Shown here piece by piece: positions 1 to 64,000 of a stretch of DNA of 64,000 nt. Made by a program: the position numbers and the translations under genes. The stretch is from a virus, in IMG/VR virus record IMGVR_UViG_3300044624_002978, positions 279,545 through 343,544 of that record; one strand, 5' to 3'. The notes below the pieces were generated by a model. The model was given only the letters and a program-made list of their open reading frames with translations. It was not told the origin of the DNA and searched no databases. The first letter of the stretch is position 1, and each line of letters begins with the position of its first letter.

Positions 1-2
1 AC

Positions 3-176
3 TGGGAAGACGGGGTTAAGTTGGTTAAGGTTGACGAGGAGTTAAGGAACGAGTTGCTTGAATCATTCGAAAGATCTCTTAGACCTTCACACCGTTGGCA
101 AGCCAGAACCAGAAGTAATGCAGTGATCTCTTCTCTTAAACAAGTCATATGGGAGTTACCAAAGCTTCAATTATAA
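3..176 (+). CDS. 3' end of an unidentified protein (5' end outside window)
   Basis: An open frame enters from the left edge and stops with TAA at 174-176, giving 57 residues that end in WELPKLQL. Too little remains to assign a family. A strong terminator follows 25 bases later, so this is the last gene of its operon. Confidence 0.7.
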   Translation, partial: WEDGVKLVKVDEELRNELLESFERSLRPSHRWQARTRSNAVISSLKQVIWELPKLQL

Positions 177-200
177 TATCTGTTGTTAATAACATTTCAA

Positions 201-230
201 ACACCTCGGATTTCTCTTAGGTGTTTTTTT
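201..230 (+). terminator. Intrinsic terminator
   Basis: ACACCT (201-206) pairs with AGGTGT (219-224), followed by a T-run to 230. Confidence 0.85.
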
Positions 231-315
231 GTATCCCAACCTTTCCCCAATATAAAATTACGATATTTTCTCGAGATAAAAAAATAAAACGCCAATTATT
301 TTTTATACCCATATA

Positions 316-350
316 CATACTATGGTCGTAACATACTATGTGCGGGCGTG
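316..350 (+). repeat. CATAGTATG dyad element, copy 1
   Basis: CATACTATG, GTCGTAA spacer, CATACTATG, then a GC-rich tail (TGCGGGCGTG). It is one of four copies (also 13160, 16271, 20143), each lying 15-40 bases upstream of an early promoter. In this copy the arms are a direct repeat with one mismatch to the dyad form. Confidence 0.75.
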
Positions 351-353
351 TAA

Positions 354-385
354 TTTTTTTATCCCGGGATTTTTTATTATATTTG
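354..385 (+). promoter_or_regulatory. Early promoter for 451 gene
   Basis: T-run with ATCCCG at 354-366 and TATATTTG at 378-385; the 24-base offset is the same as in the other early promoters. Confidence 0.85.
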
Positions 386-450
386 CTCTGATGAAATAAA
401 ATAATTTAATTTATTTCATATATAGAACTATAACAAAAACTTTTTGATTT

Positions 451-696
451 ATGAAAAAACCCAACTGTTGTAAAAGAATATGTAATAGATCATTTAAAGA
501 AGAAGGAAAGATATTGGTTGTTAGTCTTCTTCTGGTTTGGTTTCTATTAGCAATTCTAACCGAAGAACTTAATCCAGCCAAATGGCCATCGTTATTAAAG
601 CCTCTACTCCTTATCCTAACTTCAGCGGTGTTCGGATACCTATCAGGTTCCAAACAACCAACCAATAAGTTACACACCAAAAAAGAAGACGAATAA
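451..696 (+). CDS. Small two-helix membrane protein
   Basis: 81 residues. The N-terminal part is cysteine-rich and basic (PNCCKRICNR). Two hydrophobic helices follow at about 22-38 and 47-63, then a charged tail ending KKEDE. Both ends probably face the cytoplasm. It is alone behind an early promoter. Family not recognised; an inner-membrane early function such as exclusion is possible but not shown. Confidence 0.7.
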   Translation: MKKPNCCKRICNRSFKEEGKILVVSLLLVWFLLAILTEELNPAKWPSLLKPLLLILTSAVFGYLSGSKQPTNKLHTKKEDE

Positions 697-728
697 TTTT
701 TTTATCTGAATCGGATTCGTTATCTTTG
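697..728 (+). promoter_or_regulatory. Early promoter for 755-1601 operon
   Basis: T-run/ATCTGAA at 697-710 and TATCTTTG at 721-728. Confidence 0.85.
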
Positions 729-754
729 CCATGTAACCAAAAAAAGGCAAAGAC

Positions 755-979
755 ATGAACTCAGTAGAATCATCAATCAAATCACAGTTAGCAACCCTTA
801 AGTCTAACAAGAGCTATATTGCTCTCTCGCTACACCCACCCGTGGGATCATCTATTATTATGGCGGAAGGAAATCGTATGTTCATCAATGAAGGCCGTCA
901 AGGTAAGTTTGATAATGTATCCGAATCTTTTTACGATCAAATGGTAGATAAATATGATAGCAGAAACAAAAAAAGATAA
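755..979 (+). CDS. Unidentified small early protein
   Basis: 74 residues, soluble, with a basic tail (SRNKKR). First gene after its promoter and only 4 bases before the next start, so it is co-transcribed with the 984 gene. No family recognised. Confidence 0.65.
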   Translation: MNSVESSIKSQLATLKSNKSYIALSLHPPVGSSIIMAEGNRMFINEGRQGKFDNVSESFYDQMVDKYDSRNKKR

Positions 980-983
980 TCCA

Positions 984-1601
984 ATGAAAACAATTAAAAC
1001 ATTCGAATCATTCAAACAGGGCATAAGCTTTGAAGACCTATCGGATTCGGCCAAGGCTAACGCTATAGATAATGCTCGTAATATCAACGTGGATTATGAC
1101 AGTTGGGCAGATCCTTATATAGAAGGCTTTGTCGAGGATATGGAAAAGGCTGGGGTTAGTGATGTTGAGGTTGAGTATTCAGGATTTTGGAGTCAAGGTG
1201 ATGGAGCTTCTTTTACCGGGGTGGTTAGAGGAGACGAGGACAAATCAATATTGGTTAACAAAGAAATTGGTATGGCAGTTCCTAAAGAGGTCTTGGAGAA
1301 CATTTATATCTCAATTAAAAAAACCGATAGCAGATACTCACACAGTAATACTATGGTAGCCGAGGTGGAAGTTGATGGAGACGATGAGGTTGAGATTTAT
1401 ATCGGTCCGGATGTTAATGTGACTTTGGATGTTGAACAACAATGTGAATTGATACAACCTAAAGTAGAAGAATGGGCTAAAGGAAAAGCTGATGAGTTAT
1501 ACCGCAAATTAGAAAAGGCATACGAGGATCTATCTTCTGATGAATCTGTAACAGCAACCTTAATAGATTATGAATTTGATGCGGATGGTAATATCATATA
1601 A
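984..1601 (+). CDS. LSxxAKxxA-type phage protein with an FExF-tag-like start
   Basis: 205 residues starting MKTIKTFESF; this ATG is preferred to one 30 bases upstream that would overlap the previous gene. The segment DLSDSAKANAIDNAR and the later SGFWSQGDGASFTG match a phage family known from LSxxAKxxA and SGFxSQGDGA motifs; its function is unknown. The first ten residues also resemble the tag of the late proteins, but this gene is in an early operon and lacks a clear (I/L)xE site after the tag, so the resemblance may be accidental. Related by its N-terminal domain to the 2466 product. Confidence 0.75.
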   Translation: MKTIKTFESFKQGISFEDLSDSAKANAIDNARNINVDYDSWADPYIEGFVEDMEKAGVSDVEVEYSGFWSQGDGASFTGVVRGDEDKSILVNKEIGMAVPKEVLENIYISIKKTDSRYSHSNTMVAEVEVDGDDEVEIYIGPDVNVTLDVEQQCELIQPKVEEWAKGKADELYRKLEKAYEDLSSDESVTATLIDYEFDADGNII

Positions 1602-1633
1602 CTAATCTCCCAACCCGAACATAATGTATTAAG

Positions 1634-1660
1634 AATCACGTCTCTCCGGCGTGATTTTTT
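1634..1660 (+). terminator. Terminator whose T-run is also the next promoter's -33 element
   Basis: AATCACG (1634-1640) pairs with CGTGATT (1650-1656). The T-tract runs directly into TTATCCG of the following promoter. Confidence 0.85.
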
Positions 1661-1686
1661 TTATCCGCGGAGTTTGCATACATTTG
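1655..1686 (+). promoter_or_regulatory. Early promoter for 1717 gene
   Basis: T-run/ATCCG from 1655 and TACATTTG at 1679-1686; the T-run is shared with the upstream terminator. Confidence 0.75.
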
Positions 1687-1716
1687 TAGGAAGTTGAATA
1701 CAAAAATAATTAGACG

Positions 1717-2391
1717 ATGGAAGACGAAGACAGCTTAGACGGATCAGCATATGCTAACTATCTCAGATATACCGATAAATGGGGACCTTCATTGAGCACA
1801 AATAACGATAACCGAGGCAGATCGATGCTGGCTGATATTCGGCGATATACAGATCCTTATGAAGCTGCTGTAAGAGCTCAAGAAGAAATCGATGAGGTTG
1901 CTCGTACAGCACAAAGACCAGATCATTTATATACAGATGGTAGGGTGTATACCTTGGAAGGATTGGGATATGCTATTCAGGAAATGGAACGAAACAGTAC
2001 CTCCAAATATTACGAGAAAGAAAAGGAACCCGAGGTGGAACCGGATTCTAAATCATTAGAGATCGTTCTCAGAAGAATGAAACTCGGATTAAAGCCGTAT
2101 GTATATGAGTACGAATTAGTTTCGGCTACTAATGATTTTATTTGTTGTGATATCGATGAATTTGATCCAGATAATGGTCGACATAAAATGGCTGAAACTG
2201 TACATTGGTTACACCCAAGAATATACGAAAAGATAAAAGCCAAGTGTAAGGATATTCAGGAAGCAATGGATCTAATGGATAAGACAGAGCAAGAATATGC
2301 GGATAAGCGTGATGAAATTAAAACAACAATAGCCTCACTTGTCGAGTCCACAAAAAATCTAGAAACAAAAGGCCACGACTTTATATTATAA
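1717..2391 (+). CDS. Unidentified early protein, charged and helical
   Basis: 224 residues, very acidic and basic with no membrane segment. The middle (about 100-150) may be a small alpha/beta domain and the last 50 residues look like a coiled coil. Single gene between two early promoters. No family recognised. Confidence 0.7.
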   Translation: MEDEDSLDGSAYANYLRYTDKWGPSLSTNNDNRGRSMLADIRRYTDPYEAAVRAQEEIDEVARTAQRPDHLYTDGRVYTLEGLGYAIQEMERNSTSKYYEKEKEPEVEPDSKSLEIVLRRMKLGLKPYVYEYELVSATNDFICCDIDEFDPDNGRHKMAETVHWLHPRIYEKIKAKCKDIQEAMDLMDKTEQEYADKRDEIKTTIASLVESTKNLETKGHDFIL

Positions 2392-2409
2392 AAATTATTT
2401 TCGTTTTTA

Positions 2410-2441
2410 TTTTTTTATCTGAAACTGAATGATTACCTTTA
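2410..2441 (+). promoter_or_regulatory. Early promoter for 2466 operon
   Basis: T-run/ATCTGAA from 2410 and TACCTTTA at 2434-2441. Confidence 0.8.
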
Positions 2442-2465
2442 CTTCATAATCAAACAACGGATATT

Positions 2466-3065
2466 ATGAGATCATTAAACCTTTACAATTTTTCAGAGCT
2501 ATCAGAGGAGGCTAAGAAAAGAGCAATTCTAGATTATAAAGAGGAGATGGAGGAGAACGAACAACAAGAGGCATTCAGATGGGCTATTGATGATTGTGCC
2601 TTATTCGAACCCGAACATAATGAACTTGTTGCTGTGGTTGGTGACGACTACTACGATAGAAATGGCGGATTCATTATGGAGAATGGAAGAAAGGGTATAG
2701 AGATATCGGATTATTCTTGTATCAATATTAAAGATGCACTTACCATAACAAACTCCACGATGTTTCTTAAATGGTTAGGCGTACCAGATATGTTCATTAA
2801 TAAGGTTGAGTATGAAATATCAGATACAACCACAACCACAGAAATTGAAATGGTTCACAATAGGCTAATGGGTGATCCACTTGCAGATGCTCTAACAGGT
2901 ATTCTTACTCAAGCCGAATCTAAATTTGCAAATCATATCAATGTGATTAAACGCCGAATAGATTCTGGAATAGAGGAATACTTCTCAGATGATAATATCA
3001 TAGATAGGCTGGCAGAGGATGAAGAGGTAGAATTCACAGAGGACGGAATTCTTTGGAATAGTTAA
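2466..3065 (+). CDS. LSxEAKxxA-type phage protein
   Basis: 199 residues beginning MRSLNLYNFSELSEEAKKRA, the same N-terminal motif family as the 984 product. The rest is acidic, with FTEDG near the C terminus, which is common in this family. No catalytic motif is seen. First gene of an operon that continues with the small genes to about 4733. Confidence 0.75.
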   Translation: MRSLNLYNFSELSEEAKKRAILDYKEEMEENEQQEAFRWAIDDCALFEPEHNELVAVVGDDYYDRNGGFIMENGRKGIEISDYSCINIKDALTITNSTMFLKWLGVPDMFINKVEYEISDTTTTTEIEMVHNRLMGDPLADALTGILTQAESKFANHINVIKRRIDSGIEEYFSDDNIIDRLAEDEEVEFTEDGILWNS

Positions 3066-3117
3066 AAGGTTAAAGGTAAATAAAAACAAAAATCAAACAA
3101 TTTAAAATTTAGAAATC

Positions 3118-3273
3118 ATGACAGTAGAAAACACAAATCGTACATTGGAGCAATTAGTAGCGGACTTCAAAGCTTCAGAAGGCAACTTCACAGCATTCAA
3201 CGAAGGTATGAATGAAGAGGAGAGAGCGATCTTCAAAGATTGGTTAGCAGATATGAGAGCTCCAATGGTGTAA
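3118..3273 (+). CDS. 51-residue early microprotein
   Basis: ATG at 3118 reads MTVENTNRTLEQLV to APMV before TAA. It is helical and acidic, without membrane segments. An A-rich leader precedes it, as for the neighbouring genes. Family not recognised. Confidence 0.6.
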   Translation: MTVENTNRTLEQLVADFKASEGNFTAFNEGMNEEERAIFKDWLADMRAPMV

Positions 3274-3342
3274 AAAGAGGTTGACATGATGGAATTTTTC
3301 CTTATTTCTGAACTAGAATAAATACATTGTAAACATTCAATT

Positions 3343-3564
3343 ATGGGAGCTATTAGATTTATTTGTAAAACAGACACAAAAGCAAATCACAATGAGATCA
3401 AGAACATGACCTACATTGCGGGAGGAGCTATAGTAAGGGAGAAGATCTATAGAGATACGAGCACTAACTTTGAGAGTGAAATGGAAATCGTTTCTGAGGG
3501 AGGTACATTATACCGTCAAGTAAAGGAACTGGAGCTGGGAAAGAGTGTTTATATTTTAGAATAA
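3343..3564 (+). CDS. Unidentified small beta-rich early protein
   Basis: 73 residues, MGAIRFICK start, with alternating hydrophobic residues suggesting a small beta fold. A weak promoter-like pair (T-run near 3295, TACATTG near 3325) may precede it. Nine bases separate it from the next gene. Confidence 0.65.
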   Translation: MGAIRFICKTDTKANHNEIKNMTYIAGGAIVREKIYRDTSTNFESEMEIVSEGGTLYRQVKELELGKSVYILE

Positions 3565-3573
3565 TTAAATATT

Positions 3574-3900
3574 ATGTACGAGGACGACGAAGAAGAAGAA
3601 TTTGGTCTAGGTGAGCAATTAAGAAATCAAGCCAACGAGTTTGCTAAGAAACTTGCTGCACAATCCAAAAAGGAATTTATCGATGGATGTTATACCGCAT
3701 ACGATATGCTTGTTGCTAAAGGTGGAAGTGCATTGGACGACGGTGATATGGAAGCAATAGGAAAGGCAATAAATAGAATGACAACTCTCTTCATTCACCG
3801 TGAGGAGTATGAAAGATGTAAATTTCTAGCCGACTTTGTTGCTAACTATATGCCAGAACATGTTATAACTCAAGAGGAGGAAATCATAAATAATCTATAA
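3574..3900 (+). CDS. Unidentified helical early protein
   Basis: 108 residues. An acidic start (YEDDEEEEF) is followed by helices throughout; no membrane segment. Middle of a tight operon (9-base gaps on both sides). No family recognised. Confidence 0.7.
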   Translation: MYEDDEEEEFGLGEQLRNQANEFAKKLAAQSKKEFIDGCYTAYDMLVAKGGSALDDGDMEAIGKAINRMTTLFIHREEYERCKFLADFVANYMPEHVITQEEEIINNL

Positions 3901-3909
3901 CCACTTATT

Positions 3910-4092
3910 ATGGCCATAGGAAAGAAATCATCAAGAGGAGAATTTAAAGGATCAAGAACAATCAAATCCATGGGATGTAAGTACTGTGGTGAAAAGGTCC
4001 ATAACGTAGACGAAAAAGTCGATGCAGTTACCTGTTATAAATGTGTAATGAAATTATGTGCAGGTATACAATTAAAAATTAAACAACAATAA
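3910..4092 (+). CDS. Small zinc-ribbon protein
   Basis: 60 residues. Two CxxC pairs (CKYC near 23, CYKC near 42) make a probable four-cysteine zinc ribbon after a basic N terminus. It could bind nucleic acid or protein. The stop codon's last base is the A of the next ATG (TAATG). Confidence 0.7.
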   Translation: MAIGKKSSRGEFKGSRTIKSMGCKYCGEKVHNVDEKVDAVTCYKCVMKLCAGIQLKIKQQ

Positions 4093-4280
4093 TGGATCCA
4101 AGAACCGAACAACTACTACAGGACTACAGAAAATCAGTAGAGAAGTTAGCCCGAGGTGCTTACCTTCAAGCATTAGCTCTGAAGAAGGAGTTAGATAATA
4201 GTGCAATTAATCCGGAAGACAAACACAAGTTACTTCTACATTGCATTAATCTGCTTATAACAGAACAACCACAGAAATGA
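4092..4280 (+). CDS. Small helical early protein
   Basis: 62 residues, almost wholly helical. Overlaps the previous gene by one base and the next by four (ATGA), showing translational coupling. Function unknown. Confidence 0.65.
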   Translation: MDPRTEQLLQDYRKSVEKLARGAYLQALALKKELDNSAINPEDKHKLLLHCINLLITEQPQK

Positions 4281-4468
4281 AAAATTCAGAATGGGACAGA
4301 GATCTAGTTGCTAGTATAATCACGGACTATATTAGGAAACATGGGGAAGCTAATATCGAAGAGATAAGAAAGATCTTAATGGAATCAGGAATAGAGGCCT
4401 CGACTGCGGTTATCGAATCTAGGGTTAAAATGTACTTAGATAAGAATGAGGTTAAAGGAAATGGTTAG
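4277..4468 (+). CDS. Small winged-helix-like protein
   Basis: 63 residues. The pattern of three helices then a short hairpin (DYIRKHGEANIEEIRKILM, then VKMYLDKNEVKGNG) fits a winged helix DNA-binding domain. This is a fold guess only. Coupled to both neighbours by overlaps. Confidence 0.6.
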   Translation: MKNSEWDRDLVASIITDYIRKHGEANIEEIRKILMESGIEASTAVIESRVKMYLDKNEVKGNG

Positions 4469-4733
4469 AACCATAACTAAAAGGTATGTGGTGTGGTCCA
4501 GAACGAGAAGTGTTGGAGGACGTATCTACAGAGACGAAGCAAGAGATTCGAGAAGAGGTTATCAGAGAAGGATGAAGACCGAGGTGTTAGACGATCTGAT
4601 TCGTAGCTGGGAGATCGGAGAGATAAAGCCTCCGACCGAACAGGAAAGATTTGATATACTTAATATCGGCGGAAGACTTAGCTGGAAATTTTTAGAAACA
4701 CTCCAAAAAAAATATAGAGCAGAGAATATATAG
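4461..4733 (+). CDS. Basic early protein, last gene of operon
   Basis: 90 residues from the ATG at 4461, which overlaps the previous stop by 8 bases. An in-frame ATG at 4446 would give a longer overlap. The first 40 residues are strongly basic and may bind nucleic acid. A terminator follows. Confidence 0.65.
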   Translation: MVRTITKRYVVWSRTRSVGGRIYRDEARDSRRGYQRRMKTEVLDDLIRSWEIGEIKPPTEQERFDILNIGGRLSWKFLETLQKKYRAENI

Positions 4734-4758
4734 ATTCATAAGCCCAATTAAAAGATTA

Positions 4759-4794
4759 GAAGCAGCATCGTTTATTCGTACTGCTTCTTTTTTT
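4759..4794 (+). terminator. Intrinsic terminator
   Basis: GAAGCAG (4759-4765) pairs with CTGCTTC (4781-4787), then a T-run. Confidence 0.85.
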
Positions 4795-4812
4795 GTAAAT
4801 AGTTTTCGTTTT

Positions 4813-4845
4813 ATTTTTTTATCTGTAGGTAATGCATTACTTTAG
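4813..4845 (+). promoter_or_regulatory. Early promoter for rhomboid operon
   Basis: T-run/ATCTG from 4814 and TACTTTAG at 4838-4845. Confidence 0.8.
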
Positions 4846-4875
4846 CGTTATACAAAAACATAAACCAATAAACAT

Positions 4876-5667
4876 ATGGAAATAGCAGTAGTAATTTTAT
4901 TAGTATTAGTATTAGCTCTATTATTATTCATAGCGAATATTATCGGTAAGCTGGGTTCTGAAAGAGAAATAGGGTATTCAACCCCATTTTGGATTAGTCT
5001 TCTATTTACACCACTGATAGGTATTCTTATAGTTATAGCATCCAGACCACTTACGATGGTTGATAAGAAAGTAATAACTGTTAAGAATATTGAAAGAGGT
5101 CCTCTCCTAAGTAACCTTAGATCATCGCTAAAGATTACAGCTGGAGTTTTAGTACTTAGCATTATCGCATTCATCATATCAGCAATACTGATATTGGCGT
5201 TGGGAGAATCATCAAGTGGGTTCATCATGTACAACCCTTTCGTTAACGGATTCATGCATTCATCATTCGGTCACTTGGGTAGCAATATACTAAATGTTTT
5301 CCTACTATGCTTAGCGGACATTAATGCAATATACACACTAAAGAGATTCTATTGGACGGCGGTCATATTATCCGCAGTATACCTACCATTAGCATTATTG
5401 GGAATTGCATCACCCGTAGTTGGAATCTCAGGAGTGGTTTACTTTTTAGCCTCCAGGTTCTTTATAACTAATAGTGCAACAGCAGCATGGATAAGATGGG
5501 TTGGATACATATTATATGGTCTTGTTATCTTGGGAGAGATGAGTATGCTGGGTAACTCAGATAACGTTGCACATCTTTTCCACCTATTCGGTGCGGCATT
5601 AGGAGCAGTAACGGTATTGCCGATAAATAGATGTATTCCAAATAAAATAAACAAAATAATTAACTAA
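4876..5667 (+). CDS. Rhomboid-family intramembrane serine protease
   Basis: 263 residues. An N-terminal helix and a second hydrophobic pair (about 37-57) precede a six-helix rhomboid core. Visible signature residues: FMHSSFGHLGSN (His128, His133, Asn137), matching the HxxxxHxxxN oxyanion region of GlpG; GISG (183-186), with Ser185 the nucleophile; and HLFGAALG (236-243), where His236 fits the catalytic HxxGxxxG helix. Known rhomboids cut transmembrane helices within the membrane. The gene heads an early operon with four small genes, so it would act early in the host inner membrane, perhaps releasing host or phage membrane proteins. The substrate is unknown. Confidence 0.85.
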   Translation: MEIAVVILLVLVLALLLFIANIIGKLGSEREIGYSTPFWISLLFTPLIGILIVIASRPLTMVDKKVITVKNIERGPLLSNLRSSLKITAGVLVLSIIAFIISAILILALGESSSGFIMYNPFVNGFMHSSFGHLGSNILNVFLLCLADINAIYTLKRFYWTAVILSAVYLPLALLGIASPVVGISGVVYFLASRFFITNSATAAWIRWVGYILYGLVILGEMSMLGNSDNVAHLFHLFGAALGAVTVLPINRCIPNKINKIIN

Positions 5668-5668
5668 T

Positions 5669-6004
5669 ATGAAATTCTACGGTATAGCAGATTCACATGG
5701 ATTGGAATCATTTAATCCAGAAACATACAATTCGGATACAGAAAGATTCGAAAGTGATACGAGAGCTCTTTCCATCATGGGATTAAGAGCAAATGCAAAC
5801 AGACATCGACATGCGGTTGTCTATCAGGCAGACCTAGATCCAGAAGGGGTTAAGGAGATTAATGCACTCTTAAAGGCCGGTGAATATTCAGAGGCTCTAG
5901 TGAAACTAAAGGAGGTTGCAAAGAGTATAAGTTTAATGAGATCACCTGGAGCGGAAAAGAGCTGGAAGCTTATTCCTAACGAGGACTTGGATCCATACAG
6001 TTAA
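5669..6004 (+). CDS. Unidentified early protein after rhomboid
   Basis: 111 residues, start MKFYGIADSHGLESF, one base after the rhomboid stop. A repeat-like helical stretch (KEINALLKAGEYSEALVKL) suggests a TPR-like hairpin. Not recognised further. Confidence 0.7.
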   Translation: MKFYGIADSHGLESFNPETYNSDTERFESDTRALSIMGLRANANRHRHAVVYQADLDPEGVKEINALLKAGEYSEALVKLKEVAKSISLMRSPGAEKSWKLIPNEDLDPYS

Positions 6005-6036
6005 TCATCAATCATCAATCAGTAACAACAAACAAT

Positions 6037-6285
6037 ATGAGTCTACACGTAACAGACAATTTCAGAACAAACCCTCTTAGCTTAAAACCAGGTGGCTATG
6101 AGGTAACGGTTAACCACGAAGGTGGTAAGTCATTCATATATGACAAGATTAAAAAACCAGGTAGTTACATCAAACGTATATCTAATGATAACGGACACGG
6201 AAGAATCATGGAGATTCTAATCGACGGTAAAACTGTATGGCAACTTGGCGTGCATGATTATGAACCCTGGGATAATCTAGATTAA
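6037..6285 (+). CDS. Unidentified small early protein
   Basis: 82 residues, no membrane segment, probably a small beta domain (GGYEVTVNHEGGKSF). It is followed after one base by the next gene. No family recognised. Confidence 0.65.
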   Translation: MSLHVTDNFRTNPLSLKPGGYEVTVNHEGGKSFIYDKIKKPGSYIKRISNDNGHGRIMEILIDGKTVWQLGVHDYEPWDNLD

Positions 6286-6286
6286 T

Positions 6287-6574
6287 ATGAAGAAGTTCAC
6301 ATCAGTGCTTAAGTCATTAAGTAAAGGTAAGATAGAAGGAAATTCTTTACCCACGGTGTTATTGCTTCTTGTATCCGGAGCATCAATCATCGTAGCAATG
6401 CCTCTTCTTCTAGTTTGGGGATTACAGTTAATCGGATTACCCGTAGAAATTAGTTTATCATCATGGTTAGGAGCAGTGTTAGTTTTCTTCTTTATTAAAC
6501 TGGCATCGGCAAACAATGATAACCCATCACAAAACAATAAATCTCAGGATAATGAAAACAACATCTCTCTATAA
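6287..6574 (+). CDS. Small two-helix membrane protein
   Basis: 95 residues with hydrophobic helices at about 20-43 and 50-72 and an Asn/Gln-rich C-terminal tail. Same operon as the rhomboid; it is a possible membrane partner or substrate only by location. Confidence 0.7.
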   Translation: MKKFTSVLKSLSKGKIEGNSLPTVLLLLVSGASIIVAMPLLLVWGLQLIGLPVEISLSSWLGAVLVFFFIKLASANNDNPSQNNKSQDNENNISL

Positions 6575-6587
6575 GAATCAGACCAAG

Positions 6588-6824
6588 ATGGTCGAATCGA
6601 TATCTCTTCGTACAAGGTTGAGTATCCTTGTGGAGGATGCTGAGACACCAGACCTAATAGCATTAGGAAATCTAATGTTAAATAAGGATTGGGACGAAAA
6701 GGATATTGAGATGGATTTGGGATCTACCGCGATAGAAGCGCTATTAGATGAGATCGAAAATGCTGATCATCAAAAGGTTGATTCAATCTATAAGAACCTA
6801 GTAGAACAGGGTGTAAGAATTTAG
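6588..6824 (+). CDS. Unidentified helical early protein
   Basis: 78 residues from the ATG at 6588. An alternative ATG at 6552 would overlap the previous gene by 23 bases and add 12 residues. Acidic and helical, function unknown. A terminator follows 90 bases later. Confidence 0.6.
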   Translation: MVESISLRTRLSILVEDAETPDLIALGNLMLNKDWDEKDIEMDLGSTAIEALLDEIENADHQKVDSIYKNLVEQGVRI

Positions 6825-6910
6825 CATCAAAAACGGAACAAATTAACGTTAAGTTGATAATATATACATCTCTCATCCGACCATTTCGAGTTGGATTCTA
6901 CATATATTGA

Positions 6911-6950
6911 AATCTTGAGGTTCCATCATGTTACCTCAAGATTTTTTTTT
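6911..6950 (+). terminator. Intrinsic terminator
   Basis: AATCTTGAGGT (6911-6921) pairs with ACCTCAAGATT (6933-6943), then a T-run. Confidence 0.9.
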
Positions 6951-6971
6951 GTAACCTAATCACAATTACAT

Positions 6972-7181
6972 ATGTCACCTAAGAAACCACAAAAGATTAT
7001 GTGCGGATCATGCACCGAAGAATTCGAAGAATCAAAGATTCAAATGGTAACACTTCCAATTAATCCGTCGTCCGATAAGAATGGATTCTATTACCGTAAC
7101 CTTTGCGATAAGTGTGAGAAAGATCCTTTCTATGCAAATCGGATCGTAGACAGACAAGCACCTCGGAAACTAGGTAGGTAA
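6972..7181 (+). CDS. Small zinc-finger protein
   Basis: 69 residues with CGSC (about 11-14) and CDKC (about 45-48), a four-cysteine zinc site, and a basic tail RQAPRKLGR. It starts directly behind a terminator with no clear early promoter, so its transcription source is uncertain. Confidence 0.65.
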   Translation: MSPKKPQKIMCGSCTEEFEESKIQMVTLPINPSSDKNGFYYRNLCDKCEKDPFYANRIVDRQAPRKLGR

Positions 7182-7198
7182 AAAAATGTTATGAATAA

Positions 7199-7230
7199 TT
7201 TTTTTATCTGAACCGTTATATTTACTTTTA
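7199..7230 (+). promoter_or_regulatory. Early promoter for 7254 gene
   Basis: T-run/ATCTGAA from 7199 and TACTTTTA at 7223-7230. Confidence 0.8.
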
Positions 7231-7253
7231 CATCATAACCAAAAACAAATAAC

Positions 7254-7784
7254 ATGGGATTAGATATAAGAGCGGTAAGCAAAATCGAGATAGAACAATC
7301 GGATGAGATTAAAGCCATGAGACGTAGACTATTCATCGGTGGTGGTGAGGAGGAAGTGGTCACATTGGATCATGTTCTTAGAAAGCATGCTGAATACTCA
7401 ATGCACACTCAAGATATGGAGGAAGGTACATATTACGAAACTTCAGAATCCAAGTCTGAGTCTATTAGTTTTAGTTATGGCGGATATAATGGGTTTAGAA
7501 ATGAAATATCATTAGCACTTATAGGTGCACCTGCAAAAGAAGTTTGGACTAACGAACAATACTACAAAGAATCTCCAGCATATAAGTTAATTAACTTCAG
7601 TGACTGTGAGGGTTTATTTGGACCTACAGTGTCTAAGGAGATTCACGAACAACTTGTTGCTAATAGAGATAAGTATGCTGAATATATAGGAGAGAGGGAA
7701 GAAGTTTATCCATTATCAACTTATGATAAGTTAATCAAAATCTTTGAATTGGGAGCTGATGAGGGAATAATTATGTTTCATTAA
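7254..7784 (+). CDS. Phage protein with INFSDCEG motif
   Basis: 176 residues beginning MGLDIRAVSK and containing LINFSDCEGLFGPTVSKEI (about 113-131). This pair of features marks a family seen in many unrelated phages and of unknown function. Single gene between two early promoters. Confidence 0.75.
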   Translation: MGLDIRAVSKIEIEQSDEIKAMRRRLFIGGGEEEVVTLDHVLRKHAEYSMHTQDMEEGTYYETSESKSESISFSYGGYNGFRNEISLALIGAPAKEVWTNEQYYKESPAYKLINFSDCEGLFGPTVSKEIHEQLVANRDKYAEYIGEREEVYPLSTYDKLIKIFELGADEGIIMFH

Positions 7785-7815
7785 TTTTTTATCCCGATAA
7801 AATTAATTATATTTG
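7784..7815 (+). promoter_or_regulatory. Early promoter for 7820 operon
   Basis: T-run/ATCCCG from 7785 and TATATTTG at 7808-7815. The ATG at 7820 is only 4 bases downstream, so the message is close to leaderless. Confidence 0.8.
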
Positions 7816-7819
7816 TACT

Positions 7820-8035
7820 ATGGAAAAATCACAAGAGCCGATGGATTATGAAAGAGCTAAAAAAATATTAGATTCTTGTAACAATTCAGTACAGATTGAT
7901 GCCGCAATTGAGTATTTTAATCTGTACATTTCTAAATGTAAAGACACAGCATCCGATGAGGCTATAAATGAGATGAACGAAGATTTTTCTCTTCTAGTGT
8001 CGGTTAAGATGCTTGAATTAAACCCAGGAATATAA
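7820..8035 (+). CDS. Unidentified small early protein
   Basis: 71 residues, helical, with no membrane segment. Start lies immediately after the -7 element. One base before the next gene. Not recognised. Confidence 0.65.
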   Translation: MEKSQEPMDYERAKKILDSCNNSVQIDAAIEYFNLYISKCKDTASDEAINEMNEDFSLLVSVKMLELNPGI

Positions 8036-8036
8036 T

Positions 8037-8276
8037 ATGAACATTGTTAAGATAGAAGTACAAACGGTACTTAATGAGAATGAAGACTTTGATAGGTTAT
8101 TTTTCGAGTACCTTGATGAGTATTCAATAGATCACAAAGTACTTGAATCTGAAGAGAAATATCCGATGGTTGAATTCTCCGGAGGTGTTATAGCATTAAC
8201 CAATATGCTTAAGGAAAGATTCGGATACACAAGAAATGAAATTGAGGAAACATTCCCAGAATTGGTAATAGAATAA
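8037..8276 (+). CDS. Unidentified small early protein
   Basis: 79 residues, acidic alpha/beta pattern (KIEVQTVLN start). Last gene before a terminator. Not recognised. Confidence 0.65.
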   Translation: MNIVKIEVQTVLNENEDFDRLFFEYLDEYSIDHKVLESEEKYPMVEFSGGVIALTNMLKERFGYTRNEIEETFPELVIE

Positions 8277-8303
8277 TTTGTTTGGTTAGGTTGGTTATAG
8301 AAA

Positions 8304-8334
8304 AAAGGTCTGATGTAATGTCAGACCTTTTTTT
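8304..8334. terminator. Bidirectional terminator between convergent genes
   Basis: AAAGGTCTGA (8304-8313) pairs with TCAGACCTTT (8321-8330), with A-run and T-run flanks, between the 8037 gene (+) and the CHAP gene (-). Confidence 0.85.
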
Positions 8335-8385
8335 ATGTGTGAAGTAAAATGATTAAATGCATGAAGATGCGTGTAAACACCGTGG

Positions 8386-9207
8386 TTATCTAAGGTTGGT
8401 TAGCACCTTTGCTAATTCTTCATTTGATAGATTAAGATCCTTACCACTTACTGCTTTTGCTATACCTGATAATATACTACTAACAAATCCTCTGGCTGGT
8501 TCTGCCGAGAATCCAACCACACTATCACTAGGTAAACTTGATGAATCAGGAACCGGGGTGTTTGGGATGGAACCAAGTCTTCCACCAATTCCCCCAGCGC
8601 TCTTTATTAAATCATCTTCAAATGCAGGTGTTCTTGATGTTTTAAAATAATCAATGAATCCGAATATGTTTTTATCCGTTATCTTTCTAACATTAACACC
8701 AACTCTATCACCTTCTCCTGATTTCTGATCACTCGTATTACCTTCTATTGTAGTAAAAGTTTTCTTAGCAGGATCCACACTAATAACTATTCCTGTATGT
8801 CCAAGTCCTTTACCACCAGCTCTACTCATCATAAATATCTGTCCTGGTCTAAGAAGATTGATGTCTTTCCTTACTTGGTCTACAGTTATCTTTAAATCTG
8901 CTGGTGCTTTATCCCAGTGATACTTTACACCGCCGGTCTTAGGTAATGGATTGGTAGCTCCTAGTTTCTTAGAGAATTCATCAAACACATAATACACAAA
9001 TGCCATGCACCATGGTAAACCTTCTTTCAATCCAACACTGGCGAGATATTTCTTTATCTCCACACCTTTATTGCTTCCGCTAGGTTCTTCCTGTACATTT
9101 CTATTCTTAGCTAGTATATCGGTTAATGCATCACCAGCAGCTTCAGGGTTACTTAAAGGTATCTGTGCCTCTGCCAGAAATTCGGAGAATGATTTTAATT
9201 TTTCCAT
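8386..9207 (-). CDS. CHAP-type peptidoglycan hydrolase with N-terminal tag
   Basis: 273 residues. The start MEKLKSFSEFLAEA has the shared tag and an L-A-E/A site like a T4 prohead-protease site. The catalytic domain (about 44-190) has PWCMAF with the nucleophile Cys67, then RPGQIFMM and GHTGIV with His137, and EGNTSD with Glu155, the CHAP/NlpC-like amidase pattern. The C-terminal 80 residues are low complexity with a helix at the end. It would cut peptide bonds in the cell wall. Its late-type promoter and tag suggest it is packaged in or attached to the virion rather than acting as the free endolysin; this is inference. Confidence 0.8.
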   Translation of the reverse strand: MEKLKSFSEFLAEAQIPLSNPEAAGDALTDILAKNRNVQEEPSGSNKGVEIKKYLASVGLKEGLPWCMAFVYYVFDEFSKKLGATNPLPKTGGVKYHWDKAPADLKITVDQVRKDINLLRPGQIFMMSRAGGKGLGHTGIVISVDPAKKTFTTIEGNTSDQKSGEGDRVGVNVRKITDKNIFGFIDYFKTSRTPAFEDDLIKSAGGIGGRLGSIPNTPVPDSSSLPSDSVVGFSAEPARGFVSSILSGIAKAVSGKDLNLSNEELAKVLTNLR

Positions 9208-9223
9208 AATTTATTAGTATTCA

Positions 9224-9232
9224 CTATATATC
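9224..9232 (-). promoter_or_regulatory. Late-type motif GATATATAG for CHAP gene
   Basis: GATATATAG on the minus strand, 17 bases upstream of the start at 9207. Confidence 0.65.
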
Positions 9233-9251
9233 AAAAAAAATTGGGGTATTA

Positions 9252-9283
9252 TTTTTTTATCTGAGTTGGTCTACTTATATTTG
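9252..9283 (+). promoter_or_regulatory. Early promoter for 9308 operon
   Basis: T-run/ATCTGAG from 9252 and TATATTTG at 9276-9283. Confidence 0.85.
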
Positions 9284-9307
9284 CTTAGTAATTAAAAACA
9301 AACAATC

Positions 9308-9547
9308 ATGGCACAAAAAGAAACACACATACTAATAGCTACTGGAGGATCTCTCAATGATGAGGTAAGAGTGGAAATGATCGTTATTGATGAATCAAAT
9401 ATGGAAGAGGATGAATTTGATGACTTCGGAGAATATGCAGACTACCTAATAGATGACGCGGTAGGAGAATATGAACAAGGATTCTGTAAGGTTCTAGTCA
9501 TCAATGAATCTCAATTACCCAACTTGCTAAATGCTTTGGTGAGTTAG
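9308..9547 (+). CDS. Unidentified acidic early protein
   Basis: 79 residues, strongly acidic in the middle (NMEEDEFDDFGEYADYLIDD). No membrane segment. Could be a DNA mimic or a protein-binding factor, but there is no evidence beyond charge. Confidence 0.65.
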   Translation: MAQKETHILIATGGSLNDEVRVEMIVIDESNMEEDEFDDFGEYADYLIDDAVGEYEQGFCKVLVINESQLPNLLNALVS

Positions 9548-9584
9548 CAAAAATGCAAAAAGTAACCGATTAAAATTTTAATAT

Positions 9585-9812
9585 ATGTTTTTACTAGTAA
9601 ATTGTAATGTCGATGGAGACACCTATCAAATGTTTAATGATGCTGATGAAGCTAAATCAGCATTCGATAAAGCATGTGATGGTATGTTCACTGAACGTGT
9701 TGTCCTAATGAAACCGAATGATGAAGGTAAAAGATTTGGCTTTGGTTCCCAAGGTGATGTCTTTGGTGCTGAAGTAGTATTCGAATTCGAAACTCATGAG
9801 ATGGCAGATTAA
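9585..9812 (+). CDS. Unidentified small early protein
   Basis: 75 residues, alpha/beta pattern (MFLLVNCNVDGDTYQMF). Same operon as 9308. No family recognised. Confidence 0.65.
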   Translation: MFLLVNCNVDGDTYQMFNDADEAKSAFDKACDGMFTERVVLMKPNDEGKRFGFGSQGDVFGAEVVFEFETHEMAD

Positions 9813-9830
9813 TCCAGACCTCATCATACA

Positions 9831-9867
9831 AAAAACCCCAGATTCTTTATGAGTCTGGGGTTTTTTT
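9831..9867. terminator. Bidirectional terminator between convergent genes
   Basis: AAAAACCCCAGA (9831-9842) pairs with TCTGGGG plus T-run (9854-9867), between the 9585 gene (+) and the SLT gene (-). Confidence 0.9.
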
Positions 9868-10693
9868 ATGCGATTACTTGATTAGTCCAATCACCAACAT
9901 TTAATGATGCCCAATCACCACCTAATAACTTTTTGAATCCTTTAACCTGTGAAGCTAACAACTTAATACCAGCTTCTGCATTTCTATCTGCATTTGCCCA
10001 ATCTTTACCAACTGCTATTGTCTTACCACCGTAGTTACTGTTAGGTTGGATTGCATAAAGACCTTTATATGTTGAATTACCTGCCTTAGGATTAAGACCA
10101 GATTCAATCATTGCAACGGTGACAGCAAAGTCAAAAGGTACAGAGTATTGGATACTGTATTTTTGAATTGCTTCTTTAACCGCAGCATTAGCGGGTTTTT
10201 CTATTTCCGTCATAGCCTGCTTTTGCTTAGCAAACCATTTCTCTTTCCAAGTATTCATGAATAAAGCTGATGCAGTTTTCTCATCACCGTTGTCTAGTGC
10301 TTTAATGACGTCAGCTTTAACCTGAGGCTTATCACTCGGTATGTTCTTAACAATGTTTGCGTATTTAACACCACCTTTAGTTTTAACCGTATCGGAAGCT
10401 AAGTTGCCTGTTCCGTTTAATGCCTTAACTAAACCAGCTGCACCTGCAGGTCCTTGCTGATGTTGAAGGTAGATAGCAAAGTCATCATTACCAGCAACTG
10501 GATTAAATTTCTTTGCACTGTATCCGGACACCGTCGAATCTATAGTAGCATTGGTTGCTTCAGCTCCAGCTTTTTCAGCTCTTGCTTTTTCTTCCTTAGC
10601 CCTTGCTTCCAATTCAGCCTGACCTATTGCCATAGCAATAATACCCATGTTATTCTCGTTGATATATTCGTTGAATGATTTTATCTTTCCCAT
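9866..10693 (-). CDS. SLT-type lytic transglycosylase with N-terminal tag
   Basis: 275 residues. MGKIKSFNEYINEN carries the tag with an I-N-E/N site. An Ala/Glu-rich helix (about 20-50) and a spacer lead to a C-terminal SLT domain: VPFDFAVTVAMIESGLNP, with Glu197 as the catalytic acid, then GLYAIQP. It would cleave the glycan strand of peptidoglycan. Like the CHAP gene it is on the minus strand inside the early region and follows a late-type motif. Two different tagged wall-cutting enzymes side by side suggest a particle-borne entry or exit pair. Confidence 0.8.
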   Translation of the reverse strand: MGKIKSFNEYINENNMGIIAMAIGQAELEARAKEEKARAEKAGAEATNATIDSTVSGYSAKKFNPVAGNDDFAIYLQHQQGPAGAAGLVKALNGTGNLASDTVKTKGGVKYANIVKNIPSDKPQVKADVIKALDNGDEKTASALFMNTWKEKWFAKQKQAMTEIEKPANAAVKEAIQKYSIQYSVPFDFAVTVAMIESGLNPKAGNSTYKGLYAIQPNSNYGGKTIAVGKDWANADRNAEAGIKLLASQVKGFKKLLGGDWASLNVGDWTNQVIA

Positions 10694-10720
10694 TATTACT
10701 ATACAGTTTTTATTTATATT

Positions 10721-10730
10721 GTATATATCC
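10721..10730 (-). promoter_or_regulatory. Late-type motif GGATATATAC for SLT gene
   Basis: Minus-strand copy about 28 bases upstream of the start at 10693. Confidence 0.6.
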
Positions 10731-10749
10731 GAAAAAAATTCATCAATTA

Positions 10750-10781
10750 TTTTTTTATCTAAGGAAGGTTTCTTATATTTG
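10750..10781 (+). promoter_or_regulatory. Early promoter for RadA-like gene
   Basis: T-run/ATCTAAG from 10750 and TATATTTG at 10774-10781. Confidence 0.85.
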
Positions 10782-10809
10782 CTTTATAATCAAAAACAAA
10801 CAAAAAGAT

Positions 10810-11817
10810 ATGGCACACACACCAGCAACAGGAACAAGAAAACCGATGTCAGACGAAGCTAGAGCTAAGATTGCAGAGTCGGTAAGAGCAGCAGCAGCAA
10901 AGAAGAGAGAGGAGCAGGGGTTACCACCTCTTACTTCCAGTAGTACACCAGCACCAGATTTCATGGAACGCCCATTGGAATTGGTTCGTATGAGTGAACA
11001 GAATTTCCCGCCGGATCTATTCGTACCTCTTAAAACAGGTAAGCCGGTTGATTTTCTATTCACCCCACAAGGAGGTATACCTAAGGCTTGTAACTTCATG
11101 CTTATTGGAGGACCAGGGGTTGGTAAGTCAACCGTATCGTTAGATATGCTATCCGACCTTGCACTTGAAGGTAACAAAGTTCTATTCATTTCAGCGGAGA
11201 TGACGAGGATCGACCTATATGGTTATGTCCAACGTTTCCCTAAGTTTGGTGAGGTTGATATTCTATTCACCGGTGAGTACTGTGACAGCAATCCAAAGAC
11301 GGTTATCGAGCAGGCTCTGAAGCCAGGTTACGATGTGGTCTTAATTGACTCCTTCGCTGAGGTACAGGAAGATATCAAGGAAGTACTAAGATTGGGAACT
11401 TCCGGTGCTGAGAAGTGGTTGATTGATCTAATGCTAAGTCATAACCTTGGAGGTAATGATGCTACAAAGAATACCACGTTCATAGCAATCCAACAAGTGA
11501 CAAAAGGAGGCGTTTTCGTTGGTTCTAACAAGCTTAAGCACAATACCACAGGTATGCTTGAGTTACGCTTAGATAAGGACAGTGGCTCACCTTATTTGAT
11601 CTTTACCAAAAACCGTAGAGGTCAGGCAGAAAAAAGAATGTTCTATTCACTATCCGAGACAGGCGATGTACACTACGACCTAAAACGTTTCAACAACGAT
11701 GAGAACGCTAGAGAGGCTTTGGCTCACGAAAGAACATTAATCGAAGGTGAAGGAAATGCTTTCGATGAAATGTTTGGCTTTAATGAAGCTAATGATGATT
11801 TTGAAGCTGGGTTATAA
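10810..11817 (+). CDS. RadA/Sms-like RecA-fold ATPase
   Basis: 335 residues from ATG 10810; an upstream in-frame start at 10675 would run through the promoter. The N-terminal segment SDEARAKIAESVRAA resembles NUMOD3-type DNA-contact motifs. Walker A is GGPGVGKST (100-108) and Walker B YDVVLID (174-180). Near 240-270, QQVTKGG..GSNKLKHNTTGMLEL resembles the KNRFG-side region of RadA. The RadA N-terminal zinc finger and C-terminal Lon-like domain are absent. A role in recombination-dependent replication or branch migration is inferred; a KaiC-like or helicase-like ATPase is the alternative. Confidence 0.75.
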   Translation: MAHTPATGTRKPMSDEARAKIAESVRAAAAKKREEQGLPPLTSSSTPAPDFMERPLELVRMSEQNFPPDLFVPLKTGKPVDFLFTPQGGIPKACNFMLIGGPGVGKSTVSLDMLSDLALEGNKVLFISAEMTRIDLYGYVQRFPKFGEVDILFTGEYCDSNPKTVIEQALKPGYDVVLIDSFAEVQEDIKEVLRLGTSGAEKWLIDLMLSHNLGGNDATKNTTFIAIQQVTKGGVFVGSNKLKHNTTGMLELRLDKDSGSPYLIFTKNRRGQAEKRMFYSLSETGDVHYDLKRFNNDENAREALAHERTLIEGEGNAFDEMFGFNEANDDFEAGL

Positions 11818-11839
11818 AAAACCCAGCTTTTATTTTTTT
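11804..11839 (+). terminator. Terminator overlapping the RadA-like stop codon and the next promoter
   Basis: AAGCTGGGTT (11804-11813) pairs with AACCCAGCTT (11820-11829). The TAA stop (11815-11817) lies in the loop, and the T-rich tail runs into the next -33 element. Confidence 0.85.
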
Positions 11840-11864
11840 ATCCGGTATTCTATTATTATATTTG
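11833..11864 (+). promoter_or_regulatory. Early promoter for 11888 operon
   Basis: T-run/ATCCGG from 11833 and TATATTTG at 11857-11864. Confidence 0.85.
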
Positions 11865-11887
11865 CTTCATAATCAAAACAAACATCT

Positions 11888-12982
11888 ATGAAAAAATTTG
11901 AAACAATCTCACAATCTCTATTCGACCAAAGATCAGCAGAGGCCATTTTAAAAACTCCAATCAGAAAGGAAGTCAGTCTGAAGGATATCGAAATAGTAAA
12001 ACCCAACACGCTAAAGGTTGAGGATAAACTTATCCGAATGAATAGCGATGCATTCAAAGGTATCTGTAAGGTTGTTGGCCTACCGGTAGGTTTCGACAAA
12101 ACATTCTCCTCAGCATTTGGGGATAAGGCTAGACAGGCTTTAGTTAACAGGTTAAAGGTGGCTGTTCAGGCTAAAGGGGCTACGAGCCTATCATTGGTAG
12201 TTAACCCTGACAGCAGAGAGATCGTTAGTGTACAGAAGGATCCAAGAGATCTTATCAGCAACCAGATCTTTATGGAGACAACCGGACGTATTATTGATAA
12301 GTACAACCTATCAGTAAACAACTTCTCAATTGGGGATAACGGAGGTGTGGTTATCAATGCATCTTCACCTAACAACTCTTGGGGTGTAAAGGGGTTAAGC
12401 GACGAAGATCATTACGGAGGTGTTACCTTCACTAACAACCCAGAGGGTGGCTTTAGAGTTTCACCTTTCATGTATCGATTGGTTTGCGCAAATGGTATGA
12501 TTGGTACAGCATTCGATGAGAGTATGGCTCTTGGTCAAATGGACAGGATGTCAATGGAAAGTTTCTGGGACAGATTAAACCTTCTAGCCGATAGAGGATT
12601 TCAACCTCTCCAATTCGAAGAGAAGCTAAGAGCAGCTATGAACACCAGAGCATCACTATTCGAGTTGGAGTCAACACACGAAGCTCTAAGAAGATTTTCA
12701 GATGCGGAGCATAAAGAGTTGGAAGCTTGGGTACCTTTGCACACAACGAGAGAACGTTTCCACGGTGCAAACATCGATACAATCTTGTTAAACCCACAGC
12801 AAAAGAAGAGTGCTAAAACAGGAACAACAATCTGGGATCTTGTAAATGGAGTCACGCATTTCGCTACCCATGATAACGGTATCAACATCAGCGACTACGA
12901 CCGTCGCAGACTTCAAGTTCAGGCATCACAGTTACTAAGTAAAAAATATGATATGGCAAATATCATTTCGAGTCCTTATTAA
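11888..12982 (+). CDS. DUF932-like protein
   Basis: 364 residues. RLVCANGM (about 195-202) and the later WDLVNGVTHFATHD are hallmarks of DUF932, a family of phage and plasmid proteins without known activity. No membrane segment or nucleotide motif. It sits between the RadA-like gene and a small gene, suggesting DNA metabolism by context only. Its stop overlaps the next start (TAATG). Confidence 0.7.
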   Translation: MKKFETISQSLFDQRSAEAILKTPIRKEVSLKDIEIVKPNTLKVEDKLIRMNSDAFKGICKVVGLPVGFDKTFSSAFGDKARQALVNRLKVAVQAKGATSLSLVVNPDSREIVSVQKDPRDLISNQIFMETTGRIIDKYNLSVNNFSIGDNGGVVINASSPNNSWGVKGLSDEDHYGGVTFTNNPEGGFRVSPFMYRLVCANGMIGTAFDESMALGQMDRMSMESFWDRLNLLADRGFQPLQFEEKLRAAMNTRASLFELESTHEALRRFSDAEHKELEAWVPLHTTRERFHGANIDTILLNPQQKKSAKTGTTIWDLVNGVTHFATHDNGINISDYDRRRLQVQASQLLSKKYDMANIISSPY

Positions 12983-13164
12983 TGGCTAAGAAGCCAAAGA
13001 AGATATTAAGAACAGATAACCAGGAGCAAAGAGAAGAGCTCCTGGTTATTCTGCGTAAGTACTATCCAAAGGGAAAGGATGTCTCACAGTATGAGTTTGC
13101 TTATAGCTTACCCGCGGAGAGATTGGAACACTATATACAGATGATGGATCCGGCCAATACATAG
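12982..13164 (+). CDS. Small basic early protein with an internal hairpin
   Basis: 60 residues, basic N terminus (MAKKPKKILRT). The message has a perfect 10-bp hairpin at 13018-13047, 36 bases into the gene. Its stop codon lies within the first arm of dyad element copy 2. Function unknown. Confidence 0.65.
   Translation: MAKKPKKILRTDNQEQREELLVILRKYYPKGKDVSQYEFAYSLPAERLEHYIQMMDPANT
13018..13047 (+). other. Hairpin inside the start of the 12982 gene
   Basis: AACCAGGAGC (13018-13027) pairs exactly with GCTCCTGGTT (13038-13047). No T-run follows, so it is not a standard terminator. Confidence 0.6.
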
Positions 13165-13194
13165 TATGGGACTAACATACTATGCGTGCGAGGC
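13160..13194 (+). repeat. CATAGTATG dyad element, copy 2
   Basis: CATAGTATG (13160-13168), loop GGACTAA, CATACTATG (13176-13184): a perfect 9-bp inverted repeat, then a GC-rich tail (CGTGCGAGGC). Confidence 0.85.
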
Positions 13195-13220
13195 CTCGTT
13201 GCGGGATAGATTTGGTTTTA

Positions 13221-13252
13221 TTTTTTTATCTGAAACCAATTTATTATCTTTA
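13221..13252 (+). promoter_or_regulatory. Early promoter for 13264 operon
   Basis: T-run/ATCTGAA from 13221 and TATCTTTA at 13245-13252. Confidence 0.85.
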
Positions 13253-13263
13253 CCAATATCAAA

Positions 13264-13458
13264 ATGAATCATATGTTAGTAATACTTAAGAGATCAGTGT
13301 TTTCAAGGTTTAGTGGATCACTACCCAAAGGAGCAGTAACAATATACAACGAAGATACCGGATCTATTATGATAAATCCAAAATCAACCAATCCAGTTTG
13401 GTTAAGTGTTGATGCAAAGAAAACGTTCACCCCAATGGAATGGGATAAAGTAAAATAA
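13264..13458 (+). CDS. Unidentified small early protein
   Basis: 64 residues, MNHMLVILKRSV. An ATG three codons later is an equally possible start. Small beta-like protein. Downstream of a dyad element, so perhaps regulated by whatever binds it. Confidence 0.6.
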   Translation: MNHMLVILKRSVFSRFSGSLPKGAVTIYNEDTGSIMINPKSTNPVWLSVDAKKTFTPMEWDKVK

Positions 13459-13459
13459 C

Positions 13460-13711
13460 ATGGTACACATTGTTAAATTTGATGATCTTGTATTTGTCCC
13501 GCACCATCTTCCTGATTCGATCAAAACCGAGGTGGGATTTGCAGACGGCAGTAGCGTATCAATAGTTGCTGGTCCTATGTTATATGGCGACGGTGTTAAC
13601 ACCTTTGAGGTGTTTTTCTCAGATGAAGATAATCCCAGATGTTGGCAGACCAGAGAAGAGATTGAAGAAGAATTCACAAAGAGAGGCATTCCGTTCATTA
13701 ACATGATTTAA
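13460..13711 (+). CDS. Unidentified small early protein
   Basis: 83 residues, one base after the previous stop. Beta-rich then an acidic helix (TREEIEEEFTKRG). No family recognised. Confidence 0.65.
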   Translation: MVHIVKFDDLVFVPHHLPDSIKTEVGFADGSSVSIVAGPMLYGDGVNTFEVFFSDEDNPRCWQTREEIEEEFTKRGIPFINMI

Positions 13712-13743
13712 TTTTTTTATCCGATACCAATTTATTATCTTTG
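13712..13743 (+). promoter_or_regulatory. Early promoter for 13766 operon
   Basis: T-run/ATCCGA from 13712 and TATCTTTG at 13736-13743. Confidence 0.85.
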
Positions 13744-13765
13744 CTAAACACCAAAAATATAAACA

Positions 13766-14065
13766 ATGTACACATTAAAGACACAGTACGAAACATATGA
13801 TGTTCGTTTGAAGTTCGGAAGATACAATAACAGAAGAACCGCTATCGAACTAATTGATCTTGAGGATGGATGCCCAGTCATGATGGCGACGGTGAATCTA
13901 CCAGACGTATCGCTTTCAGATGATGAAGTTATCATAAAGAACTATTCAGAGAATGAGGGCGTATTAGAATTTCTAATCGAAAATGGAATAGTAAGTGAAC
14001 CAGTAAGAACTGTATCTTCAGGTTGGGTTACTTGTCCGGTTGTTAAATTACTTAAACAGGATTAA
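13766..14065 (+). CDS. DUF4313-like small protein
   Basis: 99 residues. The order RTAIELIDLEDG, ATVNLPD, IKNYSENEGVLEFLIENGI matches DUF4313-type proteins of phages and mobile elements, which have no known function. Three bases separate it from the next gene. Confidence 0.7.
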   Translation: MYTLKTQYETYDVRLKFGRYNNRRTAIELIDLEDGCPVMMATVNLPDVSLSDDEVIIKNYSENEGVLEFLIENGIVSEPVRTVSSGWVTCPVVKLLKQD

Positions 14066-14067
14066 TC

Positions 14068-14487
14068 ATGGATCTGGATAAGTTAATAGATACAGCAGAT
14101 GAAAACAGGAAAGAATTAGTTTGGAGAAAAGTGGTAGGATCTGATTGGGAAAAAGAAAGGGAAAAAGTAATGGGATACATTTCTGGATTATCAAATAGGG
14201 ATGAACTAAAAAATGAGTTAAAAAAGCTATCTGATAAATTTAGAGATCTAAATAGAGATTTAACAAAAAGTATGGAAGCCCAGAAATTGGTTGACCTTGG
14301 GTACTTCAGAACTCTTGATGAAGCTTTACTAAGAAGAAATATCGAAGATGGTATAATAAACAAGCTTCATGAAGCAACTCCAAAACAGTTGGATGCTATC
14401 ACGGACAAGTCAAAGGGATTCTTCGTATACTACAGAGATTTCTACAATGATGTTGAATTTTTTAAAATATCTGAAAATGATAATTAA
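14068..14487 (+). CDS. Unidentified charged helical protein
   Basis: 139 residues, highly charged, with coiled-coil-like stretches between 25 and 75. No membrane segment or known motif. Confidence 0.65.
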   Translation: MDLDKLIDTADENRKELVWRKVVGSDWEKEREKVMGYISGLSNRDELKNELKKLSDKFRDLNRDLTKSMEAQKLVDLGYFRTLDEALLRRNIEDGIINKLHEATPKQLDAITDKSKGFFVYYRDFYNDVEFFKISENDN

Positions 14488-14509
14488 TACCAGGGAAGAA
14501 GAAATTAGA

Positions 14510-14791
14510 ATGACCCAGATCTATATCGAGATGATCCGAACCTCCGGCAATAAAATTGAATTCGTATACGATTCTAATGTTGACCATGAGGTAAAAGAGA
14601 GACCAAAGTTTCGAATGCTTAACGGACAAAGTTATGTTATACATCATAATGGACATACCACGGAGAGATATAACGAATTCACTATGACTGGTAAATTCGA
14701 TGGTGGATTCACGTCAATCAATTTTGGTATAGATAGAATGATTTGCATGGCACCTTTCATAATTGATACTGTATTCGAAAAAATCCAGTAA
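14510..14791 (+). CDS. Unidentified small early protein
   Basis: 93 residues from ATG 14510, preceded by a purine-rich GGGAAGAAGA. Starts at 14477 (overlapping the previous stop) or earlier are possible. Beta-rich, no family recognised. Confidence 0.6.
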   Translation: MTQIYIEMIRTSGNKIEFVYDSNVDHEVKERPKFRMLNGQSYVIHHNGHTTERYNEFTMTGKFDGGFTSINFGIDRMICMAPFIIDTVFEKIQ

Positions 14792-14794
14792 TTA

Positions 14795-14826
14795 TTTTTT
14801 TATCTGAATCCAAATTTCTATATTTG
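14795..14826 (+). promoter_or_regulatory. Early promoter for 14855 gene
   Basis: T-run/ATCTGAA from 14795 and TATATTTG at 14819-14826. Confidence 0.85.
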
Positions 14827-14854
14827 CTCTATCAACAAACTAAAACAAAAAGAT

Positions 14855-15289
14855 ATGGGATTTTTTAGCTGGAAAACGTGCGATAATGGTGAATCAATTG
14901 CTAATGTGTACTCAGGGAAACCAACATACACTGTACACATGATCACACCTGATGGTAGAGTATTTACTGAGAACGAGTATGATGGTTACGGTGAATTTGG
15001 AGGAAAGGACTTTTATGAATTACTTGCTGAACTAAATGGTCTTGGTTCAGACCGAAGTGCAGGAATCGATCTTTGCTTCAAAAATAATCCAAATGGTGAT
15101 AATACACCGGGAGTGATTTATCCTAAGTTGGTAGAGGATTTGGAATCAGATGTGGTAGCTCAGTACAATAACTTACCCAATCCAGAAACATGTGAAGCTC
15201 AGGGTTACTTCTACGGTGATGAAGAGGAAGATGAAGATGAGTGGGAAGATGAGGACGAGGATGAGGATGAAGAAGATGAAGAAGAATAG
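14855..15289 (+). CDS. MGFFSWKT-family phage protein with polyacidic tail
   Basis: 144 residues. The start MGFFSWKTCD, then ANVYSGKPTYTVHMI and GYGEFGGKDFYELLAELN, mark a family widespread in phages and of unknown function. The last 30 residues are almost all Asp/Glu, an addition that could bind basic proteins or mimic DNA. Confidence 0.75.
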   Translation: MGFFSWKTCDNGESIANVYSGKPTYTVHMITPDGRVFTENEYDGYGEFGGKDFYELLAELNGLGSDRSAGIDLCFKNNPNGDNTPGVIYPKLVEDLESDVVAQYNNLPNPETCEAQGYFYGDEEEDEDEWEDEDEDEDEEDEEE

Positions 15290-15307
15290 TTTGTTTGTTT
15301 GGTTATA

Positions 15308-15345
15308 AGAAATGGGCCTCGTGATGAGGTCCATTTCTGTTTGTA
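15308..15345 (+). terminator. Weak intrinsic terminator
   Basis: AGAAATGG (15308-15315) pairs with CCATTTCT (15331-15338), with an inner GCCTCG/TGAGGT pairing. The T-run is poor. Confidence 0.6.
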
Positions 15346-15410
15346 GCGGTTGCTAAGAATTCCTACCTGGCAGGGAGGAAACACCGTGGGTTAAAAATTA
15401 TTTGATATTA

Positions 15411-15442
15411 TTTTTTTATCTGGAACCGATTACTTATATTTG
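15411..15442 (+). promoter_or_regulatory. Early promoter for 15468 gene
   Basis: T-run/ATCTGGA from 15411 and TATATTTG at 15435-15442. Confidence 0.85.
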
Positions 15443-15467
15443 CTCTGTAACTAAAACAAATAGCATT

Positions 15468-15680
15468 ATGGAGATTAAAAAATTATTCTGTGTGGCTTTC
15501 ACCGGTCAGGAAGATTGGGACAGTCCAACAATCTTACACGTTAGAACAACTGATAGAGATTCAGCATTAAAGATAGCTTTAAATAAAATTGGATTCACTG
15601 AAGAGGCAGCTGACTCAATGGCGGAAGAAGGACTCAATGACTATTTGGTAATTGAAGTTGACGATATAATTGAAGAATAA
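15468..15680 (+). CDS. Unidentified small early protein
   Basis: 70 residues from ATG 15468, the first start after the promoter. Alpha/beta pattern, acidic end (IEVDDIIEE). No family recognised. Confidence 0.65.
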   Translation: MEIKKLFCVAFTGQEDWDSPTILHVRTTDRDSALKIALNKIGFTEEAADSMAEEGLNDYLVIEVDDIIEE

Positions 15681-15712
15681 TTTTTTTATCTGGAAATAAT
15701 ATATTACTTTTA
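15681..15712 (+). promoter_or_regulatory. Early promoter for 15743 gene
   Basis: T-run/ATCTGGA from 15681, directly at the previous stop, and TACTTTTA at 15705-15712. Confidence 0.85.
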
Positions 15713-15742
15713 CTTCATAATCAAACTAAAAACAAAAAAGAT

Positions 15743-16159
15743 ATGGCAACACGTTCAAGAATTGGAATCGAAAAAGAAGATGGTACAATACTTTCAGTAT
15801 ACTGTCACTGGGATGGTTACCCATCACACAATGGAAAAATATTATTAGAGAACTACACTGACCGAGAGAAAGTTTTAGCTCTAATTGAATTGGGAGCAAT
15901 CTCAATTCTGGCTAAGAACTTAACACCGATTGATGGTGATGCTCACGATTTTGAGAAACCCGCTAAGGATGTGGTTGTGGCTTACCACAGAGACCGAGGT
16001 GAAGGACTTCAAATCCCAAGAGTTAATGCTTCATTGGAAGCTTTCTCAAGATCTGACTTTGAACAATATGGTTACATATTCACAAAAGACAATCAATGGA
16101 AAATAACATTTGGAAGTTCCAGAATTGCAGACCTAACTCCGGAAATGTGTAAGGAGTAA
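15743..16159 (+). CDS. MATRSRI-family phage protein
   Basis: 138 residues. MATRSRIGIE and VYCHWDGYPSHNG identify a family found in very many phages of different hosts. Its role is unknown. Single-gene unit with its own promoter and terminator. Confidence 0.75.
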   Translation: MATRSRIGIEKEDGTILSVYCHWDGYPSHNGKILLENYTDREKVLALIELGAISILAKNLTPIDGDAHDFEKPAKDVVVAYHRDRGEGLQIPRVNASLEAFSRSDFEQYGYIFTKDNQWKITFGSSRIADLTPEMCKE

Positions 16160-16186
16160 TAAAGAATTTGTTTGGTTGGTTGGAAG

Positions 16187-16222
16187 AAGGGTTCGGATTT
16201 TGTCCGGCCCTTTTTCTTTTTT
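16187..16222 (+). terminator. Intrinsic terminator
   Basis: AAGGGTTCGGA (16188-16198) pairs with TCCGGCCCTT (16203-16212) with a small bulge, then a T-rich tail. Confidence 0.8.
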
Positions 16223-16270
16223 GTTTAATGTATTTGCAAATTGGTTAAACAAATGGTAAACACCCCGGAA

Positions 16271-16305
16271 CATAGTATGGTAGTAACATACCATGCACGC
16301 ACGCA
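16271..16305 (+). repeat. CATAGTATG dyad element, copy 3
   Basis: CATAGTATG (16271-16279), GTAGTAA, CATACCATG (16287-16295, one wobble), then CACGCACGCAC. It ends 17 bases before an early promoter. Confidence 0.8.
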
Positions 16306-16321
16306 CATTTCCGCGGAAATA

Positions 16322-16353
16322 TTTTTTTATCCTGAATCTTTTTATTATATTTG
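16322..16353 (+). promoter_or_regulatory. Early promoter for 16372 operon
   Basis: T-run/ATCCTGA from 16322 and TATATTTG at 16346-16353. Confidence 0.85.
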
Positions 16354-16371
16354 CTAATCAAAACCAAAGCC

Positions 16372-16584
16372 ATGAACGAACTAGTAGAAAGAACAAAAGA
16401 ACATTTTGATAACAACTATCCTCACATTCACCTAAGACAATTGGATGATAGAGAGATTGCATCCATATTATCAACCTCTCATATGCAATTCAATATGGAC
16501 GGATCACCGTTACCATTTGATAAAAAAATGTATCTGTTGTATGATTACCTTTTATCCCAATCCCTAGTAGATGTCGACGAATAA
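16372..16584 (+). CDS. Unidentified small helical protein
   Basis: 70 residues from ATG 16372, downstream of the promoter; an in-frame ATG at 16351 lies in the -7 element. Overlaps the next gene by 14 bases. Not recognised. Confidence 0.6.
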   Translation: MNELVERTKEHFDNNYPHIHLRQLDDREIASILSTSHMQFNMDGSPLPFDKKMYLLYDYLLSQSLVDVDE

Positions 16585-16918
16585 TAATAACGACGGTGTT
16601 ATCCGTAGACGATCAGTGTTCAGTAAGAAAGATTATTATTTCATCTTTGGACAGATGCATAAGACTGTCGACGGTGTTTCCATGAAAGACAGATGGGTTA
16701 GAGTAAGAGCAAGAAATGAACGTGATGCAAAGATAGTATTCGAGAATGAATTCACATCTAAGTACATGCCCTCGGTGAATTCCTATAGCCGATCAGTACC
16801 CAAGAAAATAATGTATGGCAGAAAAATTTCTAATTCATGGCTCGACCCGCTAGAAGACCCGCTATCAGTTTTTCCTGATGGAGAGTATATGTTTTTTGAT
16901 CAAAAATATATTCCGTAA
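16571..16918 (+). CDS. Unidentified basic early protein
   Basis: 115 residues, rich in Arg/Lys and aromatic residues (RRRSVFSKKDYYFIFG). Could bind nucleic acid. The next promoter begins 2 bases after its stop. Confidence 0.65.
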   Translation: MSTNNNNDGVIRRRSVFSKKDYYFIFGQMHKTVDGVSMKDRWVRVRARNERDAKIVFENEFTSKYMPSVNSYSRSVPKKIMYGRKISNSWLDPLEDPLSVFPDGEYMFFDQKYIP

Positions 16919-16920
16919 TA

Positions 16921-16952
16921 TTTTTTTATCTGAACCGGATTACTTATATTTG
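16921..16952 (+). promoter_or_regulatory. Early promoter for 16980 gene
   Basis: T-run/ATCTGAA from 16921 and TATATTTG at 16945-16952. Confidence 0.85.
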
Positions 16953-16979
16953 CTATGTAACCAATTAAAACAAACAAAC

Positions 16980-17228
16980 ATGCCAGTATTAAAAAACATT
17001 TCACACGAAACATTAAGAAACAGATTAAGAGAAGGAGCAGTTACCTTTTCATTTAGAAAAACTGATGGTTCGCTCAGAAGAGCATTAGGAACTTTGGATT
17101 CTTCAAGAATTCCAGAATCAGGAAAACCAAAAGGAGGAACACCACCTCCAGGAGTAACAACATTCTTCGATTTGGAAAAATCAGCTTGGCGTTCGGTTTC
17201 ATATAGACAGGAAATCTGGGTTGATTAA
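16980..17228 (+). CDS. DUF2693-like SH3-type small protein
   Basis: 82 residues. VTFSFRKTDGSLRRALGTLD, then FFDLEKSAWRSVSY, follow the DUF2693 pattern (FxFxKxDGxxRxAxGT, WRSF). Members are known from Bacteroidota elements and phages; function unknown. ATG 16980 is the first start after the promoter. Confidence 0.7.
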   Translation: MPVLKNISHETLRNRLREGAVTFSFRKTDGSLRRALGTLDSSRIPESGKPKGGTPPPGVTTFFDLEKSAWRSVSYRQEIWVD

Positions 17229-17260
17229 CCCACCACTTTCATAGTTTAGATTTAGGCGAA

Positions 17261-17288
17261 AAAGGTCTGGAAATTCCAGACCTTTTTT
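17261..17288 (+). terminator. Intrinsic terminator (duplicated unit a)
   Basis: AAAGGTCTGG (17261-17270) pairs with CCAGACCTTT (17276-17285). The hairpin and the following 60 bases are nearly repeated at 17641. Confidence 0.9.
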
Positions 17289-17322
17289 GTGTGTGGTGTT
17301 TTCTGGTGTAGCAGTAGGGAAA

Positions 17323-17339
17323 CACCGTCGCCAACGGTG
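17323..17339 (+). repeat. CACCGT-N5-ACGGTG palindrome 1
   Basis: CACCGTCGCCAACGGTG, a 6-bp inverted repeat around a 5-base centre, between a terminator and the next promoter. Confidence 0.8.
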
Positions 17340-17379
17340 GATGTCCAGATGTGAGTAGCGAAAATTAATTCGGATACTA

Positions 17380-17411
17380 TTTTTTTATTACCCAGAAATT
17401 TCTTATATTTG
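17380..17411 (+). promoter_or_regulatory. Early promoter for 17436 gene
   Basis: T-run with ATTACCC from 17380 and TATATTTG at 17404-17411. Confidence 0.75.
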
Positions 17412-17435
17412 CTATGTAACTAAAACATTATACCT

Positions 17436-17618
17436 ATGAACAAACATGAAGTAATTGGAAAAACAAGAACCTATCTAACAACGGTGGGAATTGAGGAAGG
17501 ATTGGATTACATAATAAGTCTTCAAGGACCAACGATAATCCCAACTGAATCCGGATCTGATAAATTCACGGATCCTATCAAAGATGAGGTCGGTAAGTTG
17601 AGAGCAAAGTTTTTATAA
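17436..17618 (+). CDS. Unidentified small early protein
   Basis: 60 residues, no membrane segment. Single gene with its own promoter and terminator. Not recognised. Confidence 0.6.
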   Translation: MNKHEVIGKTRTYLTTVGIEEGLDYIISLQGPTIIPTESGSDKFTDPIKDEVGKLRAKFL

Positions 17619-17640
17619 AGATTCAAATTCATTTTAACTT

Positions 17641-17670
17641 AGAAAGGTCTGGTAATTCCAGACCTTTCTT
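17641..17670 (+). terminator. Intrinsic terminator (duplicated unit b)
   Basis: AGAAAGGTCTGG pairs with CCAGACCTTTCT (17641-17669). Near copy of the unit at 17261. Confidence 0.9.
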
Positions 17671-17704
17671 GTGTGTGGTGTTTTCTGGTGTAGCAGGAGG
17701 GAAT

Positions 17705-17721
17705 CACCGTCGCCGGAGGTG
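17705..17721 (+). repeat. CACCGT palindrome 2 (imperfect)
   Basis: CACCGTCGCCGGAGGTG; only the outer CACC/GGTG arms pair. Same position relative to the terminator as palindrome 1. Confidence 0.6.
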
Positions 17722-17788
17722 TTTCTCTCCTGCCCAACCAGCTGGTCTGGAAATAAAAAATTATTTGGAAACTTTAACGTTTGGCATC

Positions 17789-17819
17789 GTTGCTATCTAA
17801 AAGAGAATCGTTATATTTG
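17789..17819 (+). promoter_or_regulatory. Probable early promoter with weak -33
   Basis: TATATTTG at 17812-17819; the -33 region has only GCTATCTAA instead of the T-run. Confidence 0.5.
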
Positions 17820-17845
17820 CTTAACAACCAATTAAAAGAATCGTT

Positions 17846-17974
17846 ATGAGCAGAGACCAATTTTTAGCAATGAGAAGAGAATTCATAAATTTAATTGAAG
17901 CACTAAGAAAGGAACATCAAGCATTTCAGGTTATCCAATCTAAGAACATCGAAGTACGAATTTGTTTAAACTAA
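17846..17974 (+). CDS. 42-residue early microprotein
   Basis: ATG 17846 encodes MSRDQFLAMRREF to RICLN. Amphipathic helix, no membrane segment. Sixteen bases before the next gene. Confidence 0.55.
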   Translation: MSRDQFLAMRREFINLIEALRKEHQAFQVIQSKNIEVRICLN

Positions 17975-17990
17975 CCAATACACCATACAC

Positions 17991-18287
17991 ATGACAACAA
18001 CAACTGAAGCAGCAAAAACAAAGGATGAGTTATTAGAGCAACTCAATCACATAATGGAAAGATTTGATTTCGAAAAGGTTCATGCCTATATGAAGTTAAC
18101 CAATTGGAAATGGATCGATGAGGTTCCCTCGGTGAATAAGCTGAGAACAACAGCAGAAAGACTTCTATATGATGTTATAGCTTCTGATGACCCAACCACA
18201 ACTTCAGGTACTGGAGGATTCACAGCATCCAAATTCACTTGGGGAATACAATTGGCATTCTCAATAGAGGTTAGAAAAAGTTTTTAA
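17991..18287 (+). CDS. Unidentified small early protein
   Basis: 98 residues, helical N-terminal two thirds, then Thr/Gly-rich segment (TTTSGTGGFTASKF). No family recognised. Confidence 0.65.
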   Translation: MTTTTEAAKTKDELLEQLNHIMERFDFEKVHAYMKLTNWKWIDEVPSVNKLRTTAERLLYDVIASDDPTTTSGTGGFTASKFTWGIQLAFSIEVRKSF

Positions 18288-18302
18288 AAATATCTGGTTT
18301 AA

Positions 18303-18334
18303 TTTTTTTACCAGAGCAGGAATAGTTATCTTTA
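18303..18334 (+). promoter_or_regulatory. Early promoter for 18377 gene
   Basis: T-run/ACCAGAG from 18303 and TATCTTTA at 18327-18334. Confidence 0.75.
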
Positions 18335-18376
18335 CATCATAATCAATAATCAATAATCAATTAAAACAAAAAAGAC

Positions 18377-18664
18377 ATGAGCAGATTAAGAGACCCAAAA
18401 ACAGGAAGATTTCTTCCTAAGAATGCAGGACCACAAGCTTCAGCATCAGCATTGACTTTAGGTCAAAAGATTCACAGAGTACTTACATCAGGTATGAAGG
18501 TGTTTGGAAAGAAAGACATCTCAGGTAATCCAACCTCCATGCCTCAAGGATCCTCGGTGATTTTGGAGAAGACAGCAGAAATTGGACCAACAGGTACACA
18601 CGTTGTCAGAGTTAAAAAAGAAAATTCTACCAGAACTTTCTACACAACAGAAGAAGAAGTTTAG
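18377..18664 (+). CDS. Unidentified basic early protein
   Basis: 95 residues. RDPKTGRFLPK near the start resembles short DNA-contact motifs of phage and homing proteins; the rest is a small beta-like domain. Function unknown. Confidence 0.6.
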   Translation: MSRLRDPKTGRFLPKNAGPQASASALTLGQKIHRVLTSGMKVFGKKDISGNPTSMPQGSSVILEKTAEIGPTGTHVVRVKKENSTRTFYTTEEEV

Positions 18665-18683
18665 AAATAAAAACATCTATGAT

Positions 18684-18717
18684 AAAGGAGACTTTGTAAT
18701 GAAGTCTCCTTTTTTTG
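18684..18717 (+). terminator. Intrinsic terminator
   Basis: AAAGGAGACTT (18684-18694) pairs with AAGTCTCCTTT (18702-18712), then T-run. Confidence 0.9.
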
Positions 18718-18757
18718 TGGACTAAGCTAATGCAATTCTGGATGAGCTGTATCCGAA

Positions 18758-18774
18758 CACCGCCGGCAACGGTG
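18758..18774 (+). repeat. CACCGT palindrome 3
   Basis: CACCGCCGGCAACGGTG; one arm base differs from copy 1. Confidence 0.7.
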
Positions 18775-18836
18775 CGCCAGGTATAGGTTGATCGGATTTT
18801 ATAGTTTACTATCAATAGTCAATAGTCAACTGTTTA

Positions 18837-18868
18837 TTTTTTTATCTGGAACAGATTCGTTATATTTG
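18837..18868 (+). promoter_or_regulatory. Early promoter for 18890 operon
   Basis: T-run/ATCTGGA from 18837 and TATATTTG at 18861-18868. Confidence 0.85.
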
Positions 18869-18889
18869 CTTTATAACCAATTAAAACTA

Positions 18890-19006
18890 ATGAGCATGAA
18901 AAAGAAAGAGAAAGCAATTGCACCAAATTCATTCTGGGCAACCCAAATGGGACACAAGGACAACGGTGGATGGGACAACGATTCGTGGGCAACTCAAAGA
19001 GGATAG
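18890..19006 (+). CDS. 38-residue early microprotein
   Basis: ATG 18890 follows the promoter directly. MSMKKKEKAIAP, then two copies of an SFWATQ/SWATQ-like motif. One base before the next gene. Function unknown. Confidence 0.5.
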   Translation: MSMKKKEKAIAPNSFWATQMGHKDNGGWDNDSWATQRG

Positions 19007-19007
19007 G

Positions 19008-19208
19008 ATGAAAGTTAAAGTATTTTTCGAGGAGAATAGCGCCAAACTCCAGAATCTGGTGAATGAGTGGTTGGAAGAGAATTCAGGGTTTCAGATATTA
19101 CAAATTCATCCAGTAGTTTCTAGAGCACAGGGGGGTAGCGGACTTTATATGACCATTGTTTATAGTGAAGATCCTAATAACACATTCTCAAAATTAACCG
19201 ATAGATAA
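19008..19208 (+). CDS. Unidentified small early protein
   Basis: 66 residues from ATG 19008. Ferredoxin-like alpha/beta pattern is possible (KVKVFFEE to YMTIVYSED). Not recognised. Confidence 0.6.
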   Translation: MKVKVFFEENSAKLQNLVNEWLEENSGFQILQIHPVVSRAQGGSGLYMTIVYSEDPNNTFSKLTDR

Positions 19209-19240
19209 TTTTTTTATCTGAAACGGATTACTTACATTTG
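19209..19240 (+). promoter_or_regulatory. Early promoter for 19268 operon
   Basis: T-run/ATCTGAA from 19209 and TACATTTG at 19233-19240. Confidence 0.85.
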
Positions 19241-19267
19241 CTTTATAACCAACTAAAACAAAGAAGA

Positions 19268-19360
19268 ATGAACACTTTCAATTTTATTTTATATTACATT
19301 TTATGTGCAATGGTAGGTATTCTAATAGGATTATCCATATACAGTAAAACTAGAAAATAA
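19268..19360 (+). CDS. 30-residue single-helix membrane microprotein
   Basis: ATG 19268 encodes MNTFNFILYY to YSKTRK: one hydrophobic helix with a basic end. First gene of a two-gene membrane operon. Confidence 0.6.
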   Translation: MNTFNFILYYILCAMVGILIGLSIYSKTRK

Positions 19361-19387
19361 ACACTAACCAACTAAAAACAATACATT

Positions 19388-19531
19388 ATGTCTAAAACAG
19401 AAAAAATTATCACAACAACATTCCAAGTTTGGAGCATTGGATTAGGAGTTATCACTTTCGTTGCACTCGCAGTTACAATAGTAAACCTGATAACAGGTAA
19501 CTATTGCGAAACAGCTTCCTTTGAGTTTTAA
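19388..19531 (+). CDS. 47-residue membrane microprotein
   Basis: ATG 19388. One helix at about 14-37 with a short tail containing a cysteine (NYCETASFEF). Followed by a terminator. Confidence 0.6.
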   Translation: MSKTEKIITTTFQVWSIGLGVITFVALAVTIVNLITGNYCETASFEF

Positions 19532-19554
19532 CCTCACACACTCATTAAATTATT

Positions 19555-19582
19555 AAACCTGGACTAACCTCCAGGTTTTTTT
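19555..19582 (+). terminator. Intrinsic terminator
   Basis: AAACCTGGA (19555-19563) pairs with TCCAGGTTT (19570-19578), then T-run. Confidence 0.85.
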
Positions 19583-19625
19583 GTGGGTTGCGGAGAAATT
19601 CATTTAAGCAGAGAGAGCTGCGGAG

Positions 19626-19648
19626 AAACACCGTCGTCAACGGTGTTT
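19626..19648 (+). repeat. CACCGT palindrome 4 (longest arms)
   Basis: AAACACCGT (19626-19634) pairs with ACGGTGTTT (19640-19648). Confidence 0.85.
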
Positions 19649-19663
19649 TCCGATCTTAGTCTA

Positions 19664-19673
19664 GGATATATAG
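19664..19673 (+). promoter_or_regulatory. Late-type motif GGATATATAG
   Basis: 19 bases upstream of the tagged 19693 gene, with no early promoter in the interval. Confidence 0.65.
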
Positions 19674-19692
19674 AATAAAAATATAGACATAA

Positions 19693-20010
19693 ATGAAACA
19701 TCTTAAAATTTTCGAAGGATACTCACCAAAGAGTAGATTCCCTAGTATCGCAGTATTCCTTGCAATACCTGCTGATAATGATAGCATGAAGACATCTTAC
19801 CTTAAAGAAAAAAGCGGTAAATCAGGCGATGTTAATAATTCAATGGTTAATGCTGATTATGTTGTAAGAGGTATAGGTTCCTTACTTTCAGAAATTGAAG
19901 AAGCTGGACTGGATGCTAGATATAGTGGTGCTATTAAAAAAGCAAAAGCTGCTTTAATTCCTGCGGTTATGAAGACAAAAGAATATCAATTACCTAAGGA
20001 AATAGAATAA
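19693..20010 (+). CDS. Tagged late protein
   Basis: 105 residues, start MKHLKIFEGY with the shared tag and an I-F-E/G site. The body is soluble and helical, with a basic stretch GAIKKAKAAL. One of two late genes inserted in the early region. Predicted to be carried into the head; function unknown. Confidence 0.7.
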   Translation: MKHLKIFEGYSPKSRFPSIAVFLAIPADNDSMKTSYLKEKSGKSGDVNNSMVNADYVVRGIGSLLSEIEEAGLDARYSGAIKKAKAALIPAVMKTKEYQLPKEIE

Positions 20011-20028
20011 TTAAATACATCTCAACTG

Positions 20029-20053
20029 AAGACTCCTATTGGAGTCTTTTTTT
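20029..20053 (+). terminator. Intrinsic terminator
   Basis: AAGACTCC (20029-20036) pairs with GGAGTCTT (20041-20048), then T-run. Confidence 0.85.
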
Positions 20054-20085
20054 GTGGACTATTGCTTAACTGCTGCTCTACTGTC

Positions 20086-20108
20086 AAACACCGTTGCCGA
20101 CGGTGTTT
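20086..20108 (+). repeat. CACCGT palindrome 5
   Basis: AAACACCGT (20086-20094) and ACGGTGTTT (20100-20108) around TGCCG. Confidence 0.85.
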
Positions 20109-20142
20109 CCCATCTCCACATCCAAAACTAGTATATCCTATA

Positions 20143-20177
20143 CATAGTATGGTAGTAACATACCACGCTCGCGGGGG
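20143..20177 (+). repeat. CATAGTATG dyad element, copy 4
   Basis: CATAGTATG (20143-20151), GTAGTAA, CATACCACG, then CTCGCGGGG; 18 bases before the next promoter. Confidence 0.8.
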
Positions 20178-20194
20178 AAATAAATCTCATTTTA

Positions 20195-20226
20195 TTTTTT
20201 TATCCGAACCTAATACATTACTTTTA
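20195..20226 (+). promoter_or_regulatory. Early promoter for 20257 gene
   Basis: T-run/ATCCGAA from 20195 and TACTTTTA at 20219-20226. Confidence 0.85.
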
Positions 20227-20256
20227 CTTCATAATCAAACAAACACAAAATAAGCT

Positions 20257-20430
20257 ATGAAAAAATTATCTAAATTTCACTTTGCATTATTAAGTCTATT
20301 GGTTCCTGTTGGTTTCGCAACTCTTGGGTTCGTTATCAATCCTTCTGGTTTGGGAACTAATTTAATTTGGGCTGCATATGTTTTAATTTTTATTGGGGGA
20401 GCGTCTGTTGGAATGTTGTTGCGTAAATAA
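20257..20430 (+). CDS. 57-residue two-helix membrane protein
   Basis: ATG 20257. MKKLSKFHFALL, two hydrophobic helices (about 8-27 and 33-53), LLRK end. Single gene with own promoter. Function unknown. Confidence 0.65.
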   Translation: MKKLSKFHFALLSLLVPVGFATLGFVINPSGLGTNLIWAAYVLIFIGGASVGMLLRK

Positions 20431-20454
20431 AAAAGAAAAAAAATTATTTGATTA

Positions 20455-20486
20455 TTTTTTTATCTGAACCTAATACATTACTTTTA
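20455..20486 (+). promoter_or_regulatory. Early promoter for 20512 gene
   Basis: T-run/ATCTGAA from 20455 and TACTTTTA at 20479-20486; the spacer is nearly identical to the promoter at 20195. Confidence 0.85.
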
Positions 20487-20511
20487 CTCCATAATCAAAC
20501 AACATACACCT

Positions 20512-20793
20512 ATGAAAAGAATTGGATTTGGAATATTAGCGATAGCATTATTATTAAACTTGGCATCATGCGCCGATGTTGAGGTTGTAAAGGAATGTGT
20601 AAGTGATAACACATATGGTTTCTGGGGAGGACTTTGGCACGGCATCGTAGCACCTTTCAGTTTCTTCGGTTCATTAATCTGGGACGATATTAGTATGTAC
20701 GCTGTTAACAACAACGGTGGCTGGTATGATTTTGGATTCATACTTGGAGTTGGAGGTTTAACTTTCGGTTCAGGTAGAAAATCCAGTAAATAA
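20512..20793 (+). CDS. Lipoprotein of the YGFWGGLWHG family
   Basis: 93 residues. A signal peptide ends in the lipobox LASC (Cys20), so it should be lipid-anchored in the envelope. YGFWGGLWHGIVAPFSFFGSL and NNNGGWYDFGFILG mark a conserved small-membrane-protein family seen in many bacteria, without known function. An early envelope lipoprotein in a phage is a candidate for superinfection exclusion; inference only. Confidence 0.75.
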   Translation: MKRIGFGILAIALLLNLASCADVEVVKECVSDNTYGFWGGLWHGIVAPFSFFGSLIWDDISMYAVNNNGGWYDFGFILGVGGLTFGSGRKSSK

Positions 20794-20825
20794 TTTTTTT
20801 ATCTGATTAGGATTCATTACTTTTA
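20794..20825 (+). promoter_or_regulatory. Early promoter for 20852 gene
   Basis: T-run/ATCTGAT from 20794 and TACTTTTA at 20818-20825. Confidence 0.85.
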
Positions 20826-20851
20826 CTTCATACCAAATAACACTCAATATT

Positions 20852-21049
20852 ATGAACGTAGAAAAATGTGAAAGATGCAAAAAACCGACAAATGGAACAA
20901 CCATCATGTCGATGTTTAATACTCAAGTTATCTGTATGCCTTGCAAAGATGAAGAAAAAGAAAACCCAAGGTATATGGAAGCTGTAGAAGCTGATAGAAA
21001 AGCTATCGCAAAAGGCGATTATAATTTTAGAGGAATTGGTTTGGTTTAG
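20852..21049 (+). CDS. Small CxxC/CxxC zinc-binding protein
   Basis: 65 residues. CERC (5-8) and CMPC (29-32) form a zinc site; TTIMSMFNTQVIC and the YNFRGIGL end are typical of a conserved small family found in bacteria and phages. Function unknown. Confidence 0.75.
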   Translation: MNVEKCERCKKPTNGTTIMSMFNTQVICMPCKDEEKENPRYMEAVEADRKAIAKGDYNFRGIGLV

Positions 21050-21061
21050 TTTGGTTGGTTA

Positions 21062-21097
21062 AAAAGATCCGGAATTATTTTTTTATCCGGATCTTTT
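21062..21097 (+). terminator. Hairpin with the next promoter's -33 element in its loop
   Basis: AAAAGATCCGGA (21062-21073) pairs exactly with TCCGGATCTTTT (21086-21097); the T-run of the promoter is the loop. Confidence 0.75.
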
Positions 21098-21109
21098 ATA
21101 TTACTTTTA
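21078..21109 (+). promoter_or_regulatory. Early promoter for 21137 gene
   Basis: T-run/ATCCGGA from 21078 and TACTTTTA at 21102-21109; overlaps the hairpin at 21062. Confidence 0.8.
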
Positions 21110-21136
21110 CTTCATAATCAAACAAAAACAAAAACT

Positions 21137-21484
21137 ATGGCTAAGGAATTATCAAAAAGAGAGAAAATAGAATTAAAGGTTAATCTTGCTGTTGCGAATT
21201 ACTTTCGTGAGAATATGATTTCAACCAGAGTACCTTTTCATATCATACAGGATCAGGAAGCAGTTGGTCACATCATTAATATCGGAACAAGTATAATGAT
21301 GAATAAGATTGGCATTGATACTTATCCGGGGAGTTTCGTAAAGGCAATACTCGATAATGATCTTCATGGAGCATTCTCAAGAGCAGACCACATCAATTCC
21401 CAGGTCCTAGGATTCTACATCACAATGATGTATAATCTAGGTATCGATGTTACTAACGAAGAAATTGAAGAGTTAAAAGTATAG
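21137..21484 (+). CDS. Phage protein with PGSFVKAILDNDL motif
   Basis: 115 residues, helical. PGSFVKAILDNDLHGAFSRAD (about 77-97) is a motif I recall from phage hypothetical proteins; function unknown. Own promoter and terminator. Confidence 0.65.
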   Translation: MAKELSKREKIELKVNLAVANYFRENMISTRVPFHIIQDQEAVGHIINIGTSIMMNKIGIDTYPGSFVKAILDNDLHGAFSRADHINSQVLGFYITMMYNLGIDVTNEEIEELKV

Positions 21485-21513
21485 TTTGTTTAGTTTGGTT
21501 GGTTAAATGTGGA

Positions 21514-21543
21514 AGAGGCCTCGTGTATGCGAGGTCTTTTTTT
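21514..21543 (+). terminator. Intrinsic terminator
   Basis: AGAGGCCTCG pairs with CGAGGTCTTT around TGTATG. Confidence 0.85.
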
Positions 21544-21588
21544 GTGGGCTGATGCTAAGCAACAGTTTCCAACAGCTCTCCAGCATCT

Positions 21589-21605
21589 CACCGTCGCCAA
21601 CGGTG
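21589..21605 (+). repeat. CACCGT palindrome 6
   Basis: CACCGTCGCCAACGGTG followed by TTT. The 60 bases before it closely match those before palindrome 7. Confidence 0.8.
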
Positions 21606-21712
21606 TTTCTCCATCTACTCTACGGTTGGAGGAATTCTTGGAATTGATATTAACGATGAGGTCCTGATCGGATAATCCAGGTACACCGTTGAATGGAATG
21701 ATTGGGGTTTTA

Positions 21713-21744
21713 TTTTTTTATCTGAACCTAATGTTCTATATTTG
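21713..21744 (+). promoter_or_regulatory. Early promoter for 21769 gene
   Basis: T-run/ATCTGAA from 21713 and TATATTTG at 21737-21744. Confidence 0.85.
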
Positions 21745-21768
21745 CTCTGTAACCAAATAACAAACACT

Positions 21769-21975
21769 ATGAAAAAAGATACTACTATCAAAGCTGGAGA
21801 TTTATTAAAAGTAACAACATCAGATGGTGAAGTTGGAGTTGGATTTGCTTATCATTCAGTTGAGGGTATACCTGACTCTGACCTATTAATTGACATATCC
21901 TGGAGAACCGGAGGTTCGACCGAGTGTGTCGACTTAAATGAAGTTGAAATGGAATTTGAAAAAATTTCATTTTAA
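21769..21975 (+). CDS. Unidentified small early protein
   Basis: 68 residues from ATG 21769. SH3-like beta pattern (KAGDLLKVTTSDGEVGVG). Function unknown. Confidence 0.6.
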   Translation: MKKDTTIKAGDLLKVTTSDGEVGVGFAYHSVEGIPDSDLLIDISWRTGGSTECVDLNEVEMEFEKISF

Positions 21976-21985
21976 TATTAAATAA

Positions 21986-22017
21986 TTTTTTTATCTGAAC
22001 TTAATGTTCTATATTTG
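21986..22017 (+). promoter_or_regulatory. Early promoter for 22045 gene
   Basis: T-run/ATCTGAA from 21986 and TATATTTG at 22010-22017; nearly identical to the promoter at 21713. Confidence 0.85.
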
Positions 22018-22044
22018 CTCTGTAACCAAATAACAACACTCACT

Positions 22045-22254
22045 ATGAAAAATTTATTCCACGTATTAGGATTTTTAGCTTGCATGTTAATCGCAGTAGG
22101 AACTGCAACAGGACATGTTCAATCAGTTATCAGCTTCGAAGGTGCTGCTAATGAGATGACATTTTGTTTATTATCCTTCATGGGAGCAGCTGGATTTATG
22201 TTCAGCGCATTATCAAAAGATATAAAGGCTGAGAAGAGACATGGATTTGAGTAG
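22045..22254 (+). CDS. Two-helix membrane protein
   Basis: 69 residues from ATG 22045, helices at about 5-24 and 40-57, charged end (KDIKAEKRHGFE). Function unknown. Confidence 0.65.
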   Translation: MKNLFHVLGFLACMLIAVGTATGHVQSVISFEGAANEMTFCLLSFMGAAGFMFSALSKDIKAEKRHGFE

Positions 22255-22283
22255 GTTCTGCTAACTATTTCAAATTCAGAAAG

Positions 22284-22308
22284 GAAAGAGGCTTTGGCCT
22301 CTTTTTTT
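22284..22308 (+). terminator. Intrinsic terminator
   Basis: AAGAGGC and GCCTCTT around TTTG, then T-run. Confidence 0.85.
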
Positions 22309-22353
22309 GTGGACCAAGGTTAAGCATCAGATTCCAACAGCTCTCCAGCAACT

Positions 22354-22370
22354 CACCGCCGGCAACGGTG
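22354..22370 (+). repeat. CACCGT palindrome 7
   Basis: CACCGCCGGCAACGGTG; preceded by CAACAGCTCTCCAGCA as in copy 6. Confidence 0.75.
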
Positions 22371-22420
22371 TTTATGCATGCACATGAAGATTCATGATTA
22401 TACATATGATTAAGCTATTT

Positions 22421-22429
22421 GATATATAC
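22421..22429 (+). promoter_or_regulatory. Late-type motif GATATATAC
   Basis: 25 bases upstream of the 22455 gene, which has no early promoter. Confidence 0.6.
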
Positions 22430-22454
22430 ATCATAAAATAAACCATATCATATA

Positions 22455-22796
22455 ATGATTATAGCTAAATTAAATCCAGGTATTTCTATTATCAAACAAG
22501 AAAGTCCATTCGAAGCGCCGGTGTCCATCACTTATGATTGGATGACAGTATTTATACCAAGATATATCCCAGGTGCTGCCAATTTCAATGTGAATCTATC
22601 TTATGGTGATGCAGTAATGAATGATGAACCAACACCAGCACCAAAAAAATTCAGAGGAGTTAAAGCCATATCGGTGGGTCTAACTGCTGGTGAAATTTCC
22701 AATTGGGGAACTAATGATGTTGTACTTCTAGAGATATTAGCAACAAAAATGAATCTTACCATAGAAAACACCTACGAAATAGATGATGACATATAA
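22455..22796 (+). CDS. Unidentified late protein
   Basis: 113 residues, beta-rich, without the tag. First gene of a two-gene late unit with the tagged 22818 gene. Possible structural or internal protein; no family recognised. Confidence 0.65.
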   Translation: MIIAKLNPGISIIKQESPFEAPVSITYDWMTVFIPRYIPGAANFNVNLSYGDAVMNDEPTPAPKKFRGVKAISVGLTAGEISNWGTNDVVLLEILATKMNLTIENTYEIDDDI

Positions 22797-22817
22797 TAAA
22801 ATTAAGTATCGCATATC

Positions 22818-23129
22818 ATGAAACATCTCCAACTATATGAATCTTTCCATCACGAGAAAGAGTTGGTCTTCAAGTCAAGACAAGGTAGGGTAATCACCGT
22901 GAACTTATTAGGTGGTCGTATAGAAGACATCGATAACCAAGCAGGAGTTAGATTCCCTTTCATGAAAGGACAGCAATACACAAGAACTATAGAGACATGG
23001 GCATGTAATAATGGATTCACTATCAACGGTGAAGACACTTGTCCTGAGAAGAAAGTATTCGGGATACGTACATCAGACATTCCACAAGGACATGAGCTAA
23101 GAAGACTTTTTCCAAATAAGTTTAGGTAA
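22818..23129 (+). CDS. Tagged late protein
   Basis: 103 residues, MKHLQLYESFHHEK with the shared tag and an L-Y-E/S site. The body is basic and beta-like (SRQGRVITVNLLGG). A terminator follows. Confidence 0.7.
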   Translation: MKHLQLYESFHHEKELVFKSRQGRVITVNLLGGRIEDIDNQAGVRFPFMKGQQYTRTIETWACNNGFTINGEDTCPEKKVFGIRTSDIPQGHELRRLFPNKFR

Positions 23130-23151
23130 GCGATCATCTGATCGGTAAACT

Positions 23152-23180
23152 CCTCGGGTCGGTTGGATCCGAGGTTTTTT
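23152..23180 (+). terminator. Intrinsic terminator
   Basis: CCTCGG (23152-23157) pairs with CCGAGG (23169-23174), then six Ts. Confidence 0.8.
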
Positions 23181-23186
23181 GTGCTT

Positions 23187-23262
23187 CTACATCTTCTGAC
23201 ATCTACTTACATCTTCTGACATCTACTAAACATCTGCTCTACATCTTTTTCACCGTTGGCCA
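23187..23262 (+). repeat. Direct repeats plus half palindrome
   Basis: ACATCTTCTGACATCTACT occurs twice in tandem (about 23187 and 23209), with further ACATCT words, then a half CACCGTTGG site at 23251. Confidence 0.65.
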
Positions 23263-23289
23263 AATTTTATTAAAAAAGATTCTGTTTTA

Positions 23290-23321
23290 TTTTTTTATCC
23301 GATGCATTATACTTATATTTG
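23290..23321 (+). promoter_or_regulatory. Early promoter for 23345 gene
   Basis: T-run/ATCCGAT from 23290 and TATATTTG at 23314-23321. Confidence 0.85.
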
Positions 23322-23344
23322 CTATGTAACTAAAAATAAAACAT

Positions 23345-23740
23345 ATGCGGAAAATTCTAATTTTAATGTTGCTGATGGTGTCAATCACCACGTTCATTAC
23401 TGCATGCAATTCAGAGAATGCTGCAAGGACGGATTTGATTACGGAACTTCAGATGGAAGCTCTTGACCAGGACACAGCAAAGATTGCAAGAACCCAAGGT
23501 GCTATCGATTCTCTCCTGAAGCGAGTCGATAAGGAATATGCTATAACGGATGACCATGACACTAAGATGTTATTGATATCACAGAGGAGTGGACTCGAGT
23601 CAGCCAATTTATATAACAATACAAAGATCCTAAGTAAATCAATAGATTCATTATCCAGGGTAATAAGGGCAATAGATAAATCCGATAATGAAATCAAACC
23701 AGATCCAAAGTTACATATAGATCCTGGCCGTAAATCATAG
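23345..23740 (+). CDS. Lipoprotein with coiled-coil region
   Basis: 131 residues. A signal peptide ends in the lipobox ITAC (Cys21), so an envelope lipoprotein. The mature part is helical with heptad-like leucines (about 30-110). An outer-membrane spanin subunit is possible from the architecture, but no inner-membrane partner is evident and the promoter is early. Confidence 0.65.
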   Translation: MRKILILMLLMVSITTFITACNSENAARTDLITELQMEALDQDTAKIARTQGAIDSLLKRVDKEYAITDDHDTKMLLISQRSGLESANLYNNTKILSKSIDSLSRVIRAIDKSDNEIKPDPKLHIDPGRKS

Positions 23741-23766
23741 AAAGTTATAAAAAGAAAAATATGTTT

Positions 23767-23798
23767 AAAAGAGACTGAGATATTCAGTCTCTTTTTTT
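23767..23798 (+). terminator. Intrinsic terminator
   Basis: AAAAGAGACTGA (23767-23778) pairs with TCAGTCTCTTTT around GATAT. Confidence 0.9.
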
Positions 23799-23832
23799 GT
23801 GGACCAAGAATTCCTAAAGCTACTACACTAAA

Positions 23833-23843
23833 CACCGTCGACC
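23833..23843 (+). repeat. Half CACCGT site
   Basis: CACCGTCGACC. The 35 bases before it are almost identical to those before palindrome 8 at 27069. Confidence 0.55.
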
Positions 23844-23860
23844 AAATACTTAGCATATTA

Positions 23861-23892
23861 TTTTTTTATCCCGAAGTATTATCTTATATTTG
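23861..23892 (+). promoter_or_regulatory. Early promoter for 23914 gene
   Basis: T-run/ATCCCGA from 23861 and TATATTTG at 23885-23892. Confidence 0.85.
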
Positions 23893-23913
23893 TCATATCA
23901 AAATTCATTAGAG

Positions 23914-24174
23914 ATGTCAAAGAAAGTATTAATAGTTGGAGGAGACAAATCAATATCACCTTTACTCTTACAAAAGATGAGGGAAGAACACGGCGGTGAT
24001 ATTGTGTTGTATACACCAGAGGAAGCTTTGGAACAAGGATTAACAATGAATGACTTTGATAACCTCCCAACCATGACAATAACAGCACCCGAGGTGTTTT
24101 CACCTAGTCTTCATGGAAATTATCCAACGGGAAGAGAGAGTAGAAGAGCAAGAAGAAAAGCTCAAAGAAAGTAA
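23914..24174 (+). CDS. Unidentified small early protein
   Basis: 86 residues from ATG 23914. A Rossmann-like first strand (KKVLIVGGDKS) and a very basic C terminus (GRESRRARRKAQRK) suggest nucleic-acid contact. Function unknown. Confidence 0.6.
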   Translation: MSKKVLIVGGDKSISPLLLQKMREEHGGDIVLYTPEEALEQGLTMNDFDNLPTMTITAPEVFSPSLHGNYPTGRESRRARRKAQRK

Positions 24175-24185
24175 TCATCACATTA

Positions 24186-24217
24186 TTTTTTTATCCCGAT
24201 ACATTGTCTTATATTTG
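24186..24217 (+). promoter_or_regulatory. Early promoter for RNA cluster 1
   Basis: T-run/ATCCCGA from 24186 and TATATTTG at 24210-24217. No protein gene follows for 770 bases, only RNA elements. Confidence 0.85.
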
Positions 24218-24239
24218 CAACATAATAATTAAATAAAAA

Positions 24240-24447
24240 CGGCTAGTAACAGCATAGTCAAAATAAACGATTATAACTGAAAGGTTATCTGAACAGGTCG
24301 TTGGAGTAATCTATTAAGTATTTTGATATTATGTAGGTGTTAGATGGATATAGTAAAAAAGTATATGGACGAAATGTGTTGTTCAGACATGATAAGAAAA
24401 TATGCAAGTATGAAATATCGTTGTGGGTTCGATTCCTTCCTAGCTGG
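24240..24447 (+). ncRNA. tRNA-like RNA A (208 nt, expanded body)
   Basis: CGGCTAG (24240-24246) pairs with CTAGCTG (24440-24446) as a 7-bp acceptor. It is joined without a gap to a T-arm: GTGGG, TTCGATT (24428-24434), CCTTC, with one mismatch. The 175 bases between contain no normal D or anticodon arm. It could be a tRNA with a large insertion or a different RNA that mimics the tRNA top half. Group I intron core sequences were not recognised. Confidence 0.5.
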
Positions 24448-24502
24448 CTAAATTAACGAGGTATCATAAGAGTCGCAAGTACTGGATAGATGAAGTTAAG
24501 TT

Positions 24503-24576
24503 TGTTGTGTAGCTCATTGGTAGAGCGGGTCCGTAATAGGAGTTGCCGTAAGCAGGTTCGATTCCTGTCACAACAT
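24503..24576 (+). tRNA. tRNA-like B, abnormal anticodon arm
   Basis: Acceptor TGTTGTG/CACAACA, normal D-arm (GCTC, TTGG, GAGC) and T-arm (GCAGG, TTCGATT, CCTGT). The anticodon region, 25 bases from 24527, makes only a three-pair stem around GTAATA and has no U33-type loop, so no anticodon can be assigned. Confidence 0.6.
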
Positions 24577-24680
24577 CGATTGCTGACATAACAATGCAGA
24601 GTAGAGGTTATTAACAGATTAATGCTGGGTTATTAAATTAGCTTTAACAATTGTTTGACAACTTGGAAAGACAAGTAAAT

Positions 24681-24778
24681 AGTCAGGTGGCGGAATGGTA
24701 GAGCGCTGGTCAGTGGGTTTAAACACCTAACGGTAAAAATGGGTACCAGATATGCAGGTTCGAGTCCTGTCCTGACTA
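24681..24778 (+). tRNA. tRNA-like C, possibly Leu(UAA)-derived, with enlarged anticodon domain
   Basis: Acceptor AGTCAGG/CCTGACT, Leu-like D-arm, T-arm GCAGG/CCTGT. CTGGT and ACCAG pair around a 34-base loop instead of 7. Inside it TGGGT/ACCTA frame TTAAAC, which contains a UAA triplet. Confidence 0.55.
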
Positions 24779-24780
24779 CT

Positions 24781-24907
24781 AAAGCCACCTCAGAGAGGAG
24801 CAAGGTTAATGTACTGAGCGTCTTCCTAGTATGATTAACCCGCAATGGTGGTCCGCAAGACCTTTAACCCCAAGAGTAAAAGGACGTGAGGGGTTGGGTG
24901 GCTTTTT
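24781..24907 (+). ncRNA. Structured RNA S1 ending in a terminator
   Basis: AAAGCCACC (24781-24789) pairs with GGTGGCTTT (24897-24905), followed by T-run. Inner helices: GGTTAAT/ATTAACC, GGTC-CGCAA-GACC and AACCCC/GGGGTT. The 5' GCCACC can also pair with GGTGG near 24846, so two folds are possible. No known RNA family recognised. Confidence 0.65.
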
Positions 24908-24926
24908 AAAAATAATTATCAGATTA

Positions 24927-24958
24927 TTTTTTTATCCGAGTAGTTAGTCATATATTTG
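24927..24958 (+). promoter_or_regulatory. Early promoter for 24985 operon
   Basis: T-run/ATCCGAG from 24927 and TATATTTG at 24951-24958. Confidence 0.85.
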
Positions 24959-24984
24959 CAATGTAATAATCAAACAAACATAGT

Positions 24985-25230
24985 ATGGGACAAATACCAA
25001 CAGCAGCAGAGTTTGCATGGAACCAAGAAGATGATTTTAAAGAAACATTAGCTGAAGCAAATTATCAGAATGTTTATGCAATGATGATTGAATTTGCTAA
25101 ACTCCATGTGGAAGCTGCATTGAAAGCAGCAGCATCAGATGCTCACACAAAGGACGTTCCTTACACAGATGATGTAGAGGTTGACAAGGAATCAATCCTT
25201 ACCGCTTACCCATTAGAAAATATTAATTAA
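24985..25230 (+). CDS. Phage protein with IPTAAEF and AYPLENIN ends
   Basis: 81 residues. MGQIPTAAEF, IEFAKLHVEAALKAA, ILTAYPLENIN define a small family common in Bacteroidota phages and prophages; function unknown. Heads a seven-gene operon. Confidence 0.7.
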   Translation: MGQIPTAAEFAWNQEDDFKETLAEANYQNVYAMMIEFAKLHVEAALKAAASDAHTKDVPYTDDVEVDKESILTAYPLENIN

Positions 25231-25243
25231 CCAATCACCAATC

Positions 25244-25474
25244 ATGGAATCAGGAATCAAAGAAATATTAGATAGACTATCAACGGACGAGTTACAAAAA
25301 CTTTCATTAGTTTTAAGTGGCATGGAAATTCAAAGCAAAAGAATGTATAGTGAGGAAGAGGTTGAGTTGATTGCTAACGAAATGGTAAATTGGGCTATCG
25401 ATAACATAGGTAATCCATTTCCGCAAAGTGGCAAAAAGTTTGATGAGGTGATTGCAAAATACAAAAAGCAATAA
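25244..25474 (+). CDS. Unidentified helical early protein
   Basis: 76 residues, helical, acidic. 13 bases after and 2 bases before its operon neighbours. Not recognised. Confidence 0.65.
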   Translation: MESGIKEILDRLSTDELQKLSLVLSGMEIQSKRMYSEEEVELIANEMVNWAIDNIGNPFPQSGKKFDEVIAKYKKQ

Positions 25475-25476
25475 GT

Positions 25477-25743
25477 ATGAAAACAGCATTACAAGATTTA
25501 AGAGAGGACCTTCAACTATCTATTGACTCCTCAAACGAGGCTCTAAATGAAATCGAAGACGTTAAGGTAAGATTAGCCTGTCAGGAGATGGTTAAGCTAA
25601 CTCTTGAAAACGTTATCAAAAGAATCGATGAGGAACTTTTGGAAACTGAAAAGAACCAACTTGTCGAGGCTTATGACCAAGCTGAGGGTAAGGTGATAGG
25701 CGGAGGTGAACAATACTACAACAGGACATATTTAGGTAAATAA
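25477..25743 (+). CDS. Unidentified coiled-coil-like early protein
   Basis: 88 residues, mostly one long charged helix, with a Gly-rich end (GGGEQYYNRTYLGK). Not recognised. Confidence 0.65.
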   Translation: MKTALQDLREDLQLSIDSSNEALNEIEDVKVRLACQEMVKLTLENVIKRIDEELLETEKNQLVEAYDQAEGKVIGGGEQYYNRTYLGK

Positions 25744-25745
25744 GA

Positions 25746-25847
25746 ATGGGAAAATTCACAAAATCAGAAAACTTCATCTTTGGGGTACTGGTAGGCTTAG
25801 CCTTTTCGGCAACGGTGATTACATTGGTAAACATTTTTAAAAACTAA
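25746..25847 (+). CDS. 33-residue single-helix membrane microprotein
   Basis: ATG 25746. MGKFTKSENF then one hydrophobic helix to NIFKN; 2 bases after the previous stop. Confidence 0.6.
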   Translation: MGKFTKSENFIFGVLVGLAFSATVITLVNIFKN

Positions 25848-25850
25848 CAC

Positions 25851-25997
25851 ATGGAAGTATTCTGGGCATTGGGCGGATTAGCATTAGTCATCTTAGCAAT
25901 GGGATTGCTATTCAACGGTTTTCCTGACATCAACATACATAGGCATTATGGAGGAGAAAAGAGTAAGAAGAGTAAAGAAGGAAGAAAAGATAAGTAG
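25851..25997 (+). CDS. 48-residue membrane microprotein
   Basis: ATG 25851. One helix (about 4-22), then a basic cytoplasmic tail. Its last 50 bases overlap the next gene in another frame. Confidence 0.5.
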   Translation: MEVFWALGGLALVILAMGLLFNGFPDINIHRHYGGEKSKKSKEGRKDK

Positions 25998-26190
25998 TCT
26001 TCTTTGGTGGGGTTACCGACACGTCAACGGTATTTACCATGTGAAGAGATTCTTCGATGACAAAGACATCAAGGAAGCTAATGAGAGTGATTTCTGTTAT
26101 GCTGTTGTTGGACCATTCGAAGCTCGAGACCGAAATGAAGCTCTGGTAATAACCGAGGGCAGAATCAAAAAAAGATTGGGCATTGTATAA
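25948..26190 (+). CDS. Unidentified basic early protein
   Basis: 80 residues, basic N terminus (MEEKRVRRVKKEEK), then an alpha/beta pattern. Overlaps both neighbours. No family recognised. Confidence 0.65.
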   Translation: MEEKRVRRVKKEEKISSLLWWGYRHVNGIYHVKRFFDDKDIKEANESDFCYAVVGPFEARDRNEALVITEGRIKKRLGIV

Positions 26191-26444
26191 TGAATGAGAT
26201 AGTTATCAAGAACGGAGACATTTGGGATATAGGGCAAACCGTCAACGGTGTTTCCCGCTTCGTCTTCATTGACAATATCTGGTACTACTATGGGAAATGG
26301 ACATCACATGAACTTCGGGATCATCTCAATGAATACCAATATGGACATGGTGCTTTAACCGAGGCCATCATGGATGATGCAAGACTGGGATTTGATGAAT
26401 GTAAATGTATGGGTAACTTTCTTGATTTAGTTGTTGTGAAATAA
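26190..26444 (+). CDS. Unidentified early protein
   Basis: 84 residues, start inside the previous stop (TAATG). An AACCGTCAACGGTG palindrome-like word occurs in the coding sequence at 26237. Function unknown. Confidence 0.65.
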   Translation: MNEIVIKNGDIWDIGQTVNGVSRFVFIDNIWYYYGKWTSHELRDHLNEYQYGHGALTEAIMDDARLGFDECKCMGNFLDLVVVK

Positions 26445-26473
26445 TAATTATTTAAAAATTTCCGGCCCAAATA

Positions 26474-26505
26474 TTTTTTTATCTAGTTAGGTTGTCTTAT
26501 ATTAG
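26474..26505 (+). promoter_or_regulatory. Early promoter for 26533 operon
   Basis: T-run/ATCTAGT from 26474 and TATATTAG at 26498-26505 (one base off consensus). Confidence 0.75.
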
Positions 26506-26532
26506 CTAAGTAATCAAACAAACAAAATCATT

Positions 26533-26808
26533 ATGAAAAGCATTAAAAGAACATCAATCGTATTACTAGTAGCCATAGTAATATTCTTATTACCTTTATC
26601 ACCTCTATTCTTTATAGAGCCAGTACATGTAGGTAAGGATCCAAACATCTATTCAGCATTTGGTGATGGCTATCAAAAGTTTCTTCTTGCCTTCGCAGGT
26701 CTTATATGGGCAACCATAGTACAAGGATTAACTAAGGCTTTCCTAAAAGGCGTGATAGTAGAGGAAGAAGAAGACGATAACGATCTAAGTGATTTATTAA
26801 AACCATAA
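26533..26808 (+). CDS. Two-helix membrane protein
   Basis: 91 residues, helices at about 8-28 and 50-71, acidic C terminus (EEEEDDNDLSD). Function unknown. Confidence 0.65.
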   Translation: MKSIKRTSIVLLVAIVIFLLPLSPLFFIEPVHVGKDPNIYSAFGDGYQKFLLAFAGLIWATIVQGLTKAFLKGVIVEEEEDDNDLSDLLKP

Positions 26809-26811
26809 ACC

Positions 26812-27006
26812 ATGAACAGAGAACGCTCAGTTAATAAATACCCTGATGGATACATTCCTAAGATCAAGTATTGGATCTCTAAGATGGATGAAGAGGTTGC
26901 TAAGGAAACCCCCTCGATACACCAACTGGAATCAATCCAAGAAAAGCTAAGGTACTTCATTGGAAGACAAAAGGAAATAGATCCTGAGTATCAACCCATA
27001 CAATAG
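26812..27006 (+). CDS. Unidentified small early protein
   Basis: 64 residues, helical, 3 bases after the previous stop; last gene of the early block. Confidence 0.6.
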   Translation: MNRERSVNKYPDGYIPKIKYWISKMDEEVAKETPSIHQLESIQEKLRYFIGRQKEIDPEYQPIQ

Positions 27007-27010
27007 AACA

Positions 27011-27034
27011 AAAGAGACTTCGGTCTCTTTTTTT
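27011..27034 (+). terminator. Intrinsic terminator with TTCG loop
   Basis: AAAGAGAC, TTCG, GTCTCTTT, then Ts. Confidence 0.9.
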
Positions 27035-27068
27035 GTGGACCAAGAATTCCTAAAGCTACTCTACTAAA

Positions 27069-27085
27069 CACCGTTGGCAACGGTG
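27069..27085 (+). repeat. CACCGT palindrome 8
   Basis: CACCGTTGGCAACGGTG. Confidence 0.8.
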
Positions 27086-27590
27086 GTGGGATTATGTCAG
27101 CATTAAAATAAGCATGTTGGGTTAAGATGCCAACGGTGATCCTGGTATGCTTAATCCCAAATGGAGAAACATGCATCTTTCCCAACCCACGGTGTAATCC
27201 AGCTAATCCAAGGCAAACCCAACTTATCCACTATTTCCCAACCCACGGTGTAATCTCCAATCTACATCCAATTTCCAATATCTGCATGCTTCTTGGAATC
27301 CGAGGTGGAAACCCCTTAGCCTCGTATAATTTTTGGATTGAGCTTTTTACACCCCCCTTGGGTATATTGGAGGGGGGTAAAAACAGGGTCCTTTTTAGGG
27401 GGCTATGAACCCCCCTCGTATATAGGCAACCTATTTGGGCCCAGAACGCTCAGTTAGGGGACCCTTATTTTGGTGAGGGGGCTAAAAGGCTAATTTAGGG
27501 GACCCTTATAGGGGATCTAAGTTGAGGGGCCTCGTATATAGGCATATGCACCGGGGTGGAAACGCTTAGCAAAATATTGACAATACACTT
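27086..27590. other. Non-coding region with G/C-run hairpins and repeats
   Basis: No convincing gene. TTCCCAACCCACGGTGTAAT occurs twice (about 27178 and 27236). CCCCCC (27352-27357) faces GGGGGG (27372-27377), and AGGGGG (27397-27402) faces CCCCCC (27410-27415), two adjacent hairpins whose arms can also exchange partners. TAGGGGACCCTTAT occurs twice (about 27457 and 27497) and CTCGTATATAGGC twice. The composition is clearly more GC-rich than the neighbours. Confidence 0.65.
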
Positions 27591-27610
27591 TGCATATTAT
27601 GGTTGGAACA

Positions 27611-27720
27611 ATAAGTCATAATAGATAAGTCATAATGTATAGGTAATAAGTCATAAGTCATAATACATAATGGATAAGTCATAATGGATAAGTCATAATG
27701 TATAGGTAATAAGACATAAC
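27611..27720. repeat. ATAAGTCATAAT iteron array
   Basis: About seven copies of ATAAGTCATAAT-like units, several as GGATAAGTCATAATG, and two copies of TATAGGTAATAAG. Together with the adjoining hairpins this resembles a replication origin or a binding array. Confidence 0.7.
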
Positions 27721-27831
27721 AATCAAAGACATGTCAAAGACTATCCAAGTACTCTTCCGTCTCTAACACAACATCGAAACATTAGTCATACTATCCACTA
27801 CAAACTTAGATAATTAAATAAAACAGAAATC

Positions 27832-28221
27832 ATGATGGATAGTTCAAATTCAGCTTCAGCCTCTTTTATGTCAGATGATGATCTAAAGGACATGGGTATC
27901 ACAAGAGCCCTATGGGATCTTTGGTATGCAGCAATGAGTGCTTTATATGCAGTGGGTCTTCAACAGTATCCCACAGAGACAGCACAGATAGAAAACAATA
28001 TTAACATCGGTGACATAGAGATCTCAGCCAACTTCGTTAATGGAGGATGGATAGAGGTGTCAGTTGCTCAGGCATCTATTGATCACCTATCTATGAGACA
28101 CAGAGGAAACATGGAGCTTCTAATTGGCATCGTGTTCGCTATGGTTCAGGATCTAAGATCAGCATCAGAGAACAACGACAATGACACTGAGACGCCTACC
28201 GAGTCTGGATCACCAGAGTAA
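27832..28221 (+). CDS. Unidentified protein after the iteron array
   Basis: 129 residues, Ser-rich acidic ends around a helical centre (TRALWDLWYAAMSALYAVG). No early or late promoter recognised; the region 27.8-29.0 kb uses more G and C than its surroundings. Function unknown. Confidence 0.65.
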   Translation: MMDSSNSASASFMSDDDLKDMGITRALWDLWYAAMSALYAVGLQQYPTETAQIENNINIGDIEISANFVNGGWIEVSVAQASIDHLSMRHRGNMELLIGIVFAMVQDLRSASENNDNDTETPTESGSPE

Positions 28222-28375
28222 GTACAGCACTACTACAACACCACAACCAAGCTCAGATACATTGAGAGACGGGATGATCAGATGATGTTCCGTCACTCAG
28301 TTATCTGTTACACTTAGCATCAAAGCCAGTCCAAGTCCTTTATAAGGGGCTATATAAAAAACTCCTTATATTACC

Positions 28376-28792
28376 ATGATCAAGACAAAGACATTTTCGT
28401 TACTAGCATTCAACAGATTTGAATTCGGTACACAACCCATATCACAATTCGTGATCTTCGAACACAAGTCACTATTCTCCATCATCATCTTCTACTTCCA
28501 TAAGTCAGATGGAGCACAGGACAGATTTCACACTCATGCATTCAATGCCATCTCATTTAAGTTGTGGGGTTCCTACACTGAGCACATCTTAGACAACGAG
28601 GAGACTGGTGAATGGCATGCTTCTGAGAGGACTTCGTTTATCAAAAGATTTCCAAGAGACTCCTACCATCGTATAGCTAGTAGTAAGGGCTGTTGTACTG
28701 TACTCTTCTCTGGTTCATGGAGGAAAACATGGAAGGAGTATATTAATGGTCGTATACAGCATTATAACTGGGGCAGAGACGAAGAGGTCTAA
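28376..28792 (+). CDS. Cupin-like phage protein
   Basis: 138 residues. RFHTHAFNAISFKLWGSYTEHI and FPRDSYHRI carry the spaced His residues of a small cupin barrel; FSGSWRKTWKEY closes the domain. Similar proteins occur in many phages with unknown role; possibly metal or sugar binding. Confidence 0.7.
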   Translation: MIKTKTFSLLAFNRFEFGTQPISQFVIFEHKSLFSIIIFYFHKSDGAQDRFHTHAFNAISFKLWGSYTEHILDNEETGEWHASERTSFIKRFPRDSYHRIASSKGCCTVLFSGSWRKTWKEYINGRIQHYNWGRDEEV

Positions 28793-29027
28793 TACTACTC
28801 TTACTCTACTACTCTATAGGTACTCTATCTACTCTGGTGGCCGGCCCTCTTTGAAATCCGTACATAAACCCCCAACATGATTCGGGCTCGGCCCACTGGG
28901 GGACCAGTGAAATAAAAGACCCCGGGGGATGCAGACCCAAAACTGAGGGGGCCCAACCCGCGCTTTAGCCTTGGTGGAATGAAGAAAGCAAGGAGGCAGA
29001 GAGAGTTATAAACAACATCAACAGAGT
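28793..29027. other. Non-coding stretch, GC-rich
   Basis: Repeats of TACTCTA at 28796-28835, then several C and G runs (about 28868-28965). No gene or known RNA recognised. Confidence 0.5.
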
Positions 29028-29036
29028 GATATATAG
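29028..29036 (+). promoter_or_regulatory. Late-type motif GATATATAG
   Basis: 3 bases upstream of the ATG at 29040, so transcripts from it would be nearly leaderless for that gene or start the 29211 operon. Confidence 0.6.
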
Positions 29037-29039
29037 TGC

Positions 29040-29204
29040 ATGATATTAACATACACCCAATACATAACGGAGAAAGCCAAAAGAGACAGCAATCCATGCT
29101 GGCCTGGTTACACACAACTTGGCACCAAAATCAAGAACGGCAAGACCGTGCCCAATTGTGTTGATGTTGATGACAAGAAAACACAGAACCAAAAACAGAA
29201 ATAG
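29040..29204 (+). CDS. 54-residue phage peptide with PCWxGY...VPNC motif
   Basis: ATG 29040. MILTYTQYITEKA resembles a capsid-targeting tag with an I-T-E/K site. It is followed by NPCWPGYTQLGTKIKNGKT and VPNCV, a motif (PCWxGYxxxGxKxKxGxxVPNC) found at the ends of virion-associated proteins in many phages. The Cys pair may bind zinc or form a disulfide. Function unknown. Confidence 0.7.
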   Translation: MILTYTQYITEKAKRDSNPCWPGYTQLGTKIKNGKTVPNCVDVDDKKTQNQKQK

Positions 29205-29210
29205 GATATT

Positions 29211-29453
29211 ATGAAATACATTACACCATTTGACGCGGACACCAACTTTGATAACCGTCTGGATGAATCATCACAGAAGATGATGCCGATCGCTAGATAC
29301 TATAAGAAAGCAGGAGCTAAGATTCAAAAAGTTTCCAAAGAGATTGATGAGCTTATTAACGATGCTAAATTTAAAAACGTTGAGGACAAATACAGATTGC
29401 TTGATCTAATCACGAATTTGGTTGATGTGCATTTAGAAGAGGTTAAAAAATAA
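29211..29453 (+). CDS. Tagged late protein
   Basis: 80 residues, MKYITPFDAD start and an L-D-E/S site near residue 19. After it a basic helical domain (YYKKAGAKIQKVSKE). Possible internal head protein. Confidence 0.65.
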   Translation: MKYITPFDADTNFDNRLDESSQKMMPIARYYKKAGAKIQKVSKEIDELINDAKFKNVEDKYRLLDLITNLVDVHLEEVKK

Positions 29454-29464
29454 TAGGGATCACG

Positions 29465-30064
29465 ATGAAAAACCTAGCACCATATAATCTATTCGAAGAT
29501 GACAAGCCACCAGTTAAGAGTGAAAGAAAGCTTCTTGGATTTGCACTAAGTACTATTGCTAGCTATGATCAGGGTGATGCTATTTCATCATATCTTGTTG
29601 TTGGAAGCGCATACACATTTCAGGAATTTGCATTTCAAGTTCTAGAGGATCTACATGGGATGGAACCAGAGGACATCAGTGATGCAATAAAGGACATTGA
29701 AGATGTTGATGATGAGGTTTATAATACAGCTGAACCTTCTAGCTACGAATCAATGTTCTGGCATGGACTTGAACCAGTTTCAAATGAGGCATTCTATGAC
29801 TCAATAAGTTTGACAAATCCTGTAATGGCATCACAGCTGCTTAGAAAGTACTTCAGTAATGCTGATGTGATAATGTCAAGAGACCGAAATGGTAACAATA
29901 ATGACAACACTTACATAATCAAATCTATTAAAAATTCACCCGAGCTTCTATTTAGATATGAAAATGATGGTGCAAGATACAATGATATAATATCAAATCT
30001 TGGATTTACTGAGGATCAAATTAGATCACTCAAAAGTTATTCGCAAATTAAAAATCAATTATAA
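29465..30064 (+). CDS. Tagged late protein
   Basis: 199 residues, MKNLAPYNLFEDDK start. Acidic alpha/beta body, without recognised motif. Its stop overlaps the next start (TAATG). Confidence 0.65.
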   Translation: MKNLAPYNLFEDDKPPVKSERKLLGFALSTIASYDQGDAISSYLVVGSAYTFQEFAFQVLEDLHGMEPEDISDAIKDIEDVDDEVYNTAEPSSYESMFWHGLEPVSNEAFYDSISLTNPVMASQLLRKYFSNADVIMSRDRNGNNNDNTYIIKSIKNSPELLFRYENDGARYNDIISNLGFTEDQIRSLKSYSQIKNQL

Positions 30065-30711
30065 TGGATAAGATAAAGAGCTATTCAGAATTTAACTCTG
30101 AATTAAATGAGGCAGATCTTGGTATATTTAAAACCATGCCTGTTTTTGCTAGAGCAATAGCAAACCCATTCTCGCTAAGTATAGCACCACAGATCGTTAC
30201 GATGATGGATGGTGACATAAACGACGAAGCTTCAATAATGGAGCCTTATAAAAAGATCTTTCAAAAAGCATGCATCAAGTTTGGAGGGGGTAAACCAGGA
30301 AATGTTGGTAAAACATGTAACAAAGATCTCACACTACAAGCACTTGCTGAATTTTATTTCGATCCTGCTAAAGGTAAAATGGATCCTAAAGCTATATCTA
30401 AATGGCTGGATGAAACTACAAAAGATCACGATCCTTCGGCAGAAGGTGAATGGGAAGTTACTGCTGCTGATATGGATGAGATCGTTATGAAGTTTGTAGA
30501 TCTTCTTAAAAGAACAGGTGTTACACCAGGTGGTATTAAAAAGACAGGGACATATCTTCTAAATATTGGTCTTCCTATGATGAAGAGATTCTATAAGCCG
30601 GAGGACATAGAGAAAATGAAGATGATAACAAGCGGACAGTTAATAGATGCTGCTAAAGCTAAAGAACTTCTTGCTGGTGGAGCAAAAGGGGGAGAATTAT
30701 CTCTGGATTAA
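30064..30711 (+). CDS. Tagged late protein
   Basis: 215 residues, MDKIKSYSEFNSELNEA with the tag and an L-N-E/A site. The mature part is helical, with GAKGGELSLD end. Candidate internal or structural head protein. Confidence 0.7.
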   Translation: MDKIKSYSEFNSELNEADLGIFKTMPVFARAIANPFSLSIAPQIVTMMDGDINDEASIMEPYKKIFQKACIKFGGGKPGNVGKTCNKDLTLQALAEFYFDPAKGKMDPKAISKWLDETTKDHDPSAEGEWEVTAADMDEIVMKFVDLLKRTGVTPGGIKKTGTYLLNIGLPMMKRFYKPEDIEKMKMITSGQLIDAAKAKELLAGGAKGGELSLD

Positions 30712-30721
30712 GAATATATAG
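30712..30721 (+). promoter_or_regulatory. Late-type motif GAATATATAG
   Basis: 21 bases upstream of the 30743 gene. Confidence 0.55.
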
Positions 30722-30742
30722 ATTATAAAAATATAAAAAAAT

Positions 30743-31603
30743 ATGAACAATAAACACATTAAATTATTCGAAGCTTATGTCTCTGAAACTAGCGACATTA
30801 TAAATGAAGCTTATGATGATATGATGGCTAACCATGCTGATGGTGATTTTAATATCGATGAAGACACTATGACTTATGACTTATCAGAAGATGACGAGGA
30901 TATGGATTGGCTGGATGACGAAGAATTAGGAAGTGGAGAAAAAGCAGCACTTGCTAGGGATTTTCAAATTCTAACTAAACCACAATTAGCAGCACTTTAC
31001 CTAAGGGCATTAGGAAAAGCTCAGGAAAATGATCCAGGTAAATATTTGGTAATGGTTGATGGTATCGATCAGTTCGGTGAATATGATGATGACAGCAGAG
31101 CATTTAAAGTTAGTACTGCAGCTCTTGGTGATGCCATTGGACTTGATTCAATCAGAACAGTTGGACGTACAGTTAACAAATTTGTTAATCTAATTAATGG
31201 TACTGGTGAAACTTCTTCTGAGACAATCTACCCTAAATTACTTAGAGCATACGAATTTTTCCAAAATAAACCGGTTTCTCAAGTAGCTAATTTGGCATCT
31301 GAAGCAGTTCAGGATCCTACAGTTTCTACTAAACACAGAGAGGAAGCTATTGCAGCAGGACCTAGAGCAGCAGCTCAAAGAGCAGCTCAAAAGAAAATGC
31401 AATTGGAAGTTGGATCTAAAGTTTTTGCTCTTATTAATTCACTAAGAAGAAACGAAATCTTCAGAGACATCACTAAAGCTCATAGAGCGGCAGTTAATAA
31501 GATGGCAGCTGAAACTGGATTAACAGCAGAGAGAATTAATCTTGCTTATAGAACATTCTTAACAGATAAAGGAATTATGTCAGGTGCTAATTACGCTATG
31601 TAA
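30743..31603 (+). CDS. Tagged late protein, basic helical C terminus
   Basis: 286 residues, MNNKHIKLFEAYVSET, then IINEA (cleavage-type site near 22). A very acidic stretch (about 50-75) is followed by a helical, Ala/Arg/Lys-rich part (about 205-270), which would suit a DNA-contacting internal protein after removal of the N-terminal portion. Overlaps the end of the convergent gene by 13 bases. Confidence 0.7.
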   Translation: MNNKHIKLFEAYVSETSDIINEAYDDMMANHADGDFNIDEDTMTYDLSEDDEDMDWLDDEELGSGEKAALARDFQILTKPQLAALYLRALGKAQENDPGKYLVMVDGIDQFGEYDDDSRAFKVSTAALGDAIGLDSIRTVGRTVNKFVNLINGTGETSSETIYPKLLRAYEFFQNKPVSQVANLASEAVQDPTVSTKHREEAIAAGPRAAAQRAAQKKMQLEVGSKVFALINSLRRNEIFRDITKAHRAAVNKMAAETGLTAERINLAYRTFLTDKGIMSGANYAM

Positions 31604-32067
31604 TTATGCAATAGTATATAAAAGATTATAAAAGAGGCCATCGTATTTAATATAGAAATTCGATGGCTTTTTAGTGTTTCCTTAATACCTGGAGGAGAAA
31701 CCTGATAAACAGCATCAGAAAAAATATATTCCCGATCTGCTTCAGTTACATATACAGGATCGTCCGGAAATTCTTTGCTTTTTCCATTTACTGCGAAATC
31801 ATCAGTAAGTAATATCTCGTCAACAAGACAGACATCCAATAACTTGATCCTCGTTGATCTCACTGAATAATATTCAAACAATAAAACTAATAATAGGATA
31901 GTAAATAATACAATAGCTCCAGTTACAACAGATAGAAGCAGAGTCATAAATAATGAAGATATTATTAATACTGTTGGATTTATCTTAGGGAACTTAAGTA
32001 TGTTGAATAATCTCCCCATCGAGACTGAGTCAAGTTTACTATTATAATAAGATATAGAATTTGTCAT
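31591..32067 (-). CDS. Membrane protein
   Basis: 158 residues with a double helix at about 33-67 and another near the C terminus (about 142-157). Middle domain soluble and acidic. Convergent with 30743. Function unknown. Confidence 0.6.
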   Translation of the reverse strand: MTNSISYYNSKLDSVSMGRLFNILKFPKINPTVLIISSLFMTLLLSVVTGAIVLFTILLLVLLFEYYSVRSTRIKLLDVCLVDEILLTDDFAVNGKSKEFPDDPVYVTEADREYIFSDAVYQVSPPGIKETLKSHRISILNTMASFIIFYILLHNYIA

Positions 32068-32119
32068 ATTTATATTTTTTATAAAAATAGTGATAATATT
32101 CGGTTTAAAAAAATATTAA

Positions 32120-33016
32120 TTAAAATATGTCGTGTTCCTTTATGGATAATCTTCTTGCCTGTATTTTTAATTTTCTCATTGCCTTCTGGTATTTGACTCT
32201 TATATTCTCACCCGACATGGAATAAATTTTACCCATATCAGGGAATGAATGTGGATCACCATCATATTCACCAACACCATGTCTTCTAAAAACTATATCC
32301 TTCTCTGTTGGTGTTAACTTGTCAACGAGGTCATTTAGAATTCTATTAAAATCGTTCTGTAAAACAGAGTCATCCGAGCTTTTTTCTCCTGATTCTATTA
32401 TATCCAATAACGTCATTGAATCTGATTCTGATGATATTGGATTACTAAAAGAACTTGGTCTATAGTCCGCAACAGTAGCTGAAAATAGAGCATCTCTTCT
32501 TAATGACTTGTATTTTTCTTTCTTCTCTTTTATCGAAGCAAAAGCTTCATCGAAGGTTGCATCTCTACCCTCCCGCATAGATATTTCATTAGAAGCTTCC
32601 CTCATTGCTCTTAAAACACCAATCTGATTCATTGGTAATCTAACTAATTTTTTAGATTCGCTCATGTGTGCTAGCATTTCTTTTCTGATATGCCATACAG
32701 CAAAAGAGATGAATTTGAATCCTCTAGTGGGATCGAATTTTCCGGAGGCTTCCACTAAACCTATGTTTCCTGCCGCAACTAGATCTGCATAATCTTCTGG
32801 ACTGCTCGAATACATCTTAGCAACGGATAGCACAAATCTTAAATTAGCCTTAACCAATGTATCCCTTGCTTCCTGATCTCCTTCAGCAGCTAGATAAGCA
32901 ATCTCAGCTTCTTTATCTGGACTCATCATCTTGTGTTGCTCAACTTCGTTGAAATAATCACCGGATGACCTGGTTAGTCTCGGTGTGAATTTTTCTGAAA
33001 TTTTAAATTGTCTCAT
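32120..33016 (-). CDS. Sigma-70-family RNA polymerase sigma factor
   Basis: 298 residues. Region 2 spans about 54-114 (NLRFVLSVAKMY, DLVAAGNIGLVEASGKFD, GFKFISFAVWHIRKEM), region 3 about 128-200, and region 4 about 235-290 (LTPTEKDIVFRRHGVG and a helix-turn-helix ending QKAMRKLK). A short region 1.2 precedes (from about 18). It would redirect host RNA polymerase. The gene has an early-type promoter, so it is the obvious candidate for reading the GATATATAG promoters of the late genes. The N terminus MRQFKISEKF weakly resembles the tag, probably by chance. Other late-activation routes are not excluded. Confidence 0.9.
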   Translation of the reverse strand: MRQFKISEKFTPRLTRSSGDYFNEVEQHKMMSPDKEAEIAYLAAEGDQEARDTLVKANLRFVLSVAKMYSSSPEDYADLVAAGNIGLVEASGKFDPTRGFKFISFAVWHIRKEMLAHMSESKKLVRLPMNQIGVLRAMREASNEISMREGRDATFDEAFASIKEKKEKYKSLRRDALFSATVADYRPSSFSNPISSESDSMTLLDIIESGEKSSDDSVLQNDFNRILNDLVDKLTPTEKDIVFRRHGVGEYDGDPHSFPDMGKIYSMSGENIRVKYQKAMRKLKIQARRLSIKEHDIF

Positions 33017-33051
33017 ATTGAATTTTTAATACTTCTTCATTAATTTTTGAG

Positions 33052-33083
33052 CAAAGGTAACCACCTAATACGGATAAAAAAAA
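33052..33083 (-). promoter_or_regulatory. Early promoter for sigma factor
   Basis: Minus strand: T-run/ATCCG from 33083 down and TACCTTTG at 33059-33052. Confidence 0.8.
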
Positions 33084-33101
33084 TAATTTCATAATATTTT
33101 C

Positions 33102-33110
33102 GATATATAA
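33102..33110 (+). promoter_or_regulatory. Late-type motif GATATATAA
   Basis: 34 bases upstream of the 33145 gene. Confidence 0.55.
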
Positions 33111-33144
33111 TTAAATCGCGTATAAACAATAATATAATATACCA

Positions 33145-33729
33145 ATGAAATACATCACCACATACGAATCAATGTCTTATACACAAAGAAATCAATCAAT
33201 AAGTGAGGGTTTATCATATCACATAGATAAAAATATACCACTTATGGAAAGTGTATATAGAATAGAATCTGAATCTTGGTTATCTATAATTAATGAGGCT
33301 AGGATTCTATGGGAGAACAACGTCATTGATCTATGTGAGGATGATCTATTCCTAATCAGTACAGATGCTGGCAGTAAAGGTGTATATGAAAACGAAACAG
33401 TATTGCTAGATGTACCATTCTATGTTGATCATGAATTATACGAGGCAGAATATAGGGGCAGAGATGTTGATCTGAATAAACCATTCAGAACTCCTGGAGG
33501 TCCTAGAAAATTCGCAGTGTATACAAAGAATGAATCAGGAAATGTAATAAAGCTTGGATTTGGTCAGCCTGGTATGAGGGTTAATAATAACGATCCAGCT
33601 AAATCAAGATCATTTCAAAAAAGAATGAGGTGTGATAATCCTGGACCTAGATGGAAAGCTAGATGGTGGTCATGTAATGTTGCAAGGTATAGAAAATTAC
33701 TTGGTATTAAATCTAGCAGACCATGGTAA
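33145..33729 (+). CDS. Tagged late protein with conserved Cys-rich basic domain
   Basis: 194 residues, MKYITTYESM start; a possible I-N-E/A site lies near residue 51. The C-terminal half (PGGPRKFAVYTKN, SFGQPGMR-like GFGQPGMR, RMRCDNPGPRWKARWWSC, YRKLLG) is a domain found in many myophages, usually in or near head genes; function not known. Confidence 0.75.
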   Translation: MKYITTYESMSYTQRNQSISEGLSYHIDKNIPLMESVYRIESESWLSIINEARILWENNVIDLCEDDLFLISTDAGSKGVYENETVLLDVPFYVDHELYEAEYRGRDVDLNKPFRTPGGPRKFAVYTKNESGNVIKLGFGQPGMRVNNNDPAKSRSFQKRMRCDNPGPRWKARWWSCNVARYRKLLGIKSSRPW

Positions 33730-34007
33730 AATCACCATTTATGGAATCAGTGGTTTCCAAGGGATCTATAGAAACCGTTGTTAGAAAATTTGATAGCAAT
33801 ATAGACCCAAATGAACTCAAGTGGCACTGGGATAATGAGGATAGAATAGTTTATCCTATCGGTGAAAGTGATTGGATGTTTCAGTTCGATAATGAATTAC
33901 CGATTAATATTAGAGCTAAAATAAAAATACCAAAAGGTACTTGGCATAGAATAATAAAAGGAACCAGTGATCTTCAGATAATAGTTGAGAAGATTAAGGA
34001 TATATAA
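33723..34007 (+). CDS. Cupin-like LKWHWDxEDR phage protein
   Basis: 94 residues. LKWHWDNEDRIVYPI, WMFQFDNELPINI and IPKGTWHRIIKG match a phage family with a cupin-type pattern (ELKWHRDxEDR, WxFQxDxxLP, IPxxxxHRxxKG). Role unknown. Overlaps the previous gene by 7 bases. Confidence 0.75.
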   Translation: MVKSPFMESVVSKGSIETVVRKFDSNIDPNELKWHWDNEDRIVYPIGESDWMFQFDNELPINIRAKIKIPKGTWHRIIKGTSDLQIIVEKIKDI

Positions 34008-34023
34008 TAAAAAAATAATAGAT

Positions 34024-34320
34024 ATGGATAATATTAAGGGTTATGAATCATTCAGATCCAGTGAATCTGATATAAACGAGAGCTTCTGGAATAGTATTTT
34101 TGGTAAGCCAACAATAAAGGCTGCAACGAGAGATGCTCTAAAAACACAGGAATTTAGTGTTAGAGGAGAGGGTGAAAGATCCGAGGACAATTATATAGTT
34201 TTCAACGGAAAGAAGTTTTACCCAGATCAAATACAATATGACGATTATCACTCAACAAAGGAACTACCAAGAGTGGAAGGTAACTTACTTATAATTGCAA
34301 ATCCCGCTTGGAGTCTCTAA
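34024..34320 (+). CDS. Tagged late protein
   Basis: 98 residues from ATG 34024: MDNIKGYESF with a following I-N-E/S site. Small beta-like domain after it. ATG 33985 in the same frame overlaps the previous gene and lacks the tag at its start. Confidence 0.7.
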   Translation: MDNIKGYESFRSSESDINESFWNSIFGKPTIKAATRDALKTQEFSVRGEGERSEDNYIVFNGKKFYPDQIQYDDYHSTKELPRVEGNLLIIANPAWSL

Positions 34321-34351
34321 TTTAATCATATAACATAAATAACAAATAACA

Positions 34352-34555
34352 ATGGAACACTTAAAGGAATACAACGAATATCTTCTTGAAAAGAAAGGAA
34401 TCAGCCCAGCAATATACAAAGAACTTGAAATGTTTTTTGGATCTGTTAAAAGCCCTTCATATAAGGATGCTAAATTATTTATAGCTAAAACTAATGATGG
34501 TTGGGAACTTTCGGAAGAGGATTATAAAGAGGCTAAATCTAAATTTAAAGGATAA
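34352..34555 (+). CDS. Tagged late protein
   Basis: 67 residues, MEHLKEYNEYLLEKK with the tag and an L-L-E/K site. Short helical body, basic. Confidence 0.7.
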   Translation: MEHLKEYNEYLLEKKGISPAIYKELEMFFGSVKSPSYKDAKLFIAKTNDGWELSEEDYKEAKSKFKG

Positions 34556-34558
34556 AAT

Positions 34559-35140
34559 ATGAAATTTGTAAAATTATACGAAGATTTCGATCTGGATGAT
34601 TTTATGAAAAATCCTGGTACATATTTTCATTCCGACGATTCAAAGGAAGTCGAGGATGGCGATTATATAACTTCATATAGAGGTATAGGTCAGGTTCTTG
34701 GTAAGGAGGGTGATTTTTTAAGGATACAGCTTATGGATGGTCCTAGAAATGTGGTAAGGGTTCCTTATGATATGGTAAGAAAAATAAAAAAATCAGAAGC
34801 TGAGGAGGCTGCTAATTCACTACCAAAAACGAAGGATGAATTGAAGCTTATGAATAGCGAACTTTCTAAATATACTGAAACTGTAGTAACCACTGACGAT
34901 AATGATAATGAGGTACTATCTGGAAATATAACATCATCCATAGAATATCTTGAAGCAATACTGATTGATGTCATTTCATTATCGAAGAAAGACGCATATA
35001 CAACATTCTATCCAGAGTATTCGCTTCTGGTATCAAATGTTGCAGAACTAGCACAGCTTATACTACAAACTACAAACGACGAAACAAAACAAAATTCGGT
35101 TGATGTTATTCTGGATAAATTCTATGAAATCTCCAATTAA
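34559..35140 (+). CDS. Tagged late protein with SH3-like segment
   Basis: 193 residues, MKFVKLYEDF start. Residues about 35-75 (VEDGDYITSYRGIGQVLGKEGDFLRIQLMDG) look like an SH3-type barrel; the rest is helical. Function unknown. Confidence 0.65.
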   Translation: MKFVKLYEDFDLDDFMKNPGTYFHSDDSKEVEDGDYITSYRGIGQVLGKEGDFLRIQLMDGPRNVVRVPYDMVRKIKKSEAEEAANSLPKTKDELKLMNSELSKYTETVVTTDDNDNEVLSGNITSSIEYLEAILIDVISLSKKDAYTTFYPEYSLLVSNVAELAQLILQTTNDETKQNSVDVILDKFYEISN

Positions 35141-35152
35141 TTAAAATTAAAT

Positions 35153-35392
35153 ATGTCAAGAACATTTTACTCTAGATACGTCAAGGGTGATAATACAATT
35201 ATTGAGGTATCTTCCTCCGATACTCAATATATTGAATCTTTAAAAAATTTTACAGATTCGTACAACAGGGAAAAAATCAGGACAGAAATTGTTAACGAGG
35301 GTAGAATTAAATCAATCCAAATTATTTTAGATAATGAAACATGTGTGGATGCTGAATCTATCATTCACGAAATAATGGAATATGTCCCATGA
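35153..35392 (+). CDS. Unidentified small late protein
   Basis: 79 residues, no tag, alpha/beta. Its TGA overlaps the next ATG. Confidence 0.6.
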   Translation: MSRTFYSRYVKGDNTIIEVSSSDTQYIESLKNFTDSYNREKIRTEIVNEGRIKSIQIILDNETCVDAESIIHEIMEYVP

Positions 35393-35550
35393 AAAAAATA
35401 TCTATTGATAGTCTAAGAAAAATTAATCTGGATCATCTCATATTTTTAGCATTTGCTGGGCCAGAAGCTTTGGATGGCTATATACACATTAGAAACATAG
35501 CTAAAGAAAAAGCTAAAAAAATAATACTAACAAAAAAGCCGATTAAATAA
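35389..35550 (+). CDS. 53-residue basic protein ending in a terminator
   Basis: ATG 35389 overlaps the previous stop (ATGA). Lys-rich C terminus; its last codons are the left arm of the terminator. Confidence 0.6.
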   Translation: MKKISIDSLRKINLDHLIFLAFAGPEALDGYIHIRNIAKEKAKKIILTKKPIK

Positions 35551-35570
35551 TTTAATCGGCTTTTTCTTTT
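35533..35570. terminator. Bidirectional terminator overlapping a gene end
   Basis: A perfect 15-bp hairpin: AAAAAGCCGATTAAA (35533-35547) with TTTAATCGGCTTTTT (35551-35565); the TAA stop is the loop. Confidence 0.9.
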
Positions 35571-35584
35571 ATGTGAAATTTAAT

Positions 35585-36979
35585 TTATGCTAATTCGATG
35601 TCCCATACAAGATCTTCAAATATAAAATGTGAATCCTCGAATGAATTACATGTTGATTCCCAAACTGCTTTACCTGTATTGTACATCTGAGTAAAGAAAT
35701 CTGTAGTTGCTTTAGCAGCTTCGTCATATGCGCTACTAAGTGCTTTACCTGCATCTGATAGCATTTTCTTACCTCCATTGTAAGCATTGGTAGTAAATTT
35801 AACTGATGCATCCCAACCAGCTTTAATAGTTTTGGCGAAATCTGCTGCTCCGTCCTTAACATTCTTACCAATCCAAGCCATTCCTCCAGCAATCACTGCT
35901 GCTCCGTCCTTAGCTCCCTGAACTATTGTTTTTAATGCTGGTGACAAGAAAGTAGCTACTGATTTAAAAGCACTAACTGCTAGACCAGTAAGAACATATC
36001 CCAATGTTTTAGCTCCTGCTTTAATACCATCGAAAAAGGCTGTTGCCCCTTGTACTGTTGATTTAAGTGCCTTAGCTGAATCCTGAGCAAATTTGGTGAA
36101 GAATGCATTAGCTTTATCTGAAACCTTTTTATAGATGGCTGCACCTTTTATAGAAGCCCAATTCGCGATAGAAGCTAATCCTTGAATAGCTGCACCTGCC
36201 GTGTACATAACACCATCTGCAAGGAATTTAGAAGCAGATGCTACAGCAGATAAAATAGCCATTGCACCATCCAAAGCCATAACAACAGCTCCAGTTACAG
36301 TATAAACTATAGCCTTACCAACTGCAGTTGCTGCATTTTTAATAAATGCTAAGTTAGCATCCAATAGTGTTGTACCCTCTAGTGCTTTTACTTGTGTGGC
36401 TGCATCTTTTTTAGGTATACATATAACTAATGTTTTGCTACCGTATTTAACAACCGTTATAGATTGATAGATTTTAAGAAGAATTGGGTTAATCCCAGCT
36501 TTTTTAGCATCTTCAGCAGTTTTTACATTGTATCTTTTCACTATATCAGCATCTTGCTTAGCAGTATCCTTTATTGATTTAGATAATTCTAATAATTTTC
36601 TAAGCGTTTGAACTCCAACAATACCATCAACGGTAAGTTTGTTAGTTTTCTGGAATTCCTTAACCTTAGCTTCAGTAGCTGAACCGAATGCTCCATCAGC
36701 CTCTTTAGCGCTCATTCCTAGGTCCTTTTGTAATTCAGTAACCCTCTTACTCTTCTCGCCTTTTTTTAGAGGTTTGAATTCACTTGGTGTTGGTCCAGCC
36801 TCATCAACAGGCTTTTCTTCGGTTGGTGCTAATAGGTCTGCAATTTTTTCCGCATCAGCAGCGGGAGCAAATGGATCGAATAATAAAGGATCCTCTGCTT
36901 TTACTTCTGATTCGTTAATAAATCCATATGATTCATATAGGTGCTCGAAATCAGAAAATGATAATAATTTGTTTTCCAT
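35585..36979 (-). CDS. Tagged peptidoglycan-binding virion protein
   Basis: 464 residues. MENKLLSFSDFEHLYESYGFINES carries the tag and an I-N-E/S site (letters split: tag 1-11, site about 20-23). A PG_binding_1 domain lies at about 70-130 (LKKGEKSKRVTELQKDLG, DGAFGSATEAKVKEFQ, DGIVGVQTLRKLL). The following 300 residues are Ala/Gly/Lys-rich helices with hydrophobic stretches. It would bind cell-wall glycan. Tag plus late motif suggests a head or particle protein acting at entry. Confidence 0.75.
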   Translation of the reverse strand: MENKLLSFSDFEHLYESYGFINESEVKAEDPLLFDPFAPAADAEKIADLLAPTEEKPVDEAGPTPSEFKPLKKGEKSKRVTELQKDLGMSAKEADGAFGSATEAKVKEFQKTNKLTVDGIVGVQTLRKLLELSKSIKDTAKQDADIVKRYNVKTAEDAKKAGINPILLKIYQSITVVKYGSKTLVICIPKKDAATQVKALEGTTLLDANLAFIKNAATAVGKAIVYTVTGAVVMALDGAMAILSAVASASKFLADGVMYTAGAAIQGLASIANWASIKGAAIYKKVSDKANAFFTKFAQDSAKALKSTVQGATAFFDGIKAGAKTLGYVLTGLAVSAFKSVATFLSPALKTIVQGAKDGAAVIAGGMAWIGKNVKDGAADFAKTIKAGWDASVKFTTNAYNGGKKMLSDAGKALSSAYDEAAKATTDFFTQMYNTGKAVWESTCNSFEDSHFIFEDLVWDIELA

Positions 36980-37004
36980 GTCTAAATTTATTTTTTACTA
37001 TAAA

Positions 37005-37013
37005 CTATATATC
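37005..37013 (-). promoter_or_regulatory. Late-type motif GATATATAG for 36979 gene
   Basis: Minus strand, 25 bases upstream of the start. Confidence 0.65.
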
Positions 37014-37032
37014 AAAAATAAATTACAAATAT

Positions 37033-37064
37033 TTTTTTTATACCGGGAAGGTTTAATATATTTG
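37033..37064 (+). promoter_or_regulatory. Early-type promoter for a leaderless message
   Basis: T-run/ATACCGG from 37033 and TATATTTG at 37057-37064; the ATG at 37069 lies about where transcription should start. Confidence 0.8.
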
Positions 37065-37068
37065 CAAT

Positions 37069-37743
37069 ATGAAAAAACAAATATTATTACTTGTCGTGTT
37101 TTTATCTTGTACATTATTATATGCACAGAATAGAACTTTCAGCTCCTCTGATGTTGATATAGCTACAATAGGATTTTCAAATGATCTGTCCGTGTATACT
37201 TCATATGGATCTAATGAAATTCATCGCGAACATTTTTTAGATAGTGTTGCTAAGGTTAGGGTTAATTATTTTTCCAGTGTCCTTATAGAAACTGGCAGAA
37301 GATTTTCATTATGTAGTTTAGTTGAAAATATACCGGCAAATAATTATGGGCATTCTAGATATTTCGGAAACGATAAACTATTTAAAGAACCAGCTGGTTG
37401 CAGATATCCTAATCCTTTACCTTTAATAGAAAACGCGAATACAAAGGTAACCGCAGAAATTATGCAGCAAACATCATGGACAAAATCAAGCGAATATAAA
37501 TATACAGATGCGCAACTTATAAAGATGTCGTTGCTTGCTATCGGTAATAAATTCGGTAAAGATTTTATTTTGGATGGTTATAAGGAATCATCTTCCCATA
37601 GGAATGCAATAAAGAAATATGCAAAAGGTGCATATGGTTCTTATACGAAAGCTATAATCTCAAGAAAAAGAAATGAATTAGAAAATGTTTGGATTTATGA
37701 GGTAGTTATCTATAATCTAACTGTTTTTTCCAAACCCGCTTAA
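37069..37743 (+). CDS. Secreted CAP-like protein (SCP/PR1 type)
   Basis: 224 residues. Signal peptide MKKQILLLVVFLSCTLLYAQ. The SSSHRNAI segment near 180 and the final beta strands (WIYEVVIYNLTVF) fit a divergent CAP domain, like the 42427 product. It would be exported to the periplasm or outside. CAP proteins have varied roles; here unknown. The message appears leaderless. Confidence 0.6.
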   Translation: MKKQILLLVVFLSCTLLYAQNRTFSSSDVDIATIGFSNDLSVYTSYGSNEIHREHFLDSVAKVRVNYFSSVLIETGRRFSLCSLVENIPANNYGHSRYFGNDKLFKEPAGCRYPNPLPLIENANTKVTAEIMQQTSWTKSSEYKYTDAQLIKMSLLAIGNKFGKDFILDGYKESSSHRNAIKKYAKGAYGSYTKAIISRKRNELENVWIYEVVIYNLTVFSKPA

Positions 37744-38241
37744 TTATCTTAGCGTAAGTAGATATCTAGTTTGATCAACCAATGCTACAATTTCATCTAA
37801 TATATTAAATATTTCGCTATCTGAATTCTCGTCTAATAATGCTCTACAATCAATAGCATAGCATTTATGCATAACATCCATAAATTTTTTAAGATCACAT
37901 TTTTCAGGATCATTAAAATTCATTATTTTAATGCTAAGATTATCGTCAGATAAAACTGGCTTACCATACTTACCCATTATAACTTCAGCAAGACTGTCGC
38001 TGAGATCAAGGAATTTTCCAAATAACTTATCTAATGCCTTGTGCTGTCCGTAAGTATATGCTTGCCAATGTAGCAATTTTATCTGGGCAGTATTTTGCAT
38101 TATCATCTTAAATATATGGCCATATTTATTTGCTTCCTCAGATGAAACGTTATCTTCTGGCTTCTTATTAGCAACCATATCCATATTTGCTGGATTCTTA
38201 ATCACGTCTCCAAATGCGCTAAGGTTTAAAATTCCGTCCAT
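37744..38241 (-). CDS. Dps/ferritin-like DUF5856-type phage protein
   Basis: 165 residues. The helix IKLLHWQAYTYGQHKALDKLFGKFLDLSDSLAE (start about 53) has the LxHWQ..YxxHKAL pattern of DUF5856, a Dps-like four-helix family common in phages. No residues prove iron oxidation. Late-type motif just upstream. Confidence 0.7.
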   Translation of the reverse strand: MDGILNLSAFGDVIKNPANMDMVANKKPEDNVSSEEANKYGHIFKMIMQNTAQIKLLHWQAYTYGQHKALDKLFGKFLDLSDSLAEVIMGKYGKPVLSDDNLSIKIMNFNDPEKCDLKKFMDVMHKCYAIDCRALLDENSDSEIFNILDEIVALVDQTRYLLTLR

Positions 38242-38260
38242 TATTTAATGTATATTTTAA

Positions 38261-38269
38261 CTATATATC
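38261..38269 (-). promoter_or_regulatory. Late-type motif GATATATAG for 38241 gene
   Basis: Minus strand, 19 bases upstream of the start; overlaps the end of the 38674 gene. Confidence 0.6.
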
Positions 38270-38674
38270 ACCAATTGGATTTATTTTATTTACTATTGAT
38301 GTTGTTGATAAATTGGGGATTTTGGTAAAAAATTCAACATTGCATAAATTTGATCCGGTTATCTTTCTCCCAATATATTCATCGCCTATTATTATCAGAT
38401 CCACATTTTTTTCGACCAGCTTATCGCACATTTCAATTTCACTAGAAAAAACGACGACCTCATCAACATATCGTATCGATTCAAGTATAATCTTTCTGTT
38501 ATTTTGGTTGTTTATAGGTCTATCCTTACCCTTCAGAATTGATACTCTTTCATCGGAATCTATACCAACAATAAGTAGATCCCCCCTGGATCTTGCATAT
38601 TTTAGAATCTCTATATGCCCGGGATGTATTATATCGAAGCATCCGTTGACCCATATTATTTTCTTTTTCTCCAT
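38261..38674 (-). CDS. HldE/RfaE C-terminal-type nucleotidyltransferase
   Basis: 137 residues. NGCFDIIHPGHIEIL (10-24) is the HxGH nucleotide-binding motif; GDLLIVGIDSDERVSILKG and RPINNQNNRKIILESI follow the adenylyltransferase domain of HldE. Such enzymes join a nucleotide to a sugar or alcohol phosphate. A role in surface sugar or nucleotide modification is inferred. The kinase half of HldE is absent. Confidence 0.75.
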   Translation of the reverse strand: MEKKKIIWVNGCFDIIHPGHIEILKYARSRGDLLIVGIDSDERVSILKGKDRPINNQNNRKIILESIRYVDEVVVFSSEIEMCDKLVEKNVDLIIIGDEYIGRKITGSNLCNVEFFTKIPNLSTTSIVNKINPIGDI

Positions 38675-38708
38675 GCAGGAAACTTTTTATTGTTATAGAT
38701 CTTATATA

Positions 38709-38717
38709 GATATATTA
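38709..38717 (+). promoter_or_regulatory. Possible late-type motif GATATATTA
   Basis: 8 bases before the 38725 start, next to TTATATA. Confidence 0.4.
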
Positions 38718-38724
38718 TTTCACT

Positions 38725-39177
38725 ATGGGATGGCGTAATTTTTCAACGCATAAAGAGATTGAGCTAAAAGAATATTTAGAGGAGTGGTTATTCGAAAATC
38801 CGGATCATCTAATTTACATTGGCTGTGATTCTCATAATGATATGGCTAATACAAATTTTGCAACTGTCATAGTACTTCATCATTATTCCAAAGGCGGACA
38901 CGTTTTATATAATAAGGAGATAATACCAAGGGTCACTTCAGCACACGAAAGACTATGGAAAGAGGTTGAGTATAGTGTAAATGCTGCTAAAAAATTAATA
39001 GAGTGGGGAATACAATCTCCTGAATACATAGACATTGATATGAATCCAGACCCTAAATATCAGTCAAATCAAATGCTTAGAGCTGCGGTTGGATTGGTTG
39101 AATCTGAGGGAATGAAAGCAAGATATAAAACACTTTCCCCATGGTCAATATCAATAGCTGATGTTATCTGTAGATAA
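38725..39177 (+). CDS. RNase H-like protein (DUF458/YkuK type)
   Basis: 150 residues. YIGCDSHND near 31 provides the first acidic residue, followed by FATVIVLHHYSKGGHVLYN strands; IDIDMNPDPKYQSNQMLRAAVGLV and PWSISIADVICR end the domain, matching YkuK-type proteins. Possible nuclease of RNA or hybrid; substrate unknown. Confidence 0.7.
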   Translation: MGWRNFSTHKEIELKEYLEEWLFENPDHLIYIGCDSHNDMANTNFATVIVLHHYSKGGHVLYNKEIIPRVTSAHERLWKEVEYSVNAAKKLIEWGIQSPEYIDIDMNPDPKYQSNQMLRAAVGLVESEGMKARYKTLSPWSISIADVICR

Positions 39178-39185
39178 ATACCATT

Positions 39186-39653
39186 ATGGAGGTAGAAAAG
39201 GGCATAGTAACATTTAGTTCACAAATAGATAGCGAATATACGGTTTTCATAGTATATGAGGAAAGCGAAAAATATCCAGCATTCAGAGAAATTTTCGAGC
39301 TACTTGATGATAGTGTTGGATTCCTAGATTTCAAGGGTAAGCTTATTTTCATAGATGGCGAGTGTAAAGATCTAACATTGGACCATATCATAGCAGTACA
39401 AGCACATGAGATATGTCATTTTATACTCCAGCATAATAATGGTGATTATAGTGAGGATAGAATGGAAATAGAAGCTGATATGGCATCAATAGAAATGCTT
39501 AATTGTATGGAAATGTATATTCCGGCAGATCTTATAAAGGAGAGGCTGCTTGAGAGGTATGGAATATTATACTCAACTGATAGCTTAGATTTTATATTAT
39601 CTCCAGATAAAAGACTCATATTCAATGAATATCTAAAAAAAATTAAAAAATAG
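39186..39653 (+). CDS. HExxH zinc metallopeptidase-like protein
   Basis: 155 residues. AHEICHFIL (about 79-87) gives HExxH, and EIEADMASIEML about 20 residues later supplies a gluzincin-type third ligand. Probably a soluble cytoplasmic protease; substrate unknown. Directly upstream of tRNA cluster 2. Confidence 0.7.
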   Translation: MEVEKGIVTFSSQIDSEYTVFIVYEESEKYPAFREIFELLDDSVGFLDFKGKLIFIDGECKDLTLDHIIAVQAHEICHFILQHNNGDYSEDRMEIEADMASIEMLNCMEMYIPADLIKERLLERYGILYSTDSLDFILSPDKRLIFNEYLKKIKK

Positions 39654-39662
39654 GATAAATAA

Positions 39663-39694
39663 TTTTTTTATATCGTGAAATATTATTATCTTTA
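39663..39694 (+). promoter_or_regulatory. Early promoter for tRNA cluster 2
   Basis: T-run/ATATCG from 39663 and TATCTTTA at 39687-39694. Confidence 0.8.
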
Positions 39695-39726
39695 CGTCAT
39701 ACAAATAAGACACAATGAAAACTAAA

Positions 39727-39800
39727 GGCCCCGTAGCTCAGCTGGATAGAGCAATTCACTTCTAATGAATAGGTCACACGTTCGAATCGTGTCGGGGTCA
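39727..39800 (+). tRNA. tRNA-Arg(TCT)
   Basis: Cloverleaf complete; anticodon loop CTTCTAA between ATTCA and TGAAT. Confidence 0.95.
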
Positions 39801-39808
39801 CAAAAAAT

Positions 39809-39890
39809 GCTCCTTTGGTGGAATTGGTAGACACGCTAGACTTAGGATCTAGTGCCGAGAGGTGTGAGAGTTCGAGTCTCTCAGGGAGTA
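39809..39890 (+). tRNA. tRNA-Leu(TAG), copy 1
   Basis: Long variable arm; loop CTTAGGA between CTAGA and TCTAG. Confidence 0.95.
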
Positions 39891-39897
39891 CAACGGC

Positions 39898-39942
39898 TTT
39901 GATGGAGAGCCAAAAGTAGGTGATGAACCTACGTCCATCAAA
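39898..39942 (+). ncRNA. Spacer hairpin between tRNAs
   Basis: TTTGATGGA pairs with TCCATCAAA; an inner GTAGGTGATGAACCTAC hairpin makes a two-stem element of 45 bases. Confidence 0.6.
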
Positions 39943-39944
39943 AA

Positions 39945-40018
39945 GGTCTTGTAGCTCAGTTGGTTAGAGCACCGCACTCATAATGCGTAGGTCCCTGGTT
40001 CGAGTCCAGGCTGGACCA
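39945..40018 (+). tRNA. tRNA-Met(CAT), elongator type
   Basis: Loop CTCATAA; D-arm GCTC/GAGC of elongator type; acceptor GGTCTTG/CTGGACC. Confidence 0.85.
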
Positions 40019-40020
40019 CT

Positions 40021-40050
40021 AAATCCCGCCCAATAAGGGTGGGATTTTTT
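40021..40050 (+). terminator. Terminator of tRNA cluster 2
   Basis: AAATCCCGCC pairs with GGGTGGGATTT (one bulge), then T-run. Confidence 0.85.
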
Positions 40051-40068
40051 ATTAAAAATAATTTTAAT

Positions 40069-40494
40069 ATGATATCAATTTATTTAGACGATTTTAGAAC
40101 GCCCACCGAACATCCTAATAACGGGGAATGGATTATAGTAAGAAATTATGAGGAGTTCGTTAATAAGATATTAGAGGTTGGACTAGATAACATAGATATT
40201 CTCTCGCTGGACCATGACTTGGATCATTCAGCAACATCCCACTATTTTGAATATGTTAAAAAAAATTACTCAATAGACTATTCACAAATACTAGAACCCA
40301 CAGGAATGGACGTAGCTAAATGGCTTATCTTGCATTCTAGAGCAACTGGTCACAAAATACCCAAATGTTATATACACTCTCATAATCCAATAGGATCCGG
40401 AAATATGTTGGGTCAAATAAATCTATATTTAAAGGAAAAGAAATTACCGGAAAGCTGCGAGATTAAAAGATGGAAGTATATAAATAAGGAATAG
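40069..40494 (+). CDS. cREC-type receiver-like protein (cyclic-phosphate processing)
   Basis: 141 residues from ATG 40069; a longer frame would start inside the terminator. ISIYLDDFRTP (2-12), SLDHDLD (48-54), TGMDVAKWL and IHSHNPIGSGNM match the cREC family, a receiver-like fold proposed from comparative genomics to act on RNA 2',3'-cyclic phosphates in repair systems. Its place right after a tRNA cluster fits repair of cleaved tRNAs. No ligase or kinase is seen in this window. Confidence 0.75.
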   Translation: MISIYLDDFRTPTEHPNNGEWIIVRNYEEFVNKILEVGLDNIDILSLDHDLDHSATSHYFEYVKKNYSIDYSQILEPTGMDVAKWLILHSRATGHKIPKCYIHSHNPIGSGNMLGQINLYLKEKKLPESCEIKRWKYINKE

Positions 40495-40515
40495 CAAAAC
40501 CCGATTCCTTGATTT

Positions 40516-40527
40516 GAATATATATAA
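40516..40527 (+). promoter_or_regulatory. Late-type motif GAATATATATAA
   Basis: 13 bases upstream of the adhesin start. Confidence 0.55.
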
Positions 40528-40539
40528 AAAAAGGAATCC

Positions 40540-42372
40540 ATGTCAAATCCAGTAAAATATTCAATAACACCACTACCATATACTATAGGGAGAAATAACA
40601 TGAACCTAGGGGTTGGCGTAACGGGATATGGATCAACACCGGAAACTAATTTTTGGCAAGGCTATGACGTTACACCATCGGGATATGTCATCTATATAAA
40701 TAAGGCAGAACAAGGACCTTCGATATATTCACCAGAATCTGATTTGGATCTCGTTGGATTAATCTCAATTAATGCATTTGGTGGATCATCGATAACAACA
40801 GTATCTGATGCATTATTATGGTTATATGATCAGGACGATACAATATGTATCAATATGGAATACCCCTCGATACCAACTGAAGGCCTTAATATGCTTCTGG
40901 ATGCAGGATTTACTGCATCATATCCAAGAACAGGTAATGAGTGGTATGACCTCTCCAGAAATGGTAATTCAGGAAATCTAATGGGATCGACATTCAGTAA
41001 TTTACAAAAAGGTAATATTGTATTTAATGGGGCAAGTGATTATGTAGATATAAACAATGGTTCACCCGTATTATCAAATAACGAATACACCAAGATAATC
41101 TGGTTTTATGTTAATAGCTTTTCTAATGCAAATAATCTAATAAGTGGAGGATCTGGATCTGGTCAGGGACAGCATGCTTTTTGGCTGGGCGCAACAAATA
41201 AATTACAATCTGGACATAATGGTTCCTGGAATATAGTTGAATCATCAACCACTCTTAACCTTAATACTTGGTATTGTGGTGCAGTAACCTTTAGTTCGGC
41301 AGCAGGATGGAAACTATATCTGAATGGTGTATTGGAAGATAGTTCAGCTGATAATATTACATTTTCTGGTGACGGTAACGTTTTTATAGGTTCATATGAT
41401 ACAGGTTCAAATTTATTTAATGGATCCATATCCAATGCTATTATATACGACAGAACATTAAGTGATTCCGAAATAACATCAATATATAATTCATTCTTGC
41501 CGAGATTCATAATACCGACGACTAGCACGACTACGACTAGCACCACAAGCACCACAACTACGACGACTATAGCTCCTACGACTACGACTACGACTACAAC
41601 TAGCACCACGACTACGACGACTATAGCCTCAACAACGACAACAACGACAACTATAGCTCCAACAACGACAACAACGACAACTATAGCTCCCGGTATAATT
41701 ACCAGTAGTTTATTCATGAAGCTTGATGCTAGTAATTATACATCAGGTACATGGACGGATGAGACTGGTAACGGAAATAATGCGACTATTAATGGGGCGA
41801 CTTGGTCGTCAACGGACGGTGGTATTTTTGATTTAAATGGTACTAGTAACACAATTAGTATTCCACACACTTCAAATCTTAGTTTAAATACCACGACACA
41901 AAGAACGATTCAGGTTTGGGTTAAATTCGATGTGTTACCTGCACTGAATACACAGATACCGGTCTTTGGTAAATTATCGGGATCGTTTGGGTTTGATGGA
42001 TACTGGGGGGGTTTATTTTCTAATGGTGGTAAAGTTAGGTCAGTAACAAATGGAACAGGTGTTCAAAGAATTGTTGATTCTACTTTAACCGTCACAACAA
42101 ATACTTGGTACTTATTTACTTTTATATCACAAATTACAGCAACAGCAAATACAACTAAAGTTTATATTAATACTACGGAATATATTACAACGGCACACGG
42201 GACAGATGGGTATTCGGAATCGAATCCTCTATACCTAGGATATATTGGGGCGGGTATTGGATCAACATATCTAAATGGTAAAATCGGTGCATCATATTTC
42301 TATACTAGAGGGTTGAGCGCTTCGGAAATTTCAACTAATTATAATTCAACAAAATCAAAATATGGTTTATAA
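40540..42372 (+). CDS. Two-LamG-domain adhesin with Thr-rich linker
   Basis: 610 residues without signal peptide. An N-terminal attachment-like region (1-115) is followed by LamG domain 1 (about 118-322), a Thr/Ser linker with TTTTIAPTTTT repeats (about 324-384) and LamG domain 2 (about 390-608). LamG folds bind glycans. As a late gene without signal peptide it is best explained as a tail fibre or head decoration. The linker DNA (41509-41694) is a run of ACGACTACGACT-like repeats prone to length change. Confidence 0.75.
   Translation: MSNPVKYSITPLPYTIGRNNMNLGVGVTGYGSTPETNFWQGYDVTPSGYVIYINKAEQGPSIYSPESDLDLVGLISINAFGGSSITTVSDALLWLYDQDDTICINMEYPSIPTEGLNMLLDAGFTASYPRTGNEWYDLSRNGNSGNLMGSTFSNLQKGNIVFNGASDYVDINNGSPVLSNNEYTKIIWFYVNSFSNANNLISGGSGSGQGQHAFWLGATNKLQSGHNGSWNIVESSTTLNLNTWYCGAVTFSSAAGWKLYLNGVLEDSSADNITFSGDGNVFIGSYDTGSNLFNGSISNAIIYDRTLSDSEITSIYNSFLPRFIIPTTSTTTTSTTSTTTTTTIAPTTTTTTTTSTTTTTTIASTTTTTTTIAPTTTTTTTIAPGIITSSLFMKLDASNYTSGTWTDETGNGNNATINGATWSSTDGGIFDLNGTSNTISIPHTSNLSLNTTTQRTIQVWVKFDVLPALNTQIPVFGKLSGSFGFDGYWGGLFSNGGKVRSVTNGTGVQRIVDSTLTVTTNTWYLFTFISQITATANTTKVYINTTEYITTAHGTDGYSESNPLYLGYIGAGIGSTYLNGKIGASYFYTRGLSASEISTNYNSTKSKYGL
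41509..41694 (+). repeat. Low-complexity repeats coding the Thr linker
   Basis: Imperfect repeats of ACGACTACA and CAACGACAACA with ATAGCTCC blocks; the opposite strand reads as a false Val-rich frame. Confidence 0.8.
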
Positions 42373-42390
42373 TAAATAATACGTAAATTA

Positions 42391-42422
42391 TTTTTTTTAT
42401 CCGATTACATATATTACATTTG
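42391..42422 (+). promoter_or_regulatory. Early-type promoter for a leaderless message
   Basis: T-run/ATCCGAT from 42391 and TACATTTG at 42415-42422; ATG at 42427. Confidence 0.8.
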
Positions 42423-42426
42423 ATAT

Positions 42427-43023
42427 ATGAAAAAAATGATTCTATTCCTATTATTAACTCTAGTTCAAAATGTTCTATATGCTCAGACCAATTTAGAAGG
42501 ATTGGTCTTAAAAGAACTTAATGCTTATAGAAAATTAAATAAGCTAAAACCGGTAAAATATTCAGATACCATAAATAAAGCTGCTTATCACCACACCCAA
42601 TGGATGTCCAGAGTTAGCTTTAATAAAATGAAGCAAATAATGGAGGTTGATGATGGATCAGAGCAAATGGATGCACACACTGAAACAATCGACGTCCCGA
42701 ACTTTAAGGAATTAAAAACCCCCGAGGATAGAGGAAAGGAATTCGGTATAATTAAGGAAAGTACCAATTATACTTTAGGTGAGATCTGTAATATGGCAAA
42801 TGCAAACGGCGGAAACTATTTCACTGCTTCTCAAAAATCCGATGATATGCTCGCTAAGGATATAATAACAAAATTTTCAAAATCACCAGGCCACGATGCG
42901 GTAATGAGATTGGACCTTGATAATTGTTATGTCGGTATTTGTGTAATTGTTAAGAGTGTTATTATCGGTGGACAGGAGAATAAAATTGCATATACCACAA
43001 TATATTTTATTGAAAAATACTAA
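42427..43023 (+). CDS. Secreted CAP-domain protein (SCP/PR1 type)
   Basis: 198 residues. Signal peptide MKKMILFLLLTLVQNVLYAQ; LVLKELNAYRKLNKLKPVKYSD and AAYHHTQWM begin the CAP fold, and SPGHDAVM (about 158-165) is its typical motif. Exported; role unknown. Second gene of this type with an almost identical leaderless promoter. Confidence 0.8.
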   Translation: MKKMILFLLLTLVQNVLYAQTNLEGLVLKELNAYRKLNKLKPVKYSDTINKAAYHHTQWMSRVSFNKMKQIMEVDDGSEQMDAHTETIDVPNFKELKTPEDRGKEFGIIKESTNYTLGEICNMANANGGNYFTASQKSDDMLAKDIITKFSKSPGHDAVMRLDLDNCYVGICVIVKSVIIGGQENKIAYTTIYFIEKY

Positions 43024-43033
43024 TATTGCTATT

Positions 43034-43043
43034 GGATATATAG
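43034..43043 (+). promoter_or_regulatory. Late-type motif GGATATATAG
   Basis: 21 bases upstream of the 43065 gene. Confidence 0.65.
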
Positions 43044-43064
43044 TTAAAATAAATCCAAATAAGA

Positions 43065-44369
43065 ATGTCTAAGAAATTTGTTTTCGAATCATTAAGTGAT
43101 TTCATAAATTATAAGCTTTTAACAGAGACTCCAAACGGAACTCTAAATGAGGCTGACTCTAAATCCTCCCCTTGGGATTTTAAATTTGATAGCGGTGAAT
43201 TTAAAAAAGATGACGTAAGTCCAGATCAGATAAAAAAATTAGAGGTAGATTTTAAAAATAGGATAATTCCAGTTTTAAATAATCAGAACTACATCGGTCA
43301 GAAACTTAATGTAACAATATCTTCAGCATCAAGTAAGGTTCCTGTCAATCCATCAGGATCTGTTGCAAAAGCATTAAAGGCTGCAGGTTATTCAACAGAT
43401 AATGACGGCCTATGTAAAGCTAGAGGTAATACTGTTGTTGAGTTGATAAAAGACCTAATGTACAATACATTCGGTGAAGGTATGGACAGGAAGGAATTTC
43501 TTAAGTCCGCCGAAAAGAAAATGGAATTCATAAATAAGCCAATGCCTAATATTGGACCAGATTATGATAAATCTAAAGGTGATAATCCGGATGATCAGAA
43601 ATTTAAGGACAATCAATTTATTTCTGCGACACTCGTAGCAAGTGGTGAACCAATTGGTGATGATATAAAGATATCATGTAAAATGGATAAAAGTTTCTCT
43701 GGTAGAAAGGCTGATGCTAGCAACGGATATGCAGGTTATGATAAAACAGTTTACCTTACAGCTAAGGCTGGCCAGAAAATGGAGATATTCTTTGATCCAT
43801 TAGTTATACCAGATGCTATATTATTTTCATACTCAGGAAAGGAGATTAAACTTTCACCATTTATGGGTGCATTCGGTGCTAAATATATTAGAGGTGAATA
43901 TAGCAAGGAAAAAGAGGATGCGTTAAATGCAGATGCTAAAGCGGGTAAAAATGCTCCTGGTAAAAGAGAGAACATTGGAGGAAAAAATTATTTAGTTATT
44001 GATTATAAGGATTACCTTAATAATGTTATCAATAAAGGTGGTTCATTGGTTAAAGCAATAGAGACTAAACTATCTTCGCTTGGTCTAAAACCTATCAAAG
44101 AACTTTGTCCGGAATTTTTTGATTCAGCAGGAAAAATAGAGGTCTATAGAAATAAGGATCTTAGTGAAATTAAAATAGATGACACCAATAAAGTTTGGGA
44201 ATGGACATACGATCTGCTTAAATCTGGTGCATTAAAAGAATCTCCAAAGGCTGACATAAAGAGTTTAAGTATAGAGGTTACTAAAAATGCAGTAAGAGAC
44301 GCAGTTAAATTAGTTGCTTTCTCACCGGTAGCTGGAACCCAATTTAAAATAAGAACAGTTTGTAAATAA
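43065..44369 (+). CDS. Large tagged late protein
   Basis: 434 residues. MSKKFVFESLSDF start, sites L-T-E/T and L-N-E/A within the first 32 residues, then a soluble alpha/beta body without recognised motif. A large cargo for the head if the tag works as proposed. Stop overlaps the next start. Confidence 0.65.
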   Translation: MSKKFVFESLSDFINYKLLTETPNGTLNEADSKSSPWDFKFDSGEFKKDDVSPDQIKKLEVDFKNRIIPVLNNQNYIGQKLNVTISSASSKVPVNPSGSVAKALKAAGYSTDNDGLCKARGNTVVELIKDLMYNTFGEGMDRKEFLKSAEKKMEFINKPMPNIGPDYDKSKGDNPDDQKFKDNQFISATLVASGEPIGDDIKISCKMDKSFSGRKADASNGYAGYDKTVYLTAKAGQKMEIFFDPLVIPDAILFSYSGKEIKLSPFMGAFGAKYIRGEYSKEKEDALNADAKAGKNAPGKRENIGGKNYLVIDYKDYLNNVINKGGSLVKAIETKLSSLGLKPIKELCPEFFDSAGKIEVYRNKDLSEIKIDDTNKVWEWTYDLLKSGALKESPKADIKSLSIEVTKNAVRDAVKLVAFSPVAGTQFKIRTVCK

Positions 44370-44764
44370 TGAGCAATAATATAAAAACTTTCGAAAGTTT
44401 CTCGTATCCAATTAACGAGGAGGCAGCTTTACCAAAGATGCCGGATTTTCTTAAAAAAGCTGGAGCTAAAGAAGACCACTTCCATGGAGGAGGACCTGTT
44501 AGGATGAACCCACCAAATAATTCTTGGATAATCGAGGTAAAATCGCCCAAAGGTATATTTAAGAAAGAGCATACATGGGGATTAGTATTTTTTCCTAACG
44601 GTACATTCACAACCGGAATAACCCCAGAGGATTCAAACGGTCCATTCAATAGCGGTGGTAAATGGAAGGCTAGTCCTTCGGATTCATTTACTATGCTGAA
44701 TAAAAAAATACAGGGAGTATCTATGACATTCAATAGCTTATTTTCTCCTACCACATATATGTAA
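44369..44764 (+). CDS. Tagged late protein
   Basis: 131 residues, MSNNIKTFESFSYPINEE with the tag and an I-N-E/E site. Beta-rich body. Function unknown. Confidence 0.7.
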   Translation: MSNNIKTFESFSYPINEEAALPKMPDFLKKAGAKEDHFHGGGPVRMNPPNNSWIIEVKSPKGIFKKEHTWGLVFFPNGTFTTGITPEDSNGPFNSGGKWKASPSDSFTMLNKKIQGVSMTFNSLFSPTTYM

Positions 44765-44795
44765 ATAATAAAAATCAAAAAAAAATCAAAAAATA

Positions 44796-44827
44796 TTTTT
44801 TTTAATCGAAACTTTATTATAAATTTG
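44796..44827 (+). promoter_or_regulatory. Early-type promoter for 44881 and tRNAs
   Basis: T-run/AATCGAA from 44796 and TAAATTTG at 44820-44827. Confidence 0.7.
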
Positions 44828-44849
44828 CATAAAATATTAAAATCAATTA

Positions 44850-44858
44850 GATATATAG
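44850..44858 (+). promoter_or_regulatory. Late-type motif GATATATAG
   Basis: 22 bases upstream of ATG 44881, just after an early-type promoter; a possible tandem early/late start. Confidence 0.5.
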
Positions 44859-44880
44859 TCTATTAAACATTAAAAACAAA

Positions 44881-45009
44881 ATGAAAACATTCTTCGGAAA
44901 TATCGCCATTAATTTTATGCCACAAGGCAATAACCCGTTTGTACAGGTGGGGATTGCAAAATGGTATAATGGCCAATACGAGAAACCGGAAGATGTAATA
45001 GTAGGTTAA
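44881..45009 (+). CDS. 42-residue protein before tRNA cluster 3
   Basis: ATG 44881 encodes MKTFFGNIAINFM to EDVIVG. Followed by a terminator-like hairpin and tRNA-Phe. Function unknown. Confidence 0.55.
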   Translation: MKTFFGNIAINFMPQGNNPFVQVGIAKWYNGQYEKPEDVIVG

Positions 45010-45035
45010 GATAATAATAAAACTTAAATATTAAA

Positions 45036-45070
45036 AACTCCGATTCTCAAAAAGAATCGGAGTTTTTTTA
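45036..45070 (+). terminator. Terminator-like hairpin before tRNA-Phe
   Basis: AACTCCGATTCTC pairs with AGAATCGGAGTT, then T-run to 45069. Confidence 0.85.
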
Positions 45071-45073
45071 TTG

Positions 45074-45146
45074 GGTGAGGTAGCAAAGTTGGTCTATGCA
45101 GCGGACTGAAAATCCGATGATGACGGTTCGATCCCGTCCCTCACCA
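45074..45146 (+). tRNA. tRNA-Phe(GAA)
   Basis: Acceptor GGTGAGG/CCTCACC; loop CTGAAAA. Confidence 0.9.
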
Positions 45147-45182
45147 CAGAATAAATTAAATATTAAAATGAAGCGAAAACAG

Positions 45183-45216
45183 TAAGGTCCTCTAGCTTAG
45201 ATTAAGCTATGGCCAT
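45183..45216 (+). ncRNA. Spacer hairpin
   Basis: TAGCTTA-GAT-TAAGCTA inside GGTC/GGCC arms. Confidence 0.5.
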
Positions 45217-45231
45217 TAATTAAAAAATAAT

Positions 45232-45306
45232 GATCCCGTAGCTCAGTTGGTTTAGAGCACCTCACTTTTAATGAGGGAGTCGTGAGTTCGAATCTCACCG
45301 GGATCA
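45232..45306 (+). tRNA. tRNA-Lys(TTT)
   Basis: Acceptor GATCCCG/CGGGATC; loop CTTTTAA. Confidence 0.95.
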
Positions 45307-45332
45307 CTCATAAATGAATTTCATTTATATAA

Positions 45333-45405
45333 CGGGGTGTAGATCAGTTGGTAGATCGCCTGGTTTGGGACCAGGAGGCCGTCAGTTCGAGCCTGGCCAC
45401 CCCGA
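45333..45405 (+). tRNA. tRNA-Pro(TGG), copy 1
   Basis: Acceptor CGGGGTG/CACCCCG; loop TTTGGGA. A perfect ATAAATGA/TCATTTAT hairpin precedes it. Confidence 0.95.
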
Positions 45406-45414
45406 CAGAATAAA

Positions 45415-45490
45415 CGGGAAATAGAGGAGTTAGGTCGTCCTCGCCTGCCTTGGACGCAGGAGCTCGCAGGTTCGAATCCTGCTTTCCCGA
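45415..45490 (+). tRNA. tRNA-Pro-like(TGG), copy 2
   Basis: Acceptor CGGGAAA/TTTCCCG; loop CTTGGAC between CCTGC and GCAGG. Sequence otherwise unlike copy 1. Confidence 0.85.
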
Positions 45491-45496
45491 CAAAAT

Positions 45497-45569
45497 GGGG
45501 CCGTAGTTTAATTGGCTAAAATTTCTGACTTGCACTCAGAGGACCCGGGTTCGATCCCCGGTAGCTCCA
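45497..45569 (+). tRNA. tRNA-Ala(TGC)
   Basis: Loop CTTGCAC between TCTGA and TCAGA; acceptor with one mismatch (GGGGCCG/TAGCTCC). Confidence 0.85.
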
Positions 45570-45579
45570 CTATTAAAAT

Positions 45580-45652
45580 ACGTCGGTAGCTCAATTGGTA
45601 GAGCACTGGTCTCCAAAACCAGGGGTTGTAGGTTCGATTCCTGCCCGGCGTG
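45580..45652 (+). tRNA. tRNA-Trp(CCA)
   Basis: Acceptor ACGTCGG/CCGGCGT; loop CTCCAAA. Confidence 0.95.
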
Positions 45653-45661
45653 CAAATTAAA

Positions 45662-45734
45662 TTGTCCTTTGGTCTAATGGCAGGACACGTGGTTTTGGTC
45701 CACGCGGTGGAGGTTCGAATCCTCCAGGGACAAC
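45662..45734 (+). tRNA. tRNA-Gln(TTG)
   Basis: Acceptor TTGTCCT/GGGACAA; loop TTTTGGT. Confidence 0.95.
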
Positions 45735-45739
45735 AAATT

Positions 45740-45757
45740 GTTCATTGACATATGGAA
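45740..45757 (+). promoter_or_regulatory. boxA-like antitermination sequence, copy 1
   Basis: GTTCATTGACATATGGAA, similar to the GTTCTTTGACATATTGG motif of Bacteroidota rRNA operons. Confidence 0.5.
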
Positions 45758-45811
45758 TAGCAAGGTACGTAATACGTAAAGTGCATTTGCAAAAAGTTAT
45801 TGGTTCGAATA

Positions 45812-45820
45812 GATATATAG
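45812..45820 (+). promoter_or_regulatory. Late-type motif GATATATAG
   Basis: 16 bases upstream of the endonuclease start. Confidence 0.6.
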
Positions 45821-45836
45821 ATAAAAAATCTATTTT

Positions 45837-46496
45837 ATGCAAAGTTGTGAAAATTGTGGGAATGTACATAATGGTGAATTGGGTAGCGGGAGATTTTGCT
45901 CTCTAAAATGCTCTAGAGGATTTAGTACTAAATCTAAAAGATCGGAAATAAATTATAAGGTTTCGAAAACATTGACAGGAAAGGGAAACCCGCCAGAAAT
46001 AAAAGAATGTGGCCACTGTAAAAATAAATTTGAAATTTCTTGGTCAAAACGTCTACAGACATGTTGTTCAAGAAAATGCGCCGCACAATTAAAATGGCTG
46101 GATGATGATTATAGAAAAAATATAACGGAAGCTTCTTCAAAATCAGCTTATGAAAAACACAAAAATCCAGACATTAAGTTCGGGTGGAGAACAAGGTCAA
46201 AATTTGAGATGTCATATCCTGAAAGTATAGCAAAATCAATTCTTGATGAATATGGCATACAATATGAATATGAATATCCATTTCATCCATATTTTATAGA
46301 TTTTGCAATCGTTGATCATAAAATTGCTATCGAGATAGACGGAAGACAGCATAATCAAAACGAGAGAATGTTAATAGATATTAAAAAAGATAAAAAATTG
46401 ATGGAGAATGGATGGAGAATATTTAGAATAAAGTTTCCAGAGGATAATATTAAAAATAGCATTAAAAATATATTGGCAGATATACCCTCCGCCTGA
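45837..46496 (+). CDS. Zinc-finger/Vsr-like (EDxHD-type) homing endonuclease
   Basis: 219 residues. Two Cys-pair fingers in the first 80 residues (CENC...CSLKC; CGHC...CSRKC) would grip DNA. The C-terminal domain (about 110-215) has IDFAIVDHKIAIEIDGRQH and a following KKDKKLMENGWRIFRI, the Vsr/EDxHD nuclease pattern. Homing enzymes of this type cut at intron-less or intron insertion sites and spread themselves. It lies between tRNA genes, and its last codons form the 5' part of the next tRNA-like gene. Confidence 0.75.
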   Translation: MQSCENCGNVHNGELGSGRFCSLKCSRGFSTKSKRSEINYKVSKTLTGKGNPPEIKECGHCKNKFEISWSKRLQTCCSRKCAAQLKWLDDDYRKNITEASSKSAYEKHKNPDIKFGWRTRSKFEMSYPESIAKSILDEYGIQYEYEYPFHPYFIDFAIVDHKIAIEIDGRQHNQNERMLIDIKKDKKLMENGWRIFRIKFPEDNIKNSIKNILADIPSA

Positions 46497-46550
46497 TACG
46501 CGGTAGAAAGGTTAACTGGTTATATGTGGGTTCGAATCCCATTCTGCCAA
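46474..46550 (+). tRNA. Atypical tRNA, possibly Ile(GAT), overlapping endonuclease end
   Basis: Acceptor TGGCAGA (46474-46480) with TCTGCCA (46543-46549) and T-arm GTGGG/TTCGAAT/CCCAT are good. CCGC-CTGATAC-GCGG would be an Ile GAT anticodon arm, but it begins where the D-arm should be, and a GGTTAACTGGTTA D-arm-like piece follows it. The first 23 bases lie in the endonuclease gene. Alternatively a degenerate tRNA. Confidence 0.5.
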
Positions 46551-46583
46551 CATAAGATTTGTAAAAAATCGACAACTAAAAAT

Positions 46584-46657
46584 TCTCCTGTAGCTCAGTT
46601 GGTTAGAGCATCTGACTGTTAATCAGAGGGTCACTGGTTCGAGTCCAGTCGGGAGAG
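46584..46657 (+). tRNA. tRNA-Asn(GTT), copy 1
   Basis: Acceptor TCTCCTG/CGGGAGA; loop CTGTTAA. Confidence 0.95.
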
Positions 46658-46662
46658 CAATA

Positions 46663-46736
46663 AGGATCTGTAGCTCAGTGGTAGAGCAGCGCACTGTTAA
46701 TGCGCTGGTCGTAGGTTCGAATCCTACCGGGTCCTC
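46663..46736 (+). tRNA. tRNA-Asn(GTT), copy 2
   Basis: Acceptor AGGATCT/GGGTCCT; loop CTGTTAA between GCGCA and TGCGC. Confidence 0.9.
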
Positions 46737-46759
46737 AAAAATAATATATTAACAATAAA

Positions 46760-47021
<262 letters not shown>

Positions 47022-47023
<2 letters not shown>

Positions 47024-47059
47024 TGTAGGTGCCTCAAGGGACTGCAGCCCTACTACACT
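47022..47059 (+). ncRNA. Spacer hairpin
   Basis: AGTGTAG pairs with CTACACT; AGGG/CCCT pairs inside. Confidence 0.6.
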
Positions 47060-47063
47060 CTAT

Positions 47064-47135
47064 GCAGGTATCGTATAACGGCTATTACTCCAGACTTCCA
47101 ATCTGGAGATTGGGGTTCGATTCCCCATACCTGCT
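47064..47135 (+). tRNA. tRNA-Gly(TCC)
   Basis: Acceptor GCAGGTA/TACCTGC; loop CTTCCAA. Confidence 0.95.
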
Positions 47136-47139
47136 CAGA

Positions 47140-47193
47140 ATGTGGAACCACATCGATCCCGTAATGCCACGGCTTGTGCACAAGTAACGGGAT
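47140..47193 (+). ncRNA. Two spacer hairpins
   Basis: ATGTGG/CCACAT, then ATCCCGT (47156-47162) with ACGGGAT (47187-47193) enclosing CTTGTGCACAAG. Confidence 0.6.
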
Positions 47194-47197
47194 GCAT

Positions 47198-47271
47198 GGC
47201 GAGATAGCTCAGATGGTTAGAGCGCGGGAGTCATAACCCCGAGGCCGTAGGTTCGATTCCTACTCTCGCTA
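47198..47271 (+). tRNA. tRNA with CAT anticodon (Met or Ile2)
   Basis: Acceptor GGCGAGA/TCTCGCT; loop GTCATAA; elongator-type D-arm. It could be Ile if C34 is modified to lysidine. Confidence 0.85.
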
Positions 47272-47288
47272 CTAAAAAATAAATTAAT

Positions 47289-47331
47289 ATGAAAAAGAAA
47301 TTCGACGCTCATTAGGTTTAATAACCTAAAA
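47289..47331 (+). other. Possible leader peptide and hairpin
   Basis: ATG 47289 encodes MKKKFDAH then stops; TTAGGT/ACCTAA hairpin at 47312-47329 ends just before the next gene. Confidence 0.3.
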
Positions 47332-47529
47332 ATGAGTAAAATGAGTAAAAACACAAACAGAGCAAAATTGAATAAGGCAACTTGTTCTAGAGACTACCGA
47401 TTAATTTGGTTAAAATGGGAATTTCCTATGTATTGGGATGAAGGATTAAATTTTAAAAAAGGTCATCCCTCAATAAAATATAGAAGTTATAAAACATGGA
47501 AACATAGCAGAAAAACCAGATGGAAATAA
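47332..47529 (+). CDS. Small very basic protein
   Basis: 65 residues, rich in Lys/Arg and aromatics (YKTWKHSRKTRWK). Probably binds nucleic acid, perhaps RNA given its place in the tRNA array. ATG 47341 is an alternative start. Confidence 0.6.
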   Translation: MSKMSKNTNRAKLNKATCSRDYRLIWLKWEFPMYWDEGLNFKKGHPSIKYRSYKTWKHSRKTRWK

Positions 47530-47540
47530 TTATCTTATTA

Positions 47541-47572
47541 TTTTTTAATCCCGTAGTATTTTATTAATCTTG
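47541..47572 (+). promoter_or_regulatory. Early-type promoter for 47587
   Basis: T-run/AATCCCG from 47541 and TAATCTTG at 47565-47572 (one mismatch). Confidence 0.6.
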
Positions 47573-47586
47573 TAAAAAATAAAAAG

Positions 47587-48108
47587 ATGAAAACAAAATT
47601 CTATGAACTGTCACAAAACAACAGCGGAGGATCATTCGTAGTTGATGATAAACTTTGTCACCGACTTTTCATTGAGGCTGAATCTGAGGAAGAAGCAATC
47701 AATATAGCGGAAGATCTTGGGTGCTATTGGGATGGTGTAGATGAAGGTTCGGATTGTCCGTGTTGCGGAGATAGATGGTACAGATCCGGGAATTTAGTAG
47801 ATCTAGAAAATATCAACTCCAAATGGGGAGGTTACGAGATCTCCGAATGGTTGACAGATCCCAAGGGTGCAAATGGCGATGATGCTATCAAGAAAATCAA
47901 AGCAGAATATGGTAAATCTGTATGGCTTACAGAACCTATTATAGAAAAAAAATACGGATCTGATAGAATCATAGGTAAAATCAGGCTCGATTCAATAGAG
48001 CAATATGCACAGATTATGGCCAATCTTTATGGATGGACTAAACCTGACTGTCGTATTTTCTATAAAGACGGTAGAATTAAAAACGTATACTCAAAGAAGC
48101 TGAAATAA
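47587..48108 (+). CDS. Phage protein with CPCCGDRW motif
   Basis: 173 residues. LFIEAESEEEAINIAEDLGCYWDGVDEG and CPCCGDRWYR are seen in a family of phage proteins of unknown function; the Cys pair may bind zinc. Hairpin AGAAGCTGA/TCAGCTTCT overlaps its end. Confidence 0.7.
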   Translation: MKTKFYELSQNNSGGSFVVDDKLCHRLFIEAESEEEAINIAEDLGCYWDGVDEGSDCPCCGDRWYRSGNLVDLENINSKWGGYEISEWLTDPKGANGDDAIKKIKAEYGKSVWLTEPIIEKKYGSDRIIGKIRLDSIEQYAQIMANLYGWTKPDCRIFYKDGRIKNVYSKKLK

Positions 48109-48124
48109 AAATCAGCTTCTCTAC
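48097..48124 (+). terminator. Weak terminator-like hairpin
   Basis: AGAAGCTGA pairs with TCAGCTTCT around AATAAAAA; no good T-run, so it may instead be a processing signal before tRNA-Val. Confidence 0.5.
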
Positions 48125-48199
48125 AGTCCCTTAGCTCAGTTGGTTTAGAGCGATTGTTTTACACACAATAGGTCGTCGGTTCGATTCCGGCAGGGACTA
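48125..48199 (+). tRNA. tRNA-Val(TAC)
   Basis: Acceptor AGTCCCT/AGGGACT; loop TTTACAC. Confidence 0.95.
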
Positions 48200-48202
48200 C
48201 AA

Positions 48203-48395
48203 AAGATCCAATTAGTCCGAAAGGATAAAAAAGGAGGAATAAGATGAACAGACAAAAGTCATCTCCAAAGAGTAGAATTAAGCCGGTGTGAGCGCACGCG
48301 GAGGCATCCGAGGGAGGGTATGGAAACCTTCAGCTAGAAATTCAAGGGTATGGAATCAAGGTGTTAGTAGCGGTCTAAAGTCTGAATTGGATCTT
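48203..48395 (+). ncRNA. Structured RNA S2 (193 nt)
   Basis: AAGATCCAATT (48203-48213) pairs with AATTGGATCTT (48385-48395). Inside: TCC-GAAA-GGA (GNRA loop), GTGT-GAGC-GCAC, AGGGT/ACCTT. No reading frame or known family recognised. Confidence 0.65.
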
Positions 48396-48401
48396 ATATA
48401 A

Positions 48402-48485
48402 GGGAATGCGCCAGAGTTGGAGAGTTGGGACGGACTGTAAATCCGTTGGCTTGCGCCTGAGTAGGTTCGAATCCTACCATTCCCA
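48402..48485 (+). tRNA. tRNA-Tyr(GTA), copy 1
   Basis: Acceptor GGGAATG/CATTCCC; loop CTGTAAA; long variable arm; CCA is encoded (48486-48488). Confidence 0.9.
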
Positions 48486-48500
48486 CCAATAAAAAAATAA

Positions 48501-48716
48501 ATGGTTATGGAATTAAATGAAATTAAAAAATCACTGTATAAGGAAAATCCACATGCAGTTTTGAGGATGATTAGAAAGAGTGTTGCTTATTATTCTGCGC
48601 ATTTAGTTTCGAATGACTCCATTGTGCAATTTCAAGTTCCTATTGAAGACATGGGTGATGCTGATTTCTTATCATCGATGGACTCGAAACTTTTAATCCG
48701 CTGGATAACTATATAA
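48501..48716 (+). CDS. Small phage protein with FQVPIEDMGDADF motif
   Basis: 71 residues. LNEIKKSLYKENPHAVL and FQVPIEDMGDADF, LLIRWI are typical of a small conserved phage family of unknown function. Confidence 0.7.
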   Translation: MVMELNEIKKSLYKENPHAVLRMIRKSVAYYSAHLVSNDSIVQFQVPIEDMGDADFLSSMDSKLLIRWITI

Positions 48717-48736
48717 TATCGAAACATCCCTTAATC

Positions 48737-48819
48737 GGGTCAGTTGAGCAACTGGTTGGCTCGCCGGACTGTAAATCCGGTCCCTTCGGGGCGTGTAGGT
48801 TCGAATCCTACCTGGCCCA
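48737..48819 (+). tRNA. tRNA-Tyr(GTA), copy 2
   Basis: Acceptor GGGTCAG/CTGGCCC; loop CTGTAAA; variable arm TCCCTTCGGGG. Confidence 0.9.
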
Positions 48820-48834
48820 CTAAATTTTTTAAAA

Positions 48835-49227
48835 ATGAACAAAGAAAGATTATCAAAATTAGCGGGTGATTTATTAGATATCCCATCAAGAATTTCTGAA
48901 ATTCAAGGAAGAATCCTTGATCATAACGAGGAGATTCAAACAACGAACAATGAGATTTCTCAGATCGAGGCAACAATAAAAAGCGAGATTGGCGCTCAGT
49001 TGGACGATAATGGGAAGAAACTTTACACTAATGCAGAATCAAGAGAAGCTGCTTTCGTCGAGATTTCAAATTCCAATCAGGAATTAGTTTCTAAAAGAAA
49101 TAGATTAAGTTCTTTACAGGGATATGTTTCTATCGAAAGAATAAAAATGGAATCTCTAAGTAATGAACAAAGAAATATTAGAGCAGTTCTATATTTCTTC
49201 GGAGGTAGCTTCGAGGATGTAGTATAA
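48835..49227 (+). CDS. Coiled-coil phage protein
   Basis: 130 residues, long helices with heptads; DDNGKKLYTNAESREAAF is typical of a helical phage family often located near recombination genes. Function unknown. Confidence 0.65.
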   Translation: MNKERLSKLAGDLLDIPSRISEIQGRILDHNEEIQTTNNEISQIEATIKSEIGAQLDDNGKKLYTNAESREAAFVEISNSNQELVSKRNRLSSLQGYVSIERIKMESLSNEQRNIRAVLYFFGGSFEDVV

Positions 49228-49231
49228 TAAA

Positions 49232-49359
49232 TGGGTAACCTTCCGGGGTGGGAACCGGAGCCAACGCGTAATTTTGGCGTCATCCATGACTAAGGTTAAT
49301 AAGGAAACAGCAAGACTCGAGTAATTGCAAATCCAGGGTTCGATTCCCCTGTTACCCAC
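49232..49359 (+). ncRNA. tRNA-like RNA W (128 nt)
   Basis: TGGGTAA (49232-49238) pairs with TTACCCA (49352-49358); T-arm CAGGG/TTCGATT/CCCCTG. The body has GGAACCGG-type, GCCAA/TTGGC and GCAA/TTGC hairpins instead of D and anticodon arms. Confidence 0.6.
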
Positions 49360-49390
49360 AAAAATAATGAAGATTAATAATTAAAAGATT

Positions 49391-49849
49391 ATGACAATTA
49401 GAGAACAGATAAATGCAGATTTCGTAACTGCAATGAAAGCAAAGGACGAAAATGCTAAAATGGCTTTAAATAGCATCAAGGCTTCTATTACTAATTCAGA
49501 AAAGGCAAGTCCAACATGGATTGCAACTGACGATGAGGTAATTAAAATTGTCAGCAAAGGAATCAAACAACGTGAGGAATCTATTAAAATGTATGATTTG
49601 GCAAATAGACCAGAATTGGTTACTAAAGAACAGGATGAAATTAGTATTCTGAAAAAATACATGCCTGCTCAGATGAGTGAACAAGAGATTGCGGATGCCT
49701 TGACAGTAATCATGCAAGGTTTTGCTGGAGTAATTACAAATTCTCAAGCACTTGTTGGTAAAACTATTGGAGAATTCAATAAACAATACCAAGGTCGTGC
49801 AGATATCGGAACAGTTAAAATGCTAGTTAATTCATTAGTTGAATGTTAA
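49391..49849 (+). CDS. YqeY/GatB-tail-like protein
   Basis: 152 residues. AMKAKDENAKMALNSIKASI, DDEVIKIVSKGIKQREESI, EISILKKYMPAQMSEQEI and GEFNKQYQGRADIGTVK follow the YqeY family over its whole length. The related tail of GatB contacts tRNA in the Asp/Glu-tRNA amidotransferase. In a phage and inside a tRNA array, a tRNA-binding role is likely but unproven. Confidence 0.85.
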   Translation: MTIREQINADFVTAMKAKDENAKMALNSIKASITNSEKASPTWIATDDEVIKIVSKGIKQREESIKMYDLANRPELVTKEQDEISILKKYMPAQMSEQEIADALTVIMQGFAGVITNSQALVGKTIGEFNKQYQGRADIGTVKMLVNSLVEC

Positions 49850-49871
49850 TTAGTTAATTTTTGCTAAATAA

Positions 49872-49903
49872 TTTTTTTACCCCGTATCTATGTGATACAT
49901 TTG
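49872..49903 (+). promoter_or_regulatory. Early-type promoter for 49946
   Basis: T-run/ACCCCG from 49872 and TACATTTG at 49896-49903. Confidence 0.8.
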
Positions 49904-49945
49904 CAGAAATAATAAAAATATAGTTAATCTTTAAAGATAATAAAT

Positions 49946-50863
49946 ATGAGAAGAAATTCATTAGAATCAAAGGGTCTTTCAATGTCACAGGCTCAGTCAG
50001 TATCAAATCTTTGTAACCAAAGAGCTAGAGACATCAACTTTAAATTAGCTGATATAAATAATATCAGCAAATCGATCACTGTCGATGGAATGGAATATCA
50101 TGAAGTTGAGGCTAAACCAATCCCGGTGAATGTTAATGAGCTTCTTGATCAAAAGTCTAAGCTGCATGCAACCCAATCATTTCTTATGGAGAATATCAAA
50201 GCCAAGGAGGAAATGCTAAACGATGTCAAATGGGATGAATTTGAATTCGATAGGGACCAGCCTGTTAAGGGAGAATTAAAATCAATCAAGAAGTTAAACG
50301 AGGTTGATGAAAAATGGGGATGGGAACAGTTATCGACTGCCGAATATAATGAATATTTGGAGGCTGAAGCATATGCTTCCCATGTTGGTCAATTCATCCA
50401 CAAAGGTGGTAAATTAGATCAATTAAGAAGTGAGCTTCCGAATATTAAGAAATTGGAATGGATGGAAATCGAGGCTGGAAAAAAGACTCCGGTTAAGGTT
50501 GAGATTCATCACACAAGTGATGATCTTTTAAAAATCCATGAAGATCTTGCTTCTACCCACAGAAAGCATGAACAAAGGGTTAACTACTTTAAAGCAAAAA
50601 TAAAGAACCTTGTTACTTCGGAAAATGCAAGGATTGCTAAAGAAAATGCAGTTGCTCAGGCTGGAATAAAAGAACACAACGATAATGTTCTTGATGCTTA
50701 TAATAAAGCAATGGAAGAATACAGATCTAGCTATAGAGAAGCTTCGGATTTATTCGAAGAAAAAAGACAAAAAGAGATCGCTCGAATCTCAGCTCTAAGA
50801 ATTGAGGTTGATCCAAGATTTAAAGAAACAATTGATATGTTTCTATCTGAGGTTTCAGAATAA
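49946..50863 (+). CDS. Coiled-coil protein
   Basis: 305 residues, charged helices over most of the length (about 1-80, 185-290). No domain recognised. Follows YqeY with its own promoter. Confidence 0.65.
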   Translation: MRRNSLESKGLSMSQAQSVSNLCNQRARDINFKLADINNISKSITVDGMEYHEVEAKPIPVNVNELLDQKSKLHATQSFLMENIKAKEEMLNDVKWDEFEFDRDQPVKGELKSIKKLNEVDEKWGWEQLSTAEYNEYLEAEAYASHVGQFIHKGGKLDQLRSELPNIKKLEWMEIEAGKKTPVKVEIHHTSDDLLKIHEDLASTHRKHEQRVNYFKAKIKNLVTSENARIAKENAVAQAGIKEHNDNVLDAYNKAMEEYRSSYREASDLFEEKRQKEIARISALRIEVDPRFKETIDMFLSEVSE

Positions 50864-50877
50864 TTAAAAGTGGGGTT

Positions 50878-50910
50878 GGTTATGGATAGTCAGGAGACGA
50901 TTCCATAACC
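50878..50910 (+). terminator. Strong hairpin after 49946 gene
   Basis: GGTTATGGA (50878-50886) pairs with TCCATAACC (50902-50910); no T-run follows, so it may be a processing hairpin. Confidence 0.55.
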
Positions 50911-51227
50911 ATTTGATTGAAGGTGGTAATGTTTTATATAAAATCTTATCGATGATAGTTATAAACTAATTTAAGTGTTTCTACGGAAACAGATAAAACA
51001 GCAACCGCTTCCTTTACAAAAACAAAAAAAACTGAGATAGAACTCAATTGTTAAACAAGTTACTGAAATCTCATAGAGAAAGAGGAATCTTTACCACTAG
51101 ACAGATAATTGGTTAGCAAAAAGAGACTTGGTTTTTGACTTTGCCTTTGTAGTAAAGGAAGGTCTTTGACGTTGGCATTGTCGTTAGCATAGTCTATACA
51201 CTTTATCATTTTCATAACCCATAATAT
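50911..51227 (+). ncRNA. Non-coding stretch with hairpins
   Basis: No gene. GACTT/AGGTC enclosing CCTTT/AAAGG (about 51135-51175) and TGAG/CTCA hairpins. It may be part of the same RNA transcript as the tRNA-like elements. Confidence 0.4.
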
Positions 51228-51297
51228 TACCAGTTGGCGTATTGGCATACGCACCCGATCGTAAGGGAGATATTAGGTTCGATTCCTATGCTGGTAG
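51228..51297 (+). tRNA. tRNA-like X, abnormal anticodon arm
   Basis: Acceptor TACCAGT/GCTGGTA, D-arm GCGT/ACGC with TTGG, T-loop TTCGATT. The anticodon region makes only CCC/GGG around GATCGTAA and is 2-3 bases short. Confidence 0.55.
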
Positions 51298-51490
51298 CAA
51301 ATAGAGTTTGTCGGTCCGTGATGATGATTAATTCTTTTATGGATGCAGTAGGAGTAAACGTGTTGTTGGCGTAAACCACATTGCTATAAACCACATTAGT
51401 AGACCTGTAGATGGTGATAATTAATTATCCCGTAGGGTTATAATAATAAATCAATCCATAGTGAATACAGCGTCGGCAAGCTCCATTTAT
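51298..51490 (+). other. Non-coding spacer
   Basis: Direct repeats of TAAACCACATT (about 51373 and 51389) and a GATAATTAATTATC palindrome (51418-51431). No gene recognised. Confidence 0.45.
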
Positions 51491-51605
51491 GTTACTGTAG
51501 CTTAGCGGAAGAGCAGTCTCCCTGTAACCGTGCGTAGGGTTCGATTCCCTTTCAGATTGGATGCGAGACGTGGGATTGGCATAGGTTCGAATCCTATCAG
51601 TAACT
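51491..51605 (+). ncRNA. tRNA-like Y with a second T-arm nested inside
   Basis: Acceptor GTTACTG/CAGTAAC, normal D-arm, T-arm ATAGG/TTCGAAT/CCTAT. GTCTC and GAGAC pair as an anticodon stem around 44 bases that hold another T-arm (AGGG, TTCGATT, CCCTT). It looks like a tandem duplication of a tRNA 3' part or a small insertion. Confidence 0.6.
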
Positions 51606-51610
51606 CAAAA

Positions 51611-51809
51611 GTGTTGTTAGCTCAATTTGGTCAGAGCTTCCGATGGGTAGATATTAAGAAGATTCTAGACACTATCTTAAAAAGGGCCACAGGGACACGG
51701 AGTGCTAGGTGATATGCGTAATGAAATTAATTACTTCATGTAACAGGTCATAGGGTCCGTAAACGGTACATAAGGCCGTTGGGTATAGGTTCGAATCCTG
51801 TACAACACA
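51611..51809 (+). ncRNA. tRNA-like RNA Z (199 nt)
   Basis: Acceptor GTGTTGT/ACAACAC, normal D-arm, T-arm ATAGG/TTCGAAT/CCTGT. TTCCG (51636-) and CGGAG can pair as an anticodon stem around a 55-base loop; a further 80 bases with a GTAATGAA/TTCAT-type hairpin replace the variable loop. Confidence 0.55.
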
Positions 51810-51811
51810 CG

Positions 51812-51925
51812 ATGTGGCGTTGACCTGTCTGCTGCCACAATGGATAAGAGGAATAGCTTTTAGGAAGTAGATCCAATTTGATGCGCAAAAAAGTGGAGGG
51901 TGACGAACGGGGAGAGACTCGTCCA
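51812..51925 (+). ncRNA. Spacer with two hairpins
   Basis: TGTGGC/GCCACA (about 51813-51838) and GACGA/TCGTC (about 51902-51923). Confidence 0.5.
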
Positions 51926-51926
51926 T

Positions 51927-51998
51927 AGTTCCATAGTTTAACGGATAGAATTTCCCACTACGGATGGGAAGATGAGGGTTCGAATCCTTCTGGGACTA
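51927..51998 (+). tRNA. tRNA-Arg(ACG)
   Basis: Acceptor AGTTCCA/TGGGACT; loop CTACGGA between TCCCA and TGGGA. Confidence 0.9.
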
Positions 51999-52036
51999 CT
52001 AATTATCGAATAATATTTAGAAAATAATAGAAAATA

Positions 52037-52068
52037 TTTTTTTTATCCGAAACTTTTCCCTATTTTTG
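52037..52068 (+). promoter_or_regulatory. Early-type promoter
   Basis: T-run/ATCCGAA from 52037 and TATTTTTG at 52061-52068. Confidence 0.75.
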
Positions 52069-52090
52069 CATAGAAATTAAAAGGGAGAAA

Positions 52091-52099
52091 GATATATAA
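52091..52099 (+). promoter_or_regulatory. Late-type motif GATATATAA
   Basis: 18 bases before ATG 52118; tandem with the early-type promoter as at 44796/44850. Confidence 0.45.
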
Positions 52100-52117
52100 A
52101 TCTCAAAATAACATAAA

Positions 52118-52219
52118 ATGAAACAAGTACAATACACATTATCGTCACTGCATTTAGATACAACAAGTACATCTTGTGAGTTATCACTGTGCGTTGAAAA
52201 GGAGAAGGTATTGGTATAA
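52118..52219 (+). CDS. 33-residue microprotein
   Basis: ATG 52118 encodes MKQVQYTLSSLHL to KEKVLV. Followed by a terminator. Same arrangement as the 44881 gene: tandem promoters, microprotein, terminator, tRNAs. Confidence 0.5.
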   Translation: MKQVQYTLSSLHLDTTSTSCELSLCVEKEKVLV

Positions 52220-52240
52220 GTATATAAAAACTTAAATCTA

Positions 52241-52275
52241 AAAGGTCTCCTCTAAAAAGGAGACCTTTTTTATTT
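52241..52275 (+). terminator. Intrinsic terminator
   Basis: AAAGGTCTCCT (52241-52251) pairs with AGGAGACCTTT (52258-52268), then Ts. Confidence 0.9.
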
Positions 52276-52280
52276 TACGA

Positions 52281-52299
52281 GATCTTTGACATATTGGAA
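52281..52299 (+). promoter_or_regulatory. boxA-like antitermination sequence, copy 2
   Basis: GATCTTTGACATATTGGAA, between the terminator and the tRNA-Ser gene. Confidence 0.55.
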
Positions 52300-52308
52300 G
52301 CCAAAAAA

Positions 52309-52392
52309 GGAGGAGTAATTAAGCTGGCGCTTGACCTAGTCTTGAAAACTAGCGGTACCCTCGGGTATGGGGATCGATACCTCACTCCTCCG
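52309..52392 (+). tRNA. tRNA-Ser(TGA), copy 1
   Basis: Acceptor GGAGGAG/CTCCTCC; loop CTTGAAA; T-loop ATCGATA is atypical. Confidence 0.85.
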
Positions 52393-52401
52393 CAAATGAA
52401 T

Positions 52402-52488
52402 GGAAAGTTGTCCGAGTGGCTTAAGGAGCACGCTTGGAAAGCGTGTGCATCCGAAAGGGTGCCATAGGTTCGAATCCTATACTTTCCG
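52402..52488 (+). tRNA. tRNA-Ser(GGA)
   Basis: Acceptor GGAAAGT/ACTTTCC; loop TTGGAAA; long variable arm. Confidence 0.95.
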
Positions 52489-52493
52489 CACAT

Positions 52494-52566
52494 TCCTCCG
52501 TGGCTCAATTGGTAGAGCAGCTGATTTGTAATCAGCAGGTTGCAGGTTCGATCCCTGTCGGAGGAT
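52494..52566 (+). tRNA. tRNA-Thr(TGT)
   Basis: Acceptor TCCTCCG/CGGAGGA; loop TTTGTAA. Confidence 0.95.
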
Positions 52567-52581
52567 CTAATAAATAAAAAT

Positions 52582-52653
52582 GGCACTGTGGTCGATTGGC
52601 TCAGGCGTCCGCCTGCAAAGCGGAAGAGATAGGTTCGATTCCTATTGGTGCCT
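52582..52653 (+). tRNA. tRNA-Cys(GCA)
   Basis: Acceptor GGCACTG/TGGTGCC; loop CTGCAAA. Confidence 0.95.
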
Positions 52654-52671
52654 CTAATTAATAACTTGCTT

Positions 52672-53094
52672 ATGAATGATATAGAAAAAATAGCTTTAGC
52701 AAAAGCTAAGATCGAGGAGGAAAGAGCTAACAGGAAAGAAGCTATGATTAAATACTGGAATAATTTAAAGAAATTTGAAAATCCATGCGACGTTCCAGGT
52801 ATTCCTAGAGTTGAAGAAAAGGAGTATAAAGAATTCTATGTACCCAGACTTATAGCTGCTGGAGCAATACCGAAAGCAGATCTTGTAGATGGACAATTTT
52901 ACTTCGGTGAATATAGAAATGCTAATGTTGGTAAATGGATAGCTGAAAAAAACTTATTTGAACACTGGAGATATAAATTCGGATTTCGTTTAGATACTTG
53001 TAATCACTTCGAGGATGATAATGGATTTGCATTATTCGTTCCTATTAGATTAGCAAATGATGCTGAAATAGAGGAATACCTCAGCACAAAATAA
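52672..53094 (+). CDS. Unidentified protein in tRNA array
   Basis: 140 residues from ATG 52672; an earlier in-frame ATG would lie in tRNA-Cys. FYVPRLIAAGAIPKADL, GQFYFGEYRNANVGKW and CNHFEDDNGFALFVPI suggest a conserved fold, but I cannot name the family. Confidence 0.6.
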   Translation: MNDIEKIALAKAKIEEERANRKEAMIKYWNNLKKFENPCDVPGIPRVEEKEYKEFYVPRLIAAGAIPKADLVDGQFYFGEYRNANVGKWIAEKNLFEHWRYKFGFRLDTCNHFEDDNGFALFVPIRLANDAEIEEYLSTK

Positions 53095-53099
53095 TACAT

Positions 53100-53174
53100 G
53101 GTGGCCGTAGTTCAGTTGGTTAGAACGTCTGGTTGTGGTCCAGAAGGTCGTCGGTTCGATCCCGACCGGTCACC
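53100..53174 (+). tRNA. tRNA-His(GTG)
   Basis: Acceptor GTGGCCG/CGGTCAC with an encoded extra G at -1 (53100); loop TTGTGGT. Confidence 0.95.
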
Positions 53175-53278
53175 CTTTTTTATTACTAAGATTATGGCTT
53201 TTATTAAGATCCATCAAAGGTTTTGAATTAGTTTAGATTCTCAGGGCTAATATAGTCGACGATTCGAAATCAACTTTA

Positions 53279-53288
53279 GAATATATAA
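53279..53288 (+). promoter_or_regulatory. Late-type motif GAATATATAA
   Basis: 17 bases upstream of the HNH gene. Confidence 0.55.
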
Positions 53289-53305
53289 TTATAAAAATAA
53301 AATTT

Positions 53306-53989
53306 ATGTGGAATGAAACCGAGTCTATTCTTGCTAAAAAATTACTAGAGGATGGAAAAAAATATAGAGAAATATCAGAAGTAATAGGTAAAAGTTACAA
53401 TTCAATTAAAAACCATCTTTTGAAAAAATATGGAATAAATCAATCTCAATTCGACAACTTAAGAAATATCGATATTCTAATTTGCCTTTGTTGTGGAGAT
53501 GAGTTCGATAATGAGAAATCTGGCAAGACAAGAAAATATTGCTCAGTGACGTGTTCAAATATAAGTAGAGGGAAAAAAAATCTAAAAAATTGTCCGATCT
53601 GTTTTAATACAGTAGATAAAGAAAAAAGAACCAAATACTGTTCACCAGAATGTCATAGTAAATCTATAACAAAAATAAATCAGGAAAAATTAGACGGCGG
53701 GATTTTTACTGATTCAAACAGAAAAACTATTAAGAAGTTTTTAATATTAAAAAGAGGACACTGCTGTGAAATTTGTAAAAATGAAAGTTGGAATGGCGTA
53801 AATATACCATTAATATTGGATCACATTGACGGAAATCCCCAAAATAACCTAGAAAATAATTTTAGGTTGATTTGTCCAAATTGTGACGCACTAACACCAA
53901 CTTATATGGGGAGAAATATAAAAAATATAAAAAGAAAACCCCGACAAAGAGATTTAGATAGGGATATAAAAATACAGAAGAATTCGTGA
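53306..53989 (+). CDS. HNH homing endonuclease
   Basis: 227 residues. An N-terminal helix-turn-helix (about 8-50, KKYREISEVIGKSYNSIKNH) and zinc fingers (CLCCGDEF, CSVTCSN, CPICFN, CSPECHS) precede an HNH domain (about 150-205): CEIC, LILDHIDGNPQNNLENNFRLICPNC split over 173-197, with His175 and the downstream Asn residues as metal site. Mobile gene located between tRNA genes. Confidence 0.85.
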   Translation: MWNETESILAKKLLEDGKKYREISEVIGKSYNSIKNHLLKKYGINQSQFDNLRNIDILICLCCGDEFDNEKSGKTRKYCSVTCSNISRGKKNLKNCPICFNTVDKEKRTKYCSPECHSKSITKINQEKLDGGIFTDSNRKTIKKFLILKRGHCCEICKNESWNGVNIPLILDHIDGNPQNNLENNFRLICPNCDALTPTYMGRNIKNIKRKPRQRDLDRDIKIQKNS

Positions 53990-54006
53990 TTATGATCGGA
54001 TCAATT

Positions 54007-54087
54007 GCTTGAGTGGTGGAATTAGGTAGACACGCTAGATTTAGGATCTAGTGCTTCGGCGTGAGGGTTCGATTCCCTCCTTGAGTA
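54007..54087 (+). tRNA. tRNA-Leu(TAG), copy 2
   Basis: Loop TTTAGGA between CTAGA and TCTAG; acceptor GCTTGAG/CTTGAGT rich in wobble pairs. Confidence 0.85.
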
Positions 54088-54092
54088 CAAAT

Positions 54093-54178
54093 GCCCCGGT
54101 GGTGAAACTGGTAGACACGCTGGACTTAAAATTCAGTGGGCCGTAAGGTCCGTGCGGGTTCGACTCCCGCCCGGGGTA
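54093..54178 (+). tRNA. tRNA-Leu(TAA)
   Basis: Acceptor GCCCCGG/CCGGGGT; loop CTTAAAA. Confidence 0.95.
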
Positions 54179-54183
54179 CAATT

Positions 54184-54269
54184 GGAGAGTGATCCGTGAT
54201 GGCGATCGGGTCCGCCTGCTAAGCGTGACGTACGGGAAACCGTATGAGGTTCGATTCCTCCGCTCTCCG
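54184..54269 (+). tRNA. tRNA-Ser(GCT)
   Basis: Acceptor GGAGAGT/GCTCTCC; loop CTGCTAA; long variable arm. Confidence 0.9.
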
Positions 54270-54295
54270 CTTTTAATTAAAAAAATTAGATATTA

Positions 54296-54327
54296 TTTTT
54301 ATTACCCGTGAAACATTATTATATTTG
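54296..54327 (+). promoter_or_regulatory. Early-type promoter for tRNA cluster
   Basis: T-run/ATTACCC from 54296 and TATATTTG at 54320-54327. Confidence 0.7.
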
Positions 54328-54357
54328 CAGAGTAATAAAAATAACATATAATAAACA

Positions 54358-54372
54358 GTTCATTGAAAATAT
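54358..54372 (+). promoter_or_regulatory. boxA-like sequence, copy 3
   Basis: GTTCATTGAAAATAT, immediately before an initiator tRNA. Confidence 0.4.
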
Positions 54373-54374
54373 AT

Positions 54375-54447
54375 CGTGGGGTAGAGCAGTAGGTAGCTCA
54401 TTGGGCTCATAACCCAAAGGTCGTCGGTTCGAGTCCGGCCCCCGCTA
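54375..54447 (+). tRNA. Initiator tRNA-fMet(CAT), copy 1
   Basis: C1 faces T72 (no pair), D-stem is GAGC/GCTC, and the anticodon stem has GGG/CCC around CTCATAA: the three initiator hallmarks. Very close to bacterial initiator tRNA sequence. Confidence 0.9.
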
Positions 54448-54468
54448 CTAAAGGTTGCGAAAGCTATA

Positions 54469-54600
54469 GGTCAGTATGTAATGCTGATTGGCCAATGGAT
54501 TAATGATGATTTAGTATTACTGCCCGAGATACCGGTTAAGCAGCATGGTAAGTGACTAAGTAAGTAATTGATATAGTAGGTTCGATTCCTACCGTGACCA
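54469..54600 (+). ncRNA. tRNA-like RNA AK (132 nt)
   Basis: GGTCA/TGACC acceptor-like stem and T-arm GTAGG/TTCGATT/CCTAC. Body: GTAATGCTGA pairs with TTTAGTATTAC (G-U pairs allowed), then CTGC/GCAG around CCG/CGG. Confidence 0.5.
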
Positions 54601-54605
54601 CATAT

Positions 54606-54678
54606 TGCGGAGTAGAGCAGTTGGTAGCTCAGTGGGCTCATAACCCAAAGGTCGCAGGTTCGAGTCCTGCCTCCGCTA
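54606..54678 (+). tRNA. Initiator tRNA-fMet(CAT), copy 2
   Basis: T1 faces T72, D-stem GAGC/GCTC, anticodon stem GGG/CCC around CTCATAA. Confidence 0.85.
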
Positions 54679-54867
54679 CGAGTCGCTTTTAGTTATCCCT
54701 GTAGAAGATAGAGGTTTGGGTAGTGAAGTAAACCAGTGGAATTCTACAACTTTAAAAGTTTGTGTGACAAAGTAAGGTCTAATTTTCCTGACAAGGGGGC
54801 TTCCCGACGAAAAATAGAAGCTCAACTAATTAAGTAGAATCTGAATCGCTCAATTCAGATTCGAAAC
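54679..54867 (+). ncRNA. Structured RNA spacer S3
   Basis: GTAGAA/TTCTAC enclosing GGTTT/AAACC, AACTTT/AAAGTT, and AATCTGAAT/ATTCAGATT (54839-54862). Confidence 0.5.
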
Positions 54868-54968
54868 GGTCCGGTGGTGAAGTTGGTAAACACTAAGGTG
54901 GATGTATTCGAAGGCCAAGAATAACTAACATCTACTAGGCGTCGCAGGTTCGAATCCTGCCCGGTCCA
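54868..54968 (+). ncRNA. tRNA-like AM with elongated anticodon arm
   Basis: Acceptor GGTCCGG/CCGGTCC (one mismatch), Leu-like D-arm, T-arm GCAGG/TTCGAAT/CCTGC. The anticodon position has GTGGATGT/ACATCTAC, then TATTC/GAATA, capped by GAAGGCCAA. Confidence 0.55.
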
Positions 54969-54972
54969 CAAA

Positions 54973-55015
54973 TCTCAAGATTAATTACCTTGAGGCTGTC
55001 AGGTTCGAAACTGAC
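54973..55015 (+). ncRNA. Spacer hairpins with a free T-arm-like stem
   Basis: CTCAAG/CTTGAG, then GTCAG-GTTCGAAA-CTGAC. Confidence 0.45.
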
Positions 55016-55119
55016 GATTGGCTATAGTGTATTGGAGCACAGCAGAACGGAGTACAAGAATAGTGCTTAGCACTCACGGAAAGGGGACGCAGGTTTAAGG
55101 TTCGAATCCTTATTAGTCA
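55016..55119 (+). ncRNA. tRNA-like AO (104 nt)
   Basis: GATTGG pairs with TTAGTC using wobbles; D-arm-like GTG/CAC with TTGG; AGTGC-TTA-GCACT hairpin in place of the anticodon arm; T-arm TAAGG/TTCGAAT/CCTTA. Confidence 0.5.
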
Positions 55120-55124
55120 CCAAA

Positions 55125-55243
55125 TTTAAAAGTACACCGGAACGCTCTGATTTGTCGAAAGACTTTTCAACGACGGTACGAGGCAGTCTCTGTTTATTCG
55201 CGGTACAGAGAAAGAGAGGTTCATCCCGCTGCGTCCTCGTTAT
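55125..55243 (+). ncRNA. Structured RNA S4
   Basis: GTC-GAAA-GAC hairpin (55154-55163), then ACGAGG-CAG with CTG..CCTCGT closing CTCTGT/ACAGAG. Confidence 0.5.
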
Positions 55244-55246
55244 AAT

Positions 55247-55318
55247 GGTCCTGTAGTTAAACGGCTATAATGCTGCCCTGTCACGGCAGAGTTCGGAGTT
55301 CGATTCTCCGTGGGACCG
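55247..55318 (+). tRNA. tRNA-Asp(GTC)
   Basis: Acceptor GGTCCTG/TGGGACC; loop CTGTCAC. Confidence 0.95.
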
Positions 55319-55319
55319 C

Positions 55320-55463
55320 AAAAAGATAATGGTTCTTTCTACGTAGGTTGTCGACAAACCGAAATAGGTAAAAAAAGTTCACCACCCCTTGTGCCTGGAT
55401 CCAGTAAAACTCAGGAAAGCACTTAAGATTGGAGCGAGAAGGGTACTCCATCATTATCTTTTT
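55320..55463 (+). ncRNA. Structured RNA S5 (144 nt)
   Basis: AAAAAGATAATG (55320-55331) pairs exactly with CATTATCTTTTT (55452-55463). Inside: GTGCCTG with CAGG and GCAC (AAA bulge), and GGAG/CTCC. Confidence 0.65.
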
Positions 55464-55467
55464 AACC

Positions 55468-55554
55468 GGAGGAGTCGCATAGTGGTTTAGTGCACCGGTC
55501 TTGAAAACCGGCGATCCTGAAAGGGGTCCGTGAGTTCGAATCTCACCTCCTCCG
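55468..55554 (+). tRNA. tRNA-Ser(TGA), copy 2
   Basis: Acceptor GGAGGAG/CTCCTCC; loop CTTGAAA; regular T-loop. Confidence 0.95.
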
Positions 55555-55555
55555 C

Positions 55556-55857
55556 AAAGGGTAAGAGATACCCTCCATGTTTAGATCTCATTAAAGGATC
55601 TCGGTTAATGTCCAGGTGGTAACCGAAAGCTGGTTTGGAAAGCAATCATCTCATGGGTGGTAATGAGTCAAATTAGTTAAAATACTGGAACTGAGAACAA
55701 AGGCAGGTAGCAGAGCCTCTCAGTAGCTTGACAGGTTTTTATGTGGTAAGACACTAATGAAAAGCTTCGCATGGCTCGTACCCATGGGAGTGATGGTTCT
55801 CGAAACAGCTAGAGTAACCCGTTAAAATCTAGCTTAGCACATCTCACTAAGTGAACA
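55556..55857 (+). ncRNA. Structured RNA S6, chain of hairpins (about 300 nt)
   Basis: GGGTA/TACCC, AGATC/GATCT, CGGTTA/TAACCG, ACTGAGA/TCTCAGT with inner GGC/GCC, AGCTAGA/TCTAGCT and CTTAG/CTAAG follow each other. No reading frame or known family recognised. Confidence 0.6.
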
Positions 55858-55858
55858 T

Positions 55859-55930
55859 GGCCCGTTCGACTATCGGTTAGGTCGTCAGGTTTTCATCCTG
55901 GAAAGAGGGGTTCGATTCCCCTACGGGCTA
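55859..55930 (+). tRNA. tRNA-Glu(TTC)
   Basis: Acceptor GGCCCGT/ACGGGCT; loop TTTTCAT. Confidence 0.95.
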
Positions 55931-55999
55931 CTATGTGTTAGATACTGTAATATTTAACACAGAGCCAATGAAAGTGATTTACAGATTGCTTGAATTGGT

Positions 56000-56070
56000 T
56001 GAAGCTTTCGTCTAGCGTTCTAGGACTCCGCGTGTAGCGGGAACATCGGTTAGAATCCGATATGCTTTAC
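56000..56070 (+). pseudogene. Degenerate Glu-like tRNA
   Basis: TGAAGC/GCTTTA acceptor, D-arm GTCT/AGGAC, but the anticodon stem CCGC/GCGG leaves a 5-base loop and the T-loop is TTAGAAT. Confidence 0.5.
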
Positions 56071-56080
56071 TAAACATTTA

Positions 56081-56114
56081 AAAGTCGGTACATTTAAAAG
56101 TATCGACTTTTTTT
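56081..56114 (+). terminator. Terminator of the tRNA array
   Basis: AAAGTCGGTAC pairs with GTATCGACTTT (one wobble), then T-run. Confidence 0.85.
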
Positions 56115-56138
56115 GTGGCCTAAAAAAGAGCAATTTCA

Positions 56139-56148
56139 GATAAATATT
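56139..56148 (+). promoter_or_regulatory. Possible late-type motif GATAAATATT
   Basis: 30 bases upstream of the 56179 gene; resembles but does not equal GATATATAG. Confidence 0.3.
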
Positions 56149-56178
56149 CCGAACCAAAATAAACCAAAATAAACATCT

Positions 56179-58080
56179 ATGAAAAAATTACTCATTCTCA
56201 TTTTTGGAATCCTGCTGATACCATATCTAGGATTCTCACAATGTCCAACAGCTCCGGGAAATGGAGTCTATGTTATGGTCAATTCACAATATCAGGTAGG
56301 TACTGTAGCATCAGGAAAAACCAATATAGGTCTATGTTATCAAAACACGACATCTACCTTGATCACCGGTTTGCAATACAGAGTTTGGTATGATAAGAAT
56401 GCATTCGGCGGTGGAGCTCCTATAGTAACATCAACAAATACATCATTTGCACAGGTACTTCAATACGAGAATAATCTATCGGAAGGTAGCATTACAGTAA
56501 CTATCGTTTACACTGGTAGTAGTAGCACTTTTACTATTCCATCAGGTGCATTATTTAATATAGAATTACAACATTCAGCAAACTTTCAAACCTTCACTAA
56601 TAATATAACTAATATTGAGGTAACTGGAACAACAACATTCAATAATCTAAGCTCAAATATAGATGGTCTTGATGATCTATTAACCCTTCATAATTACGGT
56701 GGGGTTATTAATTCTGTAATGTTTAATTACCAGGGTAACTTTGTTAACGTTACCGGATCGCCAGCTAAGAATCTAACTCTTGCTCTAGAGAAGAAACCTA
56801 AAACCGGATCGACTTGGTCTATAGATGAGATTGACACTACTGATCTTAATGGTGAATTCAATTTTTCAAAATCGATAGACACCACATACTATGACGTTAG
56901 ACTTGCAGTTCAGGGTGATACATTATCAGTAGGTAATATAGTTACTGTGGCCGATGCGCAAAGAGTTAATCAATATGTTCTTGGACAACTTCAACCATCC
57001 GGATTTGATTATTATTCTTCCGATGTAAATAATTCAGGTAACATTACAATGTCGGACGTTTACGGAATATATGGTAGAATAGCGGGAAGATTTAGTGCTT
57101 GGCCAAATAACGTACCTGACATCAGATTCTTTAGTGCTTCCGAATATGCATCGATCAATGGATCTTCAACAAATCAGACACAATCAATACCAGGGGTAAC
57201 TAATCTAACGTTCGATATATTACCAGGCCAACCAGATTCGGTCACATTTTATGTACTTGGATATGGAGATGCCAATGGTACAGGATATAACATGGCTCGT
57301 TTAGTTCCGATAACTATTATAAATCCGAACAACACACCAAATTATATAATGGACGTGACAACGCAATATGATGACACTACATTGTCTACGATTGAAATTA
57401 ACATGCCTAAGGTGACTGTAGATGAAGCAAATCTTGTAACGATACCTGTTACATTAAAATCTAATTCAGGTCCAATAGGATCGCTACAAATGGCATTATA
57501 CTACGATCCATCTTTATTAGAATTTAAGGAAATAGTTAATAGTGAAAAATCAATGGATTGGATGAGTTTCGTTAATCCAGTTGAAAATACGATCGAATGG
57601 GGAGGATTTGATATCTCAGGAAATCAACATCCAATAAATGATGGTGAAAACCTATTTAATCTTAAGTTTCTTGCACTTGAACCACAGTCAGATTGGAATG
57701 CTAGTCCATTATGGGTAACAAGGAAATATGCGGGTAATTCTATTGCAACTGATCTGATCATAAATCCAACCCACGGTGAAGTTAAAATAATGAATATCTC
57801 ATCAGGCTACTTAAATCTACTCGGTAACAAGATAATAGTATATCCAAATCCAGTAGACGATAAAATAATGGTTGCTTTTGAGGTTTCAGAGAAAGAAAAT
57901 ATAACACTATCGATTTACGATATAAACGGAAAACTTGTAGTTGATTTAATGAAAACTAATATGCCAAAGGGAAAATATCAGTACACTTATGATATTGGTG
58001 AACTATCAGCTGGTTTATATGTTGCAACATTAAATATCAAAGCAAGCCAAATAGCGACAGCTAAAATAATTAAAAAGTAA
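56179..58080 (+). CDS. Secreted dockerin/cohesin-like protein with T9SS sorting domain
   Basis: 633 residues. Signal peptide to about FSQ20. A beta-sandwich N-terminal half; a dockerin-type calcium motif (DVNNSGNITMSDVYGIYGRI, about 281-300); a cohesin-like domain (about 411-535); and a C-terminal type A type-IX-secretion sorting domain (about 553-633: IVYPNPVDDKI, LSIYDINGKLV, LSAGLYVATL). Known proteins with this tail cross the outer membrane through the host T9SS and are fixed to the surface. This predicts display on the infected Bacteroidota cell. Probably of host origin. Confidence 0.85.
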   Translation: MKKLLILIFGILLIPYLGFSQCPTAPGNGVYVMVNSQYQVGTVASGKTNIGLCYQNTTSTLITGLQYRVWYDKNAFGGGAPIVTSTNTSFAQVLQYENNLSEGSITVTIVYTGSSSTFTIPSGALFNIELQHSANFQTFTNNITNIEVTGTTTFNNLSSNIDGLDDLLTLHNYGGVINSVMFNYQGNFVNVTGSPAKNLTLALEKKPKTGSTWSIDEIDTTDLNGEFNFSKSIDTTYYDVRLAVQGDTLSVGNIVTVADAQRVNQYVLGQLQPSGFDYYSSDVNNSGNITMSDVYGIYGRIAGRFSAWPNNVPDIRFFSASEYASINGSSTNQTQSIPGVTNLTFDILPGQPDSVTFYVLGYGDANGTGYNMARLVPITIINPNNTPNYIMDVTTQYDDTTLSTIEINMPKVTVDEANLVTIPVTLKSNSGPIGSLQMALYYDPSLLEFKEIVNSEKSMDWMSFVNPVENTIEWGGFDISGNQHPINDGENLFNLKFLALEPQSDWNASPLWVTRKYAGNSIATDLIINPTHGEVKIMNISSGYLNLLGNKIIVYPNPVDDKIMVAFEVSEKENITLSIYDINGKLVVDLMKTNMPKGKYQYTYDIGELSAGLYVATLNIKASQIATAKIIKK

Positions 58081-58094
58081 AAAAAAGTAAAAAA

Positions 58095-58427
58095 ATGTCA
58101 GAAGAAACAAACAACGTTGAGACCAACGATGGTACTTGGTCGGGATTAAAGAAAACCATAATCGGTACTCTAACAACTGTTATCGCAGGTGGTGGGGTTT
58201 GGATTTCTACACTATTATTCGGCGGAAACGAGGATAAGGAAGAAACTAAAACCGAGCAGGTAGCTCCGGCTCCAGTTGTAGTTAACGTACAGCAAAACCA
58301 GGAAAACACTCAGAAACAACAAAACAATGGTGGAACACACACTATTATCAAAGAACGTGTTGTAGAAAAACCTGTTGAAAAGAAAGAGGAAAAGAAAAAG
58401 GACGAATCAACTGATGCTCCTTGGTAA
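58095..58427 (+). CDS. Single-helix membrane protein with Lys/Glu-rich tail
   Basis: 110 residues: one helix (about 22-42), then Gln/Asn-rich and a highly charged tail with VEKPVEKKEEKKK. Could be an inner-membrane spanin or holin partner; not recognised. Confidence 0.6.
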   Translation: MSEETNNVETNDGTWSGLKKTIIGTLTTVIAGGGVWISTLLFGGNEDKEETKTEQVAPAPVVVNVQQNQENTQKQQNNGGTHTIIKERVVEKPVEKKEEKKKDESTDAPW

Positions 58428-58445
58428 TTAAAATAAATTAAATTT

Positions 58446-58796
58446 ATGTCATTAAAAAAATCACTAGGCTTTGGTAAAGAAGATCTGACTAAAGTGGCAG
58501 ACAACAATAGATTCTATCATATGCTTCAGCAGATGCAATCTAATAGATGGAGAATTACTGCTATAGTACTTGGATTATTTACATTAATAATAGTTGGTAT
58601 CAATGCAGGAGTTTTTCTTGGAGCTACTATTAACGAGGACTGGAAAGAAATGTTACTTATACTATTAGGTGCTTTTGTTGGTAATCTAAATAAAGTTGTT
58701 GATTATTGGTTTAACTCTGAAGACAGGGATAAAATGCTCATCCAGAAGGTGGATGAAGAAGATGGTGTTGCTTTATCTAACACTATAGAAAAATAA
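58446..58796 (+). CDS. Holin-like two-helix protein
   Basis: 116 residues, helices at about 37-58 and 65-85, and a WFNSEDRDKM tail like phage holins. Inner-membrane pore function is inferred from architecture and neighbours. Confidence 0.55.
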   Translation: MSLKKSLGFGKEDLTKVADNNRFYHMLQQMQSNRWRITAIVLGLFTLIIVGINAGVFLGATINEDWKEMLLILLGAFVGNLNKVVDYWFNSEDRDKMLIQKVDEEDGVALSNTIEK

Positions 58797-58807
58797 TAAA
58801 ATTAAAA

Positions 58808-59041
58808 ATGAAAAAGTTTTTTAGCCAAATTTTCCAAGATGAAAAGGGAAATTATTCATCCAACAGATTTGTTGGTATCATGTGTGCAGTTTCACTTTGT
58901 GTTACAATGTATCACAATTCATTCTCAACTGAGGATGTAGCACCAGCTCCAGCACTAATTAATGCAGTTGCAGCTCTTGCTTTTGGTGCACTTGGTTTAG
59001 GTGCAGCTAATAAGATCTTCTCTAAGAAGAAAGAAGATTAA
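58808..59041 (+). CDS. Holin-like membrane protein
   Basis: 77 residues, helices at about 20-37 and 48-66, charged end (KKKED). SSNRFVGIMCAVSLC is typical of small Bacteroidota phage holin-like proteins. Confidence 0.6.
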   Translation: MKKFFSQIFQDEKGNYSSNRFVGIMCAVSLCVTMYHNSFSTEDVAPAPALINAVAALAFGALGLGAANKIFSKKKED

Positions 59042-59057
59042 TTAAAATTAAATTTAT

Positions 59058-59777
59058 ATGAGATTCTCACTAATACTACTATCTTTAATTCTTGCTACTT
59101 CAAGTATTTATGCACAGCCGGGTTCAGTAAAAACTGAACAGTATCAAGCTGAGTTTGAAAAGAAGCAATCAATAGATGTTGTAGCTGAATATACGGACAC
59201 AATAAAAATACCAATACAAATATTAAAGATTGGTATTAGTGAGGAACTCTATGAATTTTATCCGGAATTAAAAGATAAGAGAGTCGGCCTTGGTGTAACC
59301 AATATAGTTTTAGAATATCTTGAGATGACAAACAGATTTGTGTTCACTGAGGATAAGTTGGAGATTAAGGAAAGGATGATCCAGCAATTTAAGGCTTCGG
59401 ATAAGGGGTTTACTGAAAATAAAATGGACGGCAGAGGAAAAATTAAGTTAGCTAAATATTTTGTTTATATAGAGGTTTATGACTTTTCGGTATCTGATGA
59501 TGAGGTTCTTAAATTGAACGGAGAATCTAAAACAACACAAGTAACAAGATTAGGACTTCAAGTTAAATTTGTAGATTCCGAAACTGGTGAGGTCTTAATG
59601 GGATCTGGATTAGGTGAGGCAACTACAATTAAAACAGCATCAATATTGGATGGCGTTGATGATAGTGATATTAAATTCAACCAATCCACAATAGGAACAA
59701 CAACAAAAAAATCACTAGAGACAGCTTCCTCAAGAATAGTATCTAGAATGATCAAAAAAGGAATTTTTAAATCGTAA
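59058..59777 (+). CDS. CsgG-like outer-membrane secretion protein
   Basis: 239 residues. Signal peptide to about YAQ20. RVGLGVTNIVLEYLEMTNRFVFTEDKLEIKERM (about 79-111) and LQVKFVDSETGEVLMGSG (about 172-189) follow the CsgG fold; CsgG forms the curli export channel of the outer membrane. No lipobox Cys is seen. Followed without gap by the repeat-rich protein at 59778. Confidence 0.65.
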   Translation: MRFSLILLSLILATSSIYAQPGSVKTEQYQAEFEKKQSIDVVAEYTDTIKIPIQILKIGISEELYEFYPELKDKRVGLGVTNIVLEYLEMTNRFVFTEDKLEIKERMIQQFKASDKGFTENKMDGRGKIKLAKYFVYIEVYDFSVSDDEVLKLNGESKTTQVTRLGLQVKFVDSETGEVLMGSGLGEATTIKTASILDGVDDSDIKFNQSTIGTTTKKSLETASSRIVSRMIKKGIFKS

Positions 59778-61361
59778 ATGTATGCTAAAACCATATCAAC
59801 ATTATTTCTTATTCTCGCATTCAATGTAATTGGATATGGGCAAACATTCACGTATTCTTATACCGATCCATGTACAGGGTCAATAAAATCTCTACAGGTT
59901 CCTTCCAATGGGATCACAGTTAATTATTACGGAGAAATCCAAACATTCCAGCCAATAGATTTTTATAATGGCGGATTTGAAACATGGACACAAAATGTTT
60001 ATTCCAATTATGGGGGGAACAATCCATGCGCAACTATAGTTGGCTTATCGTCAACAGTTAATATTGCACAGAACACCGCTATAAATTTTATAGGTATAGT
60101 TAATTCATTATCTGCACTTAGCGATATGGCTGCTACTGCAGGATCAACTAATATATTATCCGGCGTGGGGAGTGTACAGAATTCATCAAATGGTGGGAAC
60201 AATAAAGGTAAGAATAAACAAACAGGATCTGGAGGAACAACAGGATCTGGTGGTTCTCAAAATCAGGGAGGTAATAATGGAAACAACAGCAGCAATAACG
60301 GAAATAGTAATGCTAACGGTAGTAATAATACCGGGGGCTCTACAGCTACTAACGGGTCTACGCAATCTAATGACCAAACAACAGGATCTGGAGGAACAAC
60401 AGGATCTGGAGGAACAACAGGATCTGGAGGAACAACAGGATCTGGAGGAACAACAGGATCTGGAGGAACAACAGGATCTGGAGGAACAACAGGATCAGGT
60501 CAGACAGGCACTTCAAGCGGATCAAGTGGATCTACTGGTCAGAATAGCAGCAATACTAATGGGAGCGGGGGTTCCACAGAAGGAGGCAATGGAAAAAGCG
60601 AATCTACTACTACCACAGAAACCCCTACAGAAAGCGAAGGAAAAACGAATATAGTTGGTGGATCTGTTGCTTCAGTACAAAATTCAACAAACAGCGGTGG
60701 CTCACCGTCTAATAAAAATGGAAACAGACCAACGATATTAGCCAGTAGTGATTTTGTTGGATTCAATTTCAAGGATTCGGATGTAACCGCAGGTGGTAAA
60801 GTAACGGGAGGTTATACCTCGATGAGATGGGATGGTGCAAGATCATGGGGAATTAATGCAGATTATACAACAGCTATAAAAGGGCCAAACATAACAGGAT
60901 TCTATGCTTTCATTAAAAAGAAAAGAATAGATCTTATATCAGGTACAGTAACATTAGGATTCGATAGAAGATCATCATTGTATGGTACATTAGCTCTTGG
61001 TCAAATGTGGAATATAGGCAAACGTGGTAAATTTAAAGCAGTTTATATGCTAACTGGATCTTACGGTAATGTATATGGTGAGGAATTTGTAGGTACTGCA
61101 GCAATAGCTGGTACCATGTATGATTTTAAAGTTTCAAAGAGAATAGACATTAAACTTCTGGGATTATATGTTTATGCTCCTTATGTTAGTTATTATAACG
61201 ATATACTATTAAAATCACCGCACGTGGTTTTACCTATAGTTGGTACTAATGTAAGTTTAAGTAAGAGATTTAAACTTAACGTAAACTGTGGAGGTGCATG
61301 GGCTCTTAATGAGAATGCACTTAATTATACCATAATGCTAGGAACAAGAATGTTATTATGA
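59778..61361 (+). CDS. Repeat-rich outer-membrane protein with beta-barrel
   Basis: 527 residues. Signal peptide, an N-terminal domain (about 25-130), a GSGGTT/Asn-Gly low-complexity stretch (about 135-300), and a C-terminal region of alternating strands ending GTRMLL (about 310-527), as in outer-membrane barrels. Adjacent CsgG-like gene suggests a joint secretion or surface function. Confidence 0.65.
   Translation: MYAKTISTLFLILAFNVIGYGQTFTYSYTDPCTGSIKSLQVPSNGITVNYYGEIQTFQPIDFYNGGFETWTQNVYSNYGGNNPCATIVGLSSTVNIAQNTAINFIGIVNSLSALSDMAATAGSTNILSGVGSVQNSSNGGNNKGKNKQTGSGGTTGSGGSQNQGGNNGNNSSNNGNSNANGSNNTGGSTATNGSTQSNDQTTGSGGTTGSGGTTGSGGTTGSGGTTGSGGTTGSGGTTGSGQTGTSSGSSGSTGQNSSNTNGSGGSTEGGNGKSESTTTTETPTESEGKTNIVGGSVASVQNSTNSGGSPSNKNGNRPTILASSDFVGFNFKDSDVTAGGKVTGGYTSMRWDGARSWGINADYTTAIKGPNITGFYAFIKKKRIDLISGTVTLGFDRRSSLYGTLALGQMWNIGKRGKFKAVYMLTGSYGNVYGEEFVGTAAIAGTMYDFKVSKRIDIKLLGLYVYAPYVSYYNDILLKSPHVVLPIVGTNVSLSKRFKLNVNCGGAWALNENALNYTIMLGTRMLL
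60376..60500 (+). repeat. 18-bp tandem repeats coding GSGGTT
   Basis: About seven copies of ACAGGATCTGGAGGAACA; length variation by slippage is expected. Confidence 0.9.
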
Positions 61362-63031
61362 GAAAGTTTATAACCAGTCTAATCGTAATTCTGATAACAT
61401 GTGCTACTTATGCGCAAACGTTTTCCTATTCGGGATACATCTATAACGCGAATGGTACAGGAGCAGTAAATGTTCCAGTAAAGCTATATAAAAGAACAAC
61501 CCCAACTTTAACCGGATTTACCTCACAAACTAATTACAATGGTCACTCATATTATCGTTCAACAGGTTCTATGACATGGACTGCTGCTAAAACTGCTTGT
61601 GAAAATATGGGTGGACATCTTGCTACAGTTTCAAATGCAGCTGAGAATAATTTTCTCTTTAATACATGGCCATCAGGTTGGATTGGATATTATCAAGATA
61701 AAGTTGCTGGATATACTTATTCTGAACCTTTAGGTGGATATCGATGGACAGAAACTCAAGTAACTGCAAATAGAGTAGCAGATTATGACGTTTCATCATA
61801 TTCTTCAGGTTCGACCCTAGTTGATATCAAAGGAGGATTTAATGCTACTTTATACAATTCACCGACATATACAAGTACTGGTGGTAAGTATCTAAGCTTC
61901 AATGGAGCTAATCAATATGCAATAACCGGAAACTTGGCTTCGGCAATGGGAAATACCAATCACATCACTTTGTTTGCTTGGGTTTATCCTACAGGGAATG
62001 GCGTTATTGTTAACGAACTAGGAACTGGAAGTCCTACATCCGGTTGGCATGAATCTGTTATAGAAATTACTGGAGGAAACACATTGAGAGTTGGATTTTG
62101 GACAGGAATTGGAATTCAACAATTAAGTACTACTATTACACTTAATGCTTGGCATTTAGTAGCAATAACTTATAATGGAACAACCATGAAAGGTTATTTA
62201 GATAATGTTAATTTCGGATCTGTTAATTTTCAGAGAGAAGCTGCACATTTATATTCAGGAAATGGAGAATTTTTTGGAATAGGATTGACTGAAACTACTA
62301 ATATGGGAAGTGGTGCTTATGGATCTTTTAGATTAGGAGATTTTCAAGTTTTTAATAGAGCTTTAACTGCCGATGAATTAGATAGAACATACAATTTATA
62401 TGCATATAGATACAAGCTAAATCAATATGTTAATTGGAATGGCGGAGAACCTAATAACTCAGGAAATGAAGATTACGCTCAATTCGTAGGTAATGGACAA
62501 TGGAATGATCTACCGAACACTACTCTCCCTTATGTAATTGAATTTGATTATATCAACGATTTTACTCCTTGGGCTTTATATCAAACGGTCTATACAAATT
62601 CTAATGGATATTATTCTTTTAGTCAATCAACGAATCCTGCAACTGAATGGTATATAAAAGTTGATGCACCTACTCCAATTACTACTCACCAAACATCAGA
62701 TTTAAGTTCAATAGGCAATATTGTAATTGGAACAACCACAAGAAAATCTATACATTGGAATATGTTTGACGTAAACAATGATGGCAAAATTACAATATCC
62801 GATTCATATTATGTTTGGGGAAAGAAAAACGGGATATTTCCTAGCTGGATTGGATCTCAACCATCCTCACTTTATACTGTTTCCCAATTTAACTCATTGA
62901 ATTCAGGAACAGTAAATTTAAAATCAATCTACCCCGGAGTAAGTTCATTTACGATATCCACCCCGGTCAGTGGGGGGTCTACAAATTATTATCTAATCGC
63001 TCCTGGATTTTCGGGACAGGTAACATATTAA
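61358..63031 (+). CDS. C-type lectin-like protein split by a LamG domain, with dockerin-like motif
   Basis: 557 residues. Signal peptide to about YAQ20. C-type lectin first half (about 58-135: MTWTAAKTACENMGGHLATV, GWIGYY); a LamG domain inserted at about 141-345; then the lectin second half (about 355-395: VNWNGGEPNNSGNEDYAQF, WNDL); then DVNNDGKITISDSY (about 471-484), a calcium motif. Secreted glycan-binding protein. The ATG overlaps the previous TGA. Confidence 0.75.
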   Translation: MRKFITSLIVILITCATYAQTFSYSGYIYNANGTGAVNVPVKLYKRTTPTLTGFTSQTNYNGHSYYRSTGSMTWTAAKTACENMGGHLATVSNAAENNFLFNTWPSGWIGYYQDKVAGYTYSEPLGGYRWTETQVTANRVADYDVSSYSSGSTLVDIKGGFNATLYNSPTYTSTGGKYLSFNGANQYAITGNLASAMGNTNHITLFAWVYPTGNGVIVNELGTGSPTSGWHESVIEITGGNTLRVGFWTGIGIQQLSTTITLNAWHLVAITYNGTTMKGYLDNVNFGSVNFQREAAHLYSGNGEFFGIGLTETTNMGSGAYGSFRLGDFQVFNRALTADELDRTYNLYAYRYKLNQYVNWNGGEPNNSGNEDYAQFVGNGQWNDLPNTTLPYVIEFDYINDFTPWALYQTVYTNSNGYYSFSQSTNPATEWYIKVDAPTPITTHQTSDLSSIGNIVIGTTTRKSIHWNMFDVNNDGKITISDSYYVWGKKNGIFPSWIGSQPSSLYTVSQFNSLNSGTVNLKSIYPGVSSFTISTPVSGGSTNYYLIAPGFSGQVTY

Positions 63032-63053
63032 ATAAAAAATAAAATACTAACTA

Positions 63054-63509
63054 ATGAGAAATTTATTATTTTTACTACTTCTGATGCCAGTTATGGCATT
63101 TACACAAACAGAAATATGTGTTAAGATTGATTCGGTTTATTCTACTGCTAAATTAAGGGAGATGGGAAATAGAGATATCAGATTTGGTATCCAACAAATA
63201 GCTGAGGATATATTATCCGAAAAATATTGTCTTTCAGAAAAAGGAAATCCTATGGAAATAGAGGTTTATTATTTCGGTATACCTAAAAAATCATTAAGGA
63301 TAGCAGGCATGGAAAAAACCAATCAAATAACACAGGTTGGTATTAGAATATATTACAATGGGATTAAATACGAGGGTCTGGGTGAATCAGATACCGAGGT
63401 TAGAGCAGTAATGATAGAACTGGTTGATGGACAAGTACCATTCTCTAAGATGACAGTATCGAATGCTATAAAAAAAGCAATAATAGATGCTGTAAACAAG
63501 ATAGAATAA
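63054..63509 (+). CDS. Small secreted CsgG-related protein
   Basis: 151 residues, signal peptide MRNLLFLLLLMPVMAFTQ. TNQITQVGIRIYYNGIKYEGLGES parallels TTQVTRLGLQVKFVD of the 59058 product, and the ends (SNAIKKAIIDAV) also match, so it looks like a shortened relative. Confidence 0.55.
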   Translation: MRNLLFLLLLMPVMAFTQTEICVKIDSVYSTAKLREMGNRDIRFGIQQIAEDILSEKYCLSEKGNPMEIEVYYFGIPKKSLRIAGMEKTNQITQVGIRIYYNGIKYEGLGESDTEVRAVMIELVDGQVPFSKMTVSNAIKKAIIDAVNKIE

Positions 63510-63513
63510 TAAA

Positions 63514-63522
63514 GATATATAC
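63514..63522 (+). promoter_or_regulatory. Late-type motif GATATATAC
   Basis: 22 bases upstream of the tail-fibre start. Confidence 0.6.
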
Positions 63523-63544
63523 AGAAAGAAAATAAAGAACCGAA

Positions 63545-64000
63545 ATGGCTTATCGAATAATATTAAGAAGAGACACCACTCAAAATTGGGAATCTAATAA
63601 TCCCGTATTACTTTCGGGCGAACCTGGGTATGAAACGGACACTGGAATACTAAGAGTCGGTGATGGACTAACAACTTGGAAGGATCTAAATCCATATTAT
63701 GGTGTTACAGGACCGATTGGTGTTACAGGTTCCACTGGAGCTACTGGAGCAATGGGAGTTACTGGAGCTACTGGACCTTCAGGAGGACCGGTTGGAGCTA
63801 CTGGACCGGTTGGAGCTACTGGAGCAATAGGAGCTACTGGAGCAATAGGAGCTACTGGAGCAATAGGAGCTACTGGAGAAGTTGGAGCTACTGGAGCAAT
63901 AGGAGCTACTGGAGCAATAGGAGCTACTGGAGCAATAGGAGCTACTGGAGCAATAGGAGCTACTGGAGCAATAGGAGCTACTGGAGCAATAGGAGCTACT
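63545..64000 (+). CDS. Tail fibre, N-terminal part with collagen-like repeats (runs off window)
   Basis: 152 codons in the window. [38 protein letters not shown] (split: about 4-41) is the N-terminal domain known from phage tropism-determinant and hyaluronidase-type fibres; it is followed by Gly-X-Y repeats (GATGAI) typical of trimeric phage collagens. Late promoter. The receptor-binding tip is outside the window. Confidence 0.85.
63784..64000 (+). repeat. 18-bp tandem repeats coding collagen-like GATGAI
   Basis: GGAGCTACTGGAGCAATA units repeat to the window edge. Confidence 0.9.

Follow-up and report, generated by a model that had tools for sequence, protein, structure and literature searches.

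Unrelated phage proteins share an N-terminal tag that resembles T4 capsid targeting and a repeat of the phage's own scaffold

Why should many proteins of one phage that have nothing else in common begin with almost the same residues? The question is raised by a 64,000-nt window (the whole stretch of DNA analysed here; positions 279,545–343,544 of the 343.5-kb IMG/VR record IMGVR_UViG_3300044624_002978), in which an earlier note had described a shared start on about 16 proteins and interpreted it as a capsid-targeting peptide like that of phage T4. That interpretation is partly supported by the following analysis. A tag profile of 10 columns with a cut-off of 5.46 (the 99th percentile of interior windows) is passed by 13 of the 16 listed starts, namely all those in the list below except 984, 29040 and 43065, and the scores of the listed starts are partly circular because several of the 16 served as profile seeds. 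The starts at 29040, 29211 and 43065 fail the profile, and another tagged start, at 984, had been overlooked. The features of the window are:

984..1601 (+): tagged protein MKTIKTFESF, profile 18.0, internal start of the ORF 954–1601; Pfam search without match
8386..9207 (-): tagged CHAP-domain protein, MEKLKSFSEFLAE followed by A, profile 17.9; PF05257, 41.5 bits
9866..10693 (-): tagged SLT-domain protein, MGKIKSFNEYINE followed by N, profile 14.6; PF01464, 24.5 bits
19693..20010 (+): tagged protein MKHLKIFEGY, profile 19.9; no (I/L/V)xE in residues 7–36
22818..23129 (+): tagged protein MKHLQLYESF, profile 17.0; no (I/L/V)xE in residues 7–36; absent from the gene calls
29040..29204 (+): possible T4-like core MILTYTQYITE followed by K, 54-aa ORF, below the profile cut-off (-9.7)
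29465..30064 (+): weakly tagged protein MKNLAPYNLFE followed by D, profile 9.5
30064..30711 (+): tagged protein, MDKIKSYSEFNSELNE followed by A, profile 16.2
30743..31603 (+): tagged protein, MNNKHIKLFEAYVSETSDIINE followed by A, profile 21.3
33145..33729 (+): tagged protein MKYITTYESM, profile 14.9; phrog_7595; the tag is kept in 4 of 4 homologues from other contigs (29–30% identity)
34024..34320 (+): tagged protein, MDNIKGYESFRSSESDINE followed by S, profile 16.9
34352..34555 (+): tagged protein, MEHLKEYNEYLLE followed by K, profile 19.3
34559..35140 (+): tagged protein MKFVKLYEDF, profile 15.0; no (I/L/V)xE in residues 7–36
35585..36979 (-): tagged peptidoglycan-binding-domain protein, MENKLLSFSDFEHLYESYGFINE followed by S, profile 11.2; PF01471, 50.6 bits
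43065..44369 (+): possible variant tag MSKKFVFESLSDFINYKLLTE, below the profile cut-off (2.4)
44369..44764 (+): tagged protein, MSNNIKTFESFSYPINE followed by E, profile 20.2

At 29040 (MILTYTQYITEK), the IK part is missing and the T4-like core YTQYITE is present, whereas the start at 43065 is at best a variant of the tag. The start at 29211 (MKYITPFDADTN) was rejected. Two other statements of the earlier note held up: the proteins are otherwise unrelated (a BLASTP comparison of the 16 and the protein at 984, each without its initial 20 residues, gave no pair with an E value below 0.01), and wall hydrolases are among the carriers (8386, 9866 and 35585).

The tag is genuine, and its occurrences cluster at N-termini. 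Within the 144 kb of the record that were sampled, a fixed motif is present at 19 of the 190 N-termini of called genes but in only 12 of 1898 interior windows; the corresponding values are 18/80 and 13/1697 in the related phage LR756501, and 63/515 and 183/15137 among loci that had been picked by their protease rather than by the tag. The genome-wide motif scan that the earlier note had proposed yielded 21 matches of a DNA pattern of the tag in the whole record versus 3 for the same pattern read backward; a pattern with a second spacing gave no signal (4 versus 5). The tag is also widespread among viral contigs, in which at least 120 stretches match its pattern as against 3 that match the pattern in reverse (the decoded tag list covers 80 of 120 loci), and a scan of 84,980 genomes of bacteria and archaea with a stricter form found none.

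The closest parallel is provided by the internal proteins of T4, which likewise carry an N-terminal capsid-targeting sequence (CTS) of 10–20 residues on proteins without other similarity. In the T4 record, IPI begins with MKTFKEF, and IPII and IPIII begin with MKTYQEFIAEA; the tag pattern finds the latter two in the T4 genome when one mismatch is allowed. According to the portion of PMC9026906 consulted, residues 4 and 7 of the CTS serve targeting and residues 8 and 10 processing. The tag places F7, F10, an aliphatic residue 11 and E13 at this same fixed spacing (aromatic-x-x-aromatic-aliphatic-x-E), although it is three residues longer (MKHIKLFEEFINE) than MKTYQEFIAE. Among 101 ORFs for which only residues 1–7 had been fixed, position 10 is F, Y or W in 84, position 11 aliphatic in 73, and position 13 E in 59 (a Shine-Dalgarno filter on these ORFs, survived by 5 of the 101, was dropped); in the tags of the record itself, the E often lies further downstream, as in IPI. 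The scale, by contrast, differs from that in T4, for which three internal proteins are described, with at least 10 reported across its relatives in the part of PMC12373910 consulted: here, the profile marks 29 of the 190 sampled genes, and 143 tagged representatives from viral contigs fall into 102 BLAST protein families.

The statement that most tags are followed by (I/L)xE stands in weaker form. An (I/L/V)xE within residues 7–36 is present in 13 of the 16 listed starts, which is only moderately above background. Enrichment was tested in three versions, and in the record itself tagged genes exceeded untagged genes with the basic motif (17/29 versus 52/145; p = 0.02), a stricter motif (12/29 versus 16/145; p = 2.7e-4) and a shifted window (15/29 versus 31/145; p = 1.3e-3). 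The shifted window was also enriched in four phages pooled (27/64 versus 69/276; p = 5.6e-3), but the enrichment was not significant in LR756501, LR756502 and LR745206 taken one by one, each represented by sampled stretches of 41–92 kb out of 635–735 kb.

The head genes of the record are also of the T4 type. A gp20-type portal (Portal_T4, 233.4 bits), a gp23-type capsid protein (Gp23, 139.8 bits) and a gp21-type S77 protease (about 32–34.1 bits) are clustered at record bases 38000–57999 (locus L002). The earlier note had called for a search for such a protease and regarded its absence from the genome as fatal to the capsid-targeting reading, an objection that does not apply because the record encodes one. 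Among tag-bearing IMG/VR contigs, S77 was detected in 16 of 23 (frames of 577–819 aa), which does not amount to 23 independent cases because some contigs are near-duplicates (L169 and L170 encode the same protein); some are fragments, and most of the 7 without detectable S77 are shorter than 125 kb, with one of 344 kb. Control contigs encode S77 in 3 of 13 cases (frames of 219–252 aa) and the tag in none, and the tag is likewise absent from the 39 N-termini of a phiKZ stretch. The three genes directly following the capsid gene encode charged, coiled-coil-like proteins with tag-like starts (MKNLPSFEEY, MTLKFKEWNELNE and MLNFKDF), which are kept in close relatives.

Unlike in T4, the scaffold is fused to the protease and built of tag-like units, with 13 tandem repeats of 14 residues (e.g., NISYSEYLAENVDN). 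At least three chained repeats are present in 62 of 80 relatives, and in 61 of the 64 with an ORF of at least 450 aa. Fused proteins are also found in T4-like phages (annotated as 'prohead core scaffolding protein and protease' in PTm1; phrog_207, 129 bits), but no YSEYLAEN repeats were seen by eye in PTm1, MA9V-1 and MaF61. The same repeat was not seen by eye in T4 gp22 and gp67 either. MA9V-1, a cultured Chryseobacterium phage, has starts such as MKNFFSFINEA and MKTFTCFINEA and gave 0 matches to the full IK-type tag. An AlphaFold2 model of the protease-scaffold (mean pLDDT 57.9) renders the repeats as long helices with low confidence and was not counted as evidence.

The repeat (YSEYLAEN) shares the aromatic-x-x-aromatic-aliphatic-x-E spacing with T4. 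When a profile of the relatives' scaffold repeats was used to rank sequence windows, N-termini accounted for 10 of the top 20 (1.4 expected) and 19 of the top 50 (3.4 expected), whereas 12 column-shuffled profiles placed 0–5 and 1–8 N-termini, respectively; after removal of related proteins, the value for the top 20 was 12 (1.6 expected). A first run on the relatives, with some scaffolds still in the test set, gave 2 of 20, and a strict 14-column profile from the phage's own repeats gave no clear N-terminal enrichment (4/20 versus 2.7). The latter was replaced by a BLOSUM-weighted core of seven residues, which works in two of five genomes (the record itself, 7/20 versus 2.0; LR756501, 8/20 versus 1.4) and gave no enrichment among the top 20 in LR745206 (0), LR756502 (3) and LR756504 (1). 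From this resemblance between the tag and the repeat of the phage's own scaffold, we infer that tagged proteins may dock by imitating the repeat.

A T4-type CTS employed on a very large scale, with scaffold docking, cleavage by S77 and transport of the cargo into the next host, is, judged by sequence, the reading we hold to be quite probable. During head assembly, the aromatic-x-x-aromatic-aliphatic-x-E core of the tag would dock on the 14-residue repeats of the protease-fused scaffold; the S77 protease would then cut after E in the tags, the scaffold repeats and the propeptide of the capsid protein alike, which would release the packaged proteins within the head. These would enter the next host together with the DNA; besides numerous unknown proteins, they would comprise wall hydrolases, enzymes of nucleotide metabolism and translation, ADP-ribosyltransferases and Acb1-like phosphoesterases. 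The likeness of the tag, which this giant phage and many relatives place on dozens of unrelated proteins, to both the T4 signal and the scaffold repeat suggests one general system that packs proteins and delivers them into bacteria.

The tag lies on a 22-residue N-terminal extension before the canonical start of an adenylate kinase and on an extension of 24–25 residues before that of a glutamyl-tRNA synthetase (GluRS); Pfam and PHROGs searches covered the longest 100 of the 143 representatives. Further carriers are a second SLT protein (locus L041, position 2558), ADP-ribosyltransferases and Acb1-like phosphoesterases. Of 123 records with an Acb1-like match, 8 were examined. Both HxT motifs are present in all four Acb1-like proteins, and three of them exceed the Pfam Acb1 cut-off of 27 (28.5, 28.3 and 29.6), with that of L058 below it (21.9); the tagged proteins are putative counterparts of the anti-CBASS protein Acb1. 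In LR756504, scaffold repeats are present and the Acb1-like protein looks untagged.

Alternatively, the tag could bring proteins to the prohead core as assembly parts, such as core or scaffold proteins that are later digested or expelled, most of which would not be delivered to the host. The resemblance of the three post-capsid proteins with tag-like starts to core proteins fits this possibility, which we nevertheless consider unlikely, as CHAP and SLT proteins, adenylate kinase, GluRS, ADP-ribosyltransferases and Acb1-like phosphoesterases have no plausible role in a scaffold. A sorting or docking signal for a target outside the head, e.g., a replication compartment or membrane complex, would agree with the presence among the cargo of adenylate kinase, GluRS and a methyltransferase, which one would sooner expect in an infected cell than in a virion; the match to the T4 CTS spacing and to the scaffold repeat and the accompanying fused S77 proteases speak against this reading, which is improbable. 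Very improbable is a feature of the nucleotide sequence, either an A-rich initiation leader (in hosts with few Shine-Dalgarno sites) or the recent copying of a single 5' end. The starts are indeed rich in AAA, with K at position 2 in 177 of 189 tags and K or R at position 5 in 188 of 189 (a position fixed by the selection of the set), and codon choice deviates from background at H3, L6 and E9. However, conservation extends to residue 13, well beyond the seven residues that had been fixed, and the codons at I4, F7, F10, I11 and E13 match the background of the same genes (GAA at E13, 0.79 versus 0.82); selection on the peptide is indicated because the codon choice of conserved residues is close to background at most positions.

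The likeness of tag and repeat could also reflect nothing but their shared status as protease substrates, since both end in aliphatic-x-E, in line with the T4 cleavage logic in the portion of PMC9026906 consulted. This alternative is rather doubtful but deserves more weight than those above. Half-cores of the repeat (YSEY alone or LAE alone) showed no N-terminal enrichment, with 0 of 20 (1.6 expected) for the cleavage-site half LAE as opposed to 12 of 20 for the full seven-residue core, and the aromatic pair corresponds to the T4 residues that the same source describes as targeting.

If scaffold docking is the correct explanation, the match would offer a concrete answer to the question of CTS recognition, which for T4 is explained as 'affinity to the core' in the consulted part of PMC9026906. 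The tag would then reveal from sequence which unknown genes have products that are carried by the virion and come into play first when a cell is infected, would point to candidate injected anti-defence enzymes, and would provide a second modular route by which proteins can be brought into phage heads. The broadest version, in which huge phages, probably of Bacteroidota, use a scaffold-mimicking tag that is gained and lost as a module to recruit at least 100 families and deliver an enzyme set with the virion, has in our view about an even chance of being correct.

Comparable systems differ in several respects. In phage P1, an N-terminal stretch takes the defence-evasion protein DarB and a reporter into the head, a parallel drawn from the description in the consulted part of PMC9024508, where P1 appears without a separate scaffold. 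In the giant phages SPN3US and phiKZ, N-terminal propeptides of inner head proteins are cut by the prohead protease, but the part of PMC5694885 consulted describes propeptides mostly longer than 100 residues and no single common short tag. The literature searched contained nothing on such a system beyond T4, P1 and SPN3US, and no occurrence of the strings MKHIKLFEEF, MKHIKLFEQF, MKHIKLYEEF or MKTYQEFIAE. A candidate case of co-variation between tag and scaffold is PTm1, in which two proteins carry tags of the type KLYxxISEN and the scaffold contains [FY]TxxLSE.

The window spans bases 279545–343544 of a virus record 343,544 bases long. Translation of the 16 open reading frames that an earlier note had listed as sharing an N-terminal, MKxIKxFExF-like tag reproduced the quoted starts. 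In a 10-column profile, 13 of them scored above the cut-off and those at 29040, 29211 and 43065 fell below it; a further tag, absent from that list, was found at 984. Because the 38 seed matches of this profile came from four phages, including the one studied here, tests without seeding carry more weight. A fixed motif was present at 19 of 190 N-termini vs. 12 of 1898 interior windows (own record, called genes sampled). A DNA pattern had 21 matches in the whole record vs. 3 for its reversal; a second tag spacing gave no signal in the whole-record pattern (4 vs. 5 reversed). In loci picked by protease, the tag also occurred at 63 of 515 N-termini vs. 183 of 15137 interior windows, and in the related LR756501 a slightly altered tag is common (18/80 vs. 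13/1697).

In IMG/VR, the tag DNA pattern was found in at least 120 stretches vs. 3 for the reversed pattern. All 92 matches decoded from 80 of these loci open a frame of at least 39 residues, typically with MKHIKLFEEFVNE. A stricter form, with 53 occurrences spread over 39 of the fetched loci, was absent from all 84,980 genomes of bacteria and archaea searched. With one mismatch permitted, 28 of 35 records were matched (reversed control, 0/35); the pattern recovered IPII and IPIII of T4 plus one spurious match, and nothing in Lak-B5, PTm1, MA9V-1, MaF61, phiM12, phiKZ and LR756501. Of 23 tag contigs, 16 had a match to the gp21-type prohead protease (S77), 15 of them above the cut-off, and the frames were 577–819 residues long; of 13 control contigs chosen by an arbitrary 14-mer, 3 had one (frames of 219–252 residues), and none of the 13 carried tags.

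The prohead protease expected by the earlier note is indeed encoded in the genome, and three head genes lie inside one 20-kb stretch (L002):

Bases 38000–57999 of the record: T4-type portal (233.4 bits)
Bases 38000–57999 of the record: gp23-type capsid protein (139.8 bits)
Bases 38000–57999 of the record: S77 protease (32 bits)

The capsid protein starts with MKLINEQEIYDTW...YHSLNESAGAYN. Its LNESAGAY, present in 10 of 12 relatives (NE in 12/12), is plausibly a propeptide cleavage site resembling FLTEA of T4 gp23. The three genes 3' of the capsid gene have tag-like starts (MKNLPSFEEY, MTLKFKEWNELNEA and MLNFKDF) that are kept in close relatives. Directly upstream of the protease, an 863-aa reading (L002:10795–13386) with hydrophobic, Gly/Ala-rich stretches is conserved in relatives and has no match in Pfam.

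Tagged wall hydrolases, as previously proposed, comprise CHAP (8386), SLT (9866) and peptidoglycan-binding (35585) proteins, joined in the same record by a second SLT (L041:2558) and an adenylate kinase (L040:14976). Tagged proteins of LR756501 include GluRS (L044:35128), a methyltransferase (L044:39452) and a RimK-like ATP-grasp protein (L031:30549). After tag removal, 143 tagged representatives from viral contigs formed 102 BLAST families; the majority lack an assigned function, and the 100 of the 143 that were searched for known domains included Acb1 (5), 2'-5' RNA ligase-like (4), ATP-grasp (4), ADP-ribosyltransferase (2), GNAT (2), NUDIX (1) and other proteins. In the peptidoglycan-binding protein (35585–36979), a long tail rich in Ala and Gly gives weak PHROG matches of the tape-measure kind; the protein might be ejected and resemble a channel or pore.

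The tag can be viewed as a movable extension. In alignments to solved structures, residue 24 of the adenylate kinase is the first to align (to enzyme residue 2), and for GluRS it is residues 26–29 (to residues 1–4), past the tags, which are thus extensions of ~22 and 24–25 residues preceding the canonical start of each enzyme. Among Acb1-like homologues, those of LR745206, LR756502 and four IMG/VR loci carry the tag, and it is apparently missing from those of LR756508, LR756504, LR756511, Molly_5, NiceHouse and Delphidian. An S77 search had no match in NiceHouse and Delphidian; LR756508 and LR756511 possess S77, with scaffold repeats absent from the ORFs examined. LR756504 is an exception, having the repeats although its homologue looks untagged. 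The tag is retained by four homologues of the protein at 33145 (29–30% identity) and missing from two homologues of L042:8574, and none was seen in nine homologues of L002:9972, mostly truncated readings.

An (I/L/V)xE triplet falls within residues 7–36 of 13 of the 16 listed proteins and is frequent also in untagged ones. The triplet was in excess among tagged proteins of the record itself (15/29 tagged vs. 31/145 untagged, p=1.3e-3) and of four phages pooled (27/64 vs. 69/276, p=5.6e-3), but not significantly in LR756501 (6/18 vs. 21/60), LR756502 (4/10 vs. 7/37) or LR745206 (2/7 vs. 10/34) alone. Of 101 ORFs with the viral-contig tag form, selected by residues 1–7 only, 59 have E at residue 13.

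The protease-scaffold protein (656 residues) has an S77 domain at its start and 13 tandem 14-residue repeats of the YSEYLAEN type, which occur also in LR745206, LR756502, LR756501 and LR756504, degraded in LR756500, and in all 8 complete protease ORFs from 12 tag-contig loci. Of 80 relatives identified by protease search, 62 have them, with the consensus [NSG]-I-x-Y-S-E-Y-(L/I/V)-A-E-N-(L/V)-D-K (E 0.99; two Y 0.91 and 0.92). Each repeat thus contains the T4 capsid-targeting spacing together with a possible cleavage site. In LR756508 (L390), the S77 match is split into two pieces ~1 kb apart within one 576-aa frame, and the intervening sequence resembles an intein or homing-endonuclease insert.

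When a repeat-only profile was run over all positions of the relatives' proteins (scaffolds removed), 10 of the top 20 scores (1.4 expected) and 19 of the top 50 (3.4 expected) were at N-termini, compared with 0–5 and 1–8 for 12 column-shuffled profiles. With related proteins taken out (360/600 left), 12 of 20 top scores were N-terminal (1.6 expected), most beginning at residues 3–7; neither half of the repeat core by itself was enriched in this set. In single genomes, the effect was present in the studied record and LR756501 and absent from LR745206, LR756502 and LR756504. We read this as imitation of the scaffold repeat by the tag. The main alternative is that a shared protease preference accounts for part of the likeness. 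In L037 and L038, two proteins of PTm1 start with M(R/K)KLYxxISEN, and its scaffold has other repeats, [FY]TxxLSE; MA9V-1 has starts of the type MKxFxxFINEA. Tag and scaffold possibly co-vary.

In the T4 capsid-targeting sequence (CTS), residues 4 and 7 serve targeting and 8 and 10 processing, and its removal frees the protein from the core (PMC9026906); IP1–3 are injected, inhibit type IV restriction enzymes and have only the leader in common (PMC12373910). Because its spacing, the kind of protease and the kind of head match those of T4, the tag is likely a CTS by function. It would dock on the scaffold by mimicking its repeat, a proposition that, judged from sequence, we consider evenly balanced. 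CTS tags are already known from T4 and P1; the novelty lies in the scale, in the cargo and in the connection with the scaffold repeat. A literature word search, which left most subscription journals outside its coverage, found no paper on this tag system.

Amid the tagged genes, a protein on the minus strand (32120–33016) is sigma-factor-like by eye. The window has 33 tRNA genes (ARAGORN; 24503–55931), mostly at 39727–55931. By eye, the leaders of several long proteins at 56179–63031 resemble signal peptides and end in YAQ or FSQ, like those of secreted proteins of Bacteroidota.
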